This document shows positions 1-64,000 of a DNA stretch of 64,000 bases, one piece after another (positions within the stretch are counted from its first letter, which is position 1; each line of letters opens with the position of its first letter). The notes below the pieces were generated by a model. The model ran no database searches and had not been told where the DNA came from. It worked only from the letters and a program-made list of their open reading frames with translations. The position numbers and the translations under genes are program-made. Where the stretch lies: NCBI GenBank assembly GCA_003218375.1, contig QHNH01000009.1, positions 1 to 64,000 on the forward strand. Direction: 5' to 3'. The stretch is from Verrucomicrobiota bacterium (lineage in GTDB: Bacteria; Verrucomicrobiota; Verrucomicrobiia; Chthoniobacterales; UBA10450).

Positions 1-36
1 ATCATTCGATATCAACGGTGGCGACTTGATGATGTG

Positions 37-1266
37 ATGAAAGAGAGCACGCGCGTCCTTCTCGCTCTCGTCGCCGCGATCCTCCTCGGCGTCCTCATCG
101 CGGCCTCGCAGAACGCCTCCCTCATCCGCGCCGCCGACGCGATCGCGCCGATCGGCACGCTCTGGGTCAACGGCATTCGCATGACCGTAATCCCTCTCGT
201 CATTTCGCTGTTGATCACCGGAGTCGCATCGGTCTCGGACATCAAGTCGATCGGCCGGCTCGGCGGACGGACGCTCGTTACTTTTGTGCTGCTTCTCATT
301 GGAGTCGCCGCAATCGTAATTCCCGTTGCGCTGGCGATGTTTCGGCTCCTTCCGCCGCACGGTGCCCTGGAACTCCCACCCGGCGCGGTCGAAGCGGCGA
401 ATGAAATCTCCGCGGGAGGACAGGCGCAGACGTTCTCGGCCTGGCTTGTCTCGCTCCTTCCTGCGAACCCGATCGCCGCCGCCGCGAGCGGGGCGATGAT
501 GCCGTTGATCCTTTTCACGCTGCTCCTCGCGCTGGCCATTGCGCGTTCCCCCGAGGCATCGCGCCAGACGCTGACGCGCTTCTTCCGCGCTCTGAGCGAC
601 GCGATGCTCATCCTCGTCCGCTGGATCATCCTCGCTGCGCCGCTCGGCGTCTTCGCGCTCGTCCTTCCCCTGGCCGTCCATGCCGGCGGAACGCTGGCGG
701 GCGCGATTGGCTTTTATGTCGCTGCCTACTCGATCGCGAGCGTCGCTGTTACACTGCTCCTTTATCCTGTCGTCGCGATCGCGGGCCGGATTCCGCTGCG
801 CCGTTTCGCGCGTGCCGCCCTGCCGCCGCAGCTCATTGCCTTCAGCTCCAGCTCGTCGATCGCGGCGCTGCCGGCGCTCGTCGAGACGGCCGAGAAGAAC
901 TTGCGCTTGCCCGAGCGGGTCACCGGATTTGTCCTGCCTCTTGCAGTCTCCACCTTCAAGATTGCGGCGCCGGTGTCATGGACGATCGGCGCGCTCTTTG
1001 TCGGCTGGTTCTACGGCGTGCCGCTCCACGCCGGCAGCGTAGCGACAATCGCTTTCGCAGCGGTGTTCCTTGCGTTCGCCGTGCCGGGCATTCCGCGCGG
1101 CGCGTTCATCATGCTGACACCACTCTTTCTTGCCATCGGTCTGCCGGCCCAAGGAATCGGGATCCTGATCGCAGTCGACGCGATCCCCGACGTCTTCGCC
1201 ACGGTGCTGAACACAACCGGCCATCTCGTTGCAGCCGCGCTGGTCGCGCGAAGCTGTGATGACTGA
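37..1266 (+). CDS. Dicarboxylate/amino acid:cation symporter (DAACS family), atypical
   Basis: This inner-membrane protein of about 409 residues has many hydrophobic helices along its whole length. It matches the sodium/proton-coupled dicarboxylate and glutamate symporters in size and layout. A serine-rich re-entrant loop motif (AFSSSSSIAALPALVE, near residue 270) is the clearest family mark. Two normally conserved sites look altered. The usual NMDGT segment in helix 7 is replaced by STFKIAAP, and the final NVxGD motif reads NTTGH. The substrate or coupling ion may therefore differ from classical DctA/GltP. A GTG lies one codon upstream of the chosen ATG, and neither has a clear ribosome site. 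The gene stands alone at the window edge. Family membership is fairly sure; the substrate is unknown. Confidence 0.85.
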   Translation: MKESTRVLLALVAAILLGVLIAASQNASLIRAADAIAPIGTLWVNGIRMTVIPLVISLLITGVASVSDIKSIGRLGGRTLVTFVLLLIGVAAIVIPVALAMFRLLPPHGALELPPGAVEAANEISAGGQAQTFSAWLVSLLPANPIAAAASGAMMPLILFTLLLALAIARSPEASRQTLTRFFRALSDAMLILVRWIILAAPLGVFALVLPLAVHAGGTLAGAIGFYVAAYSIASVAVTLLLYPVVAIAGRIPLRRFARAALPPQLIAFSSSSSIAALPALVETAEKNLRLPERVTGFVLPLAVSTFKIAAPVSWTIGALFVGWFYGVPLHAGSVATIAFAAVFLAFAVPGIPRGAFIMLTPLFLAIGLPAQGIGILIAVDAIPDVFATVLNTTGHLVAAALVARSCDD

Positions 1267-1294
1267 AGTTCCTCGGGCGCCCCGGGTTTGGGCA

Positions 1295-1343
1295 TTACAA
1301 AAATGTAAAGAAAAGGCTTGCTGTCGGCATTACGAATTTGTAA
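1295..1343. promoter_or_regulatory. Twin inverted repeats TTAC-N6-GTAA (putative operator)
   Basis: Two similar palindromes lie just ahead of the secreted-protein gene that starts at 1353. They are TTACAAAAATGTAA at 1295-1308 and TTACGAATTTGTAA at 1330-1343. Their centres are 35 bp apart, and both are preceded by GGCA. This AT-rich pair stands out in GC-rich DNA and looks like a binding site for a dimeric regulator. TACA/TGTA half-sites recall BlaI/MecI/CopY operators, although those usually have a two-base spacer and here it is four. The regulator is not identified. Confidence 0.5.
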
Positions 1344-1352
1344 TCCAGCGCA

Positions 1353-2321
1353 ATGCCGCTTCGCTCTATCTCTCGCATCATCGCCATTTCCGCTGGGGCG
1401 GCGATTATCATCATCGGCGGTGAACGAACGGTTCGCGCCCAGGAAGCTGTCACTATTCAGCCGGTCCACGTCACCGGCGAAGAAGTGCCGAGCTCTTATG
1501 GCGCCACGCCCGGTTTTTCCCGGAGCCGTTTCTCGAACCTCACCCAATCTTATGTGCTGCCGCCCGGCGCGGTCTTCGCCGGGCTCATCTATCAAGGCGA
1601 CGCGCTTCGATTCAATCGGCCCGATCACATGTTGACGCAGGAAATCGAGATCGGTCTTCCGGGCCGGTTCGGGATCGCGTTTGAAAACTCGGTCGAGAAT
1701 CATCGCGGAACCACCCAGGAGCGAACCTTCAGCATCGAAGGCCGCTATGCGCTCGCCGATTGGAACAAGATCCCGCTCAACCCGACGATTTTCGTCGAAT
1801 ACAAATTCGGCGTCGGCGACATCCTCCATGATGAAGGCCCGCCGGAAATGGTGCCGAAAGGCGAAGGCCGGGCATTTCTCGAGGAGCACATGCCGTTGCC
1901 GGATGCTGTGGAAGTGCGCCTTCTCCTGGCCCAGGATTTTGGCAACAACGTCGAATGGGCCTTGAACGGTTTCTTCGAACAGGAAGTGGGCGGGGATCGC
2001 GGCCGGGAGATCGGATTCGCCCAGAGTCTCATGTTCCCGATTATTCTACCGAACGAACGGCTCAAGGTCGGCGCGGAAATGCAATTCACGTCGTTCACGG
2101 ACGCGGGAATTCGGGAAGCGGGAGAAGACCCGTCCTATCGATGCGTCATTGGACCTACAGTCGCTTGGAAGCCATCGAGGAACACGCGCTTGGATGTCTC
2201 CACCCTGTTTGGAGTCACGGATGATTCGCCGCGTGCATCCGTCTTCGTTGTTTTCTCGATGTTGTTCGGCGGCAGCGAGCCTTCGCAGGCCGAAGCGCCG
2301 GCCTCCACCCGAAACCGCTGA
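1353..2321 (+). CDS. Secreted, putative outer-membrane beta-barrel protein
   Basis: The 322-residue product begins with a signal peptide: a basic start, then a hydrophobic stretch ending near VRAQ at residue 30. The rest alternates hydrophobic and polar residues with many aromatic residues, for example FVEYKFGVGD and the closing VFVVFSMLFGG. That pattern suits an outer-membrane barrel or a transporter-associated surface protein. No named family is recognised. It sits behind a pair of palindromes (1295-1343) that may control it. A barrel fold is an inference from composition only. Confidence 0.6.
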   Translation: MPLRSISRIIAISAGAAIIIIGGERTVRAQEAVTIQPVHVTGEEVPSSYGATPGFSRSRFSNLTQSYVLPPGAVFAGLIYQGDALRFNRPDHMLTQEIEIGLPGRFGIAFENSVENHRGTTQERTFSIEGRYALADWNKIPLNPTIFVEYKFGVGDILHDEGPPEMVPKGEGRAFLEEHMPLPDAVEVRLLLAQDFGNNVEWALNGFFEQEVGGDRGREIGFAQSLMFPIILPNERLKVGAEMQFTSFTDAGIREAGEDPSYRCVIGPTVAWKPSRNTRLDVSTLFGVTDDSPRASVFVVFSMLFGGSEPSQAEAPASTRNR

Positions 2322-2384
2322 GTTCCTCCTAGGCGGTTGGTCGGCGTTCAATCGTCATTCCGTCCTGCGATTGGAATTTCGATC

Positions 2385-2490
2385 GGAACATAGACTTTCA
2401 GTCTGTGCGCCCAGCGGACATTCTGTCCGCTGCTGCCAGAGTCAGCGGAGACCAACTCCGCTGGGCACACAGACTGAAAGTCTATGTTCC
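2385..2490. repeat. Family 1 inverted repeat (GGAACATAG ends), copy 1
   Basis: This compound palindrome of about 105 bp has ends GGAACATAG and CTATGTTCC. Each half holds a small hairpin (AGAC-TTTCA-GTCT), then GTGCGCCCAGCGG, then an inner hairpin (GCGGACA-TTC-TGTCCGC in the left half). The outer arms can also pair, giving a cloverleaf-like shape. Its right end supplies the last two codons and the TAG stop of the CDGSH gene on the minus strand. Confidence 0.9.
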
Positions 2491-2706
2491 GCGCTCCGCC
2501 GAACCGGGCACGGCGCGTTCGGCGGCTTGGAACCCGATCTTGGAATGGGTGCCGTCGCAGAACGGCTTCGTCGTCGATGCGCCGCAACGGCAGAGCGCCA
2601 TCCGTTCTTTCGTCGGGTAAATATTCCCGTCGTCGTCCTTTAATTCCACCTGCCCCGTCACGATGTAGGGCCCGTTCTCGATGATCTCGATTGTTACGTC
2701 AGCCAT
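2482..2706 (-). CDS. CDGSH iron-sulfur domain protein
   Basis: The protein has 74 residues. It carries the CDGSH signature CRCGASTTKPFCDGTH at about residues 39-54: three cysteines and one histidine, the ligand set of a redox-active 2Fe-2S cluster. Such proteins are small soluble Fe-S or electron-transfer proteins. Its partners here are unknown, but the neighbouring operon encodes a molybdenum/Fe-S oxidoreductase. The last residues (GT) and the TAG stop come from a family 1 repeat, so the tail after the cluster domain probably changed when the repeat arrived. Confidence 0.88.
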   Translation of the reverse strand: MADVTIEIIENGPYIVTGQVELKDDDGNIYPTKERMALCRCGASTTKPFCDGTHSKIGFQAAERAVPGSAERGT

Positions 2707-2735
2707 GGAGGCAGTTTAGCCGAACTCTTGCCGTT

Positions 2736-2828
2736 CAGGTAGGGACGCTTTTCCGAAGCGTCCGATTAACTCTCGTGAGATGCGGTCACTGCAAAAAGTC
2801 GGACGCGTCGGAAACGCGTCCCTACCTG
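2736..2828. repeat. Family 2 inverted repeat (CAGGTAGGGACGC ends), copy 1
   Basis: Two halves face each other. Left: GTAG, then stem GGACGCTT, loop TTCCG, stem AAGCGTCC. The right half, read on the minus strand: GTAG, then GGACGCGT, TTCCG, ACGCGTCC. The stems differ at two positions but stay paired. The TAG of the right-hand GTAG is the stop codon of the mocA-like gene. Confidence 0.9.
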
Positions 2829-3397
2829 AGTCGTTCGAAATCCTCCGGCGTGTCGATGTCGACCGCGCCCCCCTCGAACAAAATCGACGCCACGTCGTCA
2901 GGTCGCGCCGCGATCAACGATTTCGCTCCGGAATTATCCGGCAGTGCGAGAAGCGCTTCAAAACAGGAGCGATCGAAGAGCGCTGGAATCCCCACCGTCT
3001 CCGCGTAACTCGAAGCGACAATCGGTTTCCCGGTCTTCTCGTGCGCGGCGATCAGGGCGGCAACAACCGTTGCGTTCACGAGCGGCTGATCGCAGGCCAG
3101 GAGCACAATCGCGTCGATGGAATCGGCGCACTGATGCAAGCCGCAGCGGATCGATGTTCCCAATCCGTTTTGCCATTCCGCATTTTCCACCAGCAGCGCG
3201 GACGTCGCTCGCAGCTCGTCGCGGATCGCTTCGCCGTCGGGTCCGATCACGACGATGACCGGATCGCATTGCGCTTCTGTCGCGGCCCGAACGGCGCGCC
3301 GCACTAGCGTCTCGCCGCGAAAACTCAGCAGTTGTTTGGGGCGACCGAGACGCGACGATCCGCCGGCCGCGAGAACTACCGCGCCGATCTTGCGCAT
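2822..3397 (-). CDS. mocA: Molybdenum cofactor nucleotidyltransferase (MocA-like)
   Basis: The 191-residue protein belongs to the MobA/MocA NTP-transferase family. The N-terminal nucleotide-binding loop reads LAAGGSSRLGRPKQLL at residues 9-24, and the metal-binding site is LLACDQP. MocA attaches CMP to molybdopterin to make the dinucleotide cofactor used by xanthine-oxidase-type enzymes. It overlaps the end of the xdhC-like gene by about 20 bases and is the last gene of the aldehyde oxidoreductase operon, which supports this job. The choice of MocA (CTP) over MobA (GTP) rests on context. The stop TAG lies inside a family 2 repeat. Confidence 0.85.
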   Translation of the reverse strand: MRKIGAVVLAAGGSSRLGRPKQLLSFRGETLVRRAVRAATEAQCDPVIVVIGPDGEAIRDELRATSALLVENAEWQNGLGTSIRCGLHQCADSIDAIVLLACDQPLVNATVVAALIAAHEKTGKPIVASSYAETVGIPALFDRSCFEALLALPDNSGAKSLIAARPDDVASILFEGGAVDIDTPEDFERLR

Positions 3398-4317
3398 TCT
3401 TCCACCGGCATCGGTTCATGCCGGCGAACGATATTCCAGCCATGGATCGGCGCCTTGCGATCGCGCAACGACTCGGCGCTCGCACCCGCAAACACCGCCT
3501 GGATTTCCGAGACGAGCGCGAGGGCGAGTTCTTCCGGCGTTTCCGCGCCGAGATCGAGCCCGGCCGGCGCGAAGACCTCGGCGTCGATCGCGATGCCTTC
3601 ATCGAGGACGGCGTTAAGCAATTGATCGCGCCGCTTCCGCGGCCCGAGCAGGCCGACGTAAGGCAGATCGAGTTTCAGTAGGTGACAAAGCGCGGCGAAG
3701 TCGCGTCCGTAATTGTGCGATTTAACAATCGCGGCCGTTCGACTGTCGACGTGGCTCATAAGATCGGCCGGTTGATCGATCTCGATGACTTCCCATCCCA
3801 GGATCTCCCCGAAGGCGTGGAGCGGAACGCTGTCCGGCCCGTCGCCAAAAATCAGGAGGCGAATCGGCGGTTCGATTTCCTGAGTGAACGCCTCGGAAGG
3901 CATTTTCGCTTCACGACTTACAAATCGCGTTCCGCGATCTTCATTCGGTCCCTCGAAAATCGTGGCGGCGGCGCAACTGCGTCGCTCGGAAAAGTTTCTC
4001 GCCAGCTCCGGAAGAAATTGTTCCTGCAGCCGCTCGACCAAAATTTCGATTGTGCCGTTGCACCCGAAACGCAGCCGCGTGTCGAAGCTCATCAACGACG
4101 GCTTTCCGGTGCGCATCACTTCCATCGCGCGCCGCGCCACTTCTTCCTCGAGACATCCACCGCTCAACGAACCTGCCGTCGCGCCATCCGCGCAAATCAG
4201 CATCCGCGCGCCGGGCCGCCGATAGCTGGATCCTTGCGCGCGTACGAGCGTCGCGAGCGCGAGGGGCTCGCCGTGATGAAGCTCGGCCAGGCGAAGAATG
4301 TCCCTGATCTCCTTCAT
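3376..4317 (-). CDS. XdhC family chaperone for the molybdoenzyme (PaoD-like)
   Basis: The product is 313 residues from the ATG at 4317 (MKEIRDIL). The reading frame is open further upstream but only as a shadow of the catalytic-subunit gene. The XdhC/CoxI N-domain motif GSSYRRPGARM is followed by GSLSGGCLEEEV, and the C-terminal Rossmann-type domain contains LLIFGDGPDS and YVGLLGPRKRR. XdhC-type proteins bind molybdenum cofactor, help its sulfuration and insert it into partner oxidoreductases. The gene follows paoC by 29 bases and overlaps mocA, so it is probably co-transcribed with its client enzyme. Confidence 0.88.
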   Translation of the reverse strand: MKEIRDILRLAELHHGEPLALATLVRAQGSSYRRPGARMLICADGATAGSLSGGCLEEEVARRAMEVMRTGKPSLMSFDTRLRFGCNGTIEILVERLQEQFLPELARNFSERRSCAAATIFEGPNEDRGTRFVSREAKMPSEAFTQEIEPPIRLLIFGDGPDSVPLHAFGEILGWEVIEIDQPADLMSHVDSRTAAIVKSHNYGRDFAALCHLLKLDLPYVGLLGPRKRRDQLLNAVLDEGIAIDAEVFAPAGLDLGAETPEELALALVSEIQAVFAGASAESLRDRKAPIHGWNIVRRHEPMPVEECARSAR

Positions 4318-4346
4318 TGGCGAATGATTCGTATCGGTCGCTTCAC

Positions 4347-6584
4347 CTAAATCAACTTGTCCGGCGTGATCGGCAGATCGCGCACTCGCTTTCCCGTGGC
4401 GTGATAAACCGCATTTGCGACCGCCGCCGCCATCCCAGTAATCCCGATCTCGCCCATGCCCCGGGCGCCGATGGGATTGAACGCGAAGTCGGGTTCGCCT
4501 ACGAATGAGACATCGATCTCCGGCACGTCGAGGTTCGTCGGGACATGATAATCGGCGAGATTGCGAATCACCGGCAGACCGGTCGCCGGATCGTAGGAAG
4601 TCTCTTCCAGCAACGCCATCCCGATGCCCATCGTCACACCACCCATGATCTGGCTTCGGGCCGTCTTCGCGCTGACGATCCGCCCGCAATTCATCACGCT
4701 CACCACCCGCGTCACCTGCACCCGCGGCAGCAGTGGATCGATCTTCACTTCGCAGAAGTGCGCGCCCCACGATTGGAACGCGAGGGTCTTGCTTTGCTCC
4801 GGCGGCTTCTGTTCGCTCTGCACCTCGATCGAATCGCGGCCCGCGCGTTTCAAAATATCCGCATAGCTGTCCGATTTCGTCTGGTCGGCCACGCTGCCGA
4901 TGCGGCCTTCCGCAACCATCGCAATATCTTCGACCTTTAAATTGGAGAGCGGCGACTTGGGATCTTTCACTGCCAATTCCGCGAGCGCCTTGTGCATCAA
5001 CACGGCCGCTTCATGAATCGCCGTCCCGACGGTGCCGGTCGAATTCGATCCGCCCGCGACTGGGCCAAACGGGAAATCGGATTTGCCCAGCTCGAAGGTG
5101 ACGTTTTCGAACGGCACACCGAGTTGTTCCGAAGAAATCTGGGTGAACGCGGTGTAAGCGCCAGTCCCCAGATCGTGGGTGGCGCATTGCACGGTGGCGG
5201 TGTTGTTCGCGCGCAGGATCACTTTCGCTGCCGCGCTCATTTTGTGGGCGGGATAAGTTGCCGTCGCCATTCCCCAGCCGACGAGCAGATCTCCATCGCG
5301 CATTGAGCGTGGCTCGGGATTGCGTTTCGACCATCCGAATTTTTCGGCGCCAAGCTGATACGCCTCTTTCAGGTGCTTCGCGCTGAATGGAATGTTTTTT
5401 GTCGGATGATTGTCCGCGTGATTCGCCAACCGCAGCGCGACCGGATCCATCTTCAGCGCGTAAGCCAGCTCGTCCATCGCGGACTCAAGCGCGTAAGTTC
5501 CCGGACATTCGCCCGGCGCGCGCATGAACGTCGGCGTCGAGACGTTGACGGGATAAACCGTTTCCTCGATCCGGATCGACGGGCTCTCATACATCAACCC
5601 GGTCGAACGCGAACCGCACGATTCCGTGAATTGCCCGACCGGCGAAGTCAGAGTTTCGCTCACGTGCTGGATCGCCTGCAATTTCCCGTCGCGCGTCGCG
5701 GCCAGCGACAAAGTTTGCCGCGTCGGAGTGCGATGACCGGTGCCGACAAACATGTTCCGGCGCGAGACGTGAAGTTTCACCGGCACACCTGCGACTTTCG
5801 CGCCCATCGCCGCCAGGAGAATGTGCATCCAGACGGCGCCCTTGCATCCGAACGCGCCGCCCACGAACGGGCAGATGATCCGCACATTTTCCAGGTCGAG
5901 CCCGAGCGAACGAGCGAGAACGTTTTGCACGCCCTTCACGAACTGGGTCGCATCGTAGAGCGTCAGCTTTTTATCGTCTTCCCAATGCGCGATCGTGCCC
6001 GACATCTCGATCGGGTTATGCGTTTCCGTCGGTGTGATGTAGGTCTGCTCGATTTTCACGAGGCTCGCATCCTTCAACGCCGCCGCCGCGTCGCCCTTCT
6101 TGATCTGCACGTTCTCGTCGTGATTCGTTTTCGGCTTCTCCGCTTTCTTGACCGCCGCCTCCATCGTGAGGAGCGGCTCTTCCGGCGCGTAACTGATTTT
6201 CACTAACGACGCCGCGTGACGCGCCTGCTCGATCGTCTCGGCAATCACGAGCGCCACGTATTGTCCGGCGTAATGGACGCCGTCGTCGCTTAAAGGAAAA
6301 CGTTCTTCGTTCCTGATCCCGCTGGAAATGCCACGTTCTTCTTTCTTGGGCGCTTCCTTGAACTTCGGCATGTTCAGGTGCGTCAGCACCGCCAGCACGC
6401 CCGGCACTGCCTGCGCCGCCTTCGCATCGATCGCCGTGATTTTCCCTTTCGCGATGTTGCTCTCGACGGTCCATCCGTGCGCACAGTTCGGTACCTCGAA
6501 CTCGACCGCGTACTTCGCCGCGCCGGTCACCTTCAACCGGCCGTCCACGCGATTCCGCGCTGGTCCCATGGTCGCCGCGCTCAT
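4347..6584 (-). CDS. paoC: Aldehyde/xanthine oxidoreductase, molybdopterin-binding subunit (PaoC/YagR-like)
   Basis: This catalytic subunit has 745 residues, close to E. coli PaoC. Cofactor-binding motifs are GGAFGCKG near residue 242, RAPGECPGTYALE near 358, and the active-site glutamate in GARGMGEIGITG near 712. It would oxidise aldehydes (or related heterocycles) by hydroxylation and pass electrons to the Fe-S and FAD subunits. Its start overlaps the stop of the FAD-subunit gene by four bases (ATGA), the middle step of a tight A-B-C operon. With no leader of its own it would be exported with the Tat-signal subunit. The substrate cannot be read from sequence. Confidence 0.92.
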   Translation of the reverse strand: MSAATMGPARNRVDGRLKVTGAAKYAVEFEVPNCAHGWTVESNIAKGKITAIDAKAAQAVPGVLAVLTHLNMPKFKEAPKKEERGISSGIRNEERFPLSDDGVHYAGQYVALVIAETIEQARHAASLVKISYAPEEPLLTMEAAVKKAEKPKTNHDENVQIKKGDAAAALKDASLVKIEQTYITPTETHNPIEMSGTIAHWEDDKKLTLYDATQFVKGVQNVLARSLGLDLENVRIICPFVGGAFGCKGAVWMHILLAAMGAKVAGVPVKLHVSRRNMFVGTGHRTPTRQTLSLAATRDGKLQAIQHVSETLTSPVGQFTESCGSRSTGLMYESPSIRIEETVYPVNVSTPTFMRAPGECPGTYALESAMDELAYALKMDPVALRLANHADNHPTKNIPFSAKHLKEAYQLGAEKFGWSKRNPEPRSMRDGDLLVGWGMATATYPAHKMSAAAKVILRANNTATVQCATHDLGTGAYTAFTQISSEQLGVPFENVTFELGKSDFPFGPVAGGSNSTGTVGTAIHEAAVLMHKALAELAVKDPKSPLSNLKVEDIAMVAEGRIGSVADQTKSDSYADILKRAGRDSIEVQSEQKPPEQSKTLAFQSWGAHFCEVKIDPLLPRVQVTRVVSVMNCGRIVSAKTARSQIMGGVTMGIGMALLEETSYDPATGLPVIRNLADYHVPTNLDVPEIDVSFVGEPDFAFNPIGARGMGEIGITGMAAAVANAVYHATGKRVRDLPITPDKLI

Positions 6585-7579
6585 GACGTCATCCCCGCTA
6601 CGGTTGTCAACGCCCGGACGATGCTGCGCTTTGCCAGCTCGATCTTGAATGAGTTGTGCGCGTAGCCTTTCGCCGCGGCGAGCTCCGCTTCCGCAGCTGC
6701 GCGGAATGTTTTTTCATCCGCGGTTTTGCCGACCAGTTGCTGCTCCGCCTTCTGCGCGCGCCATGGCTTGTGCGCCACGCCGCCGAGCGCGATCCGGACC
6801 GCGGTGATTTTCTTCCCGGCATCGATCTCAATCGCCGCCGCCACGCTCACGATGGCAAACGCGTAGCTGGCGCGATCGCGCACCTTCAAATAATGCGAAC
6901 GAGTTGCGAACGAATTTGCGGGCAAATCGACTGCGGTGATCAGCTCGTCTTCCTTCAAATTCGTGTCGACATTCGGCGTGCTGCCGGGCAGGCGATGGAA
7001 ATCGGCGATCGGAATTTCGCGTTCGCCTTTCGGTCCCTGGACGCGGACGATCGCCTCGAGCGCCGTGAGCGCGACGTTCATGTCGCTCGGGTTCGTGGCG
7101 ATGCATTGGTCGCTCTGGCCGAGGATGGCGTGGATACGATTATAACCCTTCAGCGCGCCACAGCCGCTCCCGGGGTTGCGCTTGTTGCACTGCGGAAAGG
7201 CCGGGTCGTAGAAATAATAGCAGCGCGTCCGCTGCATGAGATTGCCGCCAACGGTCGCCATGTTGCGCAATTGCGGGCTCGCGCCGGCTAGCAGCGCCTG
7301 GCTGAGAAGCGGATAGCGCTGCCGGATAATCGCGTGCTCCGCCACGTCGGAATTGCGCGCGAGTGCGCCGATGCGAACGCCTTTGCCGCCCGGCAATTCT
7401 TCCACCTGCGCCAATGGCAGCCGGGTGATATCGACCAGTTGCGCCGGCGTCTCGACGCCCATTTTCATCAGGTCGATCAGGTTCGTGCCGCCGCCGAGAA
7501 ATTTCGTGTGCGGCTTGGCCGCAATGGCGGTCACCGCTCCAGCCGCATCATTCGCCCGTGAATAAACAAAGGGGTTCAT
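6581..7579 (-). CDS. paoB: Aldehyde oxidoreductase, FAD-binding subunit (PaoB/YagS-like)
   Basis: The 332-residue FAD subunit belongs to the CO-dehydrogenase/xanthine-oxidase medium-chain family. FAD-binding segments are KFLGGGTNLIDLM near residue 27 and ATVGGNLMQRTRC near 107. After the second segment come clustered cysteines (RTRCYYF, PQCNKRNPGSGC). This matches the extra 4Fe-4S site known in the periplasmic PaoABC group and is absent from ordinary xanthine dehydrogenases. It overlaps both neighbours by four bases. The assignment to the PaoB subgroup is therefore better than a generic FAD-subunit call. Confidence 0.9.
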   Translation of the reverse strand: MNPFVYSRANDAAGAVTAIAAKPHTKFLGGGTNLIDLMKMGVETPAQLVDITRLPLAQVEELPGGKGVRIGALARNSDVAEHAIIRQRYPLLSQALLAGASPQLRNMATVGGNLMQRTRCYYFYDPAFPQCNKRNPGSGCGALKGYNRIHAILGQSDQCIATNPSDMNVALTALEAIVRVQGPKGEREIPIADFHRLPGSTPNVDTNLKEDELITAVDLPANSFATRSHYLKVRDRASYAFAIVSVAAAIEIDAGKKITAVRIALGGVAHKPWRAQKAEQQLVGKTADEKTFRAAAEAELAAAKGYAHNSFKIELAKRSIVRALTTVAGMTS

Positions 7580-8280
7580 GCGCTTTTCGCCGGCGTTTTA
7601 CTCTGCGCCTCCTTGACCGCCGCGACGATGTTCGGATACGCGCCGCAACGGCAAAGATTGCCGCTCATCCATTCCCTGATTTCGGCGTCGTTCTTCGTGT
7701 GGTCTTCCGCGATGCACGCGACCGCCGAGCAAATCTGGCCCGGCGTACAGTAACCACATTGAAATCCATCGTGCTCGAGGAACGCCGCCTGGACCGGATG
7801 CAACTCGTCTCCTTTCGCCAGACCTTCGATCGTCGTGATCTCGTCGCCTTGGTGCACGATCGCGAGGCTCAGACACGAATTTATCCGCCGGCCATTCACC
7901 AACACCGTGCACGCGCCGCATTGGCCGTGGTCGCAACCTTTCTTCGAACCGGTCAGCAGCAGATGTTCCCGGAGCGCATCGAGCAACGTCGTCCGCGGAT
8001 CGACTTCGAGGATGTGCTCTTTGCCGTTGATCTTAAGCTGAAACTTCGTGACCACGGCACTCGCGACGCCCGGAGTCGCTGTGCTTTCGGCCGCTTCGAC
8101 CGATCCGATTCCCATCAACGCCGGCCCCAGGCCGATCGCCGCGCTGGTTCCGGCGACTTGTTTTAGAAAATAACGCCGCGTCTCCGGGCTGCCAAAGATC
8201 AAAATTTCATCCAACCCGCCAGTTGGGTCCATCCCGGCAAGTTCGTCCGGATGGCGCGGCTCGGAAGCTTCCTCATTCAT
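7576..8280 (-). CDS. paoA: Aldehyde oxidoreductase, 2Fe-2S subunit with Tat leader (PaoA/YagT-like)
   Basis: The product is 234 residues. A twin-arginine leader (ETRRYFLKQVAGTSAAIGL, from about residue 33) lies behind an unusually long polar N-terminus and predicts export of the folded complex to the periplasm. Two 2Fe-2S motifs follow: CDHGQCGACTVLVNGRRINSC, split as C-x4-C-x2-C-x11-C, and a second set in CGYCTPGQ and NLCRCGAY. It is the first gene of the operon paoA-paoB-paoC-xdhC-mocA. The promoter must lie in the 243-base divergent gap shared with the permease gene. Confidence 0.92.
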   Translation of the reverse strand: MNEEASEPRHPDELAGMDPTGGLDEILIFGSPETRRYFLKQVAGTSAAIGLGPALMGIGSVEAAESTATPGVASAVVTKFQLKINGKEHILEVDPRTTLLDALREHLLLTGSKKGCDHGQCGACTVLVNGRRINSCLSLAIVHQGDEITTIEGLAKGDELHPVQAAFLEHDGFQCGYCTPGQICSAVACIAEDHTKNDAEIREWMSGNLCRCGAYPNIVAAVKEAQSKTPAKSA

Positions 8281-8419
8281 CCCGTTCTTGAAATCGCAAT
8301 TGCGACCGGATTCGGTCGGCGATTAAATCGAACGAGTGGAAATCGGGAAAACTTTGCGAATCACCACCCGGAAGGCCGGGCGCGCTGGAGAAAAACCCGC
8401 GCAGAACAAGCGCTACGGC

Positions 8420-8513
8420 CAGGTAGGGACGCGTTTCCGACGCGTCCGACTTGTGGACGGTTGATGTTTTTGCCAGAAGTTAGTCGGACGCTTCGGAAAA
8501 GCGTCCCTACCTG
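8420..8513. repeat. Family 2 inverted repeat, copy 2
   Basis: The left half reads GTAG, GGACGCGT, TTCCG, ACGCGTCC. The right half on the minus strand reads GTAG, GGACGCTT, TTCCG, AAGCGTCC. The two stem types seen in copy 1 recur here in swapped order. It lies in the divergent gap between paoA and the permease gene and ends about 10 bases before the permease start, so it may affect that leader. Confidence 0.9.
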
Positions 8514-8523
8514 TAAGACGAAA

Positions 8524-10977
8524 ATGAAGAATTTCCTGGCCGACCTGCGATTCGGGGCTCGCATGCTGCGGAAATCGCCGGGGTTCGCGCTCACGACGAT
8601 CGCGGTCCTGGCGCTCGGGATTGGGGCGAACGCGGCGGTGTTCAGCGTGGTCGATGCGGTGCTGCTCCGGTCGCTGCCGCTCCGCGACCCGGAGCGGGTG
8701 GTGATGTTGTGGGAGAAAAATGCGGCGCTCGGCGGTTCGATTGGGGAGCGGGTGCCGTCGGCCTATACGAATTTTCTCGAATGGAGCCGGCAGGCGACGC
8801 AGTTCGAAGCGATCGCCGGATTCGAAGACGCGAACTTCAACCTGACGAGCGGATCCGAACCGGAACGGATCGAAGGCGCGCGCGCTTCTCCGAACATCTT
8901 CGCGCTCTTTGGCGTGAAGCCGGCGCTCGGCACCGCCTTCGATACGGCCGCTACAGATCCGGACAAGACGCACGTCGCCGTGTTGACCGACGCATTTTTC
9001 CGCAGCCATTTTGGCGGACAACGGAACGCGCTCGGCCAGACGCTCACCCTCAACGACGTCGTCTACACCATCGTCGGCGTCCTTCCGCCGGAATTTCATT
9101 TGCCGGCCGCGCGCGAGGGCCAGGACCAGCATTCGCCCAAGTTGTGGGTGCCCTACGATGCGACCGCGACCCAAAACCAGGTCGAGGCGAAGCGGCGCAA
9201 GATGCAGGTTTATGGCCGGCTCCGGGACGGCGTTTCCCTCGCGCAGGCGCGCGCCGAAATGGATGGAATCGCGAAACGTTTGGCGGAGGAAGATCCGACG
9301 CAGAACGCCGGCTTCGGGATCAATATTTTCCCCGTGTCGGTGGAAAACCTGGGGCAGGACCTGCGGCGCAATCTCCTCGTCATGTTCGGCGCGGTTGGTT
9401 TCGTTTTGCTCATCGCCTGCGCGAACATTGCCAACCTGATGCTGACGCGGGCGGCGGCGCGGCAAAAAGAAATGGCGATCCGAAAAGCGCTCGGCGCCGG
9501 GGGCGGCCGTCTCGTCTCGCAGTTGCTCGCGGAAAGTTTGTTGCTCAGTGGCGCGGGCGCGGCGCTCGGCCTCGGCCTGGCACATTTCGGAATTAAGGCG
9601 CTCGTGGCGCTGCGCCCCGCGGGCATCACGCGGCCGGAAGATATCCAGCTCAATCTCACCGTGCTCCTTTTCACGATCCTGCTCTCGATCGCTGCCGGCG
9701 TTTTCTTTGGGATCGTTCCGGCGTTGCAGGCGGCACGGACCGACGTGAACGCGTTCCTGAATCAAACGCGCGGCGCGCAGGCGGGATCGTCATCGAGCCG
9801 GATGCGGCGCGTGCTCGTCGTGGCCGAGGTCGCGCTCGCCTGCGTGCTGCTGGTCGGCGCCGGGTTCATGATGAAAAGCATGCTCGCGGTCTTGAGCGTC
9901 GATCCCGGATTTCGCGCCGATCATTTGCTGACGATGAAGTTCAGCATGCCGGCTTCGCGTTACGCGAACGACGCGCAGATCGCCGCGTTCTGCCGCCAGG
10001 TCGAGGAAAAAATCTCAGCAATGGGCGGGGTGAAAAGCGTCAGCTTTTCCGACGGCCTGCCGCTCACCCGGATTCGGCTCACGCGCTTTGTTCTCGAAGG
10101 CCAGCCGGCGCCCGCCCGCGGAAGCGAGCCGACGGCCGATATGCGCGGGATTTTTTCGCCGGGATATTTCGACGCCGTGGGAATCCGGCTCATCGCCGGA
10201 CGCAACTTCACCGCCGAAGAGCTGCAGACAAAAGCGCCCGTCCTGGTAATGAACCAAACCCTCGCGAAACGACTTTGGCCTAACGAGGAAGCCGTCGGCC
10301 AGCATTTACGTAACGTGCCGTCGCGGCCGGGCACGCCGCCGGTCGTTTCCACCGTGATCGGAATAGTCGCGGATACGCATCAGGAAGGGCTCGAAAGCCG
10401 GACGCGACCGGAGATCACCAAGCCGATGGTCGATTTTACCCAGCTCACCCTGGCGGTCCGCGCGGTTGGCGATCCGGAAGCGCTCATCAACACCGTGAAA
10501 AGCCAGGTCTGGTGGGTAGACAAAAACCTGCCGGTCTTCGAAGTGCGGACGATGGCGCAGATCCTCGATGAAGATACCAGCCAGCGCCGGTTTCAATCAT
10601 TCGTCATGAGCGTCTTTGCCGGGCTGGCGCTGATGCTGGCGGCGATCGGTTTGTTCGGCGTGCTGGCGTCGCTGGTTGGTCAGCGCACCCAGGAAATCGG
10701 GATCCGGATGGCGCTCGGGGCGCAGAGCAAAGACGTGTTGCGAATGGTGCTCGGCGAAGGAATGCGAATGGTTCTGCTCGGCGTGGTCATCGGAGTCGGC
10801 GCCGGTATCGGGCTAAGCCGCTATCTGGCGAGTTTATTTTTTGGTGTGAGTCCGGCGAACGTCGCGACCTATCTGCAAGTCGCGCTCATTATGATAAGCG
10901 TCGCGCTCGTCGCTTGTCTGCTCCCAGCGTGGCGCGCGATCCGGGTGAACCCGATGGTGGCGCTGCGTTATGAGTGA
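8524..10977 (+). CDS. ABC transporter permease, duplicated MacB/FtsX type (ADOP family)
   Basis: The protein has 817 residues from ATG 8524 (MKNFLADLRFGARMLRKSPG). The open frame continues upstream through the repeat, but this start matches the family. The order is MacB-type periplasmic domain (about 20-240), FtsX permease domain (about 285-400), second periplasmic domain (430-640) and second FtsX domain (690-805). This is the duplicated orphan permease layout common in Acidobacteria and Verrucomicrobia. Such proteins usually lack a linked ATPase, and none is found here. Export or mechanotransmission is likely; the substrate is unknown. Confidence 0.92.
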   Translation: MKNFLADLRFGARMLRKSPGFALTTIAVLALGIGANAAVFSVVDAVLLRSLPLRDPERVVMLWEKNAALGGSIGERVPSAYTNFLEWSRQATQFEAIAGFEDANFNLTSGSEPERIEGARASPNIFALFGVKPALGTAFDTAATDPDKTHVAVLTDAFFRSHFGGQRNALGQTLTLNDVVYTIVGVLPPEFHLPAAREGQDQHSPKLWVPYDATATQNQVEAKRRKMQVYGRLRDGVSLAQARAEMDGIAKRLAEEDPTQNAGFGINIFPVSVENLGQDLRRNLLVMFGAVGFVLLIACANIANLMLTRAAARQKEMAIRKALGAGGGRLVSQLLAESLLLSGAGAALGLGLAHFGIKALVALRPAGITRPEDIQLNLTVLLFTILLSIAAGVFFGIVPALQAARTDVNAFLNQTRGAQAGSSSSRMRRVLVVAEVALACVLLVGAGFMMKSMLAVLSVDPGFRADHLLTMKFSMPASRYANDAQIAAFCRQVEEKISAMGGVKSVSFSDGLPLTRIRLTRFVLEGQPAPARGSEPTADMRGIFSPGYFDAVGIRLIAGRNFTAEELQTKAPVLVMNQTLAKRLWPNEEAVGQHLRNVPSRPGTPPVVSTVIGIVADTHQEGLESRTRPEITKPMVDFTQLTLAVRAVGDPEALINTVKSQVWWVDKNLPVFEVRTMAQILDEDTSQRRFQSFVMSVFAGLALMLAAIGLFGVLASLVGQRTQEIGIRMALGAQSKDVLRMVLGEGMRMVLLGVVIGVGAGIGLSRYLASLFFGVSPANVATYLQVALIMISVALVACLLPAWRAIRVNPMVALRYE

Positions 10978-11344
10978 CCAACGTCCCGATTCGCCAATGC
11001 CGCCGGCCGCGCGCGCGGCCGCGGAAGAGATTCTGCGAATTATTTATGGAGACGATCTCGCGGGCTGCACCGTCAGCCTCGACCGGATCACGGAAGTCAT
11101 CTCGACGGCGATGGCGGACCAGGCGCAATTCGATCGCGCGACCGCGGAGCTGAACGAAAAGGCGTACGAAGCAATCCGCCTCCTCTCTACTCCACCGGTC
11201 AACGGTCCAGCGCTCGGCGCGGATGAGTTGCGCTCGCTCCTGGGCGACCGGCTCGATAAAATCCAAAGCCTGGCGACCAAAGTGATCGCCGCTACCCAGG
11301 CCCAGCAGAATATCGAAACGACATCCGGCGAAACTTCGACCTGA
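10970..11344 (+). CDS. Small hypothetical protein downstream of the permease
   Basis: This 124-residue soluble, mostly helical, acidic protein has no recognised domain. Its start overlaps the permease stop by eight bases, so it is probably translated with it. A Pro-rich N-terminus is followed by likely amphipathic helices (AAEEILRIIYGDD, then DRLDKIQSLATKVIAATQ). No signal peptide is seen. Tight spacing and normal codon use support a real gene. Confidence 0.65.
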   Translation: MSDQRPDSPMPPAARAAAEEILRIIYGDDLAGCTVSLDRITEVISTAMADQAQFDRATAELNEKAYEAIRLLSTPPVNGPALGADELRSLLGDRLDKIQSLATKVIAATQAQQNIETTSGETST

Positions 11345-11363
11345 ACCAACAACGCAACTCTGC

Positions 11364-11383
11364 CCGGCACGTGGGCGTGCCGG
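11364..11383. repeat. Perfect 8-bp hairpin, loop TGGG
   Basis: CCGGCACG and CGTGCCGG flank TGGG in the short gap between two genes. There is no T-tract, so it is a weak terminator candidate. It may be a single half of a further repeat family like those elsewhere in the window. Confidence 0.5.
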
Positions 11384-11394
11384 CTCCAAGGAAT

Positions 11395-11844
11395 ATGAAA
11401 ACAATCCTGACAACGATCGCGACCCTGATTTGCCTGACGAGTGCCATCGCCGGCCAACGCTTCGACGCCGCGGCCTGGCGCAATGTCCAGACTTACGATG
11501 TGCCGACGCTGTTGAAACAGGAAGCGTCGCTCGTCGGCAAGATCGTGGCGGTCCGTTTCCATTATCGGAGCGAAAAACTGCGGCATCTCGCGTCGAGCTG
11601 GTACGAAGCCTCGATCTGGCAGCACGATCCGAAAGCGAAGAGCGGTTACTCCGCGCTCCGGGTCATGGTCGCGAAGAAGGATGTGCCCGACTTCAAGACC
11701 ATCCCGTCCGATTTCAATTCGACGGCGGACGTGACCGTCTATGGCCGCATCGAGAAAGATCCGGACAACAACCTGACGAACCTTCGATTGCTTGGGCGCA
11801 AAGTCACGACGGACGCGGCCGGGAACGCGACGGTGGCTTGGTAA
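11395..11844 (+). CDS. Secreted hypothetical protein, OB-fold-like
   Basis: The product is 149 residues from ATG 11395. The upstream frame is open but lacks a leader. A signal peptide (MKTILTTIATLICLTSAIAG) is followed by a compact domain with the strand pattern QEASLVGKIVAVRFHYRS and DVTVYGRIEKD. That resembles an OB-fold of the tRNA_anti-like type, but this is inference only. An AGGA lies very close to the start. The gene ends two bases before a family 1 repeat. Confidence 0.7.
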   Translation: MKTILTTIATLICLTSAIAGQRFDAAAWRNVQTYDVPTLLKQEASLVGKIVAVRFHYRSEKLRHLASSWYEASIWQHDPKAKSGYSALRVMVAKKDVPDFKTIPSDFNSTADVTVYGRIEKDPDNNLTNLRLLGRKVTTDAAGNATVAW

Positions 11845-11846
11845 AG

Positions 11847-11961
11847 GGAACATAGACCTCTGGTCTGTGCGCCCAGCGGAGTTGCACTCCGCTGTAATTT
11901 TCGGAACCGGCAGCACCGGACAGGATGTCCGTTGGGCGCACAGGCCAGAGGCCTATGTTCC
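11847..11961. repeat. Family 1 inverted repeat, copy 2
   Basis: Ends are GGAACATAG and CTATGTTCC. The left foot hairpin is GACC-TCT-GGTC and the right one (minus strand) is AGGCC-TCT-GGCCT, so the stems differ from copy 1 yet remain paired. The right end supplies the final codons and TAG stop of the phzF-like gene on the minus strand. Confidence 0.9.
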
Positions 11962-12744
11962 GCCATTAATTCGCAGCGTTCCTTCGAGAAAGGTCACGGC
12001 CGTTCCGCCGATGCCGACCCGCGCGCCGCGGTCTTCGCAGAATAATTCGCCGCCCCGAGGCGAAATCTGGCGGGCGTGAAGTTTCGTTCGCCCGAGTCGT
12101 TTCGACCAATACGGAATCAACGCGCAATGGGTCGAGCCGGTTACCGGATCTTCCGGGATGCCGGCGGCGGGCGCGAAGAAGCGCGAAACAAAATCGCAAT
12201 CGTCCCCCGGCGCGGTAACGACGACGCCGCGCCCGTCGAGCCTGGCCAGCCCGGTGAAATCCGGCGCGATCGCCGCGATATCTTTCTGGCGCTCGAACAC
12301 CGCCACATAATCGCCGCCCTTGAACACTTCGACCGGCTGCGCCCGCAACGACTTCGCCAGGAGCGGCGGCGGATGGCATGGGCTCGCCGGTTGCGCAGGA
12401 AAATCGAGCACGAGGCGATCGTCGATTCGATCCACGTTCAGTTCGCCGCTCCGCGATTGGAAACTCACCGTGTCCCGGCGGCGGCCGAGATAATTGAAAA
12501 TGACATGCGCGGACGCCAGGGTCGCGTGGCCGCAAAGATCGACCTCCACGGCAGGCGTCATCCAGCGCAGATCGTAATGATGTTCGCGCTCGATGAGGAA
12601 AGCGGTTTCCGCCAGGTTGTTTTCCGTCGCGATCTTTTGCATGAGCTCATTCGGCAGCCATTCGTTGAGGATGCAAACGCCGGCGGGATTACCGGCGAAA
12701 AGCTGGCTCGTGAAAGCGAGCACTTCGTAATACGGGATCGTCAT
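11953..12744 (-). CDS. PhzF family isomerase-like protein
   Basis: The protein is 263 residues from ATG 12744 (MTIPYYEVLAF), the usual PhzF length; the extra upstream open frame is not needed. Family motifs are FAGNPAGVCIL near residue 15, the NNLAETAFL segment containing the catalytic glutamate, LCGHATLASAHV near 70, and GIPEDPVTGSTHCAL in the second half. These proteins are diaminopimelate-epimerase-fold isomerases. Most lone bacterial members have no known substrate. Its last residues (GGT) and TAG stop lie in a family 1 repeat. It is divergent from the exchanger gene, with 70 bases between. Confidence 0.9.
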   Translation of the reverse strand: MTIPYYEVLAFTSQLFAGNPAGVCILNEWLPNELMQKIATENNLAETAFLIEREHHYDLRWMTPAVEVDLCGHATLASAHVIFNYLGRRRDTVSFQSRSGELNVDRIDDRLVLDFPAQPASPCHPPPLLAKSLRAQPVEVFKGGDYVAVFERQKDIAAIAPDFTGLARLDGRGVVVTAPGDDCDFVSRFFAPAAGIPEDPVTGSTHCALIPYWSKRLGRTKLHARQISPRGGELFCEDRGARVGIGGTAVTFLEGTLRINGGT

Positions 12745-12814
12745 CGCCTGAGAATCGCGCGGCTCGAATGGGAATGCCAATGCCGCCGCGGGGGAAGTCG
12801 CCGGCGATTGCTGT

Positions 12815-13873
12815 ATGATGTTCAAGCAGATGTCGCTGCCGGTTTTGTCGCTCATCTTCGCGGCGGCCGCGGCGGTCGTCTGGATCGCGGGCATCTACGT
12901 TTCCAAAACGACGGATCTTCTTTCCTCCCGCTTCGGACTGGGCGAAGCGCTCGGCGGCGCCATTCTGCTCGCCATCGTCACGAACCTGCCCGAGATCGCG
13001 ATCACGGCGAGCAGCGCGCTGCGGAATCAGCTCGGGATCGCGACCGGAAACATCCTGGGCGGCATCGCGATCCAGACCGTCGTGCTTGTTCTTCTCGACG
13101 TGTTTGGCGTGGGTAAAAAAGCGCCGCTCACCAGTCACGCGGCGTCGCTCGATCTCGTGCTCGAAGCAGTCCTCGTCATCGGGATGCTCACGGTCGTGGT
13201 CATGGGCCATCAATTGCCAGACTCGCTGATCTGGCGAGGGATCACGCCGGACGACGTCCTGATCTGTGGCACCTGGGTCGTTGGACTTTATCTCATTGGC
13301 AAAGCGCGCGGGGCCCTTCCCTGGCAAAGCCACGGCGATGCGCCCGGCGGGCAACGCCGTCGCACCGCGCACCAAAAGCGCGAACGAGAACAGGAGAAAA
13401 AATCGAGCACGGCGGGGGCGGCCATTCTCTTTGCGCTCGCGGCGGTGGCCACGCTGGTCGCGGGCGTGATCCTCCAACAAACCAGCGAGACGATGGCGAA
13501 AGCGTTCGGCATGAGCGGCGTGGTTTTCGGCGCTACGATCCTGGCGGCGGTCACGGCGTTGCCCGAAATCTCGACTGGTCTGGCGGCTGTCCGGCTGGGC
13601 GATTATCAACTCGCGGTGAGCGACATCTTCGGCGGCAACGCCTTTCTGCCGGTCATTTTTTTGGTCGCGACGCTCGTCTCGGGAAAGGCAGTCCTCCCGC
13701 ACGCCGCGAAATCGGACCTGTATCTGACCGCGCTCGGGATGCTGCTGACGGCAGTTTACATTTTCGGCCTGATCTTTCGACCGCGCCGGCAGATCGCACG
13801 GATGGGAATCGATTCGCTGGTCGTGCTGGTCCTCTATGCGCTCGGCGTCGTGGGACTGTTCGCGATTGGGTGA
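12815..13873 (+). CDS. Sodium/calcium exchanger family (CaCA) cation antiporter
   Basis: The 352-residue membrane protein has two homologous hydrophobic halves joined by a basic hydrophilic loop near residues 180-205 (RRRTAHQKREREQEKK). The inverted alpha-repeat motifs are TNLPEIAIT with GNILGGIA in the first half, and TALPEISTG with DIFGGNAFL in the second. These hold the acidic ion-coordinating residues of the CaCA family. It would exchange Ca2+ or a similar cation against Na+ or H+ across the inner membrane. The ion is not determined. Confidence 0.87.
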   Translation: MMFKQMSLPVLSLIFAAAAAVVWIAGIYVSKTTDLLSSRFGLGEALGGAILLAIVTNLPEIAITASSALRNQLGIATGNILGGIAIQTVVLVLLDVFGVGKKAPLTSHAASLDLVLEAVLVIGMLTVVVMGHQLPDSLIWRGITPDDVLICGTWVVGLYLIGKARGALPWQSHGDAPGGQRRRTAHQKREREQEKKSSTAGAAILFALAAVATLVAGVILQQTSETMAKAFGMSGVVFGATILAAVTALPEISTGLAAVRLGDYQLAVSDIFGGNAFLPVIFLVATLVSGKAVLPHAAKSDLYLTALGMLLTAVYIFGLIFRPRRQIARMGIDSLVVLVLYALGVVGLFAIG

Positions 13874-13894
13874 GTTTGCCGCTACGCTCGACCC

Positions 13895-14971
13895 ATGAAT
13901 TCGCTTATCAGATTTTGCGCTCTTGGTTTGCTGATCGTTGCAGCAGGGGAATTGCGCGCCGCTGAGTATCCGGCGCCGACGGAAGGCGATTATGTCATCC
14001 GCGATTTCAAATTCACTTCGGGCGAAACATTGCCGGAGCTGAAGATCCATTACCGCACGATCGGCAAGGCGGTGAAGGACGAGAAAGGCGTCGTGCGCAA
14101 CGCCGTCCTCATCACCCACGGCACGACCGGGAGCGGCGCGCAATTCATCCGGCCCGAATTCGCCGGCGAACTTTTCGGCGCGGGCCAGCCGATCGATGCC
14201 ATGAAGTTTTTCATCGTGATGCCGGATGGAATCGGCCACGGGAAATCGAGCAAGCCGAGCGACGGGATGCACGCGAAGTTTCCGCGCTACGGATACGTGG
14301 ACATGGTCGAGGCGCAGTTTCGTCTCCTGACCGACGGGCTCGGGGTGAACCACGCCCGGCTCGTGATGGGCACGTCGATGGGCGGAATGCATACCTGGCT
14401 CTGGGCCTCGGCCCATCCCGAGTTCATGGACGCGCTCCTGCCGCTGGCCAGTTTGCCGACGCAGATTTCCGGGCGGAATCGCGCCTGGCGCCGGATGGTG
14501 ATCGACGCGATCCGGAACGATCCGGAATGGAAAGGCGGCGATTATTCGGCGCAGCCGCAAAGTCTGCGCACCGCGGCGCAAATGCTCTGGCTCATGAGCA
14601 GCAATCCGGTTTTGCGGCAGAAGGATGCGCCCATGCTGGCGAAGACCGATGAGGTCCTGGACAAATTCGTCGCCGATTATCTCAAGACCGGCGACGCGAA
14701 CGACATGCTCTACGCCCTCGAGGCCTCGCGCGATTACGATCCCGGCCCGGGCCTGGAAAAAATCCGCGCGCCATTGCTCGCGATCAATTCCGCGGACGAC
14801 CTGATCAATCCGCCGGAGCTGGGAATCCTCGAGCGCGAGATCAAGCGGGTGTCGAAAGGACGCGCGGTCGTGCTTCCCTTCAGCGAGAAAACTCGCGGCC
14901 ACGGCAGCCACACGATCGCGTCGCTTTGGAAGGGCGAGCTGGAACGCTTGCTGAAAGAATCGGCGAAATAG
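13895..14971 (+). CDS. Secreted alpha/beta hydrolase, MetX (homoserine acetyltransferase)-like
   Basis: The 358-residue product has a signal peptide ending near ELRAAEYP. It has the MetX-type core: oxyanion region THGTTGSGAQF, nucleophile elbow GTSMGGMH near residue 160, likely acid in NSADDLINPP, and histidine in RGHGSHTIASLW. Homoserine acyltransferases are cytoplasmic and have the same architecture, so a periplasmic homologue is more likely an esterase or acyltransferase of unknown substrate. The thioesterase-like gene follows after four bases, which suggests co-expression. Confidence 0.83.
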   Translation: MNSLIRFCALGLLIVAAGELRAAEYPAPTEGDYVIRDFKFTSGETLPELKIHYRTIGKAVKDEKGVVRNAVLITHGTTGSGAQFIRPEFAGELFGAGQPIDAMKFFIVMPDGIGHGKSSKPSDGMHAKFPRYGYVDMVEAQFRLLTDGLGVNHARLVMGTSMGGMHTWLWASAHPEFMDALLPLASLPTQISGRNRAWRRMVIDAIRNDPEWKGGDYSAQPQSLRTAAQMLWLMSSNPVLRQKDAPMLAKTDEVLDKFVADYLKTGDANDMLYALEASRDYDPGPGLEKIRAPLLAINSADDLINPPELGILEREIKRVSKGRAVVLPFSEKTRGHGSHTIASLWKGELERLLKESAK

Positions 14972-14975
14972 CGCC

Positions 14976-15410
14976 ATGCTCAGCGCTGCGGAAAAATTTT
15001 TGCACGAACAAATTCCAATCACGCGCGCGATGGGTTTGCGCGTGGTCGCGAATGACGAGGGCGGCTTCACGGTCGAGGCGCCCGTAGCGCTGAACTCAAA
15101 CCATCTGCGGACGGCGTTCGGCGGCAGCATCAACGCGGTGGCCACCCTTGCTGCCTACGGATTCCTCTGGCTGGAACTGAACGACGCGAGCGTCCACGTC
15201 GTGGTCGCGGAAAGTTCGATTCGATTTCTCCGGCCGGTCCGCGAAACGATCCGCGCGATTTGCCTGCGGCCCGCCGTGGACGACCTGGCGGCGTTTCGGT
15301 CTCAATTCGCCGCGAAACGAAAAGCGCGAATCGCTCTTCGGGTGAACGTGATCGAAGCCGGCCAAACGGCGGCGGAGTTCGAGGGCATTTTCGTCGCGCG
15401 CTCGGCATAG
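14976..15410 (+). CDS. YiiD C-terminal-type hotdog thioesterase
   Basis: The 144-residue protein resembles the putative thioesterase domain found at the C-terminus of E. coli YiiD. Supporting features are an early helix (AEKFLHEQIPITRAMGLRV), the motif LNSNHLRTAFGGSINAVATLA with the asparagine/histidine and glycine pattern of the hotdog fold, and the strand SSIRFLRPVRE. It would hydrolyse an acyl thioester. It follows the MetX-like hydrolase with only four bases between. Confidence 0.82.
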   Translation: MLSAAEKFLHEQIPITRAMGLRVVANDEGGFTVEAPVALNSNHLRTAFGGSINAVATLAAYGFLWLELNDASVHVVVAESSIRFLRPVRETIRAICLRPAVDDLAAFRSQFAAKRKARIALRVNVIEAGQTAAEFEGIFVARSA

Positions 15411-15502
15411 ACGCGTTTGCCATCCGTCGCTTCCCGGCGACGGCAAGCTCGGCGTTTATCAGCCGCGCCACGCCAGACCGGAGCCGATGCAGGCAAAAGC
15501 GC

Positions 15503-15617
15503 CAAGCTCCAAGCACCAGAGAAGCTCCAATAATCAAATATCGCCAGCGTGCGCCGGAGGTTTGGGGATTGATGTTTGGTGCTTCTCTGGAGCTTGGTGC
15601 TTGGAATTTGGAGCTTT
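15503..15617. repeat. Family 5 inverted repeat (AAGCTCCAA / TTGGAGCTT), copy 1
   Basis: AAGCTCCAAGCACCAGAGAA on the left is mirrored by TTCTCTGGAGCTTGGTGCTT and a terminal TTTGGAGCTT on the right. It fills most of the 263-base gap between two convergent genes, with no gene inside. A second copy is at 49083-49146. Confidence 0.8.
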
Positions 15618-15673
15618 GAAGAGGTCGCCGGCGGCGGCGCTCGCGATGACACGCAAATTGTGCGCGGTCGAAA

Positions 15674-16072
15674 TTATTCCTTTTTCTCCAGCTTTAGCGC
15701 CGCGGAATTCATGCAATAACGCTGACCCGTCGGCTCGGGGCCGTCGGGGAAAACGTGGCCGAGATGGCCGCCGCATCTCGCGCAAAGAACTTCCGTCCGC
15801 GCCATCATGAATTTTCGGTCGGTCTCGGTGGCGACCGCATCCTTCGCGATCGGCTCATAGAAGCTCGGCCAGCCGCTGCCCGATTCGTATTTTGTTTCGG
15901 AACTGAAGAGCGGGTTGCCGCAGCCGGCGCACCGGTAGGTGCCGGGATCATGCGTGTCCGCGTATTCGCCGGTGAAGGCACGCTCCGTCCCTTTCTCGCG
16001 CAGGACATGGTACTGCTCGGGGGTCAGCGTCTTCTTCCATTCCTCGTCGGTCTTTTCGATTTTATCGCTCAT
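15674..16072 (-). CDS. msrB: Peptide-methionine (R)-S-oxide reductase
   Basis: The 132-residue protein is a complete MsrB. Zinc-binding pairs are CAGC (in [10 protein letters not shown]) and CARC (in [13 protein letters not shown]), with the substrate motif [11 protein letters not shown] between them. The catalytic cysteine is in RYCMNSAAL. It repairs oxidised methionine. There is no signal peptide, so it is cytoplasmic. It lies nine bases downstream of the DUF1223 gene on the same strand. Confidence 0.95.
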
Positions 16073-16081
16073 TGTTTTTCC

Positions 16082-16801
16082 TCACGGCAACCAACCGCCC
16101 ACGGCCTGGATCGGCTCGATCTGACCAGCTTGAGTGACCCAGGCCGCAATCGCTGTGCGAGGCTCGGCGGTGGATGTTATCGGCGCGGGCAAACGCAATT
16201 CCTTCGCGCCTGATTTCATGGTTTCATTCGTCAGGCCGAGGACCACGAAATCATGGATCAATTTGCGGCCGCTATTTTCCCCGGCCGTCACATTCGACAT
16301 CGCCGCAAATCCAAGGCGGGCGACGTGAATATCGTAGCGGGCTCCTCCGCCGGGGGCAGCCTTGAAGGTCGCGGTCACTTGATCGCCGTTCACCGAAATT
16401 TTCAGGACGCCCGGCGTTTCCGTCGCCACGGCGGGCAACGCGCCGGAATGCCATTCTTTTCCGTCGAGCGCAAACGCGGGGGTGTAGACGCTTCCCTTTT
16501 TCCAGTGCACGGAATAATCCGCCTGCCGCTCGGTCCAGAGTTTCGAGGCGAATGGATCTTTCCATCCGAGGTGATCCCAATAATCGACGTGAAACGCAAT
16601 CGGCACGATGTCGAGCCAGAGCCGCGGTTGGTTCTTCAGGCCGCTCATCCATTCCTCGGCCGGCGGGCAACTGCTGCAACCTTCCGAGGTATAGAGTTCG
16701 ATCAAATGCGCGCGAGCCGGTTTGCTTTCAAAGACGATCTCGCCTGGGCGCGCACTTATCGCGGCTGCCATCGCCAGTAGAATCACCGCCGCCCGAATCA
16801 T
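16082..16801 (-). CDS. DUF1223 secreted thioredoxin-like protein
   Basis: The 239-residue product has a short signal peptide (MIRAAVILLAMAAAISARPG). The DUF1223 hallmark ELYTSEGCSSCPPAEEW, around residues 36-52, has a CxxC pair in a thioredoxin-like setting, followed by IAFHVDYWDHLGWKDPF. The family is periplasmic, probably redox-related, and has no proven reaction. It precedes msrB in the same direction, so both may concern oxidative damage. It also follows the copper ATPase. Confidence 0.88.
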   Translation of the reverse strand: MIRAAVILLAMAAAISARPGEIVFESKPARAHLIELYTSEGCSSCPPAEEWMSGLKNQPRLWLDIVPIAFHVDYWDHLGWKDPFASKLWTERQADYSVHWKKGSVYTPAFALDGKEWHSGALPAVATETPGVLKISVNGDQVTATFKAAPGGGARYDIHVARLGFAAMSNVTAGENSGRKLIHDFVVLGLTNETMKSGAKELRLPAPITSTAEPRTAIAAWVTQAGQIEPIQAVGGWLP

Positions 16802-16873
16802 CTTCTCAGGTTACGGCGCGAAGATCGATTGCGCGAGCTTGGCGATGAGCGCGCAGACGAGAACGATGAACAT

Positions 16874-16965
16874 GGTGGATCGTGCGCTCCGCCGCGCGAT
16901 GCCAGAAGAAGTGCGGCGAAGCCGCGACTGGGAAACATCGAGCGACGGAGCGCTCGATCCACCTA
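16874..16965. repeat. Family 6 inverted repeat (GGTGGATCG / CGATCCACC)
   Basis: GGTGGATCGTGCGCTCCGCC on the left mirrors GGCGACGGAGCGCTCGATCCACC on the right, with one half-site mismatch. The copper ATPase stop codon (TAG) directly abuts its right end. The 160-base gap on the other side holds nothing else I can support. Confidence 0.75.
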
Positions 16966-19089
16966 AAGGCGAACCCGTTGAAGCCGCAGCGCGTTGCCGA
17001 TCACCGAAACCGAACTCAAGCTCATCGCGGCGCCGGCGATGATCGGGCTCAGGAGCCATCCGAAAAACGGATAGAACATGCCAGCGGCGATCGGGATGCC
17101 GAGCGCGTTGTAGATGAAGGCGAAGAAAAGATTCTGCCGAATGTTGCGCATGACGGCCCGGCTCAAATGGATCGCCTGGACGATGCCGTTGAGATCGCCT
17201 TTCACCAGGGTGATGCCGGCGCTTTCCATCGCCACGTCAGTCCCCGTGCCCATCGCGATTCCGACATCGGCCGCGGCGAGCGCGGGCGCGTCGTTAATCC
17301 CGTCGCCAGCCATGGCGACGATCGAACCATCTCGGCGCAAGGCTTCGACGCGCTCGTGTTTATCTTTCGGCGCAACGCCCGCTTCGACCTGGTCCAATCC
17401 AAGTTTCTTCGCGACGGCCTTTGCGGTGCGCTCGTTGTCGCCGGTCAGCATGATCACTTTCAAATCGAGCCGCTGCAGCTCGCGAATCGCTCCGGGGGTG
17501 GATTGCTTGATTGGATCGGAAATAGCGATGAGGCCGGCGGGCCGGTCCGCAATCCCGACGAAGATCACGGTCTGGCCTTCCGCCTGGAGATCGCGCGCCT
17601 GCGCCTCGAAATTTTCCAAACCAGAGATGCCGTTTCTGCGCAGGAATTCGGGCTGACCGACCACGACTTGAGTCCCATCTTTGCTCCCGATCACTCCTCC
17701 GCCCGTCGTCGAAGAAAAATCTTGGATGTTTTCAATTGCGAGTTTCCGCTCGCGCGCTGATGCCACGATCGCCCCCGCCAGCGGATGTTCGCTCTGCTGC
17801 TCGACCGCTGCCGCGGCCGCGAGCAAATCGTCTTCTGTCTGTCCGGCGGCGGCGATGATCTTCGTCACGCGCGGTTTGCCTTCCGTTAGCGTCCCGGTTT
17901 TGTCGACCACGAGCGTCGTCACTTTTTCCATCAACTCGAGCGCGCCCGCGTTTTTCACGAGAACTCCCGCGTGCGCCCCGCGGCCGACCCCAACCATGAC
18001 GGACATCGGCGTCGCCAATCCGAGCGCGCACGGACACGCGATGATCAGGACGGCGACCGCGTTCACAATGGCGTGGGCGAGGCGCGGCTCGGGGCCGAGC
18101 CAGATCCACGCCGCGAACGTGATCACCGCGGCGAGCAGAACGGCCGGCACGAAATAACCGGATACCTTGTCCGCCAACCGTTGGATCGGGGCGCGGCTGC
18201 GTTGGGCTTCGGAAACCATCCGCACGATCTGGGCGAGAACCGTCTCGTCGCCCACGCGCTCGGCTTCCATCACGAAGCTGCCGGTATTGTTCAATGTCCC
18301 GCCGATCACTTTGTCGTTAGCGCCTTTTTCGACCGGGAGCGCTTCGCCGGTGATCATCGATTCGTTCACCGTCGTGCGGCCCTCGAGCAAGACTCCATCG
18401 ACCGGAATTTTTTCGCCGGGACGAACGCGGAGGCGGTCGCCCGTTTTCACTTCGGTCAATGCGACATCCTGTTCCGTTCCGTTTCGAACGACGCGCGCGC
18501 TCGGCGGGGTGAGGTCGAGCAAACTCCGAATCGCGCTTCCCGTCCGGCGGCGGGCCCGCAATTCGAGCACCTGGCCGACCAGAACCAGCACGGTGATCAT
18601 GGCCGCGGCTTCAAAATAAAGGCCCGGCTTTTCGTGGTGCGCCATCGCAGGCGGAAACAAACCGGGGAAGAAAAGAGCGACGCAGCTGTAAAGCCACGCG
18701 ACGCCGACCCCGATAGAGATGAGCGTAAACATGTTGAGATGCCGGCTCAGGAACGAACGCCAGCCCCGGACGAAGAACGGCCAACCCGCCCATAGAACCA
18801 CTGGCGTGGTGAGCGCGAATTGAATCCAGCGCGATGCGTCGCCGGACAGCCAGGGCGGCGCGTTCGGAATCAGATGCGACATCGCGAGGAGAAAAACCGG
18901 CAGGGTGAAAGCCGCGCCGATCCAGAGACGGTGCGTCATGTCGGTTAATTCCGAGTCGTCGTCGTCCGGGCCCGCCGCGGAAATTGTTTTCCGCTCGAGC
19001 GCCATTCCGCAGATCGGGCAATCGCCCGGTTTGTCCCGCTCGATCTCGGGATGCATCGGGCAGGTGTAGACGTTTTCTGGTACGCTCAT
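16963..19089 (-). CDS. Copper-translocating P-type ATPase with N-terminal YHMP metal-binding domain
   Basis: The protein has 708 residues. The N-terminal heavy-metal domain ([24 protein letters not shown]) replaces the usual CxxC HMA domain. Eight membrane helices follow. Motifs in order are the actuator TGE ([13 protein letters not shown]), the intramembrane [11 protein letters not shown], the phosphorylation site [11 protein letters not shown], and [10 protein letters not shown] near the end. The CPC motif points to Cu+ export from the cytoplasm. It is transcribed away from the phosphoribosyltransferase gene. No copper regulator is adjacent. Confidence 0.94.
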
Positions 19090-19117
19090 CGGGATCTACT
19101 ATAATGCAGCACTCTAA

Positions 19118-19153
19118 ATAGGACTTATAGGACCTATACGACCTATTGGACGC
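19118..19153. repeat. Tandem 9-bp repeat (ATAGGACCT), four units
   Basis: The units ATAGGACTT, ATAGGACCT, ATACGACCT and ATTGGACGC follow one another without gaps. They lie in the divergent gap between the copper ATPase and the phosphoribosyltransferase, just ahead of the latter's likely start at 19185. Confidence 0.8.
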
Positions 19154-19184
19154 CCTACCGAGTTCGTCCGAGCTTCCTGCAACG

Positions 19185-19835
19185 ATGCGAACCACTTTTC
19201 GCGACCGGACGGAAGCAGGCCAGTTGCTCGCGGAACGATTGCGCGCTTACGAGCGAAATCCAAACGCGATTGTTCTGGCGCTGCCGCGCGGCGGTGTGCC
19301 AGTGGGGTTAGAAATCGCGACCAGGCTCGGGTTGCCGCTCGATGTTTTCGTCGTGCGCAAGCTGGGCGTGCCGGGCCAGCGGGAACTGGCCATGGGCGCG
19401 ATTGCTTCGGGCGGGGTTCGCGTTTTGAACGAGGACGTTCTTCGCGCCATGCCGCATGCCGCGGCCACGGTCGCGGCCGTGACGAACGAGGAAGCGCGCG
19501 AAGTCGACCGGCGCGAGCGCGATTACCGGCAGGGCCGCCCGGCACCGAAACTCAGCGGGCGCGTGTTGATCCTGGTCGATGACGGTCTCGCGACGGGCGC
19601 GACGATGCTGGCGGCAATCGCGGCGTTGCGCCAAAAAAATCCGGGGAAAATTGTGGTGGCGGTCCCGGTTTGTCCGCCGGAAACGCTCGCCGAGATCGAG
19701 CGCGCGGCGGACGAAACGGTGATTCTGTTCGCGCCCGATTGGTTCCGCGGCGTCGGACAATTCTACGAAGATTTCGCTCAGCTCAGCGATGAGAGCGTGC
19801 GCCTTTTGCTCGCCCGCGCCGCGGAAAGAAACTAA
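19185..19835 (+). CDS. Phosphoribosyltransferase family protein
   Basis: The product is 216 residues from ATG 19185 (MRTTFRDRTEAGQLLAERL); a TTG 39 bases upstream lies next to the tandem repeat and is less likely. The PRPP-binding motif VLILVDDGLATGATM is near residue 127, and the N-terminal LALPRGGVPVGLEIA is typical of the stand-alone PRTase group often linked to stress or esterase genes. The real substrate of this group is not established, so a salvage role cannot be assumed. Confidence 0.87.
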   Translation: MRTTFRDRTEAGQLLAERLRAYERNPNAIVLALPRGGVPVGLEIATRLGLPLDVFVVRKLGVPGQRELAMGAIASGGVRVLNEDVLRAMPHAAATVAAVTNEEAREVDRRERDYRQGRPAPKLSGRVLILVDDGLATGATMLAAIAALRQKNPGKIVVAVPVCPPETLAEIERAADETVILFAPDWFRGVGQFYEDFAQLSDESVRLLLARAAERN

Positions 19836-19847
19836 ACGAAATTCTTG

Positions 19848-22769
19848 ATGCGGCGGCTTCCACTCATTCTTCTCGCCCTGACCCTTGCAAGCGTGAGTGC
19901 CCCCGGGGCGGACGACAGCGCGCAGGAGAAACGTTTTCTTTCCAATGGGCGCCAACTCGTCTTCGAAGGGAAACGGAGCGGTGAAGGTTATTTTTCGCCG
20001 GACGGGAAGAAGCTCATTTTCCAGAGCGAGCGCGAGGCGGAGAACCCGTTTTACCAGCAATACATTCTGGACCTGGAAACGGGCGAGACGACGCGGGTTT
20101 CGCCGGGCACCGGGAAAACGACCTGCGGGTTTTTCCAGCCGGGAACCAATCGCGTTCTCTTCGCTTCGACTCACGCTGATCCAGGGGCGGTGGCGAAACA
20201 AAAAGCGGAGTTGGAATTTCGCGCGAGCGGAAAACAGCGGCGCTACGCCTGGGATTACGACACGACCTTCGACATTTTCTCGGCGAAGCAGGACGGCAGC
20301 GATCTCGTTAACCTTACCCATTCGCCGGGGTACGACGCGGAGGGTTCTTATTCGCCCGACGGAAAGCAGATCGTTTTCTGCTCGTTGCGCGCCGCGTTTC
20401 CGTTGGAAAAACTTCCGGCGGCGCAACGCGATCGTTACGAGAAAGACGCCTCCTGGTTCGGCGACATCTACATCATGGGCGCTGACGGCTCGAACATTCG
20501 ACGCCTGACGGATGCACCGGGCTATGATGGGGGGCCGTTTTTTTCGCCGGACGGATCGCGCATCATCTGGCGGCACTTCGAGGAGAACGGCATGATCGCC
20601 GATATCTGGACGATGAAGCTGGACGGCTCGGACAAGCGGCGGGTGACGGATTTCAAATCGATGTCGTGGGCGCCGTTTTATCACCCGAGCGGCGACTATC
20701 TCATTTTCACCTCGAACAAGCTCGGCTTCGAAAACTTCGAGTTGTTCCTCGTCGACGCGAAGGGCGAACACGAGCCGGTGCGGGTAACGTTCACGCCGGG
20801 GTTCGACGGTCTGCCGGTCTTTTCGCCCGATGGAAAGAAGCTGTGCTGGACGAGCGGGCGAACGAGTGACGGCAAATCGCAATTGTTTCTGGCCGATTGG
20901 AATGACGCGGCGGCGCGAGCGGCGCTGCAAGCGGCGCCGAAGCAAGGGGAACCTCAAGCGGCTTCAGCTTCGCCGGCGGCAGGGATCACCGATCCCGGCT
21001 ACAGCGCGGAGATTAGAGCGGAGGACCTGCGGAAGGAAATCGAATGGCTGGCGGATGAGAGGCGTGAAGGACGCATGACCGGCAGCACGGGCGCGCAGGA
21101 AACGGCGAAGTGGCTGGCGGACTATTTCCAACGAGCGGGACTAAAATCGTTCGCGGAGAATTTCGCGCTGCCGTTCCAGTTCAACGCGGGCGAACGCGTT
21201 CTCGCGGAGAAAACGCGGCTTGAGATTTCAGCGAGCGAGGCGAAGTCGCCGGCGGTCGCGAAGTTGGATGCGGACTTTCGTCCGCTGGCGTTCAGCGAAA
21301 ACGGCGAAGTGAACAGCGAGGTCGTGTTCGCGGGTTACGGGTTGGTGGTGCCGGGTGAAGGCGCCGCGCGCTACGATTCCTACGCCGGGCTCGACGTGAA
21401 GGACAAGATCGTGCTGATCTTTCGCTACGTGCCGGAAAGCGTCGAGCCGCCGCGGCGGGCGCAGTTGAATCGTTACTCCGGGTTGCGTTACAAGACGATG
21501 CTGGCGCGCGAGCGCGGCGCGAAAGGCGTGCTCGTCGTCACCGGGCCGAATTCGCCGAATGCGGGCCAGCTTCTTTCGCTGACGAGCGACGGGACAAACG
21601 CAAGCAGCGGAATCGTCGCGGCATCGATTAGTAGCCAAACGGCTGATTCACTCCTGGCGCCGGGCGGCAAAAGCCTGAAAGAATTGCAGACCGCGCTGGA
21701 TCAGGAGAACCCGCATGCCGAAGGCGGTTTCGTTTTGCCGAAAGTAAAAGTGAAGCTCGCCTGCGGCATCGAGCATTTGAAGAAAACCGACGCGGACATT
21801 GTCGCGTATCTGCCGCCGGCCGCGGGCGGCGACGAATACATTCTTGTCGGCGCGCATTACGATCATCTCGGTCGCGGCGGCACCAGTTCGCTCGAGCGGA
21901 CCGGTGAAGAAAACAAAATTCATCCGGGCGCGGACGACAACGCCTCAGGCACCGGTTGGGTAATGGAATTGGCGGCGTCGCTCGCGAAAGAGCGCGAGGA
22001 GCATCCGGAAAAACTCCGGCGCGGCGTGATTTTCGCCTGCTGGTCCGGGGAGGAAATCGGGATCATTGGCTCGGCCGCTTTCTGCGAACACCCGCCCGTG
22101 CCGCTGAACAAGATTGTCGCCTATGTGAATGCCGACATGGTGGGCCGTTTGCGCGACAACAAACTGACATTGCAGGGCGTGGGCTCCTCGCACGCGTGGC
22201 GAAAGCTCATTGAAAAGCGAAACGTTGCCGCCGGTTTCAGCCTGACGTTGCAAGACGATCCGTATCTTCCGACGGATGTGACGAGCTTCTACACGAAGAA
22301 TGTTCCGGTCCTGAATTTTTTCACCGGCGCGCACGAAGATTACCACCGACCGACCGACACCGCGGACAAGATCAATTACGATGGGCTCGAGCGGATCACG
22401 AAATTTTCGCAACAGATCGTGCTCGATCTCGTGCAAAGCGCGGAGCGACCCGATCTGGCGAAGGTGGAGCGCACCGCGCAGGAAGCGGGCGGGCGCGAAA
22501 CGTTACGCGCTTATCTCGGCACGATCCCGGATTACACGACGGACGTGAAAGGCGTGAAGTTGAGTGGCGTCCGCGGGGCGAGCCCGGCCGAGAAAGCGGG
22601 GTTGAAGGGCGGCGACGTCATCGTCGAGTTCGCCGGGCAGAAGATTGCGAATATTTACGAGTACACGTACGCGCTCGACGCGGTGAAGATCGGGCAACCA
22701 GTGGAGATCGTGATCGAGCGCGATGGGAAACGGATGACGCTGACGGTCACGCCGGAAGCGCGGAAGTAA
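19848..22769 (+). CDS. Secreted M28 metallopeptidase with beta-propeller and PDZ domains
   Basis: The protein is about 973 residues with a signal peptide (LPLILLALTLASVSAPGA). The first 360 residues are PD40/TolB-like propeller repeats (SPDGKKLIF, SPDGKQIVF, SPDGSRIIW, SPDGKKLCW). A PA-like insert and an M28 peptidase domain follow, with zinc ligands in VGAHYDHLGRGG, HPGADDNASGT, CWSGEEIGI, NADMVGRL and EDYHRPTDTADKI. The C-terminus is a PDZ domain (GVRGASPAEKAGLKGGDVIVEF). It is probably a periplasmic aminopeptidase. A TTG sits one codon upstream of the chosen ATG. Confidence 0.9.
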   Translation: MRRLPLILLALTLASVSAPGADDSAQEKRFLSNGRQLVFEGKRSGEGYFSPDGKKLIFQSEREAENPFYQQYILDLETGETTRVSPGTGKTTCGFFQPGTNRVLFASTHADPGAVAKQKAELEFRASGKQRRYAWDYDTTFDIFSAKQDGSDLVNLTHSPGYDAEGSYSPDGKQIVFCSLRAAFPLEKLPAAQRDRYEKDASWFGDIYIMGADGSNIRRLTDAPGYDGGPFFSPDGSRIIWRHFEENGMIADIWTMKLDGSDKRRVTDFKSMSWAPFYHPSGDYLIFTSNKLGFENFELFLVDAKGEHEPVRVTFTPGFDGLPVFSPDGKKLCWTSGRTSDGKSQLFLADWNDAAARAALQAAPKQGEPQAASASPAAGITDPGYSAEIRAEDLRKEIEWLADERREGRMTGSTGAQETAKWLADYFQRAGLKSFAENFALPFQFNAGERVLAEKTRLEISASEAKSPAVAKLDADFRPLAFSENGEVNSEVVFAGYGLVVPGEGAARYDSYAGLDVKDKIVLIFRYVPESVEPPRRAQLNRYSGLRYKTMLARERGAKGVLVVTGPNSPNAGQLLSLTSDGTNASSGIVAASISSQTADSLLAPGGKSLKELQTALDQENPHAEGGFVLPKVKVKLACGIEHLKKTDADIVAYLPPAAGGDEYILVGAHYDHLGRGGTSSLERTGEENKIHPGADDNASGTGWVMELAASLAKEREEHPEKLRRGVIFACWSGEEIGIIGSAAFCEHPPVPLNKIVAYVNADMVGRLRDNKLTLQGVGSSHAWRKLIEKRNVAAGFSLTLQDDPYLPTDVTSFYTKNVPVLNFFTGAHEDYHRPTDTADKINYDGLERITKFSQQIVLDLVQSAERPDLAKVERTAQEAGGRETLRAYLGTIPDYTTDVKGVKLSGVRGASPAEKAGLKGGDVIVEFAGQKIANIYEYTYALDAVKIGQPVEIVIERDGKRMTLTVTPEARK

Positions 22770-22777
22770 CTTAATCC

Positions 22778-22881
22778 GGAACAGAGGCCTCCGGCTGTGT
22801 GCCCAACGGACATTCTGTCCGTTGTTCCTCTTTCAGCGGAGTCGAACTCCGCTGGGCGCACAGACCGGAGGTCTATGTTCC
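22778..22881. repeat. Family 1 inverted repeat, copy 3
   Basis: The left end is decayed (GGAACAGAG); the right end is intact (CTATGTTCC). Left and right foot hairpins use GGCC- and AGACC-type stems. It separates two convergent genes and supplies the last codons and TAG stop of the alcohol dehydrogenase. Confidence 0.88.
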
Positions 22882-23862
22882 GGGCACAAGCACTGCCGCG
22901 CCGCGCAGTTTCCCGCGACGCAATGCCTCCAGCGCTTCGTTCGCCTGTTCCAATCGGAATGTTTGCGTTTCGGTGCGGATCGGGATTCGTGCGGCGAGCT
23001 GGAGGAATTCTTCGCCGTCGCGACGGGTAAGATTAGCAACGGAACAGATCGTTCGTTCGTGCCAGAGATCGCGGTACGGAAACGCGGGGATCTCGCTCAT
23101 GTGGATCCCGCCGCAGACGACGATGCCGCCGCGCTTCACGACACGGAGCGCCGCCGGCACGAGTGCGCCGACCGGGGCGAAAATAATCGCGGCATCGAGC
23201 GCTTCCGGCGGCGTTTCATCGGAACCACCGGCCCAGCGCGCGCCCAGGTCGCGCGCAAATTTCTGGCCGTCGGTGTCGCTCGGGCGGGTGAACGCGAAAA
23301 CTTCGCGGCTTTCATAACGCGCGACTTGCGCGACGATGTGTGCCGCCGCGCCGAACCCGAAAATGCCCAGCCGTTTCGCATCGCCTGCTTTGCGGAGCGA
23401 TCGATACCCGATGAGCCCGGCGCAAAGCAACGGCGCCGCGCTAACGTCATCAAACGCGTCCGGAATCGGGAATGCAAAGCGGGCGTCGGCCACGGTGAAC
23501 TCGGCGTAGCCGCCATCGATCGTGTATCCGGTGAAACGCGCCCGCTCGCACAAGTTCTCGCGGCCCGAAGTGCAATACTCGCATTCGCCGCAGGTCCAGC
23601 CGAGCCACGGAATCCCAACTCGATCGCCCATTCGAAAACCGGCAACGCCGTCCCCAATTTTTTCGACGCGCCCAACGATCTCGTGCCCGGGAACGAGCGG
23701 CAGTCTCGGTTCCGTCAATTCGCCATCGACCACATGAAGGTCCGTCCGGCAAACGGCGCAGGCGGCGACCTTGATCAGTAATTGTCCCGAGGCTGGCCGT
23801 GGAACGACCAACTCATCTTCGATCAATGGCTGCCTGATCGCATGCAGACGCATCGCGCGCAT
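22873..23862 (-). CDS. Zinc-dependent alcohol dehydrogenase family protein
   Basis: The 329-residue protein is a medium-chain dehydrogenase. Catalytic zinc ligands are in CAVCRTDLH and PGHEIVGRV. The structural zinc cysteines are CGECEYCTSGRENLC near residues 95-109. A shortened nucleotide-binding loop (GIFGFGAAAHIV) is near 165. The likely reaction is NAD(P)-dependent oxidation of an alcohol or reduction of an aldehyde. Final residues VPGT and the TAG stop come from the family 1 repeat at the gene end. Confidence 0.9.
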   Translation of the reverse strand: MRAMRLHAIRQPLIEDELVVPRPASGQLLIKVAACAVCRTDLHVVDGELTEPRLPLVPGHEIVGRVEKIGDGVAGFRMGDRVGIPWLGWTCGECEYCTSGRENLCERARFTGYTIDGGYAEFTVADARFAFPIPDAFDDVSAAPLLCAGLIGYRSLRKAGDAKRLGIFGFGAAAHIVAQVARYESREVFAFTRPSDTDGQKFARDLGARWAGGSDETPPEALDAAIIFAPVGALVPAALRVVKRGGIVVCGGIHMSEIPAFPYRDLWHERTICSVANLTRRDGEEFLQLAARIPIRTETQTFRLEQANEALEALRRGKLRGAAVLVPGT

Positions 23863-23890
23863 CGGACATCATCGAGCGGAGTTTCCCGAA

Positions 23891-23930
23891 ACGAAAGCCC
23901 CCGCCGAATTTCTCCGACGGGGGCCCGTTT
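23891..23930 (-). terminator. Strong intrinsic terminator downstream of the Cys-rich peptide gene
   Basis: On the minus strand GCCCCCGTCGG and CCGGCGGGGGC-type arms enclose a short AT loop and are followed by CTTTCGTTT. The stem (about 23897-23924) lies some 25 bases after the 42-residue gene. It also separates that gene from the alcohol dehydrogenase downstream. Confidence 0.7.
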
Positions 23931-23949
23931 AACTATCAGCTGCGCCTAT

Positions 23950-24078
23950 TTACTCCGGGCAGCACGGCATCTTGATCGGGCAGCAGCTCTCGTCGCCGCA
24001 GCAATCAGCCGAACGCGAAGTCGCGCTCGCTGTGCCGACCAGCGCCAGGGCCGCTACGATCGCCAGTAGATATTTCAT
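23950..24078 (-). CDS. Very small secreted Cys-rich protein (42 residues)
   Basis: A strong ribosome site (GGAGGA) precedes ATG 24078. The product has a clear signal peptide (MKYLLAIVAALALVGTASA). It leaves a mature part of about 23 residues with six cysteines in three pairs (CC-GDES-CC-PIKMP-CC-PE). The gene is followed by a strong hairpin terminator, so it forms a complete small transcription unit. Paired cysteines suggest metal binding or disulfide bonding in the periplasm. No family is recognised. A second secreted Cys-rich gene lies just upstream on the same strand. Confidence 0.75.
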   Translation of the reverse strand: MKYLLAIVAALALVGTASATSRSADCCGDESCCPIKMPCCPE

Positions 24079-24150
24079 GTGAAATCCTCCTGTTGAGTTC
24101 CGTTTCTCTCGTCCTTCAAAATGCGGACGAGCCGACGCGATCCAGCAGGA

Positions 24151-24495
24151 TCAGGCGCGCGGCGGTGGAACCGGAGGACGTTGCGAGCGGCTGTGCTCGG
24201 AAGAAATGTAAGCGGCAAAAGTTTCGTCGCCGACCGGCGGATAAACGAACGGCGTGGTGAAGCCGGCGAAAAGCGCGAGGCCGAAAGTGCAGAGAGCGCA
24301 ACACTGTTTGTCCGGATCCGGCTTCGGCGCGTGCCGGTCGCAATCGCGGGTCGTCGATTCCGGTTTCGTTTTCGCGCAGCAGCTCGTCTTCTCGGCTTGC
24401 GGAACGGGAGCGGAAGCCCGGGACGGAACGGCGGCGACCGCGATCGAGCAGGAGATGAGCAGGCAGAGCAGGAATCGCAACCAAGTCGCTCTCAT
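24151..24495 (-). CDS. Secreted Cys-rich hypothetical protein
   Basis: The product is 114 residues from ATG 24495 (a GTG is one codon upstream). A signal peptide (LRFLLCLLISCSIAVAAV) is followed by a Cys-containing segment (KTSCCAKTK, RDCDRH, KQCCALCTFG). A hydrophobic stretch (GLALFAGFTTPFVY) and a Pro-rich basic tail ending PPVPPPRA come next. It may be anchored in a membrane by the second hydrophobic segment. The 42-residue Cys-rich gene follows 72 bases later on the same strand. Metal or redox function is only suggested by the cysteines. Confidence 0.65.
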   Translation of the reverse strand: MRATWLRFLLCLLISCSIAVAAVPSRASAPVPQAEKTSCCAKTKPESTTRDCDRHAPKPDPDKQCCALCTFGLALFAGFTTPFVYPPVGDETFAAYISSEHSRSQRPPVPPPRA

Positions 24496-24628
24496 CACAG
24501 GCCTAGCTTACCATCTGTTGCCCGGAGCGATCAACCCTCGCCTGAAAATCCCGCCGCGGGAACGCGCGCTTGAGTCCCGCGGCAGAAATAATGATGATGC
24601 GCGGGACGAGACGAAGTTTTCTTAGACC

Positions 24629-25576
24629 ATGAACACTCCTCCTCCTCCGTTGCCGCCGCGTAATGTCGTTTTGACGATGATGCTCGGCGTGCTGGTCGCG
24701 AACGCGATCGGCGGTGCTTTGCTTTTCGGGGTCGTGTGGCTGGTCGGCGCTTACAAGAATTCCGACATTCCCACATTCGTCGCCTGGCCAAGTTTCTTTC
24801 TGATCCCGTTCGTTGTCGGACTCATCGCCGCGTGGTTCTGGCGGCGGATTTATCGCACCATCGCCTGGAGCACGCTCGATGCATTCTTCGTGACGCTTGT
24901 CGGCCTCGCCGCGGCCGCGCTCATCCTGCGAGAAGGTGTCGTCTGCCTAGTGATCGTGTCGCCGGCGCTCTATGTTTTCATCCTTTGCGGAATACTGCTG
25001 GGTCGCCTCTGCTTCCGGCCGAACTATTCCAAACTTCAGCTCACGATCTTTCCGTTGCTCGCGCTCGTCACGCTCAGTGAATCGCTCTACCACTCCGAAC
25101 AGCAAGCGGTCGTCACCGATCGCATTCTGATCCACGCGCCGCCAGCAAAGGTCTGGCCGCACGTCCTCGCGTTCCCCGAAATTCCCGATCCGCCCAGCTA
25201 CTGGATCTTCCGGCTCGGTCTGCCTTATCCGACGCAGACCACCAACGGGGGGAATTTTGTCGGTGCCGATCGGCAATGCATTTTCAGCAACGGCGTCCTC
25301 ATCAAAGAGCGAGTCGCAGAGTTCGTCCCGAACGAGAAACTCACCTTCGATGTCGCCGAGCAACCGACTGATCCCGAAGCCTACGGACACATCACGCTCC
25401 ACCGCGGGCAGTTCGTTCTGCAGGATAATCACGACGGCACCACGACATTGATCGGCTCAAGCTGGTATACCCTGCACGTCAGTCCCCGATGGTATTTCGA
25501 TTTGTGGACGGGCGACATGACCCGCGCCGTGCATCTCCGCGTGATGAACCACATTAAAGAATTGTCGGAACGGTAG
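24629..25576 (+). CDS. Membrane protein with C-terminal SRPBCC (START-like) domain
   Basis: The 315-residue product has an N-terminal Pro-rich start and four membrane helices (about residues 13-145). A cytoplasmic or periplasmic SRPBCC-type domain follows from about 165: VTDRILIHAPPAKVWPHVL, then FVPNEKLTFDV and GTTTLIGSSWYTLHV, ending in the long helix VMNHIKELSER. Such domains bind hydrophobic ligands. The ligand is unknown and no operon partner is evident. Confidence 0.75.
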   Translation: MNTPPPPLPPRNVVLTMMLGVLVANAIGGALLFGVVWLVGAYKNSDIPTFVAWPSFFLIPFVVGLIAAWFWRRIYRTIAWSTLDAFFVTLVGLAAAALILREGVVCLVIVSPALYVFILCGILLGRLCFRPNYSKLQLTIFPLLALVTLSESLYHSEQQAVVTDRILIHAPPAKVWPHVLAFPEIPDPPSYWIFRLGLPYPTQTTNGGNFVGADRQCIFSNGVLIKERVAEFVPNEKLTFDVAEQPTDPEAYGHITLHRGQFVLQDNHDGTTTLIGSSWYTLHVSPRWYFDLWTGDMTRAVHLRVMNHIKELSER

Positions 25577-25645
25577 CGCCGCGCGACAACCCAAGTGCAC
25601 CTGTAGGCATGGACGTCGCGGGCGTCTTCGTCGACCGTTACGCGC

Positions 25646-26494
25646 GTGAGTAGCCCGGAACGAGAATATATTATCTTTTGCGACGAATCGGAACGCTACG
25701 GCACTTATTTTTCAAACTTTTACGGTGGCGTGCGAGTGGGCGCGTCGGAATTAGCTCGAGTGTCAAAGCGGTTAGCGGATTTCAAATCTGAACTTGGGCT
25801 TAGCAGCGAGATCAAGTGGCAGAAAACGGACCCGACTAACACTGAACGATATTCGAAAATTGTTGGAATGTTCTTCGACGAGATCCGAGCTGGGCATCTC
25901 GCAATGCGCGTGATGTTCACGCAAAACGCCGTCCAAGCGCGAGGCCTAACTGCCGAACAGCACTCGCAGTCCTACTACATTCTGTATTATCAATTCTTGA
26001 AACATGGCTTTGGGCTTCGACATATGCCGCCGCATGACGAGGCACCGCGTCTCCGGATCTATTTAGATGAAATTGGCGATACAAAAGAGCAAATTGCAAA
26101 ATTCCGTGGCTTTATTGCGGGCCTGACGAAGGACTCCCACATTCGCCGTACCGGCCTGACGATTGATGAACAAGATATCACGGAGGTCCGCTCACACGAC
26201 CACGTGCTGCTTCAATGCTTGGACGTAGTGTTGGGGGCGATGCCCTTCCGGCTAAACGACAAACATCTCGCAAAGCTGCCGGGCACAAATCGGCGTGGGA
26301 ATCGCACGCGTGCGAAGGAGCAATTGTACCGCAGAATCCATGCGGAAATATGTCGAACAACAAATCGGCGTTTCAACATTGGCAGTACTACCGGTGTGGG
26401 AGGAGATTCAGCCGGCCGCTGGACGGCTGGATATCTGCATTGGGTATTCAGGCCGAGCGATTCGCATTACGACGCGGGCAAGACAAAGCCGTAA
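25646..26494 (+). CDS. DUF3800 domain protein, probably acquired
   Basis: The protein is 282 residues from GTG 25646. The N-terminal IIFCDESERYG matches the conserved acidic start of DUF3800, and IYLDEIGDTKEQ plus RSHDHVLLQCLDVVLG fit the RNase-H-like core suggested for this family. DUF3800 genes are frequent on mobile elements and near defence genes. Base composition here is visibly more AT-rich than the neighbours, and the 3' end of a tRNA-Gln gene lies 180 bases away. The C-terminus ends abruptly at DAGKTKP. A +1 shift there would extend it with RKKKRPTWTYIRL, so a recent frameshift is possible. Confidence 0.8.
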   Translation: MSSPEREYIIFCDESERYGTYFSNFYGGVRVGASELARVSKRLADFKSELGLSSEIKWQKTDPTNTERYSKIVGMFFDEIRAGHLAMRVMFTQNAVQARGLTAEQHSQSYYILYYQFLKHGFGLRHMPPHDEAPRLRIYLDEIGDTKEQIAKFRGFIAGLTKDSHIRRTGLTIDEQDITEVRSHDHVLLQCLDVVLGAMPFRLNDKHLAKLPGTNRRGNRTRAKEQLYRRIHAEICRTTNRRFNIGSTTGVGGDSAGRWTAGYLHWVFRPSDSHYDAGKTKP

Positions 26495-26673
26495 AAAGAA
26501 ACGCCCCACTTGGACCTACATCAGGCTCTGACGGCAAGCGTCAGCATTCGGTCAAGCAGGGCGCGTCTTACAGACTTAGCAATGTCGAGACCACGTGGAT
26601 CGTGTCAAGGCAAAAGCATTGTTCGACAAAGGTCCATTGGGCGGGGTTTTCGGCCTGGTCGCCGTGGGAAACG

Positions 26674-26747
26674 TGGCTACCCCGCATGGATTCGAACCAT
26701 GAATAACGCCTCCAAAGGGCGCTGTGTTACCGTTACACCACGGGGTA
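26674..26747 (-). tRNA. tRNA-Gln (anticodon TTG)
   Basis: The 74-base gene folds fully. The acceptor stem TACCCCG pairs with CGGGGTA, followed by discriminator G and an encoded CCA. The D stem is GTGT/ACAC, the anticodon stem GCGCC/GGCGT with loop CTTTGGA (anticodon TTG), and the T stem CATGG/CCATG with loop TTCGAAT. It reads Gln codon CAA. Its 3' end faces the DUF3800 gene. Confidence 0.96.
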
Positions 26748-26849
26748 AATCGAATTTTCGATTTCGATCGCCGATTTTCGATTGCGGCGCTCGCCGCTCA
26801 CATTCTTAGACCGCGAACTGCAATGCGCAATTCGCAATTCGGCTGGTCG

Positions 26850-27341
26850 CTAGACCGAAGCGGTCAGGTCGCTCGCCGCACCGACGCGAGACATTTTCAC
26901 GCGCTCTAAAGTGGTCTGCACTTGAGCGAGCAGCTCGTCGGGCCGATGCGGCTTGCGGATGAACCCCGCCAGGCCACTGGCAACCATCCGATCAATCCGA
27001 TCCTGGGCCTGCATCAAAAAACCGGTGCTCAGAAGAACGACCACGTTCGGATTGAGGGCCCGCAGGCGACGAAAAGTTTCTTCGCCGTCCATAAACGGCA
27101 TCGAGAGATCGAGCAAGATGAGGTCGAACCCGTGCGGCTGTTTCCGGAAACGCTCCAGGCATTCAAAACCGGATTGAACCGTGGTCACTTCAAACCCGGC
27201 CTCGGAAAAGACGCGGTTGGCCAGGACCCGCGCGGCCGGCTCGTCATCGACGACAAGAATGCGGCGCGCTCGTGCCGCGCGGCCCGAGGCTTCGGAAGCA
27301 TCGGAGTCAGCTGAGGGATCGGGCCCGGTATCGTCGTTCAT
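26850..27341 (-). CDS. Stand-alone response-regulator receiver protein
   Basis: The product is 163 residues from ATG 27341. The longer open frame upstream only runs antisense to sufC. A disordered acidic N-terminus of about 25 residues precedes one CheY-like receiver domain. The acidic pocket is VVDDEP, the phospho-acceptor Asp78 is in LILLDLSMP, the switch serine/threonine is in VVLLSTG, and Lys130 is in FIRKPH. No output domain exists, so it would act by phospho-dependent protein contact. No histidine kinase is nearby. Confidence 0.88.
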   Translation of the reverse strand: MNDDTGPDPSADSDASEASGRAARARRILVVDDEPAARVLANRVFSEAGFEVTTVQSGFECLERFRKQPHGFDLILLDLSMPFMDGEETFRRLRALNPNVVVLLSTGFLMQAQDRIDRMVASGLAGFIRKPHRPDELLAQVQTTLERVKMSRVGAASDLTASV

Positions 27342-27509
27342 CGCTCTTGGATCGGCCGCGTAAGCGTCCGCCTCCGAATAAAATAAAGCAGGAAAAGTGC
27401 CGGTCGTTAGAATTGCCAGAATGGGAGAAATACGAAGTGTTCCCAGCGAGGAATCCTCGTTTCCCGGCTCGCAATCCCGGCTAAACCGGCTATCTTTCTT
27501 GCCCCACTG

Positions 27510-28277
27510 ATGAATCAATTGTCTATCGAGGACCTGCGCGTTTCGATTGCGGAGCAGGAGATCATTCGCGGCCTGTCGCTCACCATGCCGAAAGGCGAGG
27601 TGCACGCCATCATGGGACCGAACGGCTCCGGCAAAAGCACCCTCGCGAAAGTGATCGCCGGCCATCCCGATTATAAAGTCATTTCGGGCACGATCGAGAT
27701 GGACGGCGAGAACATCATGGAACTGGAGCCCGACGAGCGGTCGCGGAAAGGCCTGTTTCTCGCGTTTCAGTATCCCAGTGAGATTCCTGGTGTCACGATC
27801 GCGAATTTCCTCCGCGCCGCGGTCCAGGCGCGTTTGCCGGAGGGCGAGGAACTCGAGGCGACCGATTACTACGCGAAGCTTTACGAGAAGATGGACCTGC
27901 TCGAGATGGACCGCTCGTTCACTTCGCGTTCGGTGAACGAAGGATTTTCCGGCGGCGAAAAGAAACGGAACGAGATTCTTCAGCTCGCCATGCTCCAGCC
28001 GAAATACGCGGTCCTGGACGAAACCGATAGCGGCCTGGACATCGACGCTCTCAAGGTGGTGGCGCACGGCGTGAATGCGATGCGCGGCCCGGACATTGGC
28101 ATTCTTGTCATCACCCATTACCAGCGCCTGCTCGATTACATCATTCCCGATCACGTGCACGTCATGGTCCAGGGACGGATCGTGCGGAGCGGCGGAAAAG
28201 AACTGGCGCTCGAATTGGAAGAGAAAGGTTACGAACGGTACGAAACGGCGGACGTGGGCGAACCGGCAATGGCTTAA
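27510..28277 (+). CDS. sufC: Fe-S cluster assembly ATPase
   Basis: The 255-residue ABC-type ATPase contains Walker [15 protein letters not shown]-loop [12 protein letters not shown], signature [11 protein letters not shown] and Walker [15 protein letters not shown]. The last two match SufC rather than transporter ATPases. It powers the SufB-SufC-SufD scaffold that builds Fe-S clusters in the cytoplasm. It is the first gene of sufC-sufB-sufD; most operons place sufB first. Confidence 0.97.
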
Positions 28278-28289
28278 CGGAGGATTTTT

Positions 28290-29699
28290 ATGGTCAAGGA
28301 AACATCACCTTTGGAGATCGAGCGGAACGTCGGGAACTTCGCCTACCCCGAGACCCACACGCATGATGCCGGCGTCGGCCTGTCCGAAAAGACGATCCAT
28401 TACATTGCGGACATCAAGGAAGATCCGGATTGGGTGCGGGAGTTCCGGCTGAACGCCTACAAAACTTTCATGAGCAAACCGATGCCGACCCATTGGGCGA
28501 GCAAGGACTTGGAAGCGATCGTATTCGATAACATCCGCTACTACCTCAGCGGTGGGGTGCAGCCGAAACGCAATTGGGAAGATGTCCCCGACGACGTGAA
28601 ACGGACGTTCGAGCGGCTCGGGATTCCGGAGCAGGAACGAAAATTTCTCGCGGGCGTCGAAGCACAGTTCGACAGCGAGGCGGTTTATTCGAACATCAAG
28701 AAAGCTGTCGGCGAGCAGGGCGTGATTTTTGTCGGCAGCCGGGAAGGATTGAAGGATCACCCGGAAATTTTCCGGAAATGGTTCGGGAAAGTTATCCCGA
28801 CGGGCGACAACAAATTTAGCGCGCTGAATTCAGCCGTCTTCAGCGGCGGATCGTTCATCTACGTCCCGCCCGGTGTGAAGGTGAAACATCCGCTTCAGGC
28901 CTACTTCCGGATCAACGCCGAGAACTTCGGCCAGTTCGAGCGGACGCTCATCATTTGCGATGAAGGCGCGGAGCTGACCTACATGGAAGGCTGCACGGCG
29001 CCGAAGTTCAACACCGCGACGCTCCATAGCGCAGTGGTCGAGCTGGTCGCGCTCAAAGGCGCGAAGATCCAATACATCACCGTCCAAAACTGGTCGTCGA
29101 ACGTATTCAATCTCGTGACCAAGCGCGGTCTCGCCCATGAGGACGCGGAAGTGAAATGGATCGATTGCAACATCGGCTCGCGTCTCACCATGAAGTATCC
29201 GGGCGTGATCATGAAAGGACGGCGCGCCCGCGGCGAAGTACTTTCGATTGCGCTCGCTGGAGATGGGCAGCATCAGGATACCGGCGCGAAGATGGTTCAC
29301 GCCGCCGATGAAACGACGAGCAACATCATTTCGAAGAGCATCAGCATCGGCGAAGGCCGGGCAACTTATCGCGGGCTCGTCCAAATCCCGAAGCATCTCA
29401 AGAATTGCAAGAACAACACCGAATGCGACGCGTTGCTGATCAACTCGACCAGCCGGACCGACACCTATCCGGCGATCACCGTCCGCGGCACCGGTAATTC
29501 CGTGCAGCACGAAGCCAGCGTCAGCCAGGTGAGCGCGGAGCAGATCTTTTACATGCAACAGCGCGGCCTCACCAAAGCGCAGGCGATGAGCCTGAGCGTA
29601 AACGGTTTTGTCAACGATCTCGTGCGCCAGTTCCCGATGGAATACAGCGTCGAGCTGAAGCGCCTGATCGAGCTTGAGATGGAAGGCTCGGTCGGCTAA
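28290..29699 (+). CDS. sufB: Fe-S cluster assembly scaffold subunit
   Basis: The 469-residue SufB begins 12 bases after sufC behind a clear GGAGG site. Conserved blocks include [47 protein letters not shown], and near the C-terminus [22 protein letters not shown]. It forms the scaffold with SufC and SufD on which the nascent cluster is built. Full length and intact. Confidence 0.97.
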
Positions 29700-29725
29700 G
29701 GTTCCGCCCCCAAGACACAGGCGAG

Positions 29726-29756
29726 CGGCGGCGGTCTCGGGCCGCCGTTTGCGTTT
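29726..29756 (+). terminator. Hairpin between sufB and sufD (partial terminator or attenuator)
   Basis: CGGCGGC (29726-29732) pairs with GCCGCCG (29741-29747), followed by TTTGCGTTT. It sits in the 63-base gap between the two genes. It could lower sufD expression relative to sufB, but the T-tract is interrupted. Confidence 0.4.
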
Positions 29757-29762
29757 CACGGT

Positions 29763-31118
29763 ATGACCAACCAGACAGCCGTCCTCGACGAAACCATGGA
29801 AGAGATCGATTCGCCGCCACCTGCGCGCGCGATTCTTTCGAATTCTTTCGAGGCGCGCTCGCCGGAACTTCCGGCGTGGTTTCGTGAGCAGCAGCAGATG
29901 GCTTGGACGAAGTTCGGGTCGCTGCCCTACCCGAATCGGAAGGACCAGCCCTGGCGTTTTTCGAACGTCAAGGCGCTCGACCTTTCCGGCTACAACTTCG
30001 GCGCGCCCCTGAGCCAGAGTGAACGCGACGAAATTCTCGAGCGCTCGTCAGGTCTCCATCAGGTCGCGGGTCGATTAATTTTCGCCGACGATCAATTGCT
30101 GCGGCGTGATCCGTTGCCGCAAGAATTGCTCGCGGCCGGCGTGCTCCTGAAGCCGCTCGAGCGCGCAATCGTCGAGCACGAAGATTTGTTCCGCCGGCAT
30201 TTCATGGCGCAACCGGCTACGCTGGGCTCGGCCAAGTTCGCGGCCCTGCACGAGGCGTTCGTAACTTCGGGCACGTTTGTTTACGTGCCGCGCGGGGTGG
30301 AAGTAGAATTGCCCATCGAGATTTTCCACTGGCTCCACGGAGAGAATGCCTCTGTCTTCCCGCACACGCTCTTGATCGCTGACGAGCTCGCGAAGGTCAC
30401 GGTGATCGAGCATTTCCAGTCCGCGCATTCCGATCGCGCTGGATTTGCCTGCGGCGTGAATGATCTGGTCGTCGGGCGCGGTGCGAAGCTGAACTACGTT
30501 TGCACCCAGAATTGGAACCAAAAAGCGCTCGCCATTCAGATCAACTCGACGTCGGTCGAGCGCGACGCATCGGCGAAAAGCTTGAATGTTCATCTCGGCG
30601 GCGCTTATTCGCGCTTTGAAAGTTTAAGCCGTCTGACCGGTGAAGGCGCGCGCAGCGATCTGCTGGCGGTGTCGGTGGCCGATAACGCCCAGGAATTCGA
30701 CGCGCGCACGCTTCAGGATCATGCCTCTCCGCACACGACGAGCGACTTGCTTTACAAAAACGCTTTGACCGATCGGGCGCGAAATACGTTCGGCGGCCTG
30801 ATCCGGGTCGAGCCGCACGCGCATTTCACCGATGCCTACCAGACCGTGCGCAATCTTCTGTTGAGCGATGACGCCGAGGCGAACTCAATGCCCGGCCTCG
30901 AAATCCTGGCCGACAACGTGAAATGCAGCCACGGCGCGACTTCCGGCCAGCTCGGCGAGAACGAGATGTTTTATCTTCTCTCCCGCGGGATCCCGGCCTC
31001 GGTCGCGAAGCAGCTTCTCGTTAGCGGCTTCCTGAACGAAGTCGTCGATCGCCTCGATCATCCCGCGATCACGGGACATATCCACGAACTGATCGAAGCG
31101 AAATTCGCGCGGCGCTAA
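29763..31118 (+). CDS. sufD: Fe-S cluster assembly protein SufD
   Basis: The 451-residue protein has the SufBD beta-helix core. N-terminal PNRKDQPWRFSNVKALDLSGY is typical of SufD, as are GTFVYVPRGVEVELPIEIFHW and the late ANSMPGLEILADNVKCSHGATSG segment (histidine after the conserved Cys), followed by LSRGIPASVAKQLLVSGF. It pairs with SufB in the scaffold complex. No sufS or sufE follows; a cysteine desulfurase gene appears only at the far end of the window. Confidence 0.96.
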   Translation: MTNQTAVLDETMEEIDSPPPARAILSNSFEARSPELPAWFREQQQMAWTKFGSLPYPNRKDQPWRFSNVKALDLSGYNFGAPLSQSERDEILERSSGLHQVAGRLIFADDQLLRRDPLPQELLAAGVLLKPLERAIVEHEDLFRRHFMAQPATLGSAKFAALHEAFVTSGTFVYVPRGVEVELPIEIFHWLHGENASVFPHTLLIADELAKVTVIEHFQSAHSDRAGFACGVNDLVVGRGAKLNYVCTQNWNQKALAIQINSTSVERDASAKSLNVHLGGAYSRFESLSRLTGEGARSDLLAVSVADNAQEFDARTLQDHASPHTTSDLLYKNALTDRARNTFGGLIRVEPHAHFTDAYQTVRNLLLSDDAEANSMPGLEILADNVKCSHGATSGQLGENEMFYLLSRGIPASVAKQLLVSGFLNEVVDRLDHPAITGHIHELIEAKFARR

Positions 31119-31127
31119 GCGCTTCTG

Positions 31128-32162
31128 CTAGCTTTCGTACAACTTCACGATTGCGTTCGCTTCGTCGCGAACGCGCTTGGCGAGTTCCTTTGGCGCCAGC
31201 ACGCGGACGTGTTTGCCCCAGCTCAAGATCCAGCGCTCGATTTCCTCCAGCCCGCCGAGTTCCAGTTCCAAGATGATCGAGTCGCCGGCGATCTCGCGGA
31301 CGCGCTGGGATTCATGCCATTTCCTTTCGGCCACCAGCCGGGCTGCGAAGGAATCGAACTGCAATCGGATACGCTGTTTCTTTCCTGCGGAGTGAACGCC
31401 AAAGCTGCCGCTCAGGACTTCGGCGATAGAGAAATCGGCCGGGCGCCGGAAACCTTTCGTCGTTAACGCGACTTTTCGCATCCGCGGGAGCGCAAAGGTG
31501 CGCAGTTGCCGGCGCTCCAGGTCCTCGGCGAAAAGGTACCACTGATTTTCCAGGCAACCGAGGTGATAGGGCCGCACCCGCCGCGATTCGTAGCCGCTGC
31601 TCTGCAATTTCCGGTACTCGAATTCCAGCTCCACGCAGCGCAGCACTCCTTTGCTCACCGTTTCAAACAATTCGAGGTCGGCGACGCTCGCGCCCGCGCT
31701 CCGGAATGAGATCGCGTCCTCCAAGTCGTGCCAGGAAAACGAGACGCGGTCCTTCAGGCCATCGGTAATTTTCCGAAAGGCGGAATGGAGCGGGCGCTCG
31801 AACGGTGTCCCTTTGTATTGCGCCAGCGCTTTCTGCGCGACCAGCAGCGCGGTGATCTCGCCCTCGGAAACTTCGATGCTGGGAAATCCGGTGACCGGTT
31901 CCGTGTAATAAAAGCCGAACTCCTGCGGATGATAGTCGATCGGCAACCCGAGCCGGTCCCGCATGAAATCGATGTCGCGCTGGATCGTCTTGGCCGAGAC
32001 CTCCAGCTCCGCCGCGATCTTCTGGCAGTTTGGGAATTTTCTCGCCTTCAGGGCCGCATGCAGCCGCATCATCCGCTGGAGCGGCGGCCGCGAAAACCCG
32101 CGATCGGCCTTCTTCTGGAGCCGCGGCCCTGTGGGCCGCTTGATCGACGCGTCAATTGCCAT
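31128..32162 (-). CDS. WYL-domain transcriptional regulator with N-terminal HTH
   Basis: The product is about 344 residues from ATG 32162. The N-terminal winged helix (PNCQKIAAELEVSAKTIQRDIDFMRDRLGLPIDY) is followed by a WYL/WCX ligand-sensing region (EFEYRKLQSSGYESRRVRPYHLGCLENQWYLFAEDL). It probably controls transcription in response to a nucleotide-like or single-stranded nucleic acid ligand, as known for some WYL proteins. The first 16 or so codons lie inside a GTAG repeat (32111-32207), so the start is uncertain. The next ATG is at 32072, just inside the HTH. Confidence 0.85.
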   Translation of the reverse strand: MAIDASIKRPTGPRLQKKADRGFSRPPLQRMMRLHAALKARKFPNCQKIAAELEVSAKTIQRDIDFMRDRLGLPIDYHPQEFGFYYTEPVTGFPSIEVSEGEITALLVAQKALAQYKGTPFERPLHSAFRKITDGLKDRVSFSWHDLEDAISFRSAGASVADLELFETVSKGVLRCVELEFEYRKLQSSGYESRRVRPYHLGCLENQWYLFAEDLERRQLRTFALPRMRKVALTTKGFRRPADFSIAEVLSGSFGVHSAGKKQRIRLQFDSFAARLVAERKWHESQRVREIAGDSIILELELGGLEEIERWILSWGKHVRVLAPKELAKRVRDEANAIVKLYES

Positions 32163-32207
32163 TGGACGCAACTCTCACGCGGCCCACAGGGCCGCGGCTA
32201 CAGAAGA
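32111..32207. repeat. Family 4 GTAG/CTGTG inverted repeat, copy 1
   Basis: Ends are TCTTCTGGAG and CTACAGAAGA. The left half is GGAG-C, CGCGGCC, loop CTGTG, GGCCGC. The right half on the minus strand is GTAG-C, CGCGGCC, CTGTG, GGCCGCG. It overlaps the 5' end of the WYL regulator frame. Confidence 0.9.
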
Positions 32208-32245
32208 AAATATTTTGAAATTCTTTTAGCATCGGACAGCCCATG

Positions 32246-32265
32246 TCCTACCCCCTGTTTTAGGA
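32246..32265. promoter_or_regulatory. Inverted repeat TCCTA-N10-TAGGA (putative operator)
   Basis: The palindrome lies between the WYL regulator and the small divergent gene, 7 bases before that gene's ATG. Its position suits an autoregulatory site for the WYL protein, but arms of five bases can arise by chance. The AGGA of the right arm may also be the ribosome site of the small gene. Confidence 0.3.
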
Positions 32266-32272
32266 TTGCGCC

Positions 32273-32458
32273 ATGAAAAGATACAAAACTCATTATCCGC
32301 GGCGCAATCTCCTGGCGGTTCCGTATTCCGTTCGGCCCGATCGGATCGAACGCGGCCTGCGCATCCTGCGCGCCTTGCGTCACTCCTTATCCGCGGCCGC
32401 GCCGCTTCCGCGGCCGCAGCAAAAGGAGTTCGATTTCATCGCGGCGAAGCGAGCCTGA
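32273..32458 (+). CDS. Small basic hypothetical protein (61 residues)
   Basis: ATG 32273 is preceded by AGGA at a seven-base spacing. The product is strongly basic and arginine-rich in its first half (MKRYKTHYPRRNLL, DRIERGLRILRALRHSL), with a short Pro/Ala linker and a polar end. No domain is recognised. It is divergent from the WYL regulator and may be a local target of it. A real gene is plausible but not certain. Confidence 0.45.
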   Translation: MKRYKTHYPRRNLLAVPYSVRPDRIERGLRILRALRHSLSAAAPLPRPQQKEFDFIAAKRA

Positions 32459-32479
32459 TTTCCCGCGAGAGAAAGTATT

Positions 32480-32503
32480 GCAACCGGCGGAGCCGGTCGC
32501 TAC
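32480..32503 (-). repeat. Single GTAG hairpin (half element), loop CTCCG
   Basis: On the minus strand: GTAG-CG, ACCGG, loop CTCCG, CCGGT, TGC. The foot and five-base loop follow the same plan as the family 4 halves but with another stem. It lies between the small basic gene and the CBS gene. Confidence 0.65.
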
Positions 32504-32552
32504 GTTCTGTTCCCTGCCGGCGGCTTCGGCTGTCGGTGGCGGCTCTGGAACC

Positions 32553-33002
32553 ATGGACGTAAGCGGAACAATCGAAGCGATTCTCGCCCAAAAAGGGAGC
32601 GAGATTTTCTCGATCTCGCCGGACGCCCTGGTGTTTGAAGCGGTCGAGTTGATGGCAAACAAAAACGTCGGCGCGCTCCTTGTCGTCGAGAACGACAAGC
32701 TGGTCGGGATGATCTCGGAGCGCGATTACACACGTAAGGTCATGTTGCGCGGGAAGAAATCCCGCGAAACTCAGGTGCGCGAGATCATGTCGAGCGACCT
32801 CACCGTCGTCCCACCGCGCGAGCCGGTGGCAAACTGCCTGCGGATGATGACGGATAAACGGGTTCGGCATCTGCCGGTCCTGGATGGCGAGACGATCCGT
32901 GGCGTGATCTCGATCGGCGACCTGGTGAAGTGGGTCATCGCCACCCAATCCGCGGCGATCCAGCATCTGGAGATGTATATCTCGGGCGGTTACACGGGTT
33001 GA
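32553..33002 (+). CDS. CBS-domain protein
   Basis: The product is 149 residues from ATG 32553 (MDVSGTIEAIL). It has two tandem CBS motifs: SPDALVFEAVELMANKNVGALLVV...ISERDYTRKV, then REPVANCLRMMTDKRVRHLPVL...ISIGDLVKWVI. A CBS pair usually binds adenine nucleotides and regulates a partner protein. Stand-alone CBS proteins of this size are common and mostly uncharacterised. The stop codon lies three bases before a repeat; the next gene is convergent pyrC. Confidence 0.9.
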   Translation: MDVSGTIEAILAQKGSEIFSISPDALVFEAVELMANKNVGALLVVENDKLVGMISERDYTRKVMLRGKKSRETQVREIMSSDLTVVPPREPVANCLRMMTDKRVRHLPVLDGETIRGVISIGDLVKWVIATQSAAIQHLEMYISGGYTG

Positions 33003-33005
33003 TCC

Positions 33006-33066
33006 TGTAGCGGCGGTCTGTGACCGCCGCCAGTTCGTAGATCGACGGTCATAGACCGCCGCTACA
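33006..33066. repeat. Family 4 GTAG repeat, short variant (copy 2)
   Basis: The left half is GTAG-C, GGCGGT, loop CTGTG, ACCGCC. The right half on the minus strand is GTAG-C, GGCGGT, loop CTATG, ACCGTC. It sits between convergent CBS and pyrC genes and gives pyrC its TAG stop codon. Confidence 0.9.
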
Positions 33067-34333
33067 ATTTCCACACGGTCTTTCCATCGACAATCGTTCG
33101 CACCGCACGCCCTTTCAGCTTCCAGCCATCGAATGGTGTGTTGCGCGACATCGATTGAAACGCCGCGGCGTCGACGGTCCATTCCAGCTCCGGATCGATC
33201 AGCGTGACGTCCGCGGCGCGATCAACCGAAAGCGTCCCCGCTTCGATCCCCAACAATCGCGCCGGATTCACTGTGAAAATTTCAATCAGCCGCGGCAGCT
33301 CGATCGTTTTGGTTTTGTGAACGAGCAGGTCGAGAAAAAGCCCTAGCTCCGTTTCCAATCCAACGATCCCAAACGGCGCGGCATCGAACTCGACTTCCTT
33401 CTCGAACTGCGCGTGGGGCGCGTGATCGCTGCACAGAATATCGAGGGTGCCGTCCGCGATTCCTTCGAGTAGCGCCGCGACGTCTTCCTTCGCGCGTAAC
33501 GGCGGATTCATTTTGCAATTCGTGTCGAAGTTCTGGATCGCGTCATCGGTGAGCGCGATGTGGTGCGGGCAAACTTCGCCGCTGATTTTCACCCCGCGCG
33601 CCCGCGCTTCGCGCAAAATCCGGACGCTTCCGGCCGCGCTGATATGCTGGCAATGGACCTGGTGATCGCAGAGTTCCGCGAGGAGAACATTCCGCATCAC
33701 GATCGCTTCTTCGCCGGCGCTGGGCCAGCCGGGCAAACCGAGCAAAGTGCTCCAGTAGCCTTCGTGCACCACTCCGCTGCCGACGAGATCGTAATCCTGG
33801 CAATGATCGAGGATTGGCACGCCGACCATGCGCGCATATTCCACCGCACGCCGCATCAGCTCATTGTTCTGGACGCAACGCCCATCGTCCGTGATCGCCA
33901 CCACGCCTGCTTGCGCCAGTGAACCGATCGGCGCCAGCTCTTCGCCCATGAGACCTTTCGAGATCGCACCGGCCGGCAGCACATTCACGCACGCAACTTC
34001 CGCCGCGCGATCCCGGATCCACGCGATCGTCCCCGGACTGTCCGCAGCGGGTGCAGTGTTCGGCATGCAGACAATGGTCGTGAATCCGCCCGCCGCAGCC
34101 GCTCTCGCGCCGCTCTCGATCGTCTCTTTCCAGCCGAACCCCGGCTCGCGCAGATGAACGTGGAGATCGATCAGCCCAGGCGCAACAATCAACCCTGCCG
34201 CGTCGATCACTTCGGGATCCGAACCTTTCGCCTTCGCCGCGATTTTACCATCGACGATAAATAAATCGCCTACTTCATCGCGCTCGTTCGCCGGATCGAT
34301 GATCCGCCCGTTGCGAATAATCGTCATGCTCAT
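33062..34333 (-). CDS. pyrC: Dihydroorotase
   Basis: The product is 423 residues from ATG 34333, which has a GAGGA site seven bases upstream. The open frame runs on into a family 1 repeat, but that part is not family-like. Metal and substrate motifs are DLHVHLREPGF near residue 60 and CMPNTAPA near 95. Further blocks are HCQDYDL, CQHISAAGSVR and the late LCSDHAPH. It closes carbamoyl-aspartate to dihydroorotate. It belongs to the pyrR-pyrB-pyrC group. The stop TAG is the foot of a GTAG repeat. Confidence 0.95.
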   Translation of the reverse strand: MSMTIIRNGRIIDPANERDEVGDLFIVDGKIAAKAKGSDPEVIDAAGLIVAPGLIDLHVHLREPGFGWKETIESGARAAAAGGFTTIVCMPNTAPAADSPGTIAWIRDRAAEVACVNVLPAGAISKGLMGEELAPIGSLAQAGVVAITDDGRCVQNNELMRRAVEYARMVGVPILDHCQDYDLVGSGVVHEGYWSTLLGLPGWPSAGEEAIVMRNVLLAELCDHQVHCQHISAAGSVRILREARARGVKISGEVCPHHIALTDDAIQNFDTNCKMNPPLRAKEDVAALLEGIADGTLDILCSDHAPHAQFEKEVEFDAAPFGIVGLETELGLFLDLLVHKTKTIELPRLIEIFTVNPARLLGIEAGTLSVDRAADVTLIDPELEWTVDAAAFQSMSRNTPFDGWKLKGRAVRTIVDGKTVWKL

Positions 34334-34353
34334 CAGGAATTCCTCGACGCGCC

Positions 34354-34461
34354 GGAACATAGACTTCCAGTCTGTGCGCCCAGCGGAGTTGCACTCCGCT
34401 GAACCGAATAAGACAGCGGAGAACATCGCCGCTGGGCGCATAGGCCACAGGCCCATGTTCC
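34354..34461. repeat. Family 1 inverted repeat, copy 4
   Basis: It fills the pyrB-pyrC gap inside an operon. The left end is GGAACATAG and the right end CCATGTTCC (one change). Foot hairpins are AGACT-TCC-AGTCT and GGCC-TGT-GGCC. pyrB stops two bases from its right end, and the pyrC ribosome site lies just past its left end, so it would be transcribed as a structured spacer. Confidence 0.9.
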
Positions 34462-34463
34462 GT

Positions 34464-35411
34464 TCATGTCGCGATCCCTCCGCAGAGATAGAGCACGGCC
34501 ATGCGAACCGCGAGGCCGTTGGTCACCTGCTCGAGGATGACGCTCTGGGTGCCATCGGCCAATTCGCTGTCGATCTCGACGCCGCGATTGATCGGCCCGG
34601 GATGCATGATGAGGCAATCAGGCTTGAGCCGTTTGCCGCGCTCCTTCGTCAGGCCAAAGAGCCGCACGTATTCGCCGATCCCCGGGAAATATTCCTTTCG
34701 CTGACGTTCGTGCTGAATCCGAAGCAGATTGACCACGTCCGCCGTCTCCAGGACTTCGTCGAGTTTGTGGGTAACGGTCACGCCGAGTTTTTCAAATTCG
34801 CGCGGCACCAGCGTGCTCGGGCCGACGAGGGTCACGCGCGCGCCGAGTTTCAGCAGCCCGAAGATATTCGAGCGCGCCACGCGGCTGAAGAGAATGTCGC
34901 CGATGATCGCGACGTGCAGTCCCGCGACGGTGCCTTTGTGGGCCCGGATCGTGTAAAGATCGAGCAACGCCTGGGTGGGATGTTCGTGCGCGCCGTCGCC
35001 CGCGTTGATGACGCTGGACTTGAGCCGCTCCGCCAGGAATTGCGGCGCGCCGGACGAGCTGTGCCGGAGCACAATGAGATCGGCGTGGTAGGCCTCGAGG
35101 ATTTTCGCCGTGTCCTTGAGCGTCTCGCCCTTGATGAGGCTTGAAGACGAGGCCGAGATGTTGATCACGTCCGCGCTCAGGCGGATCGCAGCAATCTCAA
35201 ACGAGGTTCGCGTCCGCGTGCTCGGCTCGACGAAGAAATTCACCAGCGTCTTGCCGCGCAACGCCGGCACTTTTTTGATCTCGCGGGTGCCGACTTCCTT
35301 GAAGGCATCCGCCGTATCGAGAAGGAAAATGATTTCCTCGGCGGAAAGCTCGCGGATGCCGAGCAAATCTTTCCGTTGCCAGCGCATCTCGGAATTCCCG
35401 GGCGCCGTCAC
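34464..35411 (-). CDS. pyrB: Aspartate carbamoyltransferase catalytic subunit
   Basis: The 315-residue protein carries the carbamoyl-phosphate site [11 protein letters not shown] near residue 62. Other motifs are [11 protein letters not shown] near 143, and the aspartate-binding LRIQHERQ with [12 protein letters not shown] near 270. It condenses carbamoyl phosphate with aspartate. Its GTG start overlaps the pyrR stop (GTGA), so translation is coupled. No regulatory pyrI gene is nearby. Confidence 0.96.
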
Positions 35412-35980
35412 GCCTTTTCCTCCTTGATCAGCCAGACCGCGTCCGGTTCGCCATCGACATCCTCGAGGCGCAAACGGACCTGTTCGCCCGGCGCTGTCGG
35501 AAGATTTTTGCCCACGTAATCCCCGCGGATCGGCAGCTCGCGATGGCCGCGATCGATCAACGCCGCGAGCTGGATTCTGGCGGGCCGCCCGAATGAGCTG
35601 ATCGCATCCATCGCCGCGCGCACGGTTCGGCCCGTAAAGAAAACATCGTCAACGATGATGACGGTCTTTCCTTCGAGCGGCAGGGGCAGGGTGGAGGCCT
35701 GGACGCGCGGCAGTTCCGGACGCGTCCCAATATCGTCACGATGCATCGAAACATCGATTGCCCCGATTCCCACCCGGGGCTGGCCTAACGACTCGATAAT
35801 GTCCGCCAATCGTCCCGCGATCTCGACTCCGCGCGACGGAATCCCGGCGAGAATGACTGTATCGAGCTGCGGATTGCGCTCGACGATTTCGTGCGCGATG
35901 CGGCGAAGGGCGCGATCGATGGCCGCGGCATCCATCACCGGCGCGGTGAGGGATGAGGGAGAAGGAGCGTTTGGTTTCAC
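35408..35980 (-). CDS. pyrR: Bifunctional pyr operon regulator / uracil phosphoribosyltransferase
   Basis: The product is 190 residues from GTG 35980 with AAGGA five bases upstream. The PRPP-binding motif [19 protein letters not shown] is near residue 110, with [15 protein letters not shown] and [10 protein letters not shown] upstream in the protein, all typical of PyrR. In other bacteria PyrR binds pyr mRNA in response to UMP and promotes attenuation. The 53-base gap upstream shows no obvious PyrR-binding loop, so regulation here is uncertain. Confidence 0.92.
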
Positions 35981-36032
35981 AGGATTCCTTGGCGACCTCG
36001 CAGGATCGCATTAAAGGAAAAGCGGCGGAGAT

Positions 36033-36278
36033 TTAAGCGGCTGTTGTTTCGGCTCTGGGCTCCTTCATCCGCTTGTTCCGCCAGCTGGAACGATATTTCA
36101 CGATCCAGTCGAGCAACGCCTTTTCGAAACCGATATCAGCGCCGGCTTTTTCGCTCTCGATCCATTTGTGTTTCAAAATCTCTTCCCGCTCCGCGAGGAA
36201 CTCCTTGTAGAGCACAGAGTTCTTAACGAACTGCGATTGTTCGCCTTCAGCCGCCGTCATGTCGGCACTGTTTTTCAT
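36033..36278 (-). CDS. Small conserved-looking hypothetical protein
   Basis: This 81-residue soluble protein has a charged, mostly helical core (QFVKNSVLYKEFLAEREEIL, then ADIGFEKALLDWIVKYRSSW). It ends in a Lys/Arg-rich tail and has no leader. It lies 52 bases ahead of pyrR on the same strand and could share its promoter. The ordered aromatic/charged pattern suggests a real folded protein, possibly a nucleic-acid or complex-associated helper. The function is unknown. Confidence 0.7.
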   Translation of the reverse strand: MKNSADMTAAEGEQSQFVKNSVLYKEFLAEREEILKHKWIESEKAGADIGFEKALLDWIVKYRSSWRNKRMKEPRAETTAA

Positions 36279-36354
36279 ATTAGCGGGCGCAGGTCAATAA
36301 AAACGATACGCCCCTCTTAGGCGTAGCAGCGGCTGTGCCTATTCAAACTCTGCT

Positions 36355-36446
36355 TCTTCTGTAGCCGCCGCCCTGTGGGCGGCGCGATGGGCGCTGTGCT
36401 GGCCATGCCGATCTCGCGCTTCGCACAGCGAAGCGGCTACAGAAGA
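36355..36446. repeat. Family 4 GTAG/CTGTG inverted repeat, copy 3 (mixed stems)
   Basis: The left half is GTAG-C, CGCCGCC, CTGTG, GGCGGCG. The right half on the minus strand is GTAG-C, CGCTTCG, CTGTG, CGAAGCG. The two halves have quite different stems but an identical foot and loop. The TAG of the right half is the stop codon of mrp. Confidence 0.92.
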
Positions 36447-37480
36447 TGCTCGCGCAGATGATGCGCGATTTTCATGAACTCTGCCGCCACCGGCGAATCG
36501 CTCGATTCGGCGGTAATCGGCATACCGCGATCGCCGGATTCACGGGTGGCGATATCGATCGGGATCTGGCCGAGCAACGGCACCCGCAGCCGCTTCGCTT
36601 CCCGCTCACCGCCGCCCGAGCCAAAGATATCGTAGCGTTTCCCGTCGCTCGGACAGGCGAAGTAGCTCATGTTTTCGATGAGGCCAAGCACGGTCACGTT
36701 GACCTTCTCGAACATGGTCGCGGCCTTTCGTGCGTCGATCAGCGCGACTTCCTGTGGAGTCGTGACGATGATCGCGCCGGCGAGCGCGACAGTTTGGACA
36801 ATCGTGAGCTGGATGTCGCCGGTGCCGGGCGGCAAATCGAGGACGAGATAATCCAGTTCGCCCCACTCCACCTGCCGGAGGAATTGCTGGGTGTACCGCG
36901 TCACCATCGGCCCGCGCAGAATGGCGGGCGCCGCGTCGTCGAGGAGAAAACCCATCGACATCAACTTCAGTCCGTATTGCTCGATCGGGACGATCCGGTT
37001 TTCCTCGGTCGCCATCGGCCGGTCGCGCGAACCGAACATGAGCGAAATGCTCGGGCCGTAGATGTCGCAATCACAAAGGCCGACGCGCGCTTCGGTTTTT
37101 TCCAAAGCGACCGCGAGATTTGCCGCCACGGTCGACTTCCCGACCCCGCCTTTGCCGCTCGCAATGGCAATGACATGCTTCACGCCCTCGATCCGCGTGG
37201 CGCCGACTCCCGCCGCGCCGGCGCCCGCCGGTGGAGCGTGGATGTCGATAAGCACCTTCACGCTTTCAACGCCCGCCATTCCGCGCAACGCCGCTTCCGA
37301 TTCCGTTTTGATCGCCTGTGGAATCGCCGGCTCATTCGTCGCGAGCGCCATTTGCACAGTGACGGCGGCGCCTTCGATCCGGATGGCTTTTACGAGGCCG
37401 AACGACACGATGTCGCGGCTGAAGCCGGGATATTTGACTTGCTTCAACGCTTCCCTGACCTGGTCCTCCGAGATCGGCAT
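36437..37480 (-). CDS. mrp: Iron-sulfur cluster carrier ATPase (Mrp/ApbC)
   Basis: The 347-residue protein has an N-terminal MIP18-like domain of about 90 residues (DQVREALKQVKYPGFSRDIV). The ParA-type ATPase part follows, with deviant Walker A ASGKGGVGKSTVAANLA, switch motif LVLDLPPGTGD and the cluster-binding-type cysteine in ENMSYFACPSDG. Only one Cys of the usual CxxC is visible there. It transfers Fe-S clusters from scaffolds such as Suf to target enzymes. The TAG stop comes from a family 4 repeat. Confidence 0.93.
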   Translation of the reverse strand: MPISEDQVREALKQVKYPGFSRDIVSFGLVKAIRIEGAAVTVQMALATNEPAIPQAIKTESEAALRGMAGVESVKVLIDIHAPPAGAGAAGVGATRIEGVKHVIAIASGKGGVGKSTVAANLAVALEKTEARVGLCDCDIYGPSISLMFGSRDRPMATEENRIVPIEQYGLKLMSMGFLLDDAAPAILRGPMVTRYTQQFLRQVEWGELDYLVLDLPPGTGDIQLTIVQTVALAGAIIVTTPQEVALIDARKAATMFEKVNVTVLGLIENMSYFACPSDGKRYDIFGSGGGEREAKRLRVPLLGQIPIDIATRESGDRGMPITAESSDSPVAAEFMKIAHHLREHLL

Positions 37481-37546
37481 GGGCGTGTAAGGTAACGCCC
37501 CCGGCGAGGGAGTAAACCAGCGCTTGCGAAATCGTCGTGGCCCGAA

Positions 37547-37639
37547 CTACGCGCGATCAGTCGTGTCTTCTTTGCACGCCCAGAAAACACTCATGCACAC
37601 GGAGCCCAGGGCGATCACAAAACTAGATAACGTGAGCAT
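37547..37639 (-). CDS. Possible 30-residue membrane peptide
   Basis: This short frame begins at ATG 37639 and encodes a hydrophobic helix (LTLSSFVIALGSVCMSVFWA) with a charged tail (CKEDTTDRA). The composition suits a single-span small protein. There is no good ribosome site, so confidence is low. It lies in the 275-base gap between mrp and the DUF4440-like gene, which otherwise shows only one palindrome. Confidence 0.3.
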   Translation of the reverse strand: MLTLSSFVIALGSVCMSVFWACKEDTTDRA

Positions 37640-37717
37640 AACAGTTGTCTAGCAACGGTCGTGCCGAGGGCATTTTGCAGGGCAAATCGCCTGCCCGCAT
37701 CAATCCGGCGTTTGTTT

Positions 37718-37737
37718 TCGCGACACAATTGTCGCGA
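37718..37737. promoter_or_regulatory. Perfect 8-bp palindrome TCGCGACA-CAAT-TGTCGCGA
   Basis: It is located just after the DUF4440-like gene. There is no T-tract on the side where transcription would exit, so it is not a standard terminator. It could be an operator or an RNA 3' stabilising hairpin. Confidence 0.35.
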
Positions 37738-37755
37738 TCTCGCCCGAACGCTCCG

Positions 37756-38346
37756 CTATTTCACGAGCATGGCCTGCGACGCCACGCATTGCCATTTGTC
37801 TTTGCGCAACACCCAAACATCGGTCCAACGGAAAGTCCGTTTGAAGGCCTGGCCGTCCTTGGCTTTTCCAGCTTCGATTGAAGTGCCCAGTGCGATCGCG
37901 AACTGCCCGCCGAAAACACGCACCTCCACCTTGCCATTTTTCGTCGAGGTATACGTGTCGGTGTCTTTCTTGATTTCGGAGAGAAGGTTCGATTTGCTCA
38001 TCACCTTGCCCTTGGAGCTGACGCCGCGGAAATCATCGGCGAGATAGGCCTGCGCTTCCGGCGTTGATTTTTTCGTCGGCATCACCGCCGCGGGCGACGA
38101 GCTCGCGCTCGGGGTCGCGCTGGGGCTGCTCTTCGTGGCCGCGGGCGAGGAAGATTTGCTCGGTGAAGCCGAGGCTTCCGATTTTGGTGCGGGCGACGCG
38201 GTTTTTTCGGTCGTGACCGAGACGCTTGGGTCGGATGCGGTTGCTTCGGGGGAAGCAGCGGGCGACGGGCTGTCCTCCTGGGCCAAAACGAATGGCGTGG
38301 CAGCGGCGGCGATAAGCGAGGTAATGGCGACAATAATGATCTTCAT
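37756..38346 (-). CDS. Secreted DUF4440/NTF2-like protein with Ser/Pro/Ala linker
   Basis: The 196-residue product has a signal peptide (MKIIIVAITSLIAAAATPFVLA). About 65 residues of low-complexity Ser/Pro/Ala linker follow, then a short NTF2-like domain from about residue 95 (YLADDFRGVSSKGKVMSKSNLLSEI ... WTDVWVLRKDKWQCVASQAM). The first helices usual in DUF4440 seem to be missing, so the domain is short. The linker suggests a flexible tether to the cell surface. Function unknown. Confidence 0.75.
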   Translation of the reverse strand: MKIIIVAITSLIAAAATPFVLAQEDSPSPAASPEATASDPSVSVTTEKTASPAPKSEASASPSKSSSPAATKSSPSATPSASSSPAAVMPTKKSTPEAQAYLADDFRGVSSKGKVMSKSNLLSEIKKDTDTYTSTKNGKVEVRVFGGQFAIALGTSIEAGKAKDGQAFKRTFRWTDVWVLRKDKWQCVASQAMLVK

Positions 38347-38528
38347 TTGGTTCTCCCGTTATGGATTTGGCGCAGGCGCGAGCCCGGCCCCGAATCGGTT
38401 TGAGGCGCGAATCGTAGGGAGCGCCGCGACCTTGCGTCAAGGCTGAATTACTGCGCAAGACCGGCTGGCTGCGATCGTGCTCTAACGACTTGACGGGGGG
38501 TGTAGCATTGTCCCCAGAAATTCGTAAG

Positions 38529-39977
38529 ATGCGCTTTTCCACGATTCGAAACATTCTCGGCAGCCTCGCCCTCGGGGCCCTCATCGTTTATACGATGCGC
38601 CTGTCGGACCCGCCGAAAGCGCAGCCGCCCAGCCCGTCAGTCGCGACTGTTCCCGCACCACTGCCGGCGGAGGCGACACTCATCGCCGGCCCATCCATTG
38701 GAATAGAAACGCAGTTGCCGGTAGTGCCCGCGCGGCGCTCGCACCGGATCGATAATTGTTTCAACCCTGAGACCGATCTGAGCGCGCCCATCGTCCGCGG
38801 AAAGAACGCGGTGATCACGGCCGCGTTGAAAGAGGAGTGGGAAATCGTCCGCAAATTGATCGATGCCGGCGCTCCGGTTGAATCCGCGGATGAAACCGGT
38901 CTTACCGCGCTCATGGTGGCGGCCCAACGTGGCAACATCGAGATGCTCCGCACTTTGCTCGAACGCCAGGCCCGCATCGACTTCATGGATTTCGAGGGCC
39001 GCACCGCGATCCATTATGCGATGGCCGCCGGGAAACGGGAGGCGGTGGAACTTCTCGTGTTATACGCCCCGCGTTTTGACCCCGATTCTGCCACCGCGCG
39101 CGATCTGCTGACGGCGGCGCTGGCCACCGGCGACATGGCGATTTTCCAGACGATCCTCGAACGCTTCCCGCCCACCTTGGAATGGACGGCCAATACTCGC
39201 CGCGCGCTCGAGGCCGCCCTCAGCCACGACATGAAGGAACAAGTGCGCCTGCTTCTGAGCAAACATCCCGCTCCGCCTACGCGGGAAAGCGGCACCGTTC
39301 CGCTGATCGCGTACGCTATTGCCAGCGATGACCTGCCGCTTTTCCGAACCCTGCTCGCCTGCGGCAGCGATCCGAACCTTGCCATCCCCAAAGCCGCCGA
39401 GAAAGAGTTCCTGGCGCTGATTAAATCCAAATACCTGCGGATCTATGTCCAGGAAGACGGCGTGAACCTTCTCATGCTCGCGGCCGGGCTCGGCAAAGCC
39501 GATTTCGTCCGCGCTTTACTCGATGCCGGGGCCGATCGCAACCGGCACACGCCCCGCGAAAAAATGCTGCCGCTTTATTTCGCCGCCTGGACGGAGAATT
39601 GGCAATGCGTCCAGATGCTGCTCGGCGGTGGACCGGGGCCGGAGCAATTGCGCGTCGAGATCTCGCTCGCGCAACAGCATGCCGCCGTGATCAAGGACGG
39701 CATCACCGTTTTCACAACGAAAGTTTCTACCGGCCGCAATGGTTTCACTACCAAGCCCGGTTACTACGTCATCACCGACAAGGACCGCGATCATCGCTCC
39801 ACGATCTACAAGTGCCCGATGCCTTATTTTATGCGGTTGAGCTGCCGTGATTTCGGGATGCACGAGGGTGTGGTCCAGCCTTATCCGGCATCGCATGGTT
39901 GCATCCGGTTGCCGGGCGATGCGGCGAAAAAACTTTTCGTCGATCTGCCAATCGGCACGGTCGTCAGCATTAATTAG
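38529..39977 (+). CDS. Ankyrin-repeat protein fused to an L,D-transpeptidase (YkuD) domain
   Basis: The product is 482 residues from ATG 38529. An N-terminal hydrophobic signal-anchor (NILGSLALGALIVYTM) and a Pro-rich linker precede about 8 ankyrin-like repeats (for example TGLTALMVAAQRGNIEMLRTLL and GVNLLMLAAGLGKADFVRALL). The C-terminal ~110 residues form a YkuD domain (QHAAVIKDGITVFTTKVSTG) whose active site is MHEGVVQPYPASHGCIRLP. It should act in the periplasm on peptidoglycan, making 3-3 crosslinks or attaching proteins, with the ankyrins as a binding arm. The order of these domains in one protein is unusual. Confidence 0.88.
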   Translation: MRFSTIRNILGSLALGALIVYTMRLSDPPKAQPPSPSVATVPAPLPAEATLIAGPSIGIETQLPVVPARRSHRIDNCFNPETDLSAPIVRGKNAVITAALKEEWEIVRKLIDAGAPVESADETGLTALMVAAQRGNIEMLRTLLERQARIDFMDFEGRTAIHYAMAAGKREAVELLVLYAPRFDPDSATARDLLTAALATGDMAIFQTILERFPPTLEWTANTRRALEAALSHDMKEQVRLLLSKHPAPPTRESGTVPLIAYAIASDDLPLFRTLLACGSDPNLAIPKAAEKEFLALIKSKYLRIYVQEDGVNLLMLAAGLGKADFVRALLDAGADRNRHTPREKMLPLYFAAWTENWQCVQMLLGGGPGPEQLRVEISLAQQHAAVIKDGITVFTTKVSTGRNGFTTKPGYYVITDKDRDHRSTIYKCPMPYFMRLSCRDFGMHEGVVQPYPASHGCIRLPGDAAKKLFVDLPIGTVVSIN

Positions 39978-40007
39978 CTGTAGCCGCTTCGCTGTGCGAA
40001 GCGTGGG
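39978..40007 (+). repeat. Single GTAG/CTGTG half element
   Basis: CTGTAG-C, CGCTTCG, loop CTGTG, CGAAGCG directly follows the stop codon of the ankyrin/transpeptidase gene and ends just before pdxH. No opposing half is present. Confidence 0.85.
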
Positions 40008-40016
40008 TTTCCCAAT

Positions 40017-40673
40017 ATGGATGAAACGCCGATTTCGGAATTGAGCGGGCTGCGCCACGAATACGATGCGCATGGGCTCCGCCGCGCCGATCTTCATTCG
40101 GACCCGATCGAGCAATTCCGCGCCTGGTTCGCCGCTGCGCTCGCCGCCGACATCCGCGATGTCAACGCGATGAGCCTCGCCACCGCGACGCCGGATGGAA
40201 AACCTTCCGTCCGCATCGTTTTGCTGAAGGGCATCGACAGGCGCGGTTTCAGTTTTTTCACGAACTACGACAGCGCGAAAGGCCGCGATCTCGAAGCGAA
40301 TCCTTATGCGGCGCTCGGATTTTACTGGGTGAAGCTCGAACGCCAGATCCGGATCAGCGGGCCGGTCGAGAGAACTTCGAGAGAGGATTCCGCCGCTTAT
40401 TTTCACTCACGGCCTCCCGGCAGCCGGCTCGCGGCCTGGGCCTCGAAGCAAAGCGAAGTTATCGATGCCCGGAAAGTCCTCGACGCGCGTTTCGAAGAAA
40501 TGAAGGAACGTTTCGAGGGCGAAGAAATCGCGCTTCCGCCGCACTGGGGCGGATACCGGGTGCTGCCGGAGCAGATGGAATTCTGGCAGGGCCGGCCCAA
40601 CCGGCTCCACGATCGCTTCCGTTACACGCGCCGCCCGGATGGAACCTGGCAGATCGATCGCCTCGCGCCGTGA
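40017..40673 (+). CDS. pdxH: Pyridoxamine 5'-phosphate oxidase
   Basis: The 218-residue protein is the usual PdxH length. FMN- and substrate-binding blocks are NAMSLATATPDGKPSVRIVLLKG, FFTNYDSAKGRDLEANP, LERQIRISGPVER, and the C-terminal PPHWGGYRVLPEQMEFWQGRPNRLHDRF, which carries the PdxH signature. It oxidises pyridoxamine or pyridoxine phosphate to PLP. The next gene starts inside its stop codon (GTGA). Confidence 0.96.
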   Translation: MDETPISELSGLRHEYDAHGLRRADLHSDPIEQFRAWFAAALAADIRDVNAMSLATATPDGKPSVRIVLLKGIDRRGFSFFTNYDSAKGRDLEANPYAALGFYWVKLERQIRISGPVERTSREDSAAYFHSRPPGSRLAAWASKQSEVIDARKVLDARFEEMKERFEGEEIALPPHWGGYRVLPEQMEFWQGRPNRLHDRFRYTRRPDGTWQIDRLAP

Positions 40674-41446
40674 CGCCCGGCGATTCTTCGCGCTCGCGCG
40701 GCTGGAAAGATAATCCGCATCCGCGCTATTGGTGGCATCGTCTGCCGGGAACCGATTACGTCCCGCCGGTTTACTCCGACCTAAGCGACGCCGAATGGGC
40801 CGTGCTCCGCGAGTGGTATGCGGAGACGGATCGCAGCGGCCCGATCGGCGAATGCGCGGTGCCGCTTATTTCCCTGCTCCACGGCCTCGTCATGGGAAAT
40901 CGTATTAGCCGTATCGCGCAACTCGGGACGTGCGCCGGTTATTCAGCTCTACTTCTGGGATGGATGCTGCGCCGGATGAACACGCCGCACGCCCTGTTCG
41001 CCTTGGATCTCGATCCCGCGATGTGTGAGCTGTCACGGCGCTGGATCATCCGCGCCGGACTGCAAGATTTTGTCGAGGTCGCGGAAGGCAGTTCCCTCGA
41101 TGACCGATCGATCATGTCCGCCCGAAAATATCTCAACGGCAATCCCGAGCTCGTCATTCTCGACAGTTCCCACGAATACCAGTCCACGCTCGCCGAGCTT
41201 GATCTCTGGTATGGCGCGGTCGCGCCGGGCGGCCTGCTCGTTCTTCACGACGTGAGCGAATTCGCCGCCGAGTTTGACGTTACCCGCGAGGGCGGAGTGC
41301 GCCGAGCGTTCGCCGAATGGCGCAAAATCCATCCGGAAGCGGAAACGCTTTCGCTCAACAGCGATTCGCGTTCGATGGAAGCAGCGCGACCGCTCTACAA
41401 AGATGCTTGCGGCGTCGGCCTGATCCATAAACCGCAATATGGCTGA
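40670..41446 (+). CDS. Class I SAM-dependent methyltransferase
   Basis: The 258-residue protein has the SAM-binding motif I region [16 protein letters not shown] near residue 86. The acidic motif II is [15 protein letters not shown], and the post-core [23 protein letters not shown] resembles the Methyltransf_24 group. It would methylate a small molecule or sugar; the acceptor is unknown. It is translated from a GTG overlapping the pdxH stop and overlaps the macro-domain gene by eight bases. Confidence 0.82.
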
Positions 41447-41948
41447 GGCGCGACTGACTCTGCTTCGCGGCGACATCACGAAGCTCGCCGTCGATGCGAT
41501 CGTGAACGCGGCCAATACCACATTGCTCGGCGGCGGAGGAGTCGACGGCGCCATTCATCGGGCCGCCGGTCCGGAACTTCTCGCCGAATGCAAAACGCTC
41601 GGTGGTTGTCGCCCGGGCGAAGCCAAAATCACTCGCGGCTATTTGTTGCCGGCGCGTTTCGTCATTCACACCGTCGGTCCTGTCTGGTCCGGCGGCCATC
41701 GCAGCGAACCCGAGACGCTCGCCAATTGCTATCGAAACTCTCTGCGCCTCGCTTCGGAGAACGGCCTGCGCACGATCGCCTTTCCCGCCATCAGTTGCGG
41801 CGCCTATCGTTATCCCATCGCGGACGCCGCCCGAATCGCAGTGCAAACCACCACGGAATTCTTGCGGGACAATGCCTCGATCGCGGAAGTGACCTTCGTC
41901 GTTTCCACCGACGAGATCGAAGCCGCATACGAGCGGCTTCTCGCCTGA
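41439..41948 (+). CDS. Macro-domain protein (O-acetyl-ADP-ribose deacetylase type)
   Basis: The 169-residue single macro domain has ADP-ribose-binding motifs [34 protein letters not shown] near the N-terminus, then [10 protein letters not shown] and [13 protein letters not shown]. It matches the YmdB/MacroD group that removes ADP-ribose from proteins or deacetylates O-acetyl-ADP-ribose. It overlaps the methyltransferase gene, so both are probably expressed together. Confidence 0.93.
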
Positions 41949-41968
41949 CGCGTCGAACCGCTCCTCTT

Positions 41969-42010
41969 CGTTCGGCGTTGGACGTTCGGCGTTGGGCGTT
42001 CGACGTTTTC
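41969..42010. repeat. Tandem 14-bp repeat, three units
   Basis: CGTTCGGCGTTGGA, CGTTCGGCGTTGGG and CGTTCGACGTTTTC lie end to end in the short gap before hrpB, ending seven bases ahead of its ATG. They may affect its leader. Confidence 0.8.
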
Positions 42011-42016
42011 CCCTCC

Positions 42017-44554
42017 ATGCCGCGCGACCTGCCAATCTACGAGCTCGAGCACTCCATCGTCGCCGAACTCCAAGCCCACGCCCGCCTCATCATCCAGGCT
42101 CCCACCGGTTCCGGAAAATCGACCCAGGTCCCGCAAATTCTCCTCGATCACGGCATGCTCGGCGACGGCCAGGTCGTCATCCTCCAACCGCGCCGCCTCG
42201 CCGCTCGTCTTCTCGCCGCGCGCGTCGCCTCCGAGCGCAAGTGCCGACTCGGCGATGAAGTCGGCTACCAGATCCGTTTCGAAAACATCACCTCACCACG
42301 CACCCGGATTCGCTTCGTCACCGAAGGAATCCTCCTGCGCCAACTGGTCCAGGATCCGGAGCTGCGCGGCATCTCCACCATTCTTTTCGACGAATTCCAT
42401 GAGCGCCATCTGTATGGCGACATCACTCTCGCCCGTGCGCTTCAGCTCCAGGCGACCTCACGCCCCGATCTCAAGCTCGCCGTCATGTCCGCCACCTTGG
42501 ATGCGGGCCTCTTGCAAAAATATCTGGCGCCCTGCTCCCTCCTCACTTCTGCCGGGCGCGCCTTTCCGGTCGAGATCGAATACCTGGCCAAGCCCGTCGG
42601 CGGCGACGGCTATCCGATCTGGGATCTCGCCGCGGACGAATTGGAACGGCTCGCGCCGCAAACAAAAGGCGATGTGCTGATCTTCATGCCGGGAAAATAT
42701 GAGATCGGGCGAACGATCGCCGCCATTCGCGCGTCGCGCGTCAGCGATCGCTTCGTTGTCCTGCCGCTTCACGGCGAACTGCCGCCAGCGGAGCAGGACG
42801 CCGCGCTGGCCCATTACCAGAAACGGCGCGCCATCGTCTCGACTAATGTCGCCGAAACCTCGCTCACCATCGATGGCGTCCAGGTCGTGATCGACAGCGG
42901 GCTGGCGCGGATCGCGCGGTTCGATCCTCGCCGCGGCATCAACACCTTGCTCGTCGAAAAAATCAGCCGCGCTTCCGCCGATCAACGCGCTGGCCGCGCC
43001 GGCCGGACCGCGCCGGGCCGCTGTCTGCGTCTTTGGACGGAGCGTGAGCATCTCGATCGTGCCGCGCAGGAATTGCCTGAGGTGAAACGACTCGATCTCG
43101 CCGAAGTCGTGCTGACTCTCAAAGCGAGCGGCATTGACGACATCGCCGCCTTCCGCTGGCTCGAGCCGCCCGAATCCCAAGCTCTCGCCCGCGCCGAAGA
43201 ATTGCTCGTCGATCTCGGCGCAATTTCTTCTCCGGGGAGAATAACCCCGCTCGGGCGCCGGATGCTGGCGTTTCCGGTCCATCCTCGTTACGCGCGCATG
43301 TTGCTCGCGGCGCACGAATATCGCTGCGTCCCCGCTATCGCGTTGATCGCGGCGCTCACCCAGGGCCGCAACCTCTTGCGCCGCCTCGAGGGCAAACCGG
43401 CCCGTGAAGATCGAGACGATGTCCTCGGTGGTGAAACGGAATCCGACTTTTTCATCTTGATGCGCGCCTTTCGCTACGCGGAAAACAGCCGGTTCGATGG
43501 GCAACGTTGTTCGCGCCTCGGGATCAACGCGGGCGCGGCCCGCGAAGCCGCGCAATTGTCCGAGCAATTCCTCGCCATCGCGCGGGACGAAGGCCTCGAT
43601 CTGCAGAGGGGCGAGGCGAAAACCGGCGCGATCCAGCGTTGCGTCCTCGCCGGTTTTCCCGATCAGGTCGCCGTCCGGCTCGATGCCGGGACGTTGCGTT
43701 GCGCCCTCGTGCATGCGCGGCGCGGTGTCCTCGCGCGCGAAAGCGCGGTGCACGACGCGCGCTTGCTGGTGGCGTCCGAGATCCGGGAAATCGAAAGCAG
43801 CGAGAAGGAGCGCCAGGTCTTGCTCACGATGGCGACGAAGATCGAGGAAGAATGGCTGCGCGATTTGTTCCCGGAATCGTTCCGCGAAGAAACGCGCGTC
43901 GAATTCGATTCGGCGCTCCGACGTGTGATCGGTCGCCGCGCTACACTGTTTCATGATCTCGTGTTGCGGAGCGAAGAATTTTCCGCCGCGGATGAGCCCG
44001 CCACCGCGCAGCTCCTTGCCCGCGAGGTTGTGGCCGGGACCTGTCCGATCAAACATTGGGACAACGCCGTCGAACAATGGATCGCGCGGGTCAACTTCGT
44101 CGCCGCGCAATTTCCGGAGTTGGAATTCTCGCGGATCGACGCGGCGGCGAAGCTGCTGCTCCTCGAACAAATTTGCCAGGGCGCCACGAGCTACAAGGAA
44201 ATCAAAGATCGGCCGGTGGGGCCGATCGTGAAATCGTGGTTGAACGGCGCCCAACAAAAGGCGCTCGACGATCTCGCCCCGGAGCGGATCAAACTGGCCG
44301 GCGGCCGCGCAGCAAAAATCACCTATGCCGACGATGGCGCGCCGCCCACGATCGCCGCCCGGATCCAGGATTTATACGACACTCCGCGCGGTCTCAGTGT
44401 CGGCCGTGGCCGCATTCCGCTCCGAATCCAGGTCCTGGCGCCGAACCATCGCCCGATCCAGATCACCAATGATCTGGAAACCTTCTGGCGCGTGGGCTAT
44501 CCGAAAATAAAGAAGGAACTCCAGCGCAAGTATCCCAAGCACGTGTGGCGCTGA
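42017..44554 (+). CDS. hrpB: ATP-dependent helicase HrpB
   Basis: The product is 845 residues from ATG 42017, the usual HrpB length. The frame is open further upstream only as a shadow of the macro gene. DEAH-box motifs are I QAPTGSGKSTQVPQ, II FDEFHERHLYGD, III MSATLDAG, V STNVAETSLTIDGV and VI QRAGRAGRTAPGRC, with the helicase-associated and HrpB C-terminal regions after them. It is an RNA helicase of unclear cellular role. It shows DEFH instead of DEAH, as is normal for HrpB. Confidence 0.95.
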   Translation: MPRDLPIYELEHSIVAELQAHARLIIQAPTGSGKSTQVPQILLDHGMLGDGQVVILQPRRLAARLLAARVASERKCRLGDEVGYQIRFENITSPRTRIRFVTEGILLRQLVQDPELRGISTILFDEFHERHLYGDITLARALQLQATSRPDLKLAVMSATLDAGLLQKYLAPCSLLTSAGRAFPVEIEYLAKPVGGDGYPIWDLAADELERLAPQTKGDVLIFMPGKYEIGRTIAAIRASRVSDRFVVLPLHGELPPAEQDAALAHYQKRRAIVSTNVAETSLTIDGVQVVIDSGLARIARFDPRRGINTLLVEKISRASADQRAGRAGRTAPGRCLRLWTEREHLDRAAQELPEVKRLDLAEVVLTLKASGIDDIAAFRWLEPPESQALARAEELLVDLGAISSPGRITPLGRRMLAFPVHPRYARMLLAAHEYRCVPAIALIAALTQGRNLLRRLEGKPAREDRDDVLGGETESDFFILMRAFRYAENSRFDGQRCSRLGINAGAAREAAQLSEQFLAIARDEGLDLQRGEAKTGAIQRCVLAGFPDQVAVRLDAGTLRCALVHARRGVLARESAVHDARLLVASEIREIESSEKERQVLLTMATKIEEEWLRDLFPESFREETRVEFDSALRRVIGRRATLFHDLVLRSEEFSAADEPATAQLLAREVVAGTCPIKHWDNAVEQWIARVNFVAAQFPELEFSRIDAAAKLLLLEQICQGATSYKEIKDRPVGPIVKSWLNGAQQKALDDLAPERIKLAGGRAAKITYADDGAPPTIAARIQDLYDTPRGLSVGRGRIPLRIQVLAPNHRPIQITNDLETFWRVGYPKIKKELQRKYPKHVWR

Positions 44555-44570
44555 CTCGGCTTGCCGCCGA

Positions 44571-44622
44571 TGGAGGGCGGAGCTCCAGCGACGCCGGGCT
44601 CGCCGGAGCTCGCCCCTCCACG
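44571..44622. repeat. Inverted repeat with GGAG feet (TGGAGGGCGGAGCTCC)
   Basis: TGGAGGGCGGAGCTCC on the left is mirrored by GGAGCTCGCCCCTCCA on the right. It lies in the 157-base gap after hrpB and resembles the other elements in having GGAG at both feet. Confidence 0.7.
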
Positions 44623-44711
44623 AAATCAAACCACGCGAGGCGACGCCACCGGCACGAAAAGAACGAACGAAAGGAGAGGCGCAGGAGTCTCACCACTTAC
44701 GAATTATTTAT

Positions 44712-45209
44712 ATGATCAATCCGAATGGTGATGAATTTATGGAGGACGATCCGCTGGCTGCCTCGATGAGGTCGAGCGAGGAGCGCGCCTCCGAACAAAC
44801 TCCCGGCCGTCTCCGCCAGGCGACCGGAAAAGTCTCAACTTTTGCCGGCGACGCCTGGGAACAAACCAAGGAACGCGCCAGCGTGGCCCGCGAACGCACG
44901 GAATTTTTCCTGCGCGAAAACCCGGTGCCGACTGTCCTCGGCGCGCTTGCCCTGGGGGTCGCGATTGGGTTGGCGATCCGCTATTCTTCCAGCTCCGCCG
45001 AAAAGGAAGTCGAAGCGAAATCGCCCCTCGCCAATGTCGATCTCAGCATTCTTTCCCTGCCGTTTCTCTGGCCGCTCTTCAAGTCGGTCCGGCGCAAATA
45101 CGAAGATTCTGCCGAGGCGGTGAAGGATGGCGTGGGCCGGTTGAAGAAAGTCGATGTCGATCGCTACGTGAAACCGCTTCGCAAGAAGTGGCGAGCGTGG
45201 GCGAACTAA
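44712..45209 (+). CDS. DUF883/YqjD-like membrane-anchored protein
   Basis: The product is 165 residues. A polar, helical N-terminal part (RLRQATGKVSTFAGDAWEQTKERASVARERTEFFLRENP) leads to one membrane span (VPTVLGALALGVAIGLAIRY) near residue 80. The REN-P plus glycine-rich helix is typical of the ElaB/YqjD/DUF883 group. Unlike those proteins it continues for 80 residues past the membrane with a Lys-rich tail. It may associate with ribosomes or stress responses, by analogy only. A second ATG is at 44739. Confidence 0.7.
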   Translation: MINPNGDEFMEDDPLAASMRSSEERASEQTPGRLRQATGKVSTFAGDAWEQTKERASVARERTEFFLRENPVPTVLGALALGVAIGLAIRYSSSSAEKEVEAKSPLANVDLSILSLPFLWPLFKSVRRKYEDSAEAVKDGVGRLKKVDVDRYVKPLRKKWRAWAN

Positions 45210-45225
45210 GAGCTGTTATCGCTCT

Positions 45226-45334
45226 TCTTCTGTAGCCGCCGCCCTGTGGGCGGCGTGAGCTGCGGCAACGATTTCTCCCGAGCGTCCCACAGGGACGCTG
45301 CTCCAGAAGATAGCGGCGACAGCTTTGCTGTCGC
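45226..45334. repeat. Family 4 GTAG/CTGTG inverted repeat, copy 4, plus adjoining single hairpin
   Basis: The left half is GTAG-C, CGCCGCC, CTGTG, GGCGGCG. The right half (minus strand, ending 45310) is GGAG-C, AGCGTCC, CTGTG, GGACGCT. It is directly followed by ATAG-C and a perfect hairpin GCGACAGC-TTT-GCTGTCGC (45316-45334) with ATTTTG after it, which may also terminate transcription. Confidence 0.85.
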
Positions 45335-45367
45335 ATTTTGCGAAACGGCGATGCTAATCTCGCCGGC

Positions 45368-46543
45368 GTGTCGTTACGAGCCGCCTCGATAACCACTTTT
45401 CTGCTGACCATTGCGACCATCGTTAACGCGAAGGAGCCGCGCCAAGTCCAGGAAACCGGCGGGATATTTGTCGGCTCGCTCGGGTGCAAATCATCCAGCT
45501 GCCACGGAGGCGCCGGGCCCAAGCGCAGCCAATATTTCACCTGGAGCGAGAAGGATTATCACACGAAAGCCTACGCCATTCTGCTCAATGCGCGGTCGGA
45601 CCGGATCGCGGAGAGCCTGAAGATCACCGCTCCCGCAGGCGGGCCTCCCGCGGCGGCCACGAGCGTGCGCTGCACCGTTTGCCATGCGCCGTTTCAATCC
45701 GTGGCGGCGAGCCACCTCGCGCCGACCGCGCATCCCGATGAAGGCGTTTCGTGCGAGAGTTGCCACGGCGCGGCGAGCGGATGGCTGCGAGGCCATACCC
45801 GCAAGGATTGGACTTATGACACCCGGGTCGGCGCCGGTATGCGCGATCTCCGCAGTCTTTACGTGCGCGCGACGGCCTGTGCGGCCTGCCATCAATATCT
45901 GGCGCCGGAGCTTTTGCAGGCAGGGCATCCCGATCTTTTTTTCGAGCTCGACAGCCAGTCGGTCGCGGAGCCGAAACATTGGAAAGACGACGAGCCGTGG
46001 AGCGGATTGCGCGAATGGCTCACCGGCCAGGCGGTGGCTCTGCGCGAGATGAGCTGGTCGCTCAGCAGCGAGCCGGGAAATGATGAGCGGTCGCGGGCAC
46101 GCTGGAATGGCCTTGCCTGGCTTTGCGCGAGCGCGACGACGGCCGCCGCCATTTCGTCACCCATCAGCCAGCCGCCGAACGCGCCGGCGCAATCCGATTT
46201 CGCGAACATGCAAACCCAGGCCGATTCGCTGGCTCGGCGCGCCTCGGTATCGAACTGGAACGAGAGCAGCGCGCGATCGCTCCTCACCGCCTTGGCCTCG
46301 CTCGATGGAGAATTTTCCGCCAGGGGAACGGCCGCTCCAATCCTCGGGCAGCGCGCCAAACGCCTGGCACTCGCGCTGGATCGATTGGTAAATGCGCTGA
46401 ACAAGGACCGTAACTTTCGCCTCAAGGTCGAGGCGGAACTGCGCCAGCTTTTCGATGACGTAAAGACCCTCGACTCCTTCGACGCCAGTTCCTTCGCGAC
46501 GCATCTGAAAGCTTTTCACGAAGCACTCGACAAGACTGGGTAA
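45368..46543 (+). CDS. Periplasmic multihaem cytochrome c (cytochrome c554-like)
   Basis: The product is about 391 residues from GTG 45368 (SLRAASITTFLLTIATIVNA signal peptide); a TTG 30 bases upstream is possible. There are three standard CxxCH haem sites, CTVCH, CESCH and CAACH, and one wider CX4CH site, CKSSSCH, near the N-terminus. Distal histidines are frequent in the first 220 residues. The second half is haem-free and helical. It probably carries electrons in the periplasm. The ResB-type haem-assembly gene follows at once, which fits. Confidence 0.85.
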   Translation: MSLRAASITTFLLTIATIVNAKEPRQVQETGGIFVGSLGCKSSSCHGGAGPKRSQYFTWSEKDYHTKAYAILLNARSDRIAESLKITAPAGGPPAAATSVRCTVCHAPFQSVAASHLAPTAHPDEGVSCESCHGAASGWLRGHTRKDWTYDTRVGAGMRDLRSLYVRATACAACHQYLAPELLQAGHPDLFFELDSQSVAEPKHWKDDEPWSGLREWLTGQAVALREMSWSLSSEPGNDERSRARWNGLAWLCASATTAAAISSPISQPPNAPAQSDFANMQTQADSLARRASVSNWNESSARSLLTALASLDGEFSARGTAAPILGQRAKRLALALDRLVNALNKDRNFRLKVEAELRQLFDDVKTLDSFDASSFATHLKAFHEALDKTG

Positions 46544-46593
46544 CTCCGCCGTTGAACGCCCCCCACTTCTCGCGGAAAATACCCGCCCACGAC

Positions 46594-49062
46594 ATGGCCA
46601 CGCCGTCCCCGACTTCACGCCCGAGCTGGCAACGCAATCCGGTCTCCCAATTCTTTGCGTCGCTCAAGCTCGCCGTCGTGCTCCTCGCCGTTCTGATCAT
46701 CGGCGCGATCGCCGGCACGCTCTGGGAATCGAGCTTCGACGCGAAAGTGGCGCGCGCCTACGTTTACGGCGCGCCCTGGTTCAACGCCTGGCTCCTTCTT
46801 CTCGCCGCGAACCTTACCGTCTCGGCGCTCTCCCGCTGGCCTTGGAAAAAACATCACGTCGCGTTTCTCGTCACCCACCTCGGCATCATCACGCTGCTCA
46901 CCGGCTCGCTCATCGGACGGATCTGGGGAATCGAGGGAACGATCACGCTCTTCAAAGGCGAACCGCCCTCGAACCGATTGCTCGTCGATCAGCATCAGCT
47001 CCGCGTCCACGATACCGACGGCTTGGTGAAAGGTTACCCCGTCGAGTTCATCCATCGGCCGCCCACGCCGCAAAAGCCGTGGGACCTCGGATTGCTCGCC
47101 GGCGGCGGACGGCTCAGCATCGTCGATTACGCTCCGGCCATCGAAGGCAAGTTGAACCCGAAACCGCTTGAGCAAGGCGGCGCGCCCGCCCTGCATTTCA
47201 CCATCGCCACCGCGATGATGGGCCAGCGCCTCGAGAGCTGGCTCATGGCCGACGATCGCGAACACGGCTCGTTTAACATGGGACTCGCGACGATCGAATT
47301 GAAACGCGGCGCCGCGCTGGCGCAGACGAAAACCGACGCGGCCAATTCGCCCGCGCCCGCCACCGGCGAAGTGGAAATCGAAGAAGCGATCTTCGCGTTC
47401 GCCAAGGCGCCGGAGGAACAGATCGCGAGGGTTCTCAAGGGCGGGAACAGCGGCGCGAAAATTCGGCTCTCGCAACCACAGGGCGGGAACAAAGGCAGCG
47501 TTAGCATTTCCCTGAATGGAAAAACCTGGACCTTCGATGTCGCGCGGAACCTCGGGAAAGACGCGGCCATGGACGGCAGCGCGTTCACCGCGCGGATAGA
47601 TAATTACTGGGCCGATTTCCGGATCGACAATGGAAAACCGAGCTCGGCGAGCGACCAGCCGAACAATCCTGCCGTCGTTGTGACGTTGCGCGGCAAAGGC
47701 GTTCCCGTTTCCGCCGCGCCGGATCCGCACGGCGAGGCGAAACTCGGCGCGGCTCCCGCGATGCCCGAAGATGGAGCCGCCGCGCCGAACCATCTCACGC
47801 TCTTTCTCGAGGACAACGGCACGGTTACCTACGCGCTGGAATCGCGAAAGACGGGGCGCGCAACCGGTACCATCGAGTTGAACAAACCGCTCACGACCGG
47901 CTGGGCCGACTGGCAATTAACCGTCGATCGCACGATGCCGCACGCCGAGGAATGGATGGATTTTATTCCAACGCCGCCGCCCGTTACCGGCGCGGATTTA
48001 CCCGACGGCATCCGGATTCGCATCGAACAAGGTGGCAAGATTTCAGAGCAATGGATTCCCGCCGGATGGCAGATCAGTATTCCGGTGGGCGCGGCGGAGG
48101 TGCGGGCCGCCTATGGGTGGAAACAGATTCCGCTGCCGATCGGATTGGAGTTGCTCGAGTTCGAAGTGCAGCGCAACGAAGGCAGCGATAGTCCCGCCGG
48201 ATTCAAGAGCACGGTGCGCGTCGCAAACGCGGAAGGCCAGACCGCCACCGGCCAATGCTGGATGAATAACCCGTTCAATTTTCCCGGAGAATGGTGGCGC
48301 ACCTGGTCCGGCCTCACCTTCAAAATGTCGCAAGCCTCCTGGAACCCCGAAAACCTCGGCCAAAGCACGATCCAGATTTTGCGCGATCCCGGCTGGCTTT
48401 TGAAATGGATCGGCTCGCTCCTGGTCGTTTCCGGCATGCGCGTTTCCGTTTTGATCCTCGCTCTTCTGCTGAGCGGCTGCGTCTTCGGAAGACACCGGAC
48501 CGCGCACAACAATCTCGATCCGGCCGGGCCGTGGGGTTATTACAGCGGCGCGATCGATACTCGCTGGGACGCGGATGGCCGGACGATGACGCTCTTGAAC
48601 GAGCTGCGCTACACCGACCCGAAAGGCGTGGTCTGGATCGCGCCGGCTGGCTCGGTGATTGACGGCGCGTCGATCCCGCGCGCGTTGTGGTCGTTCATGG
48701 GCGGGCCGTTCGAGGGAAAATATCGGAACGCGTCGGTGCTCCACGACGTCGCCTACGACCAAAAAAACAAGCCGCCGCCGGAAGTCGACCGGATGTTTTA
48801 CAACGCCATGCGCTGCAGCGGCGTCGGCCCCGTGGAAGCCAAGACGATGTATTACGCGCTTCTCCGTTTCGGGCGGCACTGGAAGTTCTCGGTGAAAAAA
48901 GCAAAGCCAGTGTTGCCTGATTCGTCCCGCGATTTAGTGAATCGCGAGCCACGGACGACGATCGTAGATCCGAATGACGTCGGCGCGATCCAGCAATGGA
49001 TCCGGCAAAACAATCCGACCCTCGATCAGATCGAATCCCGCGTGGACGCAAAGGGGCGGTAG
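46594..49062 (+). CDS. ResB cytochrome c biogenesis protein fused in frame to a DUF1353 lipoprotein
   Basis: The product is 822 residues from ATG 46594 (a TTG lies 42 bases upstream). Residues 1-613 are ResB/Ccs1: three N-terminal helices (LAVVLLAVLIIGAIAGTLWE), a long periplasmic domain, and a final helix WLLKWIGSLLVV. The frame then runs without a stop into MRVSVLILALLLSGC at 48436, a perfect lipoprotein leader. A DUF1353 domain follows (IAPAGSVIDGASIPRALWSF, VLHDVAYDQ). Either this is a true fusion or the second part is also started at its own ATG. No CcsA partner follows. Confidence 0.88.
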   Translation: MATPSPTSRPSWQRNPVSQFFASLKLAVVLLAVLIIGAIAGTLWESSFDAKVARAYVYGAPWFNAWLLLLAANLTVSALSRWPWKKHHVAFLVTHLGIITLLTGSLIGRIWGIEGTITLFKGEPPSNRLLVDQHQLRVHDTDGLVKGYPVEFIHRPPTPQKPWDLGLLAGGGRLSIVDYAPAIEGKLNPKPLEQGGAPALHFTIATAMMGQRLESWLMADDREHGSFNMGLATIELKRGAALAQTKTDAANSPAPATGEVEIEEAIFAFAKAPEEQIARVLKGGNSGAKIRLSQPQGGNKGSVSISLNGKTWTFDVARNLGKDAAMDGSAFTARIDNYWADFRIDNGKPSSASDQPNNPAVVVTLRGKGVPVSAAPDPHGEAKLGAAPAMPEDGAAAPNHLTLFLEDNGTVTYALESRKTGRATGTIELNKPLTTGWADWQLTVDRTMPHAEEWMDFIPTPPPVTGADLPDGIRIRIEQGGKISEQWIPAGWQISIPVGAAEVRAAYGWKQIPLPIGLELLEFEVQRNEGSDSPAGFKSTVRVANAEGQTATGQCWMNNPFNFPGEWWRTWSGLTFKMSQASWNPENLGQSTIQILRDPGWLLKWIGSLLVVSGMRVSVLILALLLSGCVFGRHRTAHNNLDPAGPWGYYSGAIDTRWDADGRTMTLLNELRYTDPKGVVWIAPAGSVIDGASIPRALWSFMGGPFEGKYRNASVLHDVAYDQKNKPPPEVDRMFYNAMRCSGVGPVEAKTMYYALLRFGRHWKFSVKKAKPVLPDSSRDLVNREPRTTIVDPNDVGAIQQWIRQNNPTLDQIESRVDAKGR

Positions 49063-49082
49063 TCCCGCGCCGACGGCGCGGG

Positions 49083-49146
49083 AAGCTCCAAATCACCTAT
49101 GAAGGCGCGCTGTTGTTTGGTGTTTGGTGCTTGGAATTTGGAGCTT
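49083..49146. repeat. Family 5 repeat, copy 2, inside a gene 3' end
   Basis: The left arm AAGCTCCAAA and the right arm TTTGGTGCTTGGAATTTGGAGCTT match copy 1. It covers the last 16 or so codons of the amidohydrolase on the minus strand, which are translated as QAPNSKHQTPNNSAPS. Confidence 0.8.
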
Positions 49147-50839
49147 GTTTCGTTTTCCCCGGCCCAAAAACCGCCCGCCCAGGTTTCGCGCCTGTGTGCT
49201 CGCCATCCTTGAGGACCTGCGCGCCGTTCACGAACACGTGCTTCATGCCTACAGCGTATTGATGCGGCTTGTCGAACGTCGCGCGATCTCCCACCGTCGC
49301 CGGATCGAAAACCACGACATCGGCGAACATGCCCTCTTGCACGAAACCGCGATGATCCAGACCCAGATTCGTCGCCGGCAACCCGCTCAGCTTCCGGATC
49401 GCCTGCTCCAGCGTCAGCATTTTTTCTTCGCGCACATACTTCCCGAGGACGCGCGCGAAGCAGCCGTAAGCGCGCGGGTGACAGTTCGATTTCAGGAAGT
49501 TCCCTTCCGGCGCCTGCGACGCTTCGTCCGAGCCGAATGAAACCCACGGCTTCGCGATTTCCTTCTTCACATTCTCTTCCGACATGAGGAAGTAGATCGA
49601 ATCGATCCGCGATTCGTCTTCGCTGATCAAGTCCATCAGGGTCTCGACCGGATCTTTACCGCGCATCTTCGCTACTTCCGCCAGCGATTTGCCCGTGAGC
49701 GGTTTCAGTTTTTCGGACTTGAATCCGGAGAGCAGGATCTTCTCCGGCGAACCGGCGGCAAGATAAAGATTCTCCCATTTATCGCTCGGTGTCCGCACTT
49801 CCACCGCGATTTTCTGTCGCGTCGCCGGATCGCGCAGCCGCTTGAACAACGCCGGATATCCCCCGTCTTCCGTCCACGGCGGCAAACAGGCATCGAGACC
49901 AGTGCCGGCCGCGGTGTAGGTGTACATGTCCGCGGTGATCTTCAGCCCGGCTTTGCGCGCGTCTTCGATCTTGCTAAGCATCGCGTCCGCTTTCCCCCAG
50001 TTCGGCTGGCCCGCCGCTTTAATGTGATAAATCTCCGCGGGAATTCCGGCTTCCTTGCTGATCCGGAGCAGCTCGTCGATCGCTTCGAGGAGCCGGTTCC
50101 CTTCGCTTCGCATGTGCGAGATGTATTTGCCCTGGTATTTCGCGGCGACTTTGCACAACTCGATCAGCTCCTCGGTCTTCGCGTAAAACGCCGGTGGATA
50201 AATCAGCGATGTCCCGATTCCGAGCGCGCCCGCCTCCATTTCCTGGCGGACGAGCTGGCGCATTTGTTCGAGCTGCTCGGGCGTCGGCGGTTTGTCCTCG
50301 AGGCCAATGACGAACTCGCGGATCGTGGTCGCGCCGACGAACGAGGCCACGTTGCAAGAGATGCCGCGCTGTTCCAGGTATCGCAAATATTCCGCGAGCG
50401 TGTTCCACTTGATCTCGTACTTGATGTCCCCCTGCTGGCTCCGCATTCGTTCCTTCATCCGGTCGTTGACCGGGCCCATGGAATAGCCTTCGCCCATGAT
50501 CTCGGTCGTGACGCCCTCGCGGATTTCGCTCTGAGAACGGCCATCCTCGATCAGCGATTCGGTCGACCACGAGAGCATGTTGATGAAGCCCGGCGCGACC
50601 GCGAGGTCTTTGGCGTCGATCACGGTGCGCGCTTGGTCGGCGGAAAAATTTCCGAGCTTCACAATCCGATCGCCGCGGACGGCTACGTCGATTACGCGCG
50701 GCTTCTCGCCGGTGCCGTCGTAAACGGTGCCGCCCTTGATGACGATGTCGAACTTGTCCGCCGCGGGTGGTTCCGATCCGCCGGCGACCGGCGCGGCGAG
50801 GATGGCAAGGACGAGAGCAAAGAAAAAGCGACCGTTCAT
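49097..50839 (-). CDS. Secreted N-acyl-D-amino-acid deacylase family amidohydrolase
   Basis: The 580-residue product has a signal peptide (FFFALVLAILAAPVAGG). The amidohydrolase core starts with FDIVIKGGTVYDGTGEKP and continues with VAPGFINMLSW, GTSLIYPPAFYAKTEELIEL, YISHMRSEGNRLLEAIDELL and YHIKAAGQPNWGKA, the D-aminoacylase pattern. The usual metal HxH after APGF is replaced by NMLSWST, so the metal site looks altered. It would hydrolyse N-acyl amino acids in the periplasm if active. Its C-terminal 16 residues are encoded by a family 5 repeat. Confidence 0.85.
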   Translation of the reverse strand: MNGRFFFALVLAILAAPVAGGSEPPAADKFDIVIKGGTVYDGTGEKPRVIDVAVRGDRIVKLGNFSADQARTVIDAKDLAVAPGFINMLSWSTESLIEDGRSQSEIREGVTTEIMGEGYSMGPVNDRMKERMRSQQGDIKYEIKWNTLAEYLRYLEQRGISCNVASFVGATTIREFVIGLEDKPPTPEQLEQMRQLVRQEMEAGALGIGTSLIYPPAFYAKTEELIELCKVAAKYQGKYISHMRSEGNRLLEAIDELLRISKEAGIPAEIYHIKAAGQPNWGKADAMLSKIEDARKAGLKITADMYTYTAAGTGLDACLPPWTEDGGYPALFKRLRDPATRQKIAVEVRTPSDKWENLYLAAGSPEKILLSGFKSEKLKPLTGKSLAEVAKMRGKDPVETLMDLISEDESRIDSIYFLMSEENVKKEIAKPWVSFGSDEASQAPEGNFLKSNCHPRAYGCFARVLGKYVREEKMLTLEQAIRKLSGLPATNLGLDHRGFVQEGMFADVVVFDPATVGDRATFDKPHQYAVGMKHVFVNGAQVLKDGEHTGAKPGRAVFGPGKTKQAPNSKHQTPNNSAPS

Positions 50840-50914
50840 GGCGTTATCTTTTATCCGGAGGGATGTGCTTCTGCACGTCCCATTATTCGAGCAGCAGAAA
50901 GTTAGGGACGGCGC

Positions 50915-52282
50915 TCAGCGCGGTGATGCGCTAGGCGACGCAATGGGAAACGCAAACGTCGAAGTGGGCGACGCGCCGGGCGCAGCGGGACTGCCAGCGG
51001 GCGAAGCTGATGGCGTCGGGCTCGGCGTGGGCGTGGGGCTCGGCAACGGCGGAATAATATTTTCCCAATGATGCACTGGCACCGTGGCGCCGCCGATTTC
51101 TTTCACGAGCGCTTCGCTCCGCGCCTGGAGCTTCTCGAGATCGGGCGGGCCGAACGGCGTCTCGGCCGTGCCGGGAAAAACGAGATAAGTCACTTTCAAA
51201 TCGCTCACCGGCCGGTTGTAGGCGGTGGCAGCCGCGTTGATCTCCTTCGCGATCCGCAACGACGCTTCGCCGGCTTTATCCGAGGGCCCGATGTCGCCGA
51301 CGATCGCCGGAAAAATCCGGTCTCCGAAAATGACGAGAACATAATCGCCAATTTTCCCGCCGTCCGCTTTCCCCAATCCCAGGGGCAGGACGATGTAAGG
51401 ATCGGTCGCGCCGATCAGGAAGCTGTATTTCTTCAGCGTCTCGATTTCATCGCGCGCCGCGGCGATCCCGGCTTTGAGTTCCTTCTTTCGCTCCGGGGCG
51501 GTCGTTTTCACCGCCAGCTCGCTTTCATAGCGCTTCAAGCGTTCTTCCGCCGGCCCGAGATAGGAATTCGGGATCTGGCTTTTCTTCGGCCAGCGATAAC
51601 TGGTGACCGGCTTGAAGTTCGCCGTCTGACCGGAGCCCGCCGGCAGCCGGTCGGAATCGGAGCCGTCCGCATCGACATCCATGTCGGCCTGCAACAGGAC
51701 GGCGCGCCGCTTGCTCTCCGGATGCCGCAAATTCAGGACCGTCTGACAATCGTAAAAATTGTGCCGGGAAAGAAGTTGATCGAGGCGCACCAAGTTTTCC
51801 TTCAGGTTTCGCAGCTTCGTGTCGTAAAGCTCCTTGAAAAACGGTGAGACAGATTCGGGAGAAAACATCGCCGCGAGTCCCGGCAGCAAACGCGGCAGGT
51901 CCGGGCTGACCTTCGCCAAATCCTCGATCGTCGCGTTCGGCGTCGGAACACGGGCGTGCAGTTTCAGCTCCAGCACATAACTCTGCGGGTCCGCGCGCTC
52001 GTCGGAGGCGGCGCCGCCGGGCGTCGGTTCGACCGCGGCGTGGACGGTAATGCCGCCATACAACCGGGCCGTATCGAGCTTGCCGGTGATGACTGGAATC
52101 CTCGGCGATGGCGCCGGCGTCGGAGTCTTTTCGGGAATCTCGATCTCGACCGGCGTCTCGGGCGAAAGCTGGGTGCGATGCCATTGCTCGAGCGAAATCC
52201 AGCGCAGCACGATCGCCGTCAGCATCGCGGCGAGCAAAAGGAGCGCAAAGAAACGGAGCGTCCTGAGCCGGATTTTTCGCAC
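50915..52282 (-). CDS. Membrane-anchored GH75 (chitosanase)-like protein with Pro/Ser/Thr tail
   Basis: The 455-residue product has an N-terminal helix (FFALLLLAAMLTAIVLRWI) as leader or anchor and a Pro-rich linker. The folded region from about residue 190 shows QADMDVDADGSDSDR, ATDPYIVLPLGLG, GDYVLVIFGDRIFPAIVGDIGP and KAGEASLRIAKEI. This combination resembles glycoside hydrolase family 75. The last 45 residues are a Pro/Ser/Thr/Ala tail. It may cut chitosan-like glucosamine polymers or peptidoglycan. The family call comes from recognition of motifs only. Confidence 0.65.
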   Translation of the reverse strand: MRKIRLRTLRFFALLLLAAMLTAIVLRWISLEQWHRTQLSPETPVEIEIPEKTPTPAPSPRIPVITGKLDTARLYGGITVHAAVEPTPGGAASDERADPQSYVLELKLHARVPTPNATIEDLAKVSPDLPRLLPGLAAMFSPESVSPFFKELYDTKLRNLKENLVRLDQLLSRHNFYDCQTVLNLRHPESKRRAVLLQADMDVDADGSDSDRLPAGSGQTANFKPVTSYRWPKKSQIPNSYLGPAEERLKRYESELAVKTTAPERKKELKAGIAAARDEIETLKKYSFLIGATDPYIVLPLGLGKADGGKIGDYVLVIFGDRIFPAIVGDIGPSDKAGEASLRIAKEINAAATAYNRPVSDLKVTYLVFPGTAETPFGPPDLEKLQARSEALVKEIGGATVPVHHWENIIPPLPSPTPTPSPTPSASPAGSPAAPGASPTSTFAFPIASPSASPR

Positions 52283-52291
52283 GCCAGTCTA

Positions 52292-52612
52292 CTATTTTTT
52301 TATCCAGGCGACGATCGCCATGATGACACCGATCACGCTCAGGGCGGACATCAACCCGGCCGGCATCACTTTACCGGTGCTCATGAAGTTGGGAATGAAC
52401 TTGCCGGCCAGGCCCACCGAGACAATGCCCGCGATGATCAGGCCGAGCGCGGCATTACCCGGGAGCAAATACGCCGCGACGAGGAGCGCGATGCCGGAGA
52501 TCGCGCCGGCGATGATGGACGCGGTGCTGCCGGCCTTCACGTATCCGATCACACCGCCGACGATGGTGAGCAGCCCGAAGATGATGAAATAGATTTTTGC
52601 CGGTCCGATCAT
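52292..52612 (-). CDS. TMEM14 family small membrane protein
   Basis: The product is 106 residues from ATG 52612 (MIGPAKIYFIIFGLLTIVGG). Four Gly-rich hydrophobic helices, with IGYVKAGSTASIIAGAISG in the first half and a matching glycine pattern later, fit the TMEM14 family better known from eukaryotic organelles. Bacterial members have no set function. The open frame upstream of this Met is not hydrophobic and is left out. Confidence 0.85.
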   Translation of the reverse strand: MIGPAKIYFIIFGLLTIVGGVIGYVKAGSTASIIAGAISGIALLVAAYLLPGNAALGLIIAGIVSVGLAGKFIPNFMSTGKVMPAGLMSALSVIGVIMAIVAWIKK

Positions 52613-52706
52613 GAGCCATTGGTAAACCGCGCCGCCCCCGCTGTCTAGGAGGTCGCGCCAGGAATGACTTGCGCCGCGAACCCCGCGGACACACACTCTC
52701 CCGCAC

Positions 52707-53033
52707 ATGAGCCTGCGCTTCACTGACGGCAAAGGAATCGCTCTGCGGGCGATGATTGCGGCAGGGTGCATCGCCGCCGTGCTCCTGGCCCTCGTCCTTT
52801 TCGCGATCCCGCAGCTCCACGAGCAGATTCATGGTGCGACCAGCGCGCCGAATCACGAGTGCGCGGTCACGCTCCTGACCTCGGGCAATTACCAGCACAC
52901 GCCCGCGGCCACGATCTCGCTCGCGCCGCCAGCGCCGCCCACGGCGTTCGCCCACGCTCTCGCCAGTTTTCAGTTAGTCAGCGCCCGCCTCGAGTGTTCT
53001 CTGCTCGAGCACGCGCCGCCGACCGTTTCCTGA
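52707..53033 (+). CDS. His/Cys-containing small membrane protein, first gene of a metal-uptake group
   Basis: The product is 108 residues. One membrane helix (MIAAGCIAAVLLALVLFAI) is followed by a short exported segment rich in possible metal ligands (QLHEQIHGATSAPNHECAVTLL), then a Pro/Ala stretch. It opens a run of same-strand genes for a porin, a ZnuA-type binding protein and a ZnuB-type permease. That setting suggests metal binding or sensing, which is an inference. No named family is assigned. Confidence 0.65.
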   Translation: MSLRFTDGKGIALRAMIAAGCIAAVLLALVLFAIPQLHEQIHGATSAPNHECAVTLLTSGNYQHTPAATISLAPPAPPTAFAHALASFQLVSARLECSLLEHAPPTVS

Positions 53034-53163
53034 CCATTGGTGTTCCCGCTTCGGCGGGCGGTGGCCTTGTCGCGCGTTCCGCGGGTCGCCCATCCAATGC
53101 GCGCTGGACGCAAGTCCGTTCAGAAATTCTCCCGGCGCGTGGCCGGGCCAGTCAGGAAAGAAA

Positions 53164-54762
53164 ATGAAAAAGCTTATTCAGTTCGCGCTTGCCGTTTGGG
53201 CCATGGCCTGCGTGTGCGCGCAAACAACGGAACCGCCCGCCGTTCCCGGCGCCTCAACGCCCGCGACCACCGCGGAGGTGCAGGCCTTGCGCGAACAAGT
53301 GCAATCGCTCAAGGAAATGGTGCAGGCGTTACAACAGCAGGTGAAAGAACAACAGACCGCCGCGACGGAGAAAAACAATTCCAGCGCACCGGCCCTTCCA
53401 CAAAATTCCGAAGCCCAAACGGCCGATACGTCCGTCTCGCCCGCGCCGTCAGCGAGCGCGCCGCCGTTGTTTCCCACCACCGATACCGCGGTCGTGTCCT
53501 CGGCGCCGTCCGTGAACGCGAACGGCACAACCCTGTTCCCGACCAGCGATGAATCGGTGACCACAACGCCAGCCACAGTCTCGACTGCCGACACTGGTTC
53601 ATCGCTGACCCAGCCTCTCCCGATCATCGGCGGCGGAAGTAACAAGAACTACATGAACATCTCGTTCGATGGTCTCTTCTCCGTGGCCGCATCGAGCGAG
53701 CGGCATCTCGACCGGCTCGAAGTGGGCGACCACGATCCGCAGCAGCGAGGGTTCAACGGGCGCAACGCCGAAATCGCGCTCGATGGCGCGGTCGATCCGT
53801 ACTTCGAAGGGTTCGCGAACATCGTTCTCAAGCTCGACAACAACAACGAGACGGAGATCGAGCTGGAAGAAGCGTTTCTCCAGACGACCAGCCTGCCCTA
53901 CGGCTTGCAAACTAAGGCCGGCCAGTTTTTCGACGCGTTCGGCCGGATCAACGCGACCCATCCGCACACGTGGGAGTTCGCGGATTCGCCGATCGTTAAC
54001 GGACGTTTGCTCGGGGCCGATGGCCTGCGCGGTGTCGGCGCCCAGATCGCGTGGACGCTGCCTGTTCCCTGGTATTCACAATTCATCTTCGCCGTGCAAA
54101 ATGGCCGCGGCGGAACTGGCTACTCTTTCCGCAACCCCGGCGAGGACGGCGTGTTTTACGGGCGCATGACCATCGATCGCGAAGCCAGCGCGCTCCACGA
54201 TCTCGTTTACGTTCCGCGTTTCGAAAATTCGTTTAATCCGAGCGACACCCAGACGGTCCTCTTCGGCGCCTCGGGTGCATTCGGAATGAACGAAACCGGA
54301 TCCGATACCCACACCCAGGTTTACGGCACCGATTTTCTTTACAAATGGAAGAGCGCCCGGGCCGAAGGCGGTTTCCCCTTCGTGAAATGGCAGACCGAAG
54401 CGATGTATCGCCGCTACGAAGCCGGCCGCGGCCTCGATAATCTATTTCCAGTCAGCGAAACGTTCCGGGACTGGGGCATGTATTCGCAGGTCCTCTGGGG
54501 ATTCAAGAAAGGTTGGGTCGTCGGCGTTCGCGGCGATTACCTTCACATGCAGGAATCCGCGTTCACCGATGACGATACCCGGCAATCGCGCGCCCGGATC
54601 TCGGCGAATCTGACCTGGTATCCGACCGAGTTCTCCAAACTCCGCCTGCAATACAACCACGATTTCCTGGAGGAGAATGCCTTCCTCGCCAGTCGCGATG
54701 TCGATTCTGTTTTCCTCCAGTTCGAATTCATCCTCGGCGCCCACGGCGCCCACAAATTCTAA
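53164..54762 (+). CDS. Outer-membrane porin with N-terminal coiled coil
   Basis: The product is 532 residues from ATG 53164 behind AGGAAA. A signal peptide (MKKLIQFALAVWAMACVCAQ) and a coiled-coil segment (VQALREQVQSLKEMVQALQQQV) precede a long Ser/Thr/Pro linker. From about residue 160 a beta-barrel begins (NISFDGLFSVAAS, then YFEGFANIVLKLDNNNETEIELEEAFLQ). It ends in ...VFLQFEFILGAHGAHKF with a C-terminal Phe. The coiled coil may bind peptidoglycan. znuA follows after six bases, so metal passage is likely. Confidence 0.85.
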   Translation: MKKLIQFALAVWAMACVCAQTTEPPAVPGASTPATTAEVQALREQVQSLKEMVQALQQQVKEQQTAATEKNNSSAPALPQNSEAQTADTSVSPAPSASAPPLFPTTDTAVVSSAPSVNANGTTLFPTSDESVTTTPATVSTADTGSSLTQPLPIIGGGSNKNYMNISFDGLFSVAASSERHLDRLEVGDHDPQQRGFNGRNAEIALDGAVDPYFEGFANIVLKLDNNNETEIELEEAFLQTTSLPYGLQTKAGQFFDAFGRINATHPHTWEFADSPIVNGRLLGADGLRGVGAQIAWTLPVPWYSQFIFAVQNGRGGTGYSFRNPGEDGVFYGRMTIDREASALHDLVYVPRFENSFNPSDTQTVLFGASGAFGMNETGSDTHTQVYGTDFLYKWKSARAEGGFPFVKWQTEAMYRRYEAGRGLDNLFPVSETFRDWGMYSQVLWGFKKGWVVGVRGDYLHMQESAFTDDDTRQSRARISANLTWYPTEFSKLRLQYNHDFLEENAFLASRDVDSVFLQFEFILGAHGAHKF

Positions 54763-54768
54763 AACTTT

Positions 54769-55668
54769 ATGAAACGCATTTTTGTCCTGGCAGTCTTGTG
54801 CATCGGCGCAGCTCTCACCGCCCACGCCAAACTCAAAATCGTCGCCACCCTTCCCGATCTCGGTTCGCTCGCGCGGGAAGTCGGCGGCGACAAAGTTGAT
54901 GTCACTGTCCTGGCGAAACCGACCGAGGACTCCCACTTCGTCGATGCCCGCCCGAGTTTCGTCGTGCAACTGCGCGACGCCGATGTGCTCATCGACGGCG
55001 GCGCGGAGCTTGAGATCGGTTGGCTCCCGCCACTCCTCCAAAATGCGCGCAATCCCAAGATCGAAGTGGGAAAACCCGGCCGGGTCCAGGCCTCACAAGG
55101 CGTCCGCCTCATGAACGTGCCCACGAACGCGACCCGCGCCGCCGGCGACGTCCACGCGCTCGGCAATCCACATTTCGTGGTGGATCCGATTATCGCGAAG
55201 ACCGTCGCGCTCCACATCGCGCAAACCTTCAGCGCGATCGACGCGCCGAATGCCGCGGCCTACGACGCCAACTACAAGAAATTCGAGGCAGCCATCAACG
55301 CGAAGCTCCAGGAATGGGGAACGGCGATGTTGCCGTTCAAGGGGCAGAACGTCGTCGCTTATCACGACTCCTGGGTTTACTTCGCGCACCGGTTCGGTTT
55401 GAACATCGACACGTTCCTGGAACCGAAGCCCGGCATCCCGCCTTCGCCGTCGCACCTCGCCGAGGTCATCGAGAAAATGAAGGCGCAGAAGATTAAGGCC
55501 ATCATTGTCGAGCCGTTTCACGATCGAAAAATCGCCGAGAAAGTGGCCACCTCGACCGGCGCGAAGGTGGTTGATTTCGCGCAATATCCCGGCGGCCTTC
55601 CAAACACGGACTCATATGTGAAACTGATTGACCGGTTGGTCGCAAATCTCACCGCCGCACTGAAATGA
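54769..55668 (+). CDS. znuA: Metal (Zn/Mn) ABC transporter substrate-binding protein
   Basis: The 299-residue product has a signal peptide (IFVLAVLCIGAALTAHA). It has the cluster A-I metal-binding fold: LKIVATLPDLGSLAREVGGD, ligand histidines in EDSHFVDARPSF, GNPHFVVDP and VAYHDSWVYFAHRFGL, and an acidic ligand near FAQYPGG. It lacks the long His-rich loop of many ZnuA proteins. It delivers zinc or manganese to the permease encoded next. Which ion cannot be told. Confidence 0.9.
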   Translation: MKRIFVLAVLCIGAALTAHAKLKIVATLPDLGSLAREVGGDKVDVTVLAKPTEDSHFVDARPSFVVQLRDADVLIDGGAELEIGWLPPLLQNARNPKIEVGKPGRVQASQGVRLMNVPTNATRAAGDVHALGNPHFVVDPIIAKTVALHIAQTFSAIDAPNAAAYDANYKKFEAAINAKLQEWGTAMLPFKGQNVVAYHDSWVYFAHRFGLNIDTFLEPKPGIPPSPSHLAEVIEKMKAQKIKAIIVEPFHDRKIAEKVATSTGAKVVDFAQYPGGLPNTDSYVKLIDRLVANLTAALK

Positions 55669-55711
55669 TCTGTCCGCAGTTCTCTGGCCTAACGACTGAA
55701 AGGAACGACGA

Positions 55712-56542
55712 ATGAGAATGATGTGGGAACTAATGTTCTGGCCCTGTGCGGCCTGCATCCTTTTGCCGTGGCTCTTGGTTTACCTCGGCCTTCACGTCGT
55801 TCAACGCGGCATCATTTTCATCGACATCGCCATGGCCCAGATGGCCTCGCTCGGTATCTGCCTGGGAGTGCTTCTCGATTACGAACCGGAAAGCGTGATG
55901 TCCTACGTCCTGGGACTCGGCGTGACCTTGCTCGGCGCCGCGATTTTTTCCGTTACCGGAAAACGCGCCAGCCAGGTGCCGCAGGAAGCTGTCATCGGGA
56001 TTAGCTACGTCGTCGCAGCAGCCGCGGCGATTCTGCTCCTCAGCCGTTCCGCCCACGGGAATGAAGAAATTCGGAACATGCTCGTCGGCGACATCACCGT
56101 CGTGAGCGCCGCCGAGGTTTGGAAATGCTTCGCGGTGTTCGTCGTGGTCGGCATCGTTCATTTCATTTTCCGGAAAAATTTTCTGCTCGTCTCGTTCCAA
56201 CGCGAAGAAGCCTACGTCCGCAAATGGCGTGTGCGTTGGTGGGACTTTTTCTTTTACGCGACGTTCGGCATCGTGGTGACGATCTTCGTCCGCGTCGCCG
56301 GGGTCTTGCTCGTGTTCAGTTACTTGATTGTGCCCGCCGTCTGCGCCGTGACGCTGGCGCGCCGAATTTCGATGCGGCTGCTGATCGGCTGGGGAATTTC
56401 GCTCCTGGGTGGGATCGGCGGAGTGTACGTCTCTATCCGGGGCGATTTCCCTTCAGGCGCCGCAATCGTCTGCACTTTTGGCGCGCTGCTTATCATAACA
56501 TCGCTGATCGCACTGGTGAGGCCGCGAGTGACGCGGGCATAG
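55712..56542 (+). CDS. znuB: Metal ABC transporter permease
   Basis: The product is 276 residues from ATG 55712, with AAGGA seven bases upstream. Eight or so hydrophobic helices contain the ABC-3 permease pattern (RGIIFIDIAMAQMASLGICLG near the start, then GVLLVFSYLIVPAVCAV). It forms the membrane channel for the ZnuA-type protein 43 bases upstream. No znuC ATPase gene lies in this cluster or elsewhere in the window. A trans-encoded ATPase must supply energy. Confidence 0.92.
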   Translation: MRMMWELMFWPCAACILLPWLLVYLGLHVVQRGIIFIDIAMAQMASLGICLGVLLDYEPESVMSYVLGLGVTLLGAAIFSVTGKRASQVPQEAVIGISYVVAAAAAILLLSRSAHGNEEIRNMLVGDITVVSAAEVWKCFAVFVVVGIVHFIFRKNFLLVSFQREEAYVRKWRVRWWDFFFYATFGIVVTIFVRVAGVLLVFSYLIVPAVCAVTLARRISMRLLIGWGISLLGGIGGVYVSIRGDFPSGAAIVCTFGALLIITSLIALVRPRVTRA

Positions 56543-56561
56543 CACAGGCTACATTCTGCCC

Positions 56562-57860
56562 GTGCATTCGTTCCATTACCGCGAAGGCGAACTCTATTGT
56601 GAGGAAGTCGCGCTGAGGCGCGCCGCGGACGAGTTCGGCACACCGCTTTATGTCTATAGCGCCGGAACCATTCTCGATCATTATCGCCGCCTCGACGCGG
56701 CGCTCGTTCCGCTCGACCACCTGATCTGCTACGCGGTCAAAGCGAACTCCAATGGCGCGATCCTGAAATTGCTCGCGGACGCCGGCGCCGGTTTCGACAT
56801 CGTTTCCGGCGGCGAACTTTTCCGCGTCCTGAAGGCCGGCGGCACCGCGGCGAAATGCACTTTCGCCGGCGTCGGAAAATCACGCGAAGAAATCGAGTAT
56901 GCGCTCGCCGAAGGCGTCCTGAGTTTCAACGTCGAGAGCGAAGCGGAGCTGGAGAGGATCGATCGCATTGCGCGGAGCAAAGGCGTCAAGGCGCCGATCG
57001 CGCTCCGGGTAAATCCCGACGTCGATGCCGGAACTCATCGTTACGTCTCCACCGGGCGGAGCGAAAACAAATTCGGTATCGGGCTGGATCACGTGGCCGC
57101 GGTCTACGAGCAAGCCGCCCGGTTGCCGAACCTTTCCATTCGCGGCGTCCAAATGCACATCGGCTCGCAGATCACGGACGCCGCCCCGTTTGCGGAAGCG
57201 ATCGCGAAAGTCGCGCCGCTGATCGAGGAATTGAAGCAACGGTATCCGCTCGAGTTTTTCAGTGTCGGCGGCGGGATCGGGATTGTTTACGAATCCTCGT
57301 TCGCCAGTGGCAGCCGCGATTGGTGGACGGAGAAAGATCGGGTCGCCGCGACAATGACGTTGCCCCTGACGATCGCTGACTACGCGGCCACGATCGTCCC
57401 GCCGCTGCGCGAGATCGGCCTGCGGGTGTTGCTCGAGCCCGGTCGACTCCTCGTGGGCAACGCCGGTGTCCTGCTCACCCGCGTCCGTTATCTCAAGCAA
57501 GCCGCGCAGAAGAAATTCGTGATCGTGGACGCCGGCATGAACGATCTCATTCGGCCCGCGCTCTACCAAAGTTACCACGAGATTGTGCCGGTCCGCGAAC
57601 CGAGCGACAAGGCGCGCGAGTCTGTCGATGTTGTCGGTCCGGTCTGCGAGAGCGGCGATTTTTTCGCTCAGGATCGCGAGCTGCCGCCGGTGAACGAGGG
57701 CGAACTCCTGGCCCTGATGAGCGCCGGCGCCTATGGGTTCGCCATGGCGTCGAATTACAATTCGCGGCCGTTGCCGGCCGAAGTGCTGGTGCAAGGCGAC
57801 CGTTTTTCTCTCATTCGGCAACGCCAGACGACCGAGGATCTCATTCGGGATGAATGCTAA
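56562..57860 (+). CDS. lysA: Diaminopimelate decarboxylase
   Basis: The product is 432 residues from GTG 56562. The PLP lysine is in CYAVKANSNGAILK near residue 59. SGGELFRVLKAGG, ENKFGIGLDH, MHIGSQITD, SVGGGIGIVY and LEPGRLLVGNAGVLLTRV follow. The dimer-partner cysteine motif is VCESGDFFAQDREL. It makes lysine from meso-diaminopimelate. It is complete and 20 bases after znuB, though functionally unrelated. Confidence 0.95.
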   Translation: MHSFHYREGELYCEEVALRRAADEFGTPLYVYSAGTILDHYRRLDAALVPLDHLICYAVKANSNGAILKLLADAGAGFDIVSGGELFRVLKAGGTAAKCTFAGVGKSREEIEYALAEGVLSFNVESEAELERIDRIARSKGVKAPIALRVNPDVDAGTHRYVSTGRSENKFGIGLDHVAAVYEQAARLPNLSIRGVQMHIGSQITDAAPFAEAIAKVAPLIEELKQRYPLEFFSVGGGIGIVYESSFASGSRDWWTEKDRVAATMTLPLTIADYAATIVPPLREIGLRVLLEPGRLLVGNAGVLLTRVRYLKQAAQKKFVIVDAGMNDLIRPALYQSYHEIVPVREPSDKARESVDVVGPVCESGDFFAQDRELPPVNEGELLALMSAGAYGFAMASNYNSRPLPAEVLVQGDRFSLIRQRQTTEDLIRDEC

Positions 57861-57921
57861 AACCTCCTGCCACTTGCAAGGAGTCCGTCTCCAGCATAAA
57901 TACTGCTCCCACCATTTTGCG

Positions 57922-58626
57922 ATGAAACGATTGCTCCTGCTTCTCATTCTCCTGGGCTTGCTTCTGGTTCGCCAGGCGCCCGCGGCCACGCCGTTGAACG
58001 GCGAATACGTGCTGCTCGTCGGCGGTCCGTCGCTCATGGTGTGGGAAAAATACAAACTTCAACCCCATGATCATTGGTGGGCTAATTTCATCCGCGCCGC
58101 CCGCATCCGCACCGAGCAGATTCGCGCCCAGGCGCCGGACGCAAAAATCACCTGGCTTATTTACCGTCAGGGCTACAAGGACCGCGCTGTCCAGGAAAAG
58201 CAGGACCTGTTTGGCTTCATCGATTCCGTCCGGGACAAGTTCAATCTGAACCTCGTCTATTTTGGGAACGGCAATGACGTCATGAACTACCTCAACGCCG
58301 GTCAGCCGCGCGACAGCCTGAAGGTCGTCGACTTCGAATACTTCGGTCACTCCAACGCGAAGTGCTTCATGTTCGATTACAGCAGCAACATCGAGAGCGC
58401 CTGCAAATCGTGGCTGCACGAAGACGAGCTGCGCAAGATCAATGGCCGCGTCTTTGCCCGGGGCGCGTTCGCCAAAAGCTGGGGCTGCCACACCGGCGAA
58501 AGCATGTCCAAGAAATGGTACGCCGCGACCGGCGTGCCGATGTGGGGCGTGATCGGCAAAACCCAATACATGATGGAGGAGCTGCCGATCATCGTCGGCG
58601 AGAAGGCCAAGTGGGTGTCGCGCTGA
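57922..58626 (+). CDS. Secreted hypothetical protein with a possible His/Cys dyad
   Basis: The product is 234 residues from ATG 57922; the upstream frame only overlaps lysA. A long hydrophobic signal peptide (LLLLLILLGLLLVRQAPAA) precedes a mixed alpha/beta domain. A histidine in FEYFGHSNAKCFMF and a cysteine in FAKSWGCHTGESMSKKWY are spaced as in caspase-fold (clan CD) peptidases, following hydrophobic strands. That is a pattern resemblance only. It is otherwise unknown and has no partner gene. Confidence 0.65.
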   Translation: MKRLLLLLILLGLLLVRQAPAATPLNGEYVLLVGGPSLMVWEKYKLQPHDHWWANFIRAARIRTEQIRAQAPDAKITWLIYRQGYKDRAVQEKQDLFGFIDSVRDKFNLNLVYFGNGNDVMNYLNAGQPRDSLKVVDFEYFGHSNAKCFMFDYSSNIESACKSWLHEDELRKINGRVFARGAFAKSWGCHTGESMSKKWYAATGVPMWGVIGKTQYMMEELPIIVGEKAKWVSR

Positions 58627-58631
58627 GCGAC

Positions 58632-59648
58632 CTACGATCCTTGCGCGATCTCACGGAGTAACCCGGGGCCGCGGTAGACATAGCCGGTGTAGACCTGGAG
58701 GAGTTGGGCGCCGGCTTCGAATTTTTCGCGGGCGCTGGCTGCGTCGGCGATGCCACCGGAGGCGATGACGGGCAGCGAGGACCGTGAAGTTATCGCGCGA
58801 ACGAACTCGGTGGATTTTTTCCGCAGCGGGCGACCACTCAAGCCGCCGGTTTGATCGCGAGCAGAAGGAATCGCGGAGTGATCCAGGGTGGTGTTCGTGG
58901 CAACGATTCCGGCTATGCCGTGCTGCTCGCAGGCCGCGATAATTTGTTCGAGCTCCGCGATGGAAAGATCGGGTGCGATTTTTAGCAGGACGGGTTTCCG
59001 AGCGGTTTCGTTTTCGCGGCGAATGGCAGCGAGCAATTGCACGAGCGCGGCGTGTTCTTGCAAGGAGCGGAGCCCGGGCGTGTTTGGCGAGCTGACGTTC
59101 AGGACGACGTAATCAGCCAGCGGCGCAAGAAGCCGGAAGGAATAAACATAATCTTCCACGGCATTTTCGATCGGCGTGATTTTGGATTTGCCGAGGTTGA
59201 TGCCGATGGGAATGACGGGCCAGCGACTACTCTCGCGCAACCTGCGCAACCGCGCGGCTACTACGTCTGCGCCGTCGTTGTTGAAGCCGAGCCGGTTGAT
59301 CAGTGCCTCCTGCTCGGGATAACGGAAGATGCGCGGTTTGGGATTTCCGGGCTGGGCTTTCGCGGTGACCGTGCCGATCTCGACAAAGCCAAAACCGAGC
59401 GCGGCCCAGGCGGGAATCGCGACGCCGTTCTTGTCGAAACCGGCGGCGAGCCCGATCGGGTTGAGAAACGTGAGGCCGAAAACAGTCCTCGGGCTCAGTG
59501 CGGGCTGGAAACGTTCGAGCTGGCGGAGAACGGAGGGCAGCGCGGAAATCGCGCGCAGATTGCGGATCGCCAGATTGTGCGCAGCCTCGGGAGAGAGCGA
59601 AAACAGAATCGGCCTAACGAGACGTTGATACAGAGCCTCGGCGTTCAT
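58632..59648 (-). CDS. pyrD: Dihydroorotate dehydrogenase (quinone)
   Basis: The product is 338 residues from ATG 59648 (MNAEALYQRLVRPILF); the frame above it runs into a repeat. This is the membrane-associated class 2 form. The N-terminal helical extension is present, then GLAAGFDKNGVAI, GNPKPRIFRYPEQEALINRLGFNNDG, NVSSPNTPGLR with the catalytic serine, and ASGGIADA near the FMN phosphate. It oxidises dihydroorotate to orotate. It is unlinked from pyrR-B-C, 24 kb away. Confidence 0.95.
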   Translation of the reverse strand: MNAEALYQRLVRPILFSLSPEAAHNLAIRNLRAISALPSVLRQLERFQPALSPRTVFGLTFLNPIGLAAGFDKNGVAIPAWAALGFGFVEIGTVTAKAQPGNPKPRIFRYPEQEALINRLGFNNDGADVVAARLRRLRESSRWPVIPIGINLGKSKITPIENAVEDYVYSFRLLAPLADYVVLNVSSPNTPGLRSLQEHAALVQLLAAIRRENETARKPVLLKIAPDLSIAELEQIIAACEQHGIAGIVATNTTLDHSAIPSARDQTGGLSGRPLRKKSTEFVRAITSRSSLPVIASGGIADAASAREKFEAGAQLLQVYTGYVYRGPGLLREIAQGS

Positions 59649-59665
59649 TTGCCAATGCCTCTGCC

Positions 59666-59771
59666 GGAACACAGACTTGCAGTCTGTGCGGCCAGCGGGT
59701 TTGCAATCCGCTGAATTTCTGAGCAGCGGACAGAATGTCCGCTGGCCGCACAGGCAACATGCCTATGTTCC
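59666..59771. repeat. Family 1 inverted repeat, copy 5
   Basis: Ends are GGAACACAG and CTATGTTCC. Foot hairpins are AGACT-TGC-AGTCT and AGGCA-TGT-TGCCT. It lies between mnmE and pyrD, both on the minus strand, and ends 10 bases from the mnmE stop. Confidence 0.9.
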
Positions 59772-59781
59772 AGAAGAGCAT

Positions 59782-61146
59782 TCATTTGCCGATACAGAAC
59801 TGGGCGAAGAGCGCGTCGCGGATCTCTTCGGTGTGCGCGGCGCCTGTAATTTCATCGAGAGCCTGAAGCGCCGCACGCAAATCGACCGCGATATATTCCG
59901 GCGCGAAGGCGGCCTCAATGGTGCCCGCTGCCAAATCGCAGGAAGTCAGAGCGCGCCGGAGGCAATCGCGGTGCCGGGCATTGATGGCCACGCCGCTCTC
60001 GGGCCGCAAATGCTTTTCCGAAATCTTCGCAATGATCGCGTCCTCCAAACCGCGCAGTCCATCCTCGGAGATGCAGCAGATTCGCAACGCGTCGATGTTC
60101 CGCCAATCCGGATGTTCCGGCAGGTCGCTCTTGTTCAACAACACGATCCGGGTTTGCTCGGTCGAGTTCTCACTAAACCCGTCCGGTTTCGGAACGCTGC
60201 GATCGAGCACCTGGAGGAGAAGATCGGCGCTCGCCAGCGACTTTTCGGTGCGCGCGATTCCGGCGCACTCGATCTCATCCGCGGATTCGCGCAGGCCGGC
60301 GGTATCGAGCAGGCGAATCGGAATGCCGCGCAGGTTGATTACTTCTTCGATCGTGTCGCGGGTGGTGCCGGGCTGTGCGCTGACAATGGCGCGTTCGTAA
60401 CCCAGCAGGCGATTGAGGAGACTCGACTTGCCGGCGTTAGTCGGGCCGTAAATAACCGCGCGCAGTCCCTCACGCAAAATGTGTCCCTGATCGGCTGTCG
60501 CCAGCAGGGCGCGCATTTGTTCACGGATCGAATCGAGGCGAGCGCGAAGGCGGGCGCCTTCATCCGGCGCGATGCCTTCTTCGGAGAAATCGATCGCGGC
60601 TTCGACATGCGCGAGTAATTCGACGAGTTCGGCGCGAATGGTGCCGATCTTTTCACCGAGCCGGCCCTGTAGTTGTTCGCGCGCGGAGCGCAACGCCAGA
60701 TCTGTTCGCGCCCTGATCAGGTCGATGACGGCTTCGGCTTGGGTCAGATCCATCTTGCCGTTCAAAAAAGCGCGCTCGGTGAATTCGCCCGGCCGCGCCG
60801 CCCGCGCACCCGCGCCCAGACAGGCTTCGAGCACTTGCGCGGTGACGAGGACGCCGCCGTGACAACTGATCTCGACCAGGTCTTCGCCGGTGTAACTGGC
60901 GGGGGCGCGATGCACCGCGAGCATTACCTGATCGATGGCGCGATCGCCTGCGACGATCTCGCCCAGGCGTTGGGTGTGCGAAGGAAACTCGGAGGGCTTT
61001 TCGTTTCCACGAAAAATCCGGTCGGCGACGGCGATCGCCTCGTCGCCCGAAACGCGCACCATCGCGATGGCGCCCTCGCCGGCCGGAGTAGAAATGGCCG
61101 CGATCGTGTCCGCCCCCGGCGCCTTCGTTTCGGATGGAACGGTCAC
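59782..61146 (-). CDS. mnmE: tRNA uridine-5-carboxymethylaminomethyl modification GTPase
   Basis: The product is 454 residues from GTG 61146, the standard length; that GTG overlaps the hisC stop (GTGA). It has an N-terminal tetrahydrofolate-binding domain (TIAAISTPAGEGAIAMVRVSG). The G domain carries GPTNAGKSSLLNRLL, GTTRDTIEE, DTAGLRES and NKSDL, and the protein ends in the hallmark FCIGK with the reactive Cys. It modifies the wobble uridine of several tRNAs together with MnmG. Confidence 0.96.
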   Translation of the reverse strand: MTVPSETKAPGADTIAAISTPAGEGAIAMVRVSGDEAIAVADRIFRGNEKPSEFPSHTQRLGEIVAGDRAIDQVMLAVHRAPASYTGEDLVEISCHGGVLVTAQVLEACLGAGARAARPGEFTERAFLNGKMDLTQAEAVIDLIRARTDLALRSAREQLQGRLGEKIGTIRAELVELLAHVEAAIDFSEEGIAPDEGARLRARLDSIREQMRALLATADQGHILREGLRAVIYGPTNAGKSSLLNRLLGYERAIVSAQPGTTRDTIEEVINLRGIPIRLLDTAGLRESADEIECAGIARTEKSLASADLLLQVLDRSVPKPDGFSENSTEQTRIVLLNKSDLPEHPDWRNIDALRICCISEDGLRGLEDAIIAKISEKHLRPESGVAINARHRDCLRRALTSCDLAAGTIEAAFAPEYIAVDLRAALQALDEITGAAHTEEIRDALFAQFCIGK

Positions 61147-62249
61147 GCCGGCCAGCTCGCTAATACTTCTTTCAACGCTGCGATGCATCGCCGGTTCTGC
61201 TCCATGGTGCCCACTGAAATGCGGACCCAAGGCGCGAGATTGTAGCCTTTGAGTGCGCGCACGATGACGCGGTGCTCGAGAAGTGCGCGAAAAATCTTCG
61301 CGCCGACGCCGACATTCACGAGGACGAAATTTGCAACGCTCGGCACGAACTGGAGATTCAGCGCGGCGAATTCCTTTTGGAGATAGTCGCGCCCTTCAAC
61401 GGTCATCCGTTTGGTCTCGCGCAAATGAGCGTCGTCCTCGAGGCCGGCGAGGGCCGCGGCCTGGGCGAGACCGCTGACATTGAACGGCTGTCGGGTCTTG
61501 TGCAGCACCTCGATCAGCTCCGGCCGGGCGATGCCGTAACCAATACGCAAATTCGCGAGGCCCTGGATTTTTGAAAAGGTGCGGAGGGTGGCGACGTTGC
61601 GGCCGGCGCGAATGAAGCGCAGCGTGTCCGGCGGATCATCGAGGTATTCGAAATACGCCTCGTCGAACACGACCGCAATCTCCGGAGGCACGCGCTCCAT
61701 GAAGCGGTCGATTTCATCCTGCCCGGCGAGCGTGCCGGTGGGATTGTTCGGGTTGGCGATGAAGATGAGGCGCGTTTTCGGCGTGATGGCGGAGATGATC
61801 CCGTCGAGATCGTGCTGCAGATCGGGGCTCGGCACTTCGATCGTGCGCGCGCCGAAGACCGCGGCGACGAGCTTGTAGACGACGAACGCGTGCTCGGACG
61901 TAACGATCTCATCGCCGCGATCGAGGAAGGCGTGCCCGAGAAACTCGATGATCTCGTTCGAGCCCGCGCCCAGAATGAGGTGGTCGCGGGCGAAGCCCAG
62001 TTTTTTCGCGAGTGCTTCGCGCAAATAAAAGCCGCCGCCATCGGGATAACGATGCGCGGAATCGAGCGCCGCCCGCATCGCGGCGAGCGCTTTCGGCGAA
62101 GGTCCCAGCGGGTTCTCGTTCGAGGCGAGCTTGACGATTTGGTCCGCCTCCGCGCCCAGCTCACGGGCGGTCTCCTCGATCGGTTTTCCCGGCTCGTAAA
62201 CGGCCAAGTCGCGCAGTTGCGGATTGGCGATATCCCAGATGGATGACAT
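61143..62249 (-). CDS. hisC: Histidinol-phosphate aminotransferase
   Basis: The 368-residue fold-type I PLP enzyme has KLASNENPLGPSPKAL near residue 40. Further motifs are the aspartate-containing VVFDEAYFEYLD, the PLP lysine in RTFSKIQGLANLRIGYG, and FVLVNVG near the end. It transaminates imidazole-acetol phosphate in histidine synthesis, though similar enzymes act on aromatic amino acids. It is translationally coupled to mnmE. No other his gene is nearby. Confidence 0.9.
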   Translation of the reverse strand: MSSIWDIANPQLRDLAVYEPGKPIEETARELGAEADQIVKLASNENPLGPSPKALAAMRAALDSAHRYPDGGGFYLREALAKKLGFARDHLILGAGSNEIIEFLGHAFLDRGDEIVTSEHAFVVYKLVAAVFGARTIEVPSPDLQHDLDGIISAITPKTRLIFIANPNNPTGTLAGQDEIDRFMERVPPEIAVVFDEAYFEYLDDPPDTLRFIRAGRNVATLRTFSKIQGLANLRIGYGIARPELIEVLHKTRQPFNVSGLAQAAALAGLEDDAHLRETKRMTVEGRDYLQKEFAALNLQFVPSVANFVLVNVGVGAKIFRALLEHRVIVRALKGYNLAPWVRISVGTMEQNRRCIAALKEVLASWPA

Positions 62250-62360
62250 GCGGGTGGAATGTTAGGTGGATTTCGGAGGATGAACAGATCGCGCTGCCGC
62301 AGACAAGTCCAACACAAAAAGCTGGTCGCCCGCGCCGATCTGTCGGAACGTTTCGGCCTT

Positions 62361-62702
62361 ATGAACAGCTTGCAATTCCTCGCCGAGACGAAGGTGCTCG
62401 GCATCGCGCTCAATCCATGGAAAATCATCGGATTGAGCGGGAGCCTGATCTTCGGGCTTCGCTTCCTCATCCAATGGATCGCATCGGAACGCGCGCGGAA
62501 AAGCGTGATCCCAGTTGGCTTTTGGGAATGCAGCGCGCTCGGATCTTTTTTGACACTTAGTTATTTTGCGATTTACCGGCACGATTCCGTGGGAGTTTTG
62601 CAAAGCCTGCTGCCGCTGCCGATCTACCTGCGGAATCTTTACTTTCGCTACACCCATCAAGCGCCGCAGCACCCCGGCAACGCACCACGTCCGCCGGAAT
62701 AG
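62361..62702 (+). CDS. LAB_N (lipid-A-disaccharide synthase N-terminal-like) membrane protein
   Basis: The product is 113 residues from ATG 62361 (MNSLQFLAETKVLGIALNPWK). Three hydrophobic helices carry the LAB_N pattern: IIGLSGSLIFGLRFLIQWIASERARKSVIP, FWECSALGSFLTLSYFAIYRHD and LPLPIYLRNLYF. In some bacteria this domain precedes LpxB or a glycosyltransferase. Stand-alone forms are thought to take part in cell-envelope lipid or glycan steps. It is divergent from hisC. Confidence 0.85.
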   Translation: MNSLQFLAETKVLGIALNPWKIIGLSGSLIFGLRFLIQWIASERARKSVIPVGFWECSALGSFLTLSYFAIYRHDSVGVLQSLLPLPIYLRNLYFRYTHQAPQHPGNAPRPPE

Positions 62703-62735
62703 ATCCGGCCATTCGCCAGCGCGCGCTTTACCTCG

Positions 62736-63953
62736 ATGGACCAGATCGATAAACTGGCCGCTTCCATGATCGCCCGCGATCAGATCATTTATCTCGATAA
62801 CAACGCGACGACGCAGCTCGATCCAGCCGTGATCGAGGAGATGCTCCCTTACCTGACGGAATATTACGGGAATCCATCGAGCGGCTACACGTTTGGAGCG
62901 CAGGTGCGGCGGGCGATCGATCTCGCGCGGGAGCGGGTCGCTGCACTGCTGGGCTGCGAGCCGGGGGAAATCGTCTTCACCAGTTGCGGGACGGAGGCGA
63001 ACAACGCGGCGCTCAATTCCGCGCTCCAGCTCGACCCGGCCCGGCAACATGTTGTGACCACCGCGGTCGAGCATAGCGCGACGCGACGCCACTGCGAGAC
63101 GGTCGCGAAGCGCGGCGGCTCGGTCACGGTTGTGGGAGTGGACAGCGACGGAAATTTGGACCTGGAGGAACTCGAACGCGCGATCACGCCGCAAACCGCG
63201 ATCGTCACGGCGATGTGGGCTAACAACGAAACCGGCGTCCTGTTCCCGGTGGAAAAAATCGCGGAGGTCGCCCGGCGGAAACGCGTCCTGTTCCATACCG
63301 ACGCGATCCAGACCGTGGGAAAGATCCCGATCCGGCTCAAGGACTCGACGATCAATTCGCTCGCGCTTTCCGCGCACAAGCTGCATGGGCCGAAAGGGGT
63401 GGGCGCGCTCTACGTGAACAAGCGCTCTGCCTTCAAACCATCGCTGATCGGCGGAAGCCAGGAGAACAATCGCCGCGCCGGGACAGAAAACGTGGCGTCA
63501 ATCGTAGCGCTGGGAAAAGCAGCGGAATGCGCGGGTGCGGCCCTGGCGGAGGAGAACAATCGCGTGCGCGCGATGCGGGACCGCTTTGAGAACGGCCTGC
63601 GGGAGCGGATCCCGAACACGTTTGTGAACGGCGATCTCGCCGCGCGGCTGCCAAACACAACGAATCTTTCCTTCGCCGGCATCGAATCGGACGCCGCGCT
63701 GGTCATGTTCGATCGGCATCAACTCTGTTGCTCTGCCGGTTCGGCCTGCCGCACCGGATCGCTGGAGGCGTCGTATGTCCTGCGCGCGATGAATCTGCCG
63801 GCGGAGCGAACCCGCGGCAGCATGCGTTTCTCCTTCGGGCGCTTTAATACCGATGCGGACGTCGACAAGGCGCTGGAGATTATTCCAGCCGTGATTGCGA
63901 AGCTGCGTGCGATGGCGCCCGCAACGGTCACGCGCGAACCGGCGGTGGTTTAA
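62736..63953 (+). CDS. Cysteine desulfurase (NifS/IscS family)
   Basis: The 405-residue PLP enzyme shows YLDNNATTQLDPAVIEEM at the start and EHSATRRHCE. The PLP lysine is in ALSAHKLHGPKGVGALY near residue 215, and the sulfur-accepting cysteine in CCSAGSACRTGSLEAS near 333. It removes sulfur from cysteine for Fe-S clusters and thio-modifications. It could serve the sufCBD system, which lacks its own desulfurase, as well as the molybdenum enzyme. It starts 33 bases after the LAB_N gene. Confidence 0.95.
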   Translation: MDQIDKLAASMIARDQIIYLDNNATTQLDPAVIEEMLPYLTEYYGNPSSGYTFGAQVRRAIDLARERVAALLGCEPGEIVFTSCGTEANNAALNSALQLDPARQHVVTTAVEHSATRRHCETVAKRGGSVTVVGVDSDGNLDLEELERAITPQTAIVTAMWANNETGVLFPVEKIAEVARRKRVLFHTDAIQTVGKIPIRLKDSTINSLALSAHKLHGPKGVGALYVNKRSAFKPSLIGGSQENNRRAGTENVASIVALGKAAECAGAALAEENNRVRAMRDRFENGLRERIPNTFVNGDLAARLPNTTNLSFAGIESDAALVMFDRHQLCCSAGSACRTGSLEASYVLRAMNLPAERTRGSMRFSFGRFNTDADVDKALEIIPAVIAKLRAMAPATVTREPAVV

Positions 63954-64000
63954 CGCTGGGCTGCGTGCAAACGGTGCGCCTTGAGTTTTGCGCGCCGACG

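Follow-up and report, generated by a model that had tools for sequence, protein, structure and literature searches.

Leaders of the DUF2946 type control copper transporters, oxidases and chaperones, mainly in the Proteobacteria and Bacteroidota, and two of them, CutF and CruR, detect copper while they are still nascent chains. CutF of Rhodobacter capsulatus (cutFOG) has a Cys motif and a proline tail and is followed by a stem-loop that masks the Shine-Dalgarno (SD) sequence before cutO; its copper-responsive leader control is supported experimentally, and in tests the proline tail by itself did not stall strongly (PMC9973294). CruR (Bp2923) of Bordetella pertussis is a DUF2946 leader in which a CXXC motif and an RAPP motif lie at a conserved distance, the 162-bp intergenic region that follows cruR includes an unstructured Rho-loading stretch, and the regulation is unaffected by the loss of EF-P (PMC9426467). 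CruR arrests in vitro, and known RAPP-type leaders monitor secretion, some of them preceding thioredoxin-like genes (PMC12992588).

The locus described here lies in the window, the whole stretch of 64,000 nucleotides of DNA that was analysed, and is best explained as a new variant of copper-sensing leader control that has a new family of secreted six-Cys peptides as its output, with copper, stalling and the direction of the response putative. No report of the two-gene unit, or of a peptide of this kind preceded by a DUF2946-type leader, was found in the open-access literature. In the window, the order is putative promoter, ORF B, ORF A and terminator, divergent from the next gene at 24629, with the following features.

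24529–24534, minus strand: -35-like hexamer TTGATC, part of a sigma-70-like pair upstream of ORF B
24505–24510, minus strand: -10-like hexamer TAAGCT, 9 nt upstream of the ORF B start codon
24151–24495, minus strand: ORF B, 114 aa, putative diverged DUF2946/CutF-like leader with CC...C...QCCxxC and a C-terminal RxxRPPVPPPR
24157–24180, minus strand: codons of the putative arrest motif R-P-P-V-P-P-P-R, within which GUCCUCC (24173–24179) is predicted to pair with the ORF A SD
24108–24131, minus strand: conserved intergenic hairpin CTCGTCC...GGACGAG, with a conserved position relative to the ORF A ATG and compensatory changes in the inner pairs
24086–24091, minus strand: ORF A SD AGGAGG, 7 nt upstream of the ATG and overlapping the GGAGGAU strand (24084–24090)
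23950–24078, minus strand: ORF A, 42 aa, predicted secreted Cys-pair peptide, MKYLLAIVAALALVGTASATSRSADCCGDESCCPIKMPCCPE
23889–23930, minus strand: intrinsic terminator of the B-A unit, stem GCCCCCGUCGGA-GAAA-UUCGGCGGGGGC followed by a U-rich stretch

The features that a sequence-only reading had reported for this locus were borne out. The 42-residue ORF A, its strong ribosome site, its leader (a signal-peptide-like N-terminus, by eye) and its three CC pairs read as described, the CC-x4-CC-x5-CC pattern being exact in the translation, and translation also confirmed the adjacent 114-residue ORF B with its CC and CCALC motifs on the same strand. The strong terminator claimed after ORF A has a folding energy of -29 kcal/mol, compared with an average of -16.5 in shuffles (z -4.8); it was missed by a simple terminator scan. 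In the relatives listed, a GC-rich hairpin is found 3′ of ORF A.

The -35 and -10 hexamers are 18 nt apart in the window and 16–18 nt apart in most relatives. When ORF B start codons were chosen by length, the -10 of the best sigma-70-like pair ended 6–10 nt before the chosen start in 27 of 29 loci, the individual matches being mostly non-significant. As the -10 is so close to the start of ORF B, the mRNA is predicted to be nearly leaderless, and the promoter-like pair upstream together with the terminator after ORF A make ORF B and ORF A look like one short unit.

ORF B and the DUF2946 leaders

The N-terminus of ORF B is hydrophobic and signal-like, by eye. The DUF2946 profile (PF11162) aligns to the whole of ORF B (profile positions 2–115 of 117, E 8.8e-4), and because the score of 20.5 bits is below the Pfam gathering cut-off of 23.7, ORF B is treated here as a diverged relative of DUF2946 and not filed as a member. 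At E≤0.01, DUF2946 is matched by eight of 28 ORF B homologs. Scanning the window's genome in six frames revealed no DUF2946 match besides ORF B.

Across 29 homologs, which are approximately 97–126 aa long, conservation is strong only in the CC, a further Cys, QCCxxC and R-x-x-R-P-P-V-P-P-P-R, and the middle of the protein is almost free to vary. The proline motif is followed by one or four residues and then the stop codon, and lies 37 residues from the last Cys in most loci and 33–34 residues in most of the others. All 29 have PP within the last 15 residues, the tail in the window being PPVPPPR. Set against the rules for CutF-like proteins (PMC9973294), ORF B is under 150 aa, at 114 aa, and has PP within its last 15 residues.

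ORF B resembles CutF, a short exported DUF2946-type leader, in lying directly upstream of its partner gene and in having a Cys motif and a proline-rich C-terminus. A short structured intergenic region hides the SD of the next gene after CutF, and in the window one is predicted to do so after ORF B. They differ in that CutF precedes a Tat-exported multicopper oxidase whereas ORF B precedes a 42-aa Cys-pair peptide, in the Cys motif (CxxxC in CutF, CC...QCCxxC in ORF B), and in the location of the anti-SD, which is intergenic for CutF and inside the codons of the ORF B proline motif in the window. In CruR, also of the DUF2946 type, the spacing between a Cys motif and an R-proline motif at the C-terminus is likewise conserved, but the latter is RAPP whereas ORF B has RPPVPPPR, so that ORF B falls outside a definition based on RAPP. 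Control by CruR involves Rho-dependent termination upstream of a gene for a TonB transporter; here, the peptide gene has a terminator of its own, and the spacer before it is structured and 72 nt long. The RAPP/RGPP arrest peptides (RQH family, ApdA/ApdP; PMC10987492, PMC12992588) are small exported proteins encoded upstream of the regulated gene, and resemble the putative leader ORF B in having, close to the very C-terminus, prolines that follow an Arg. The putative arrest motif RPPVPPPR was not seen among the motifs tested in PMC10987492 and PMC12992588.

Hence, ORF B is marked here as a putative regulatory leader of the CruR/CutF kind that would control ORF A, on the basis of the pattern of conservation, the DUF2946 match, the proline tail near the stop codon, and a structured intergenic RNA that is predicted to mask the SD in the window.

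ORF A and the distribution of the pair

The predicted mature part of ORF A is approximately 23 aa and contains six Cys in three CC pairs. Metallothioneins and other small thiol metal-binding peptides form the comparison class. ORF A resembles them in having six Cys within so short a predicted mature peptide, and is unlike them in its predicted secretion, in having its Cys in CC pairs only and in having no significant match to any Pfam family.

The family set consisted of 83 genomes, and profile searches covered 213 genomes of the order and a sample of the phylum. At the thresholds used, ORF A was matched in 42 and ORF B in 39 of the 83, the ORF B homologs matching over their full length. Loss of the Cys pattern in relatives had been named beforehand as the outcome that would speak against the sequence-only reading; in the event, the CC pairs are nearly invariant among the ORF A matches, in about half of the family genomes. 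Codon position 3 is the most variable in homologs of ORF A and ORF B alike. The homologs, the near-invariant CC pairs and the third-position variation indicate that both ORFs are more than chance.

Both ORFs are nearly confined to one Chthoniobacterales family; elsewhere in the order there are a few distant ORF B-like leaders, and in the phylum sample almost nothing. In a closer ORF A alignment against named genomes, the relatives with ORF A are Chthoniobacterales/Spartobacteria MAGs, of the Verrucomicrobiota. A match to ORF A in Alistipes (L174), at 57 % across 28 residues within the signal region, is likely to be due to chance. ORF B had no match in the named genomes and was not found in the plasmid collection.

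The two-gene unit is present at about 33 loci in the family. ORF B is directly upstream of ORF A at 33 of 37 ORF A loci (E<1e-6; the family plus G007, with one A-like copy of the two in G042, the unpaired one, not counted). The four loci without an intact adjacent ORF B are in G035, where ORF A is at a contig end, in G079, which has a decayed pair (L092, ~8048–8419) with a readable RPLVPPPRG tail and the ORF A start lost, and in G028 and G076, where no ORF B was seen. G025 has two diverged pairs on separate contigs (L062 and L063).

Two genomes from another family of the order, G159 and G158, encode more distant leaders with the tails EEPPVPPPRAG and EAPPQPPPKV, and downstream of these are other secreted Cys-rich peptides, MKTKISLAALAAIVLTVVGFATAAPREMAAPSCCTPGAECCGGACCK and one of 63 residues with CC pairs. 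Leaders of this type are therefore paired with Cys-rich peptides beyond the one family as well. In L093 (ORF B at 1668–2015), a frame ending KKTRKNCPMNDKKECNCGKDCGC lies just upstream of the leader and may be, by eye, a further Cys-rich peptide. L153, L156 and L157 contain a different, second kind of small leader, with HPCxxCK and a tail resembling PPxPPPR, upstream of a secreted protein of about 350 aa that starts CDLCxC. Similar leaders are in L151, L152 and L155, and the window's own genus has one HPCxxCK copy (G020). They look like another family of arrest-type leaders.

The intergenic RNA and the ORF A ribosome site

The ORF B stop and the ORF A start are separated by 72 nt in the window and by 56–96 nt in relatives. 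The 3′ end of the conserved hairpin (CTCG.../...CGAG) is 26–33 nt upstream of the ORF A ATG in 28 of 29 loci. A plain MAFFT alignment misplaced the 3′ arm in several rows and the arms were anchored with a custom script. The inner pairs covary, with 113 of 125 paired versus 79 in shuffles, a count biased upward since the arms were selected for pairing. For that reason, the folding of the unselected spacer is a fairer test, and at each of the 29 loci its fold is more stable than the shuffle mean (mean z -1.7). Searching Rfam at gathering scores revealed no known RNA in the intergenic region.

In the window, the region as a whole folds at -44.7 kcal/mol (z -3.5), and GUCCUCC in the RPP codons pairs with GGAGGAU of the ORF A SD. 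Opening the SD is predicted to cost 8.4 kcal/mol, against 4.3 kcal/mol in shuffles and 4.5 kcal/mol when the motif codons were replaced with synonymous ones drawn from local usage (p 0.013). The duplex between motif and SD is -13.6 versus a mean of -8.2 with synonymous codons, and none of 150 such sets was as strong. Over 23 nearer loci the excess in duplex strength gave p 0.004–0.007, though it is absent at some loci, and the relatedness of the 29 loci makes the p-values optimistic. SD masking does not exceed that in shuffles at about half of the loci. The RPPV codons are the anti-SD of ORF A in the window and several relatives, whereas in four distant loci the predicted anti-SD is near the ORF B stop codon instead. 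GTT encodes the Val of PPV in 17 of 25 loci, whereas its share of Val codons is 22 % in long ORFs nearby and 33 % in the rest of ORF B.

Proposed control of ORF A and neighbouring genes

We consider that ORF B is probably a copper-responsive arrest leader of the CutF/CruR type that controls translation of ORF A, a secreted metallothionein-like peptide. Ribosomes would first translate ORF B, on an mRNA with almost no untranslated leader, and the ORF B signal sequence would engage the secretion machinery. By the time the ribosome reached the C-terminal RPPVPPPR, the Cys cluster would be just emerging from the exit tunnel, given that the last Cys is mostly 33–37 residues before the motif. Copper bound there would alter, and in the favoured sign prolong, the pause at the proline tail. 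The paused ribosome would occupy the RPPV codons and free the ORF A SD, allowing ORF A to be made; without the pause, the RPPV:SD structure would re-form and ORF A would stay low. ORF A would then be exported, trimmed to approximately 23 residues and bind Cu(I) in the envelope as a minimal metallothionein. The conserved unit, its conserved motifs, the hairpin, the RPPV:SD complementarity and the terminator are observed, whereas stalling of the ribosome, copper as the ligand, the pause as the ON state and metal binding by ORF A are inferred. The pause site and the RNA switch would coincide in the window, where the RPPV codons make up the anti-SD. More tentatively, and with somewhat less than even confidence, one stretch of about nine nt may be both part of the code for the arrest motif (R-P-P-V) and the anti-SD of the next gene, such that a metal-sensing nascent-chain pause unmasks a new family of secreted six-Cys metal-binding peptides, forming a lineage-specific copper switch.

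EF-P, which relieves polyproline pauses, is encoded in the window's genome and may make polyproline pausing weaker there. Its presence, the sub-threshold DUF2946 score and the untypical tail, which is not the RAPP shown to arrest, argue against the leader model, as do the small share of homologs that match DUF2946, the uneven SD masking among loci and the lack of strong stalling by the CutF proline tail alone.

The genes nearby include some with links to metals. ORF A is immediately followed at 8 of 29 loci by a gene whose product, a secreted protein of some 500 aa, contains a heavy-metal-binding domain (PF19335, HMBD). In the window, a copper-translocating P-type ATPase (CopA; TIGR01511, 601 bits against 397) is encoded at 16966–19089, but it is weak context as it is 5 kb from the pair with opposite-strand genes between. 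Cation-efflux genes are within 6 kb in three other loci. The plausible role of ORF A as a small secreted thiol-metal binder fits the HMBD/CopA context.

A CruR-type sign, in which the leader arrests when copper is scarce to turn ORF A on and copper releases the ribosome to turn it off (by Rho or re-folding), ORF A then being a peptide for copper acquisition or delivery, appears unlikely. CruR is a DUF2946 leader that works in this way and arrests in vitro (PMC12992588), and the RPP-containing tail of ORF B is close to RAPP. However, the B-A spacer is short (56–96 nt) and structured, in contrast to the 162-bp cruR spacer with its unstructured Rho-loading stretch, and ORF A resembles a sequestering peptide, which suits induction by metal.

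That the leader instead senses export capacity or oxidative folding (the Sec/Dsb state, via the Cys cluster or the signal sequence), with ORF A as a thiol/redox peptide, is quite unlikely. The CC pairs of ORF A could form disulfides, and secretion is what RAPP-type leaders monitor, some from a position before thioredoxin-like genes (PMC12992588), but the DUF2946 relatives precede copper genes and the recurrent neighbour here is the HMBD protein, with no Sec, YidC or thioredoxin-like genes seen, by eye, among the recurrent neighbour clusters.

The sequence-only reading had suggested that both proteins may be metal or redox effectors. This stands for ORF A as a plausible metal binder, and gives way for ORF B to a regulatory role. 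Signal-like N-termini and conserved Cys in both ORFs would suit an operon of two secreted metal- or redox-active Cys proteins without regulatory coupling, yet the best-conserved non-Cys feature of ORF B is its extreme C-terminal proline tail, its middle being near-free, the RPPV codons complement the ORF A SD beyond synonymous expectation and the intergenic hairpin covaries, making this very improbable. That ORF A is a disulfide-containing antimicrobial or signalling peptide is scarcely credible, small, secreted and Cys-paired though it is, as the neighbour clusters revealed no recurrent processing, immunity or export genes adjoining it and the paired leader belongs to a copper-leader family.

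The copper-responsive leader reading would place DUF2946-type leader logic in soil Verrucomicrobiota, with control exerted over a 42-residue peptide, a type of product that annotation tends to miss. If it is correct, a secreted mini-metallothionein would be a new output for such leaders, and the design would be compact, with the stalling codons doubling as a strand of the regulatory RNA. The unit would be a minimal two-gene system for dissecting metal sensing by nascent chains, and a Cys cluster combined with a C-terminal PPxPPPR could serve as a rule for finding other unannotated metal-responsive small proteins.

Elsewhere in the window, 30 kb from the pair, are zinc uptake genes for a ZnuA-type binding protein and an ABC-3 permease (54769–56542, plus strand). 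A gene for a DUF3800 protein (PF12686; 25646–26494, plus strand) adjoins a DUF3800-VIII RNA (Rfam RF03075; 26500–26565, minus strand), which is followed by a tRNA (26677–26747); the name of the RNA family itself records the association with DUF3800.

Follow-up and report, generated by a model that had tools for sequence, protein, structure and literature searches.

GTAG-footed REPINs and a single-copy RAYT gene with matching flanks in a Verrucomicrobiota bacterium

Introduction

Opitutus terrae is a verrucomicrobium, as is the bacterium analyzed here. Di Nocera et al. (2013; PMC3733652) reported GTAG REP families in O. terrae, along with the highest number of intragenic GTAG repeats. In the sections of that paper dealing with their structure and distribution, GTAG REPs are described as having a GTAG foot, stems of 6–9 bp and short loops, as forming subfamilies with alternative complementary stem residues as well as head-to-head dimers, and as lying near gene ends, where their feet provide TAG stops; several families occur per genome, with repeat-specific REPtrons. 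In Escherichia coli, BIMEs are y-z mosaics of non-identical REP types (y, z1, z2) with GTAG and TnpA_REP, and the REPs have a bulge from a mismatch as well as variable loops (PMC8266576, relevant sections). According to the same sections, the group 3 TnpA_REP enzymes of Stenotrophomonas and Marinomonas require a perfectly paired stem and certain bases in the loop; they cleave at CT, and GTAG has a role.

The hairpins described below and their RAYT are a further case of this known kind of element. Each element usually consists of two facing halves with unlike stems, termed Y and Z. All of the anatomy, dimer, placement and REPtron traits listed above for GTAG REPs are shared (PMC3733652, relevant sections), whereas the T-R-T loop class differs, although an equal sequence may stand in that paper's family table, and Y/Z polarity with respect to the RAYT gene goes without mention in its relevant sections. 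The combination of non-identical REP types, GTAG and TnpA_REP resembles the E. coli BIME, but in contrast to E. coli REPs the present hairpins have perfect stems and a constrained loop. These two traits, as well as CT and GTAG, are shared with the group 3 systems; the loop sequence differs, and the present system is known from sequence alone (PMC8266576, relevant sections).

Materials and methods

The window is a stretch of 64,000 nucleotides (contig QHNH01000009.1, positions 1 to 64,000). Together with 40 blocks of 20 kb from the same genome it makes up the 864-kb sample, for which the chance level of the hairpin anchor was taken from five first-order Markov shuffles. Anatomy, copy number, stem covariation, the mainly intergenic placement, the RAYT with its matching flanks and the Y/Z polarity were read directly from the DNA.

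Results and discussion

Hairpin anatomy and families in the window

A sequence-only reading of the window had proposed at least nine half-elements of one family, with a 6–7 bp stem and a CTGTG loop. All nine were found (32117+, 32201−, 33007+, 33065−, 36361+, 36440−, 39980+, 45232+ and 45304−), each with a G[TG]AG foot and CTGTG or CTATG. The stem is in fact 8 bp long and the loop 3 nt; the former had been given too short and the latter too long because the closing C-G pair was taken as loop. Seven halves form the main family, with 45.6–55.7 bits under the covariance model (CM) and the next-best window match at 14.5 bits. The 33006 pair (10.3 bits) is of a different family and resembles hairpins beside the RAYT at C3:85672-86148, and 32480–32503, proposed as a single half, falls outside the main family with its TCC loop and one mismatch. 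The elements in the window are:

32111–32207: REPIN 1, same-stem pair of two facing halves; folds as one long hairpin
32111–32142, plus strand: left half of REPIN 1, GGAGC CGCGGCCC TGT, one stem mismatch; CM 46.1 bits
32176–32207, minus strand: right half of REPIN 1, GTAGC CGCGGCCC TGT; CM 54.8 bits
32480–32503, minus strand: half-hairpin outside the main family, GTAG foot, terminator-like
33003–33069: REPIN of a second GTAG family, CGGCGGTC, loops TGT and TAT
34353–34462: third-family palindromic pair, of the family flanking the carB-embedded RAYT
36355–36446: REPIN 2, two-stem pair; folds as two hairpins on a base stem
36355–36386, plus strand: Z half of REPIN 2, CGCCGCCC TGT; CM 55.2 bits
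36415–36446, minus strand: Y half of REPIN 2, CGCTTCGC TGT; CM 52.7 bits
39974–40005, plus strand: single Y half, GTAGC CGCTTCGC TGT; CM 45.6 bits
45226–45310: REPIN 3, two-stem pair; folds as two hairpins
45226–45257, plus strand: left half of REPIN 3, CGCCGCCC TGT; CM 55.7 bits
45279–45310, minus strand: right half of REPIN 3, GGAGC AGCGTCCC TGT; CM 47.5 bits
2739–2825: fourth-family facing pair, GTAG GGACGCNT, loop TTCCG
8423–8510: second fourth-family (TTCCG-loop) facing pair
11847–11961: second window copy of the third-family palindromic pair

The second-family REPIN lies between the convergent ORFs 32478–33002 (plus) and 33062–34456 (minus), the latter of which takes its stop codon from the foot TAG, and one half-sequence pattern of this family occurs 16 times in the genome. 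ORF 36437–37480 (minus) likewise terminates on the foot TAG of REPIN 2, and the single Y half sits at the junction of ORFs 38490–39977 and 40017–40673 (both plus). TTCCG-loop hairpins bearing the foot number 15 in the 864 kb.

With the anchor G[TG]AG-N-N8-T[GA]T-N8, the 864-kb sample yielded 93 perfect and 7 one-mismatch stems, compared to 0 and 0.2 per shuffle. CTGTG alone was not enriched in the window (50 observed vs 57.7 expected), and the signal is therefore structural. The loop, previously regarded as conserved, is held within T-R-N but varies inside this frame (TGT 83, TAT 17, TGC 12, TGG 2 and TAG 1 in 115 halves, with four of the TGC-loop halves belonging to another family). Feet of the 106 halves picked with the G[TG]AG anchor were GTAGC (99), GGAGC (4), GTAGT (2) and GTAGA (1), and CT immediately preceded the foot in 101 of them. 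When TGT-loop hairpins were collected without the foot anchor, 77 of 85 still had the foot.

Copy number, pairing and genomic placement

The check suggested with the sequence-only reading, a covariance model of the halves, recovered at least 150 genomic copies; this is a lower bound, since all 150 scored candidates passed. REPIN families have more than 100 copies per genome, and the present one does. None of the outcomes named beforehand as counting against a REP family (no further copies, uncompensated stem mutations, loops as variable as stems) occurred. In the sample, 55 facing pairs stood against five singles, which bears out the BIME layout as the main form and lends no support to the single half as the unit. 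All 55 pairs have GTAG outside, no other orientation was found within 150 bp, and the REPINs measure 70–104 bp from foot to foot.

Among 53 REPINs placed relative to ORFs picked by a rough rule, 39 were intergenic (random intervals: 11%), nine within ORFs, four overlapping and one at an edge. The family is thus mostly extragenic, as GTAG REPs and REPINs are. Of the intergenic REPINs, 19 lie between convergent genes. Such positions would also suit bidirectional terminators or mRNA 3'-end stabilizers kept for the host, with an incidental link to the RAYT: the neighboring genes are convergent or tandem for 37 of the 53 REPINs and divergent for two, and the foot TAG ends nine ORFs. However, none of the seven main-family halves was among 27 terminator-like sites in positions 31500–46000, where the 32480 hairpin was the only one picked out of itself and the nine halves. 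A terminator needs neither a GTAG foot with CT, nor a fixed loop, nor a facing pair, and the same hairpins flank, with Y/Z polarity, the RAYT genes of several genera. We therefore regard a host function of this kind as very unlikely.

Stem covariation and stem classes

In 34 distinct halves, 97.4% of the stem cells were paired (75.8% after shuffling), 52 were altered on both sides (13.8 after shuffling), and the covariation score was 0.539 (0.148 after shuffling; at most 0.119 with partners slid out of register). None of 500 shuffles reached any of these three values, while two of the five covariation measures, pairs with a double change and further pair types, were not above the shuffles. The stems had been described as free in identity. 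Their letters indeed differ while pairing is kept, but they are restricted to few classes, so that "free" is too strong: the 115-half set contains 17 stem types, two of which belong to another family, and in the 106-half set three types account for 78 halves. Pairs 2, 6 and 8 are nearly invariant, and pairs 1, 3, 4, 5 and 7 change. Free drift of the stems was rejected, as the same Y and Z stems reappear in different genera.

Clean stem classes with few intermediates (the 93 perfect and 7 one-mismatch stems) are also what arm-to-arm correction would give, if the hairpins were REPs in which template-switch repair between quasi-palindrome arms, and not RAYT selection, maintains the pairing. Such correction would neither fix the loop, the foot, CT and pairs 2, 6 and 8 while the others change, nor yield Y/Z polarity, and we consider this origin of the pairing rather improbable. 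We propose instead that the enzyme depends more on pairing than on any particular stem sequence, so that the stems change by paired changes within few classes.

The cognate RAYT, Y/Z polarity and proposed mechanism

The search for a RAYT suggested with the sequence-only reading led to a TnpA_REP gene (L013, C52:21706-22173) with facing pairs on either side of it that share the foot and loop class. Together with the at least 150 copies, this gene upholds the RAYT interpretation of the hairpins. L013 is a Y1 HUH protein by PF01797, its profile has E. coli TnpA_REP (4er8) as best solved relative (E 9.9e-14), and H67, H69, Y120 and Y126 are invariant in all 12 aligned sequences, with Y120 and Y126 as candidate catalytic tyrosines. 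The gene is a single-copy cognate RAYT flanked by the same repeats; five other matches in its own genome at 1e-20 are at most 51% identical. A Y1 HUH enzyme with a weak match to the IS200 model (25.2 bits, cut-off 55) could also suggest that the hairpins are the ends of an IS200/IS605 insertion sequence. We regard this as extremely unlikely, as L013 passed the REP transposase model NF047646 (101 bits, cut-off 80) and failed the IS200 model, one gene copy faces at least 150 hairpins, and near-identical gene copies with fixed ends, the layout of an insertion sequence, were not found in this assembly.

Facing halves keep a fixed Y/Z polarity with respect to the RAYT gene: 15 of 16 top-strand halves are Y and 19 of 20 bottom-strand halves are Z (Fisher 4e-8). 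Same-stem pairs are modestly avoided (5 of 55 vs 10.5 expected, P = 0.0175), which could reflect co-amplified founders. Folding of 53 pairs gave one long hairpin for all five equal-stem pairs, cross-pairing for four of the six pairs with two stem differences, and, among 42 pairs with at least three, two hairpins in 32, cross-pairing in three and mixed folds in seven. Unlike stems are thus predicted mostly to allow each half to fold alone.

The hairpins are very probably REPINs, that is, non-autonomous elements in which two GTAG-tagged REP hairpins face each other and which the dedicated RAYT L013 moves. When one strand is exposed, each half would fold separately, the different Y and Z stems preventing cross-pairing of the facing halves and giving the element its polarity. 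The RAYT would then read the GTAG foot, the T-R-T loop with its closing C-G pair and the paired stem, and cut at the CT immediately 5' of GTAG. For recognition, CT cleavage and mobility we infer this from the published biochemistry of other TnpA_REP enzymes.

RAYTs and hairpins in relatives

The nearest named matches to L013-type RAYTs are mostly from Verrucomicrobiota assemblies, with own-genome records possibly left out. For each of the eight relatives' RAYTs that are 65–71% identical to L013, one or more family hairpins lie next to the gene. When six REP labels, assigned to 28 of the 34 rows, were mapped onto the RAYT tree, they required five changes, the minimum (shuffled mean 16.4). RAYTs flanked by TCT-loop hairpins form one clade, which shares no residue with the TGT clade at only five positions (51, 52, 73, 82 and 89 in L013 numbering); residue 89 is Q in L013 (TGT) and R in the TCT clade.

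Genome-wide, loop base 2 was not upheld as a strict RAYT key, with loops mixed among genome copies. Among the copies listed, G009 has many GTAGA...TCT copies and no TCT-clade RAYT was found, TGT and TCT loops are mixed in G012, G022 and G028, and the three Y copies of G070 carry TCT though its RAYT groups with TGT enzymes. Copy number was only weakly upheld as a read-out of RAYT presence (Spearman 0.33 over 82 relatives, the top counts being "at least 86"): G018 and G039 have at least 86 copies with RAYTs only 48–55% identical, no RAYT was detected at 1e-20 in G059 despite its 76 copies, and just 6 and 9 copies accompany the close RAYTs of G022 and G070, respectively.

RAYTs embedded in housekeeping genes

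Outside the window, three RAYTs of the same genome lie in frame inside the single-copy genes carB, recG and metH. Relatives share these insertion sites, often with a different RAYT type, and their mqnA-like gene also carries an in-frame RAYT. An L013-type RAYT stands in an open frame of at least 280 aa at 9 of 60 loci of named genomes; among long-frame loci outside family f1, L125 and L146 read as carB. The translation of the window pair at 34353–34462 matches peptides adjoining the carB-embedded RAYT.

In-frame palindromic repeats within genes are also represented by Rickettsia RPE and intragenic REPs; the REP-encoded stretches given in the relevant sections of PMC3733652 span 20 to 82 amino acids, whereas the present inserts are a whole transposase gene. 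No whole RAYT in frame inside a host gene was found in the literature searched by title and abstract opening, plus parts of PMC3733652, PMC2817692, PMC6006769 and PMC8266576. It appears reasonably probable that some RAYTs of the order are translated in-frame domain inserts of single-copy CarB, RecG and MetH (in relatives also of an MqnA-like protein). In this view, in-frame palindromes would bound the inserts, purifying selection would still act on them, and different RAYT types would re-enter at identical codon sites. They would be homing- or intein-like, without known splicing, and the window pairs 34353–34462 and 11847–11961 would be small mobile relatives of the carB RAYT.

Conclusions

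Provided that the fusions are produced as their reading frames suggest, a transposase can persist within essential enzymes and leave them functional, which would be a way for selfish DNA to survive that differs from inteins and introns, and would provide a large collection of natural domain-insertion sites. The hairpins themselves are a natural experiment on DNA reading by a REP transposase, in which pairing and loop are kept while the stem letters shift in classes, and with five positions distinguishing the TGT and TCT clades, this specificity is testable by swaps.

GTAG-footed hairpins in the window and the genome

All nine half-elements which the sequence-only reading had assigned to one REP/BIME-like family were found in the window. 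Seven of them do form one family, whereas the 33007/33065 pair belongs to a second family. The single half at 32480–32503, also named in that reading, differs in its loop. The hairpins were present as described, but are parsed as an 8-bp stem with a 3-nt loop instead of a 6–7 bp stem with a CTGTG loop.

Hairpins in the window; main-family halves scored within 45.6–55.7 bits with the covariance model
32111, + strand, main-family half
32176, − strand, main-family half
36355, + strand, main-family half
36415, − strand, main-family half
39974, + strand, main-family half
45226, + strand, main-family half
45279, − strand, main-family half
33007/33065, second-family pair, 10.3 bits with the main-family model
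32480–32503, half with loop TCC, unlike the main family

Besides these seven halves, five of which were in the model's training set, the top score in the rest of the window was 14.5 bits. The genome scan with a covariance model of the halves, proposed together with the original reading, yielded at least 150 main-family copies (150 of 150 scored candidates passed), and a pattern search of the whole genome gave 204 matches versus 47 with the reversed pattern. In an 864-kb sample of the genome, made up of the window and 40 further 20-kb blocks, the anchor foot-N-N8-TRT-N8 was matched 93, 7, 2 and 4 times with zero to three mismatches, followed by a background hump, compared to means of 0, 0.2, 1.0 and 3.2 in five first-order Markov shuffles. 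By this measure, a handful of the 106 halves (three mismatches or fewer) are chance matches. Among 579 perfect hairpins in the sample (at least eight pairs, loop 3–5), a G[TG]AG foot was present on 77 of 85 TGT-loop strand readings. The hairpins are new within the already known GTAG-REP/REPIN kind. Elsewhere in the window, an Rfam match to RF03075 (DUF3800-VIII RNA; 42.5 bits, gathering 40.2) lies at 26500–26565(−), near a tRNA at 26677–26747(−).

Stem pairing and facing pairs

Stem pairing was assessed on 34 distinct halves, with 5 of 39 left out as chance. Paired cells amounted to 97.4% versus 75.8% with the 3' letters re-dealt, double-changed cells to 52 versus 13.8, and the covariation score to 0.539 versus 0.148 (slid partners ≤0.119). 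For the same halves, the stem pairs with any double change (5 vs 4.5) and the further pair types (12 vs 11.9) did not differ from shuffled values. Stem pairs 1, 3, 4, 5 and 7 were variable, and pairs 2 and 8 nearly invariant. In the sample, stem Y (CGCTTCGC) occurred in 42 of 106 halves and the two Z stems (CGCCGCCC and CGTCGCCC) in 18 each. Hence the stems stay self-complementary, as proposed, but their sequences are restricted to classes: these three stems make up 78 of the 106 halves, and pair 6 never varies. Because identical stems also adjoin RAYTs (TnpA_REP transposases) of other genera, Y and Z look old and not freely drifting.

In the sample, 110 of 115 halves (four of another family) formed 55 facing pairs of 63–104 bp with the foot outside; main-family pairs spanned 70–104 bp, and both 63-bp pairs were of the other family. 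Equal stems were found in 5 of 55 pairs, versus 10.5 ± 2.5 by random re-pairing (P = 0.0175). DNA folding of 53 main-family pairs gave a single long hairpin for all five equal-stem pairs. With two stem differences, four of six pairs cross-paired and two formed two hairpins. Among the 42 pairs with at least three differences, 32 formed two hairpins, 3 cross-paired and 7 were mixed. Next to RAYT genes the pairs keep one polarity. A scan of 16 loci, at one of which no half passed the filter, showed that along the gene top-strand halves were Y in 15/16 and bottom-strand halves Z in 19/20 cases, counting Y and Z types only; one extra top-strand half was left unassigned.

Probable cognate RAYT, placement and proposed mechanism

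A PF01797 search of the genome returned 12 matches. The suggested search for a RAYT with such flanks led to L013 (C52:21706–22173, 155 aa), which has a main-family pair on each side. L013 passed the NCBIfam REP transposase model and failed the IS200 model, and among solved structures its family profile came closest to E. coli TnpA_REP 4er8. It is single-copy; the five other matches in the genome at 1e-20 are each at most 51% identical.

Genes were approximated by a rough pick of the longest ORFs (88% coding). Of the 53 REPINs, 39 then fell between genes, 19 of them in convergent, 18 in tandem and 2 in divergent settings, while 9 lay inside ORFs, 4 overlapped them and 1 was at an edge; random intervals were inside ORFs in 82.6% and intergenic in 11% of cases. 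The main-family foot TAG is the stop of nine picked ORFs. At 36446 the rule picked the wrong strand, as ORF 36437–37480(−), which stops at a foot TAG, has a strong NUBPL/ParA match. A second-family foot TAG ends ORF 33062–34456(−). Gene-end placement and foot stop codons match what Di Nocera et al. 2013 (PMC3733652) describe for GTAG REPs.

CT immediately preceded the foot in 101 of 106 sampled halves. Group 3 enzymes, according to Corre et al. 2021 (PMC8266576), cut at CT with GTAG helping site choice, and depend on a fully matched stem and on specific bases in the loop. Such an enzyme would leave the observed pattern, in which foot, CT, loop and pairing are conserved and the letters of the stem can partly change, and we infer that enzyme activity lies behind it. 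A terminator scan of 31500–46000 picked none of the seven main-family halves.

Loop type among other RAYTs and relatives

Hairpins flanking other RAYTs of the genome
L014: GTAG-CGGCGGTC-TAT, the 33006 family
L011: AGGYGCTTG-TGC
L010 and L012: GGAG, loop CCCT
L016: foot GTGG instead of GTAG, stems ATCGMGCG, loop CTCCGN

Main-family hairpins with T[GA]N loops adjoined all eight relatives' RAYTs of 65–71% identity to L013, one of which (G070) was also adjoined by a TCT Y half. Seven RAYTs of 55–60% (L098–L104) had the same stem types with TCT or TCC loops, and six of about 54–59% (L105, L107–L111) had other hairpins. When 34 RAYTs were placed on a tree, those of the TCT group fell into one clade (99/96), surrounded by TGT/TAT-group RAYTs that form no single clade; six REP labels required 5 changes, the minimum, versus a shuffled mean of 16.4. 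At L013 positions 51, 52, 73, 82 and 89 the two groups had no residue in common. RAYT similarity and hairpin copy number were weakly correlated (Spearman 0.33).

Genome-wide, the loop rule is leaky. Exact Y halves were searched in 15 genomes. Among the matches listed, which take in few or none from six of these genomes, they had TGT loops in G030 (42/42), TGT or TAT in G024 (33/33), TCT in G070 (3/3) and mixed TGT and TCT in G012, G022 and G028. Also among the matches listed, a GTAGA-CGCTTCGC-TCT subfamily was abundant in G009 beside a GTAGC-TGT one; a TCT-clade RAYT was looked for in this genome and none was found.

In the G024 RAYT (L095), a main-family Z half lies in frame within the gene and adds the residues SPTGRR. 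Intragenic REPs adding protein residues are already published, and for the GTAG type Opitutus terrae has the most of them (PMC3733652).

RAYTs embedded in housekeeping genes

Three RAYTs of the genome lie in frame within long ORFs.

RAYT-bearing ORFs
L058:4612–8619, + strand, carB, 1335 aa, REP model at 600–702 (65.3 bits) between CPSase domains
L059:3379–7857, − strand, metH, 1492 aa, REP model at 393–534 (84.1 bits)
L060:4953–7622, − strand, recG, 889 aa, REP model at 395–535 (68.9 bits)

Only metH exceeded the REP model cut-off of 80 bits; carB and metH exceeded that of Pfam Y1_Tnp, and recG only after neighbouring stretches were added. Each gene had one match in the genome (assembly 97.8% complete). 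The literature searched, a scope outside most subscription journals, showed no complete RAYT set in frame within a housekeeping gene. The metH frame also carries a RAYT-less REP insert, likewise in frame, near residue 1167, and in many relatives metH has N-terminal frames of only about 350–400 aa, as if split in two.

Across 83 family genomes searched, carB gave 72 rows in 70 genomes without internal stops; frames were 1318–1388 aa in 21 rows, 1057–1127 aa in 29 (including G036, a RAYT-bearing frame ending at a contig end), shorter in 20 and between in 2. Wherever the junction was readable (22 of 25 carB and 12 of 12 recG chimeras), the insert occupied the same stretch. DxWFL and GFSDRQLA of CarB were 275–314 residues apart with the insert and 37–48 without (3 readable of 5 congeners), APTQxLA and GTHAL of RecG 257–277 and 56–76 (4 genomes), respectively. 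By a simple motif test, HUH was present in 24/25 carB and 11/12 recG chimeras and the tyrosine motif in all. An order-wide search gave matches at 1e-15 in 79 of 197 genomes, with long frames in several families.

The peptides flanking the carB RAYT are a translated palindromic pair with window copies at 34353–34462 and 11847–11961. The former overlaps ORF 33062–34456(−), a dihydroorotase-like frame, at its start and lies next to a carbamoyltransferase ORF, 34464–35411(−).

For the RAYT part of carB, dN/dS was about 0.1–0.26 in the closest pairs (e.g. 0.06/0.48, 0.07/0.27, 0.13/0.95), the other pairs being mostly saturated, which indicates purifying selection on this part. RAYT and host-segment identities were uncorrelated (r = 0.20 for 276 carB pairs, −0.03 for 66 recG pairs). 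Between RecG of this genome and G030, host segments were 91% and inserts 50% alike; in the comparison with G004, inserts were 81% and hosts 82% alike. Within genus g1, frame length placed the carB insert in G000 and G024 and not in G030, G018, G006, G035 and G042, the G039 frame being cut. The carB RAYT of this genome was closest (74%) to those of L121 and L122, which lie in frame within a putative menaquinone-biosynthesis gene of G033 and G040 (mqnA-like by sequence reading). The pattern of RAYTs embedded in these predicted fusion proteins may stem from repeated insertion, gene conversion or host-gene transfer.
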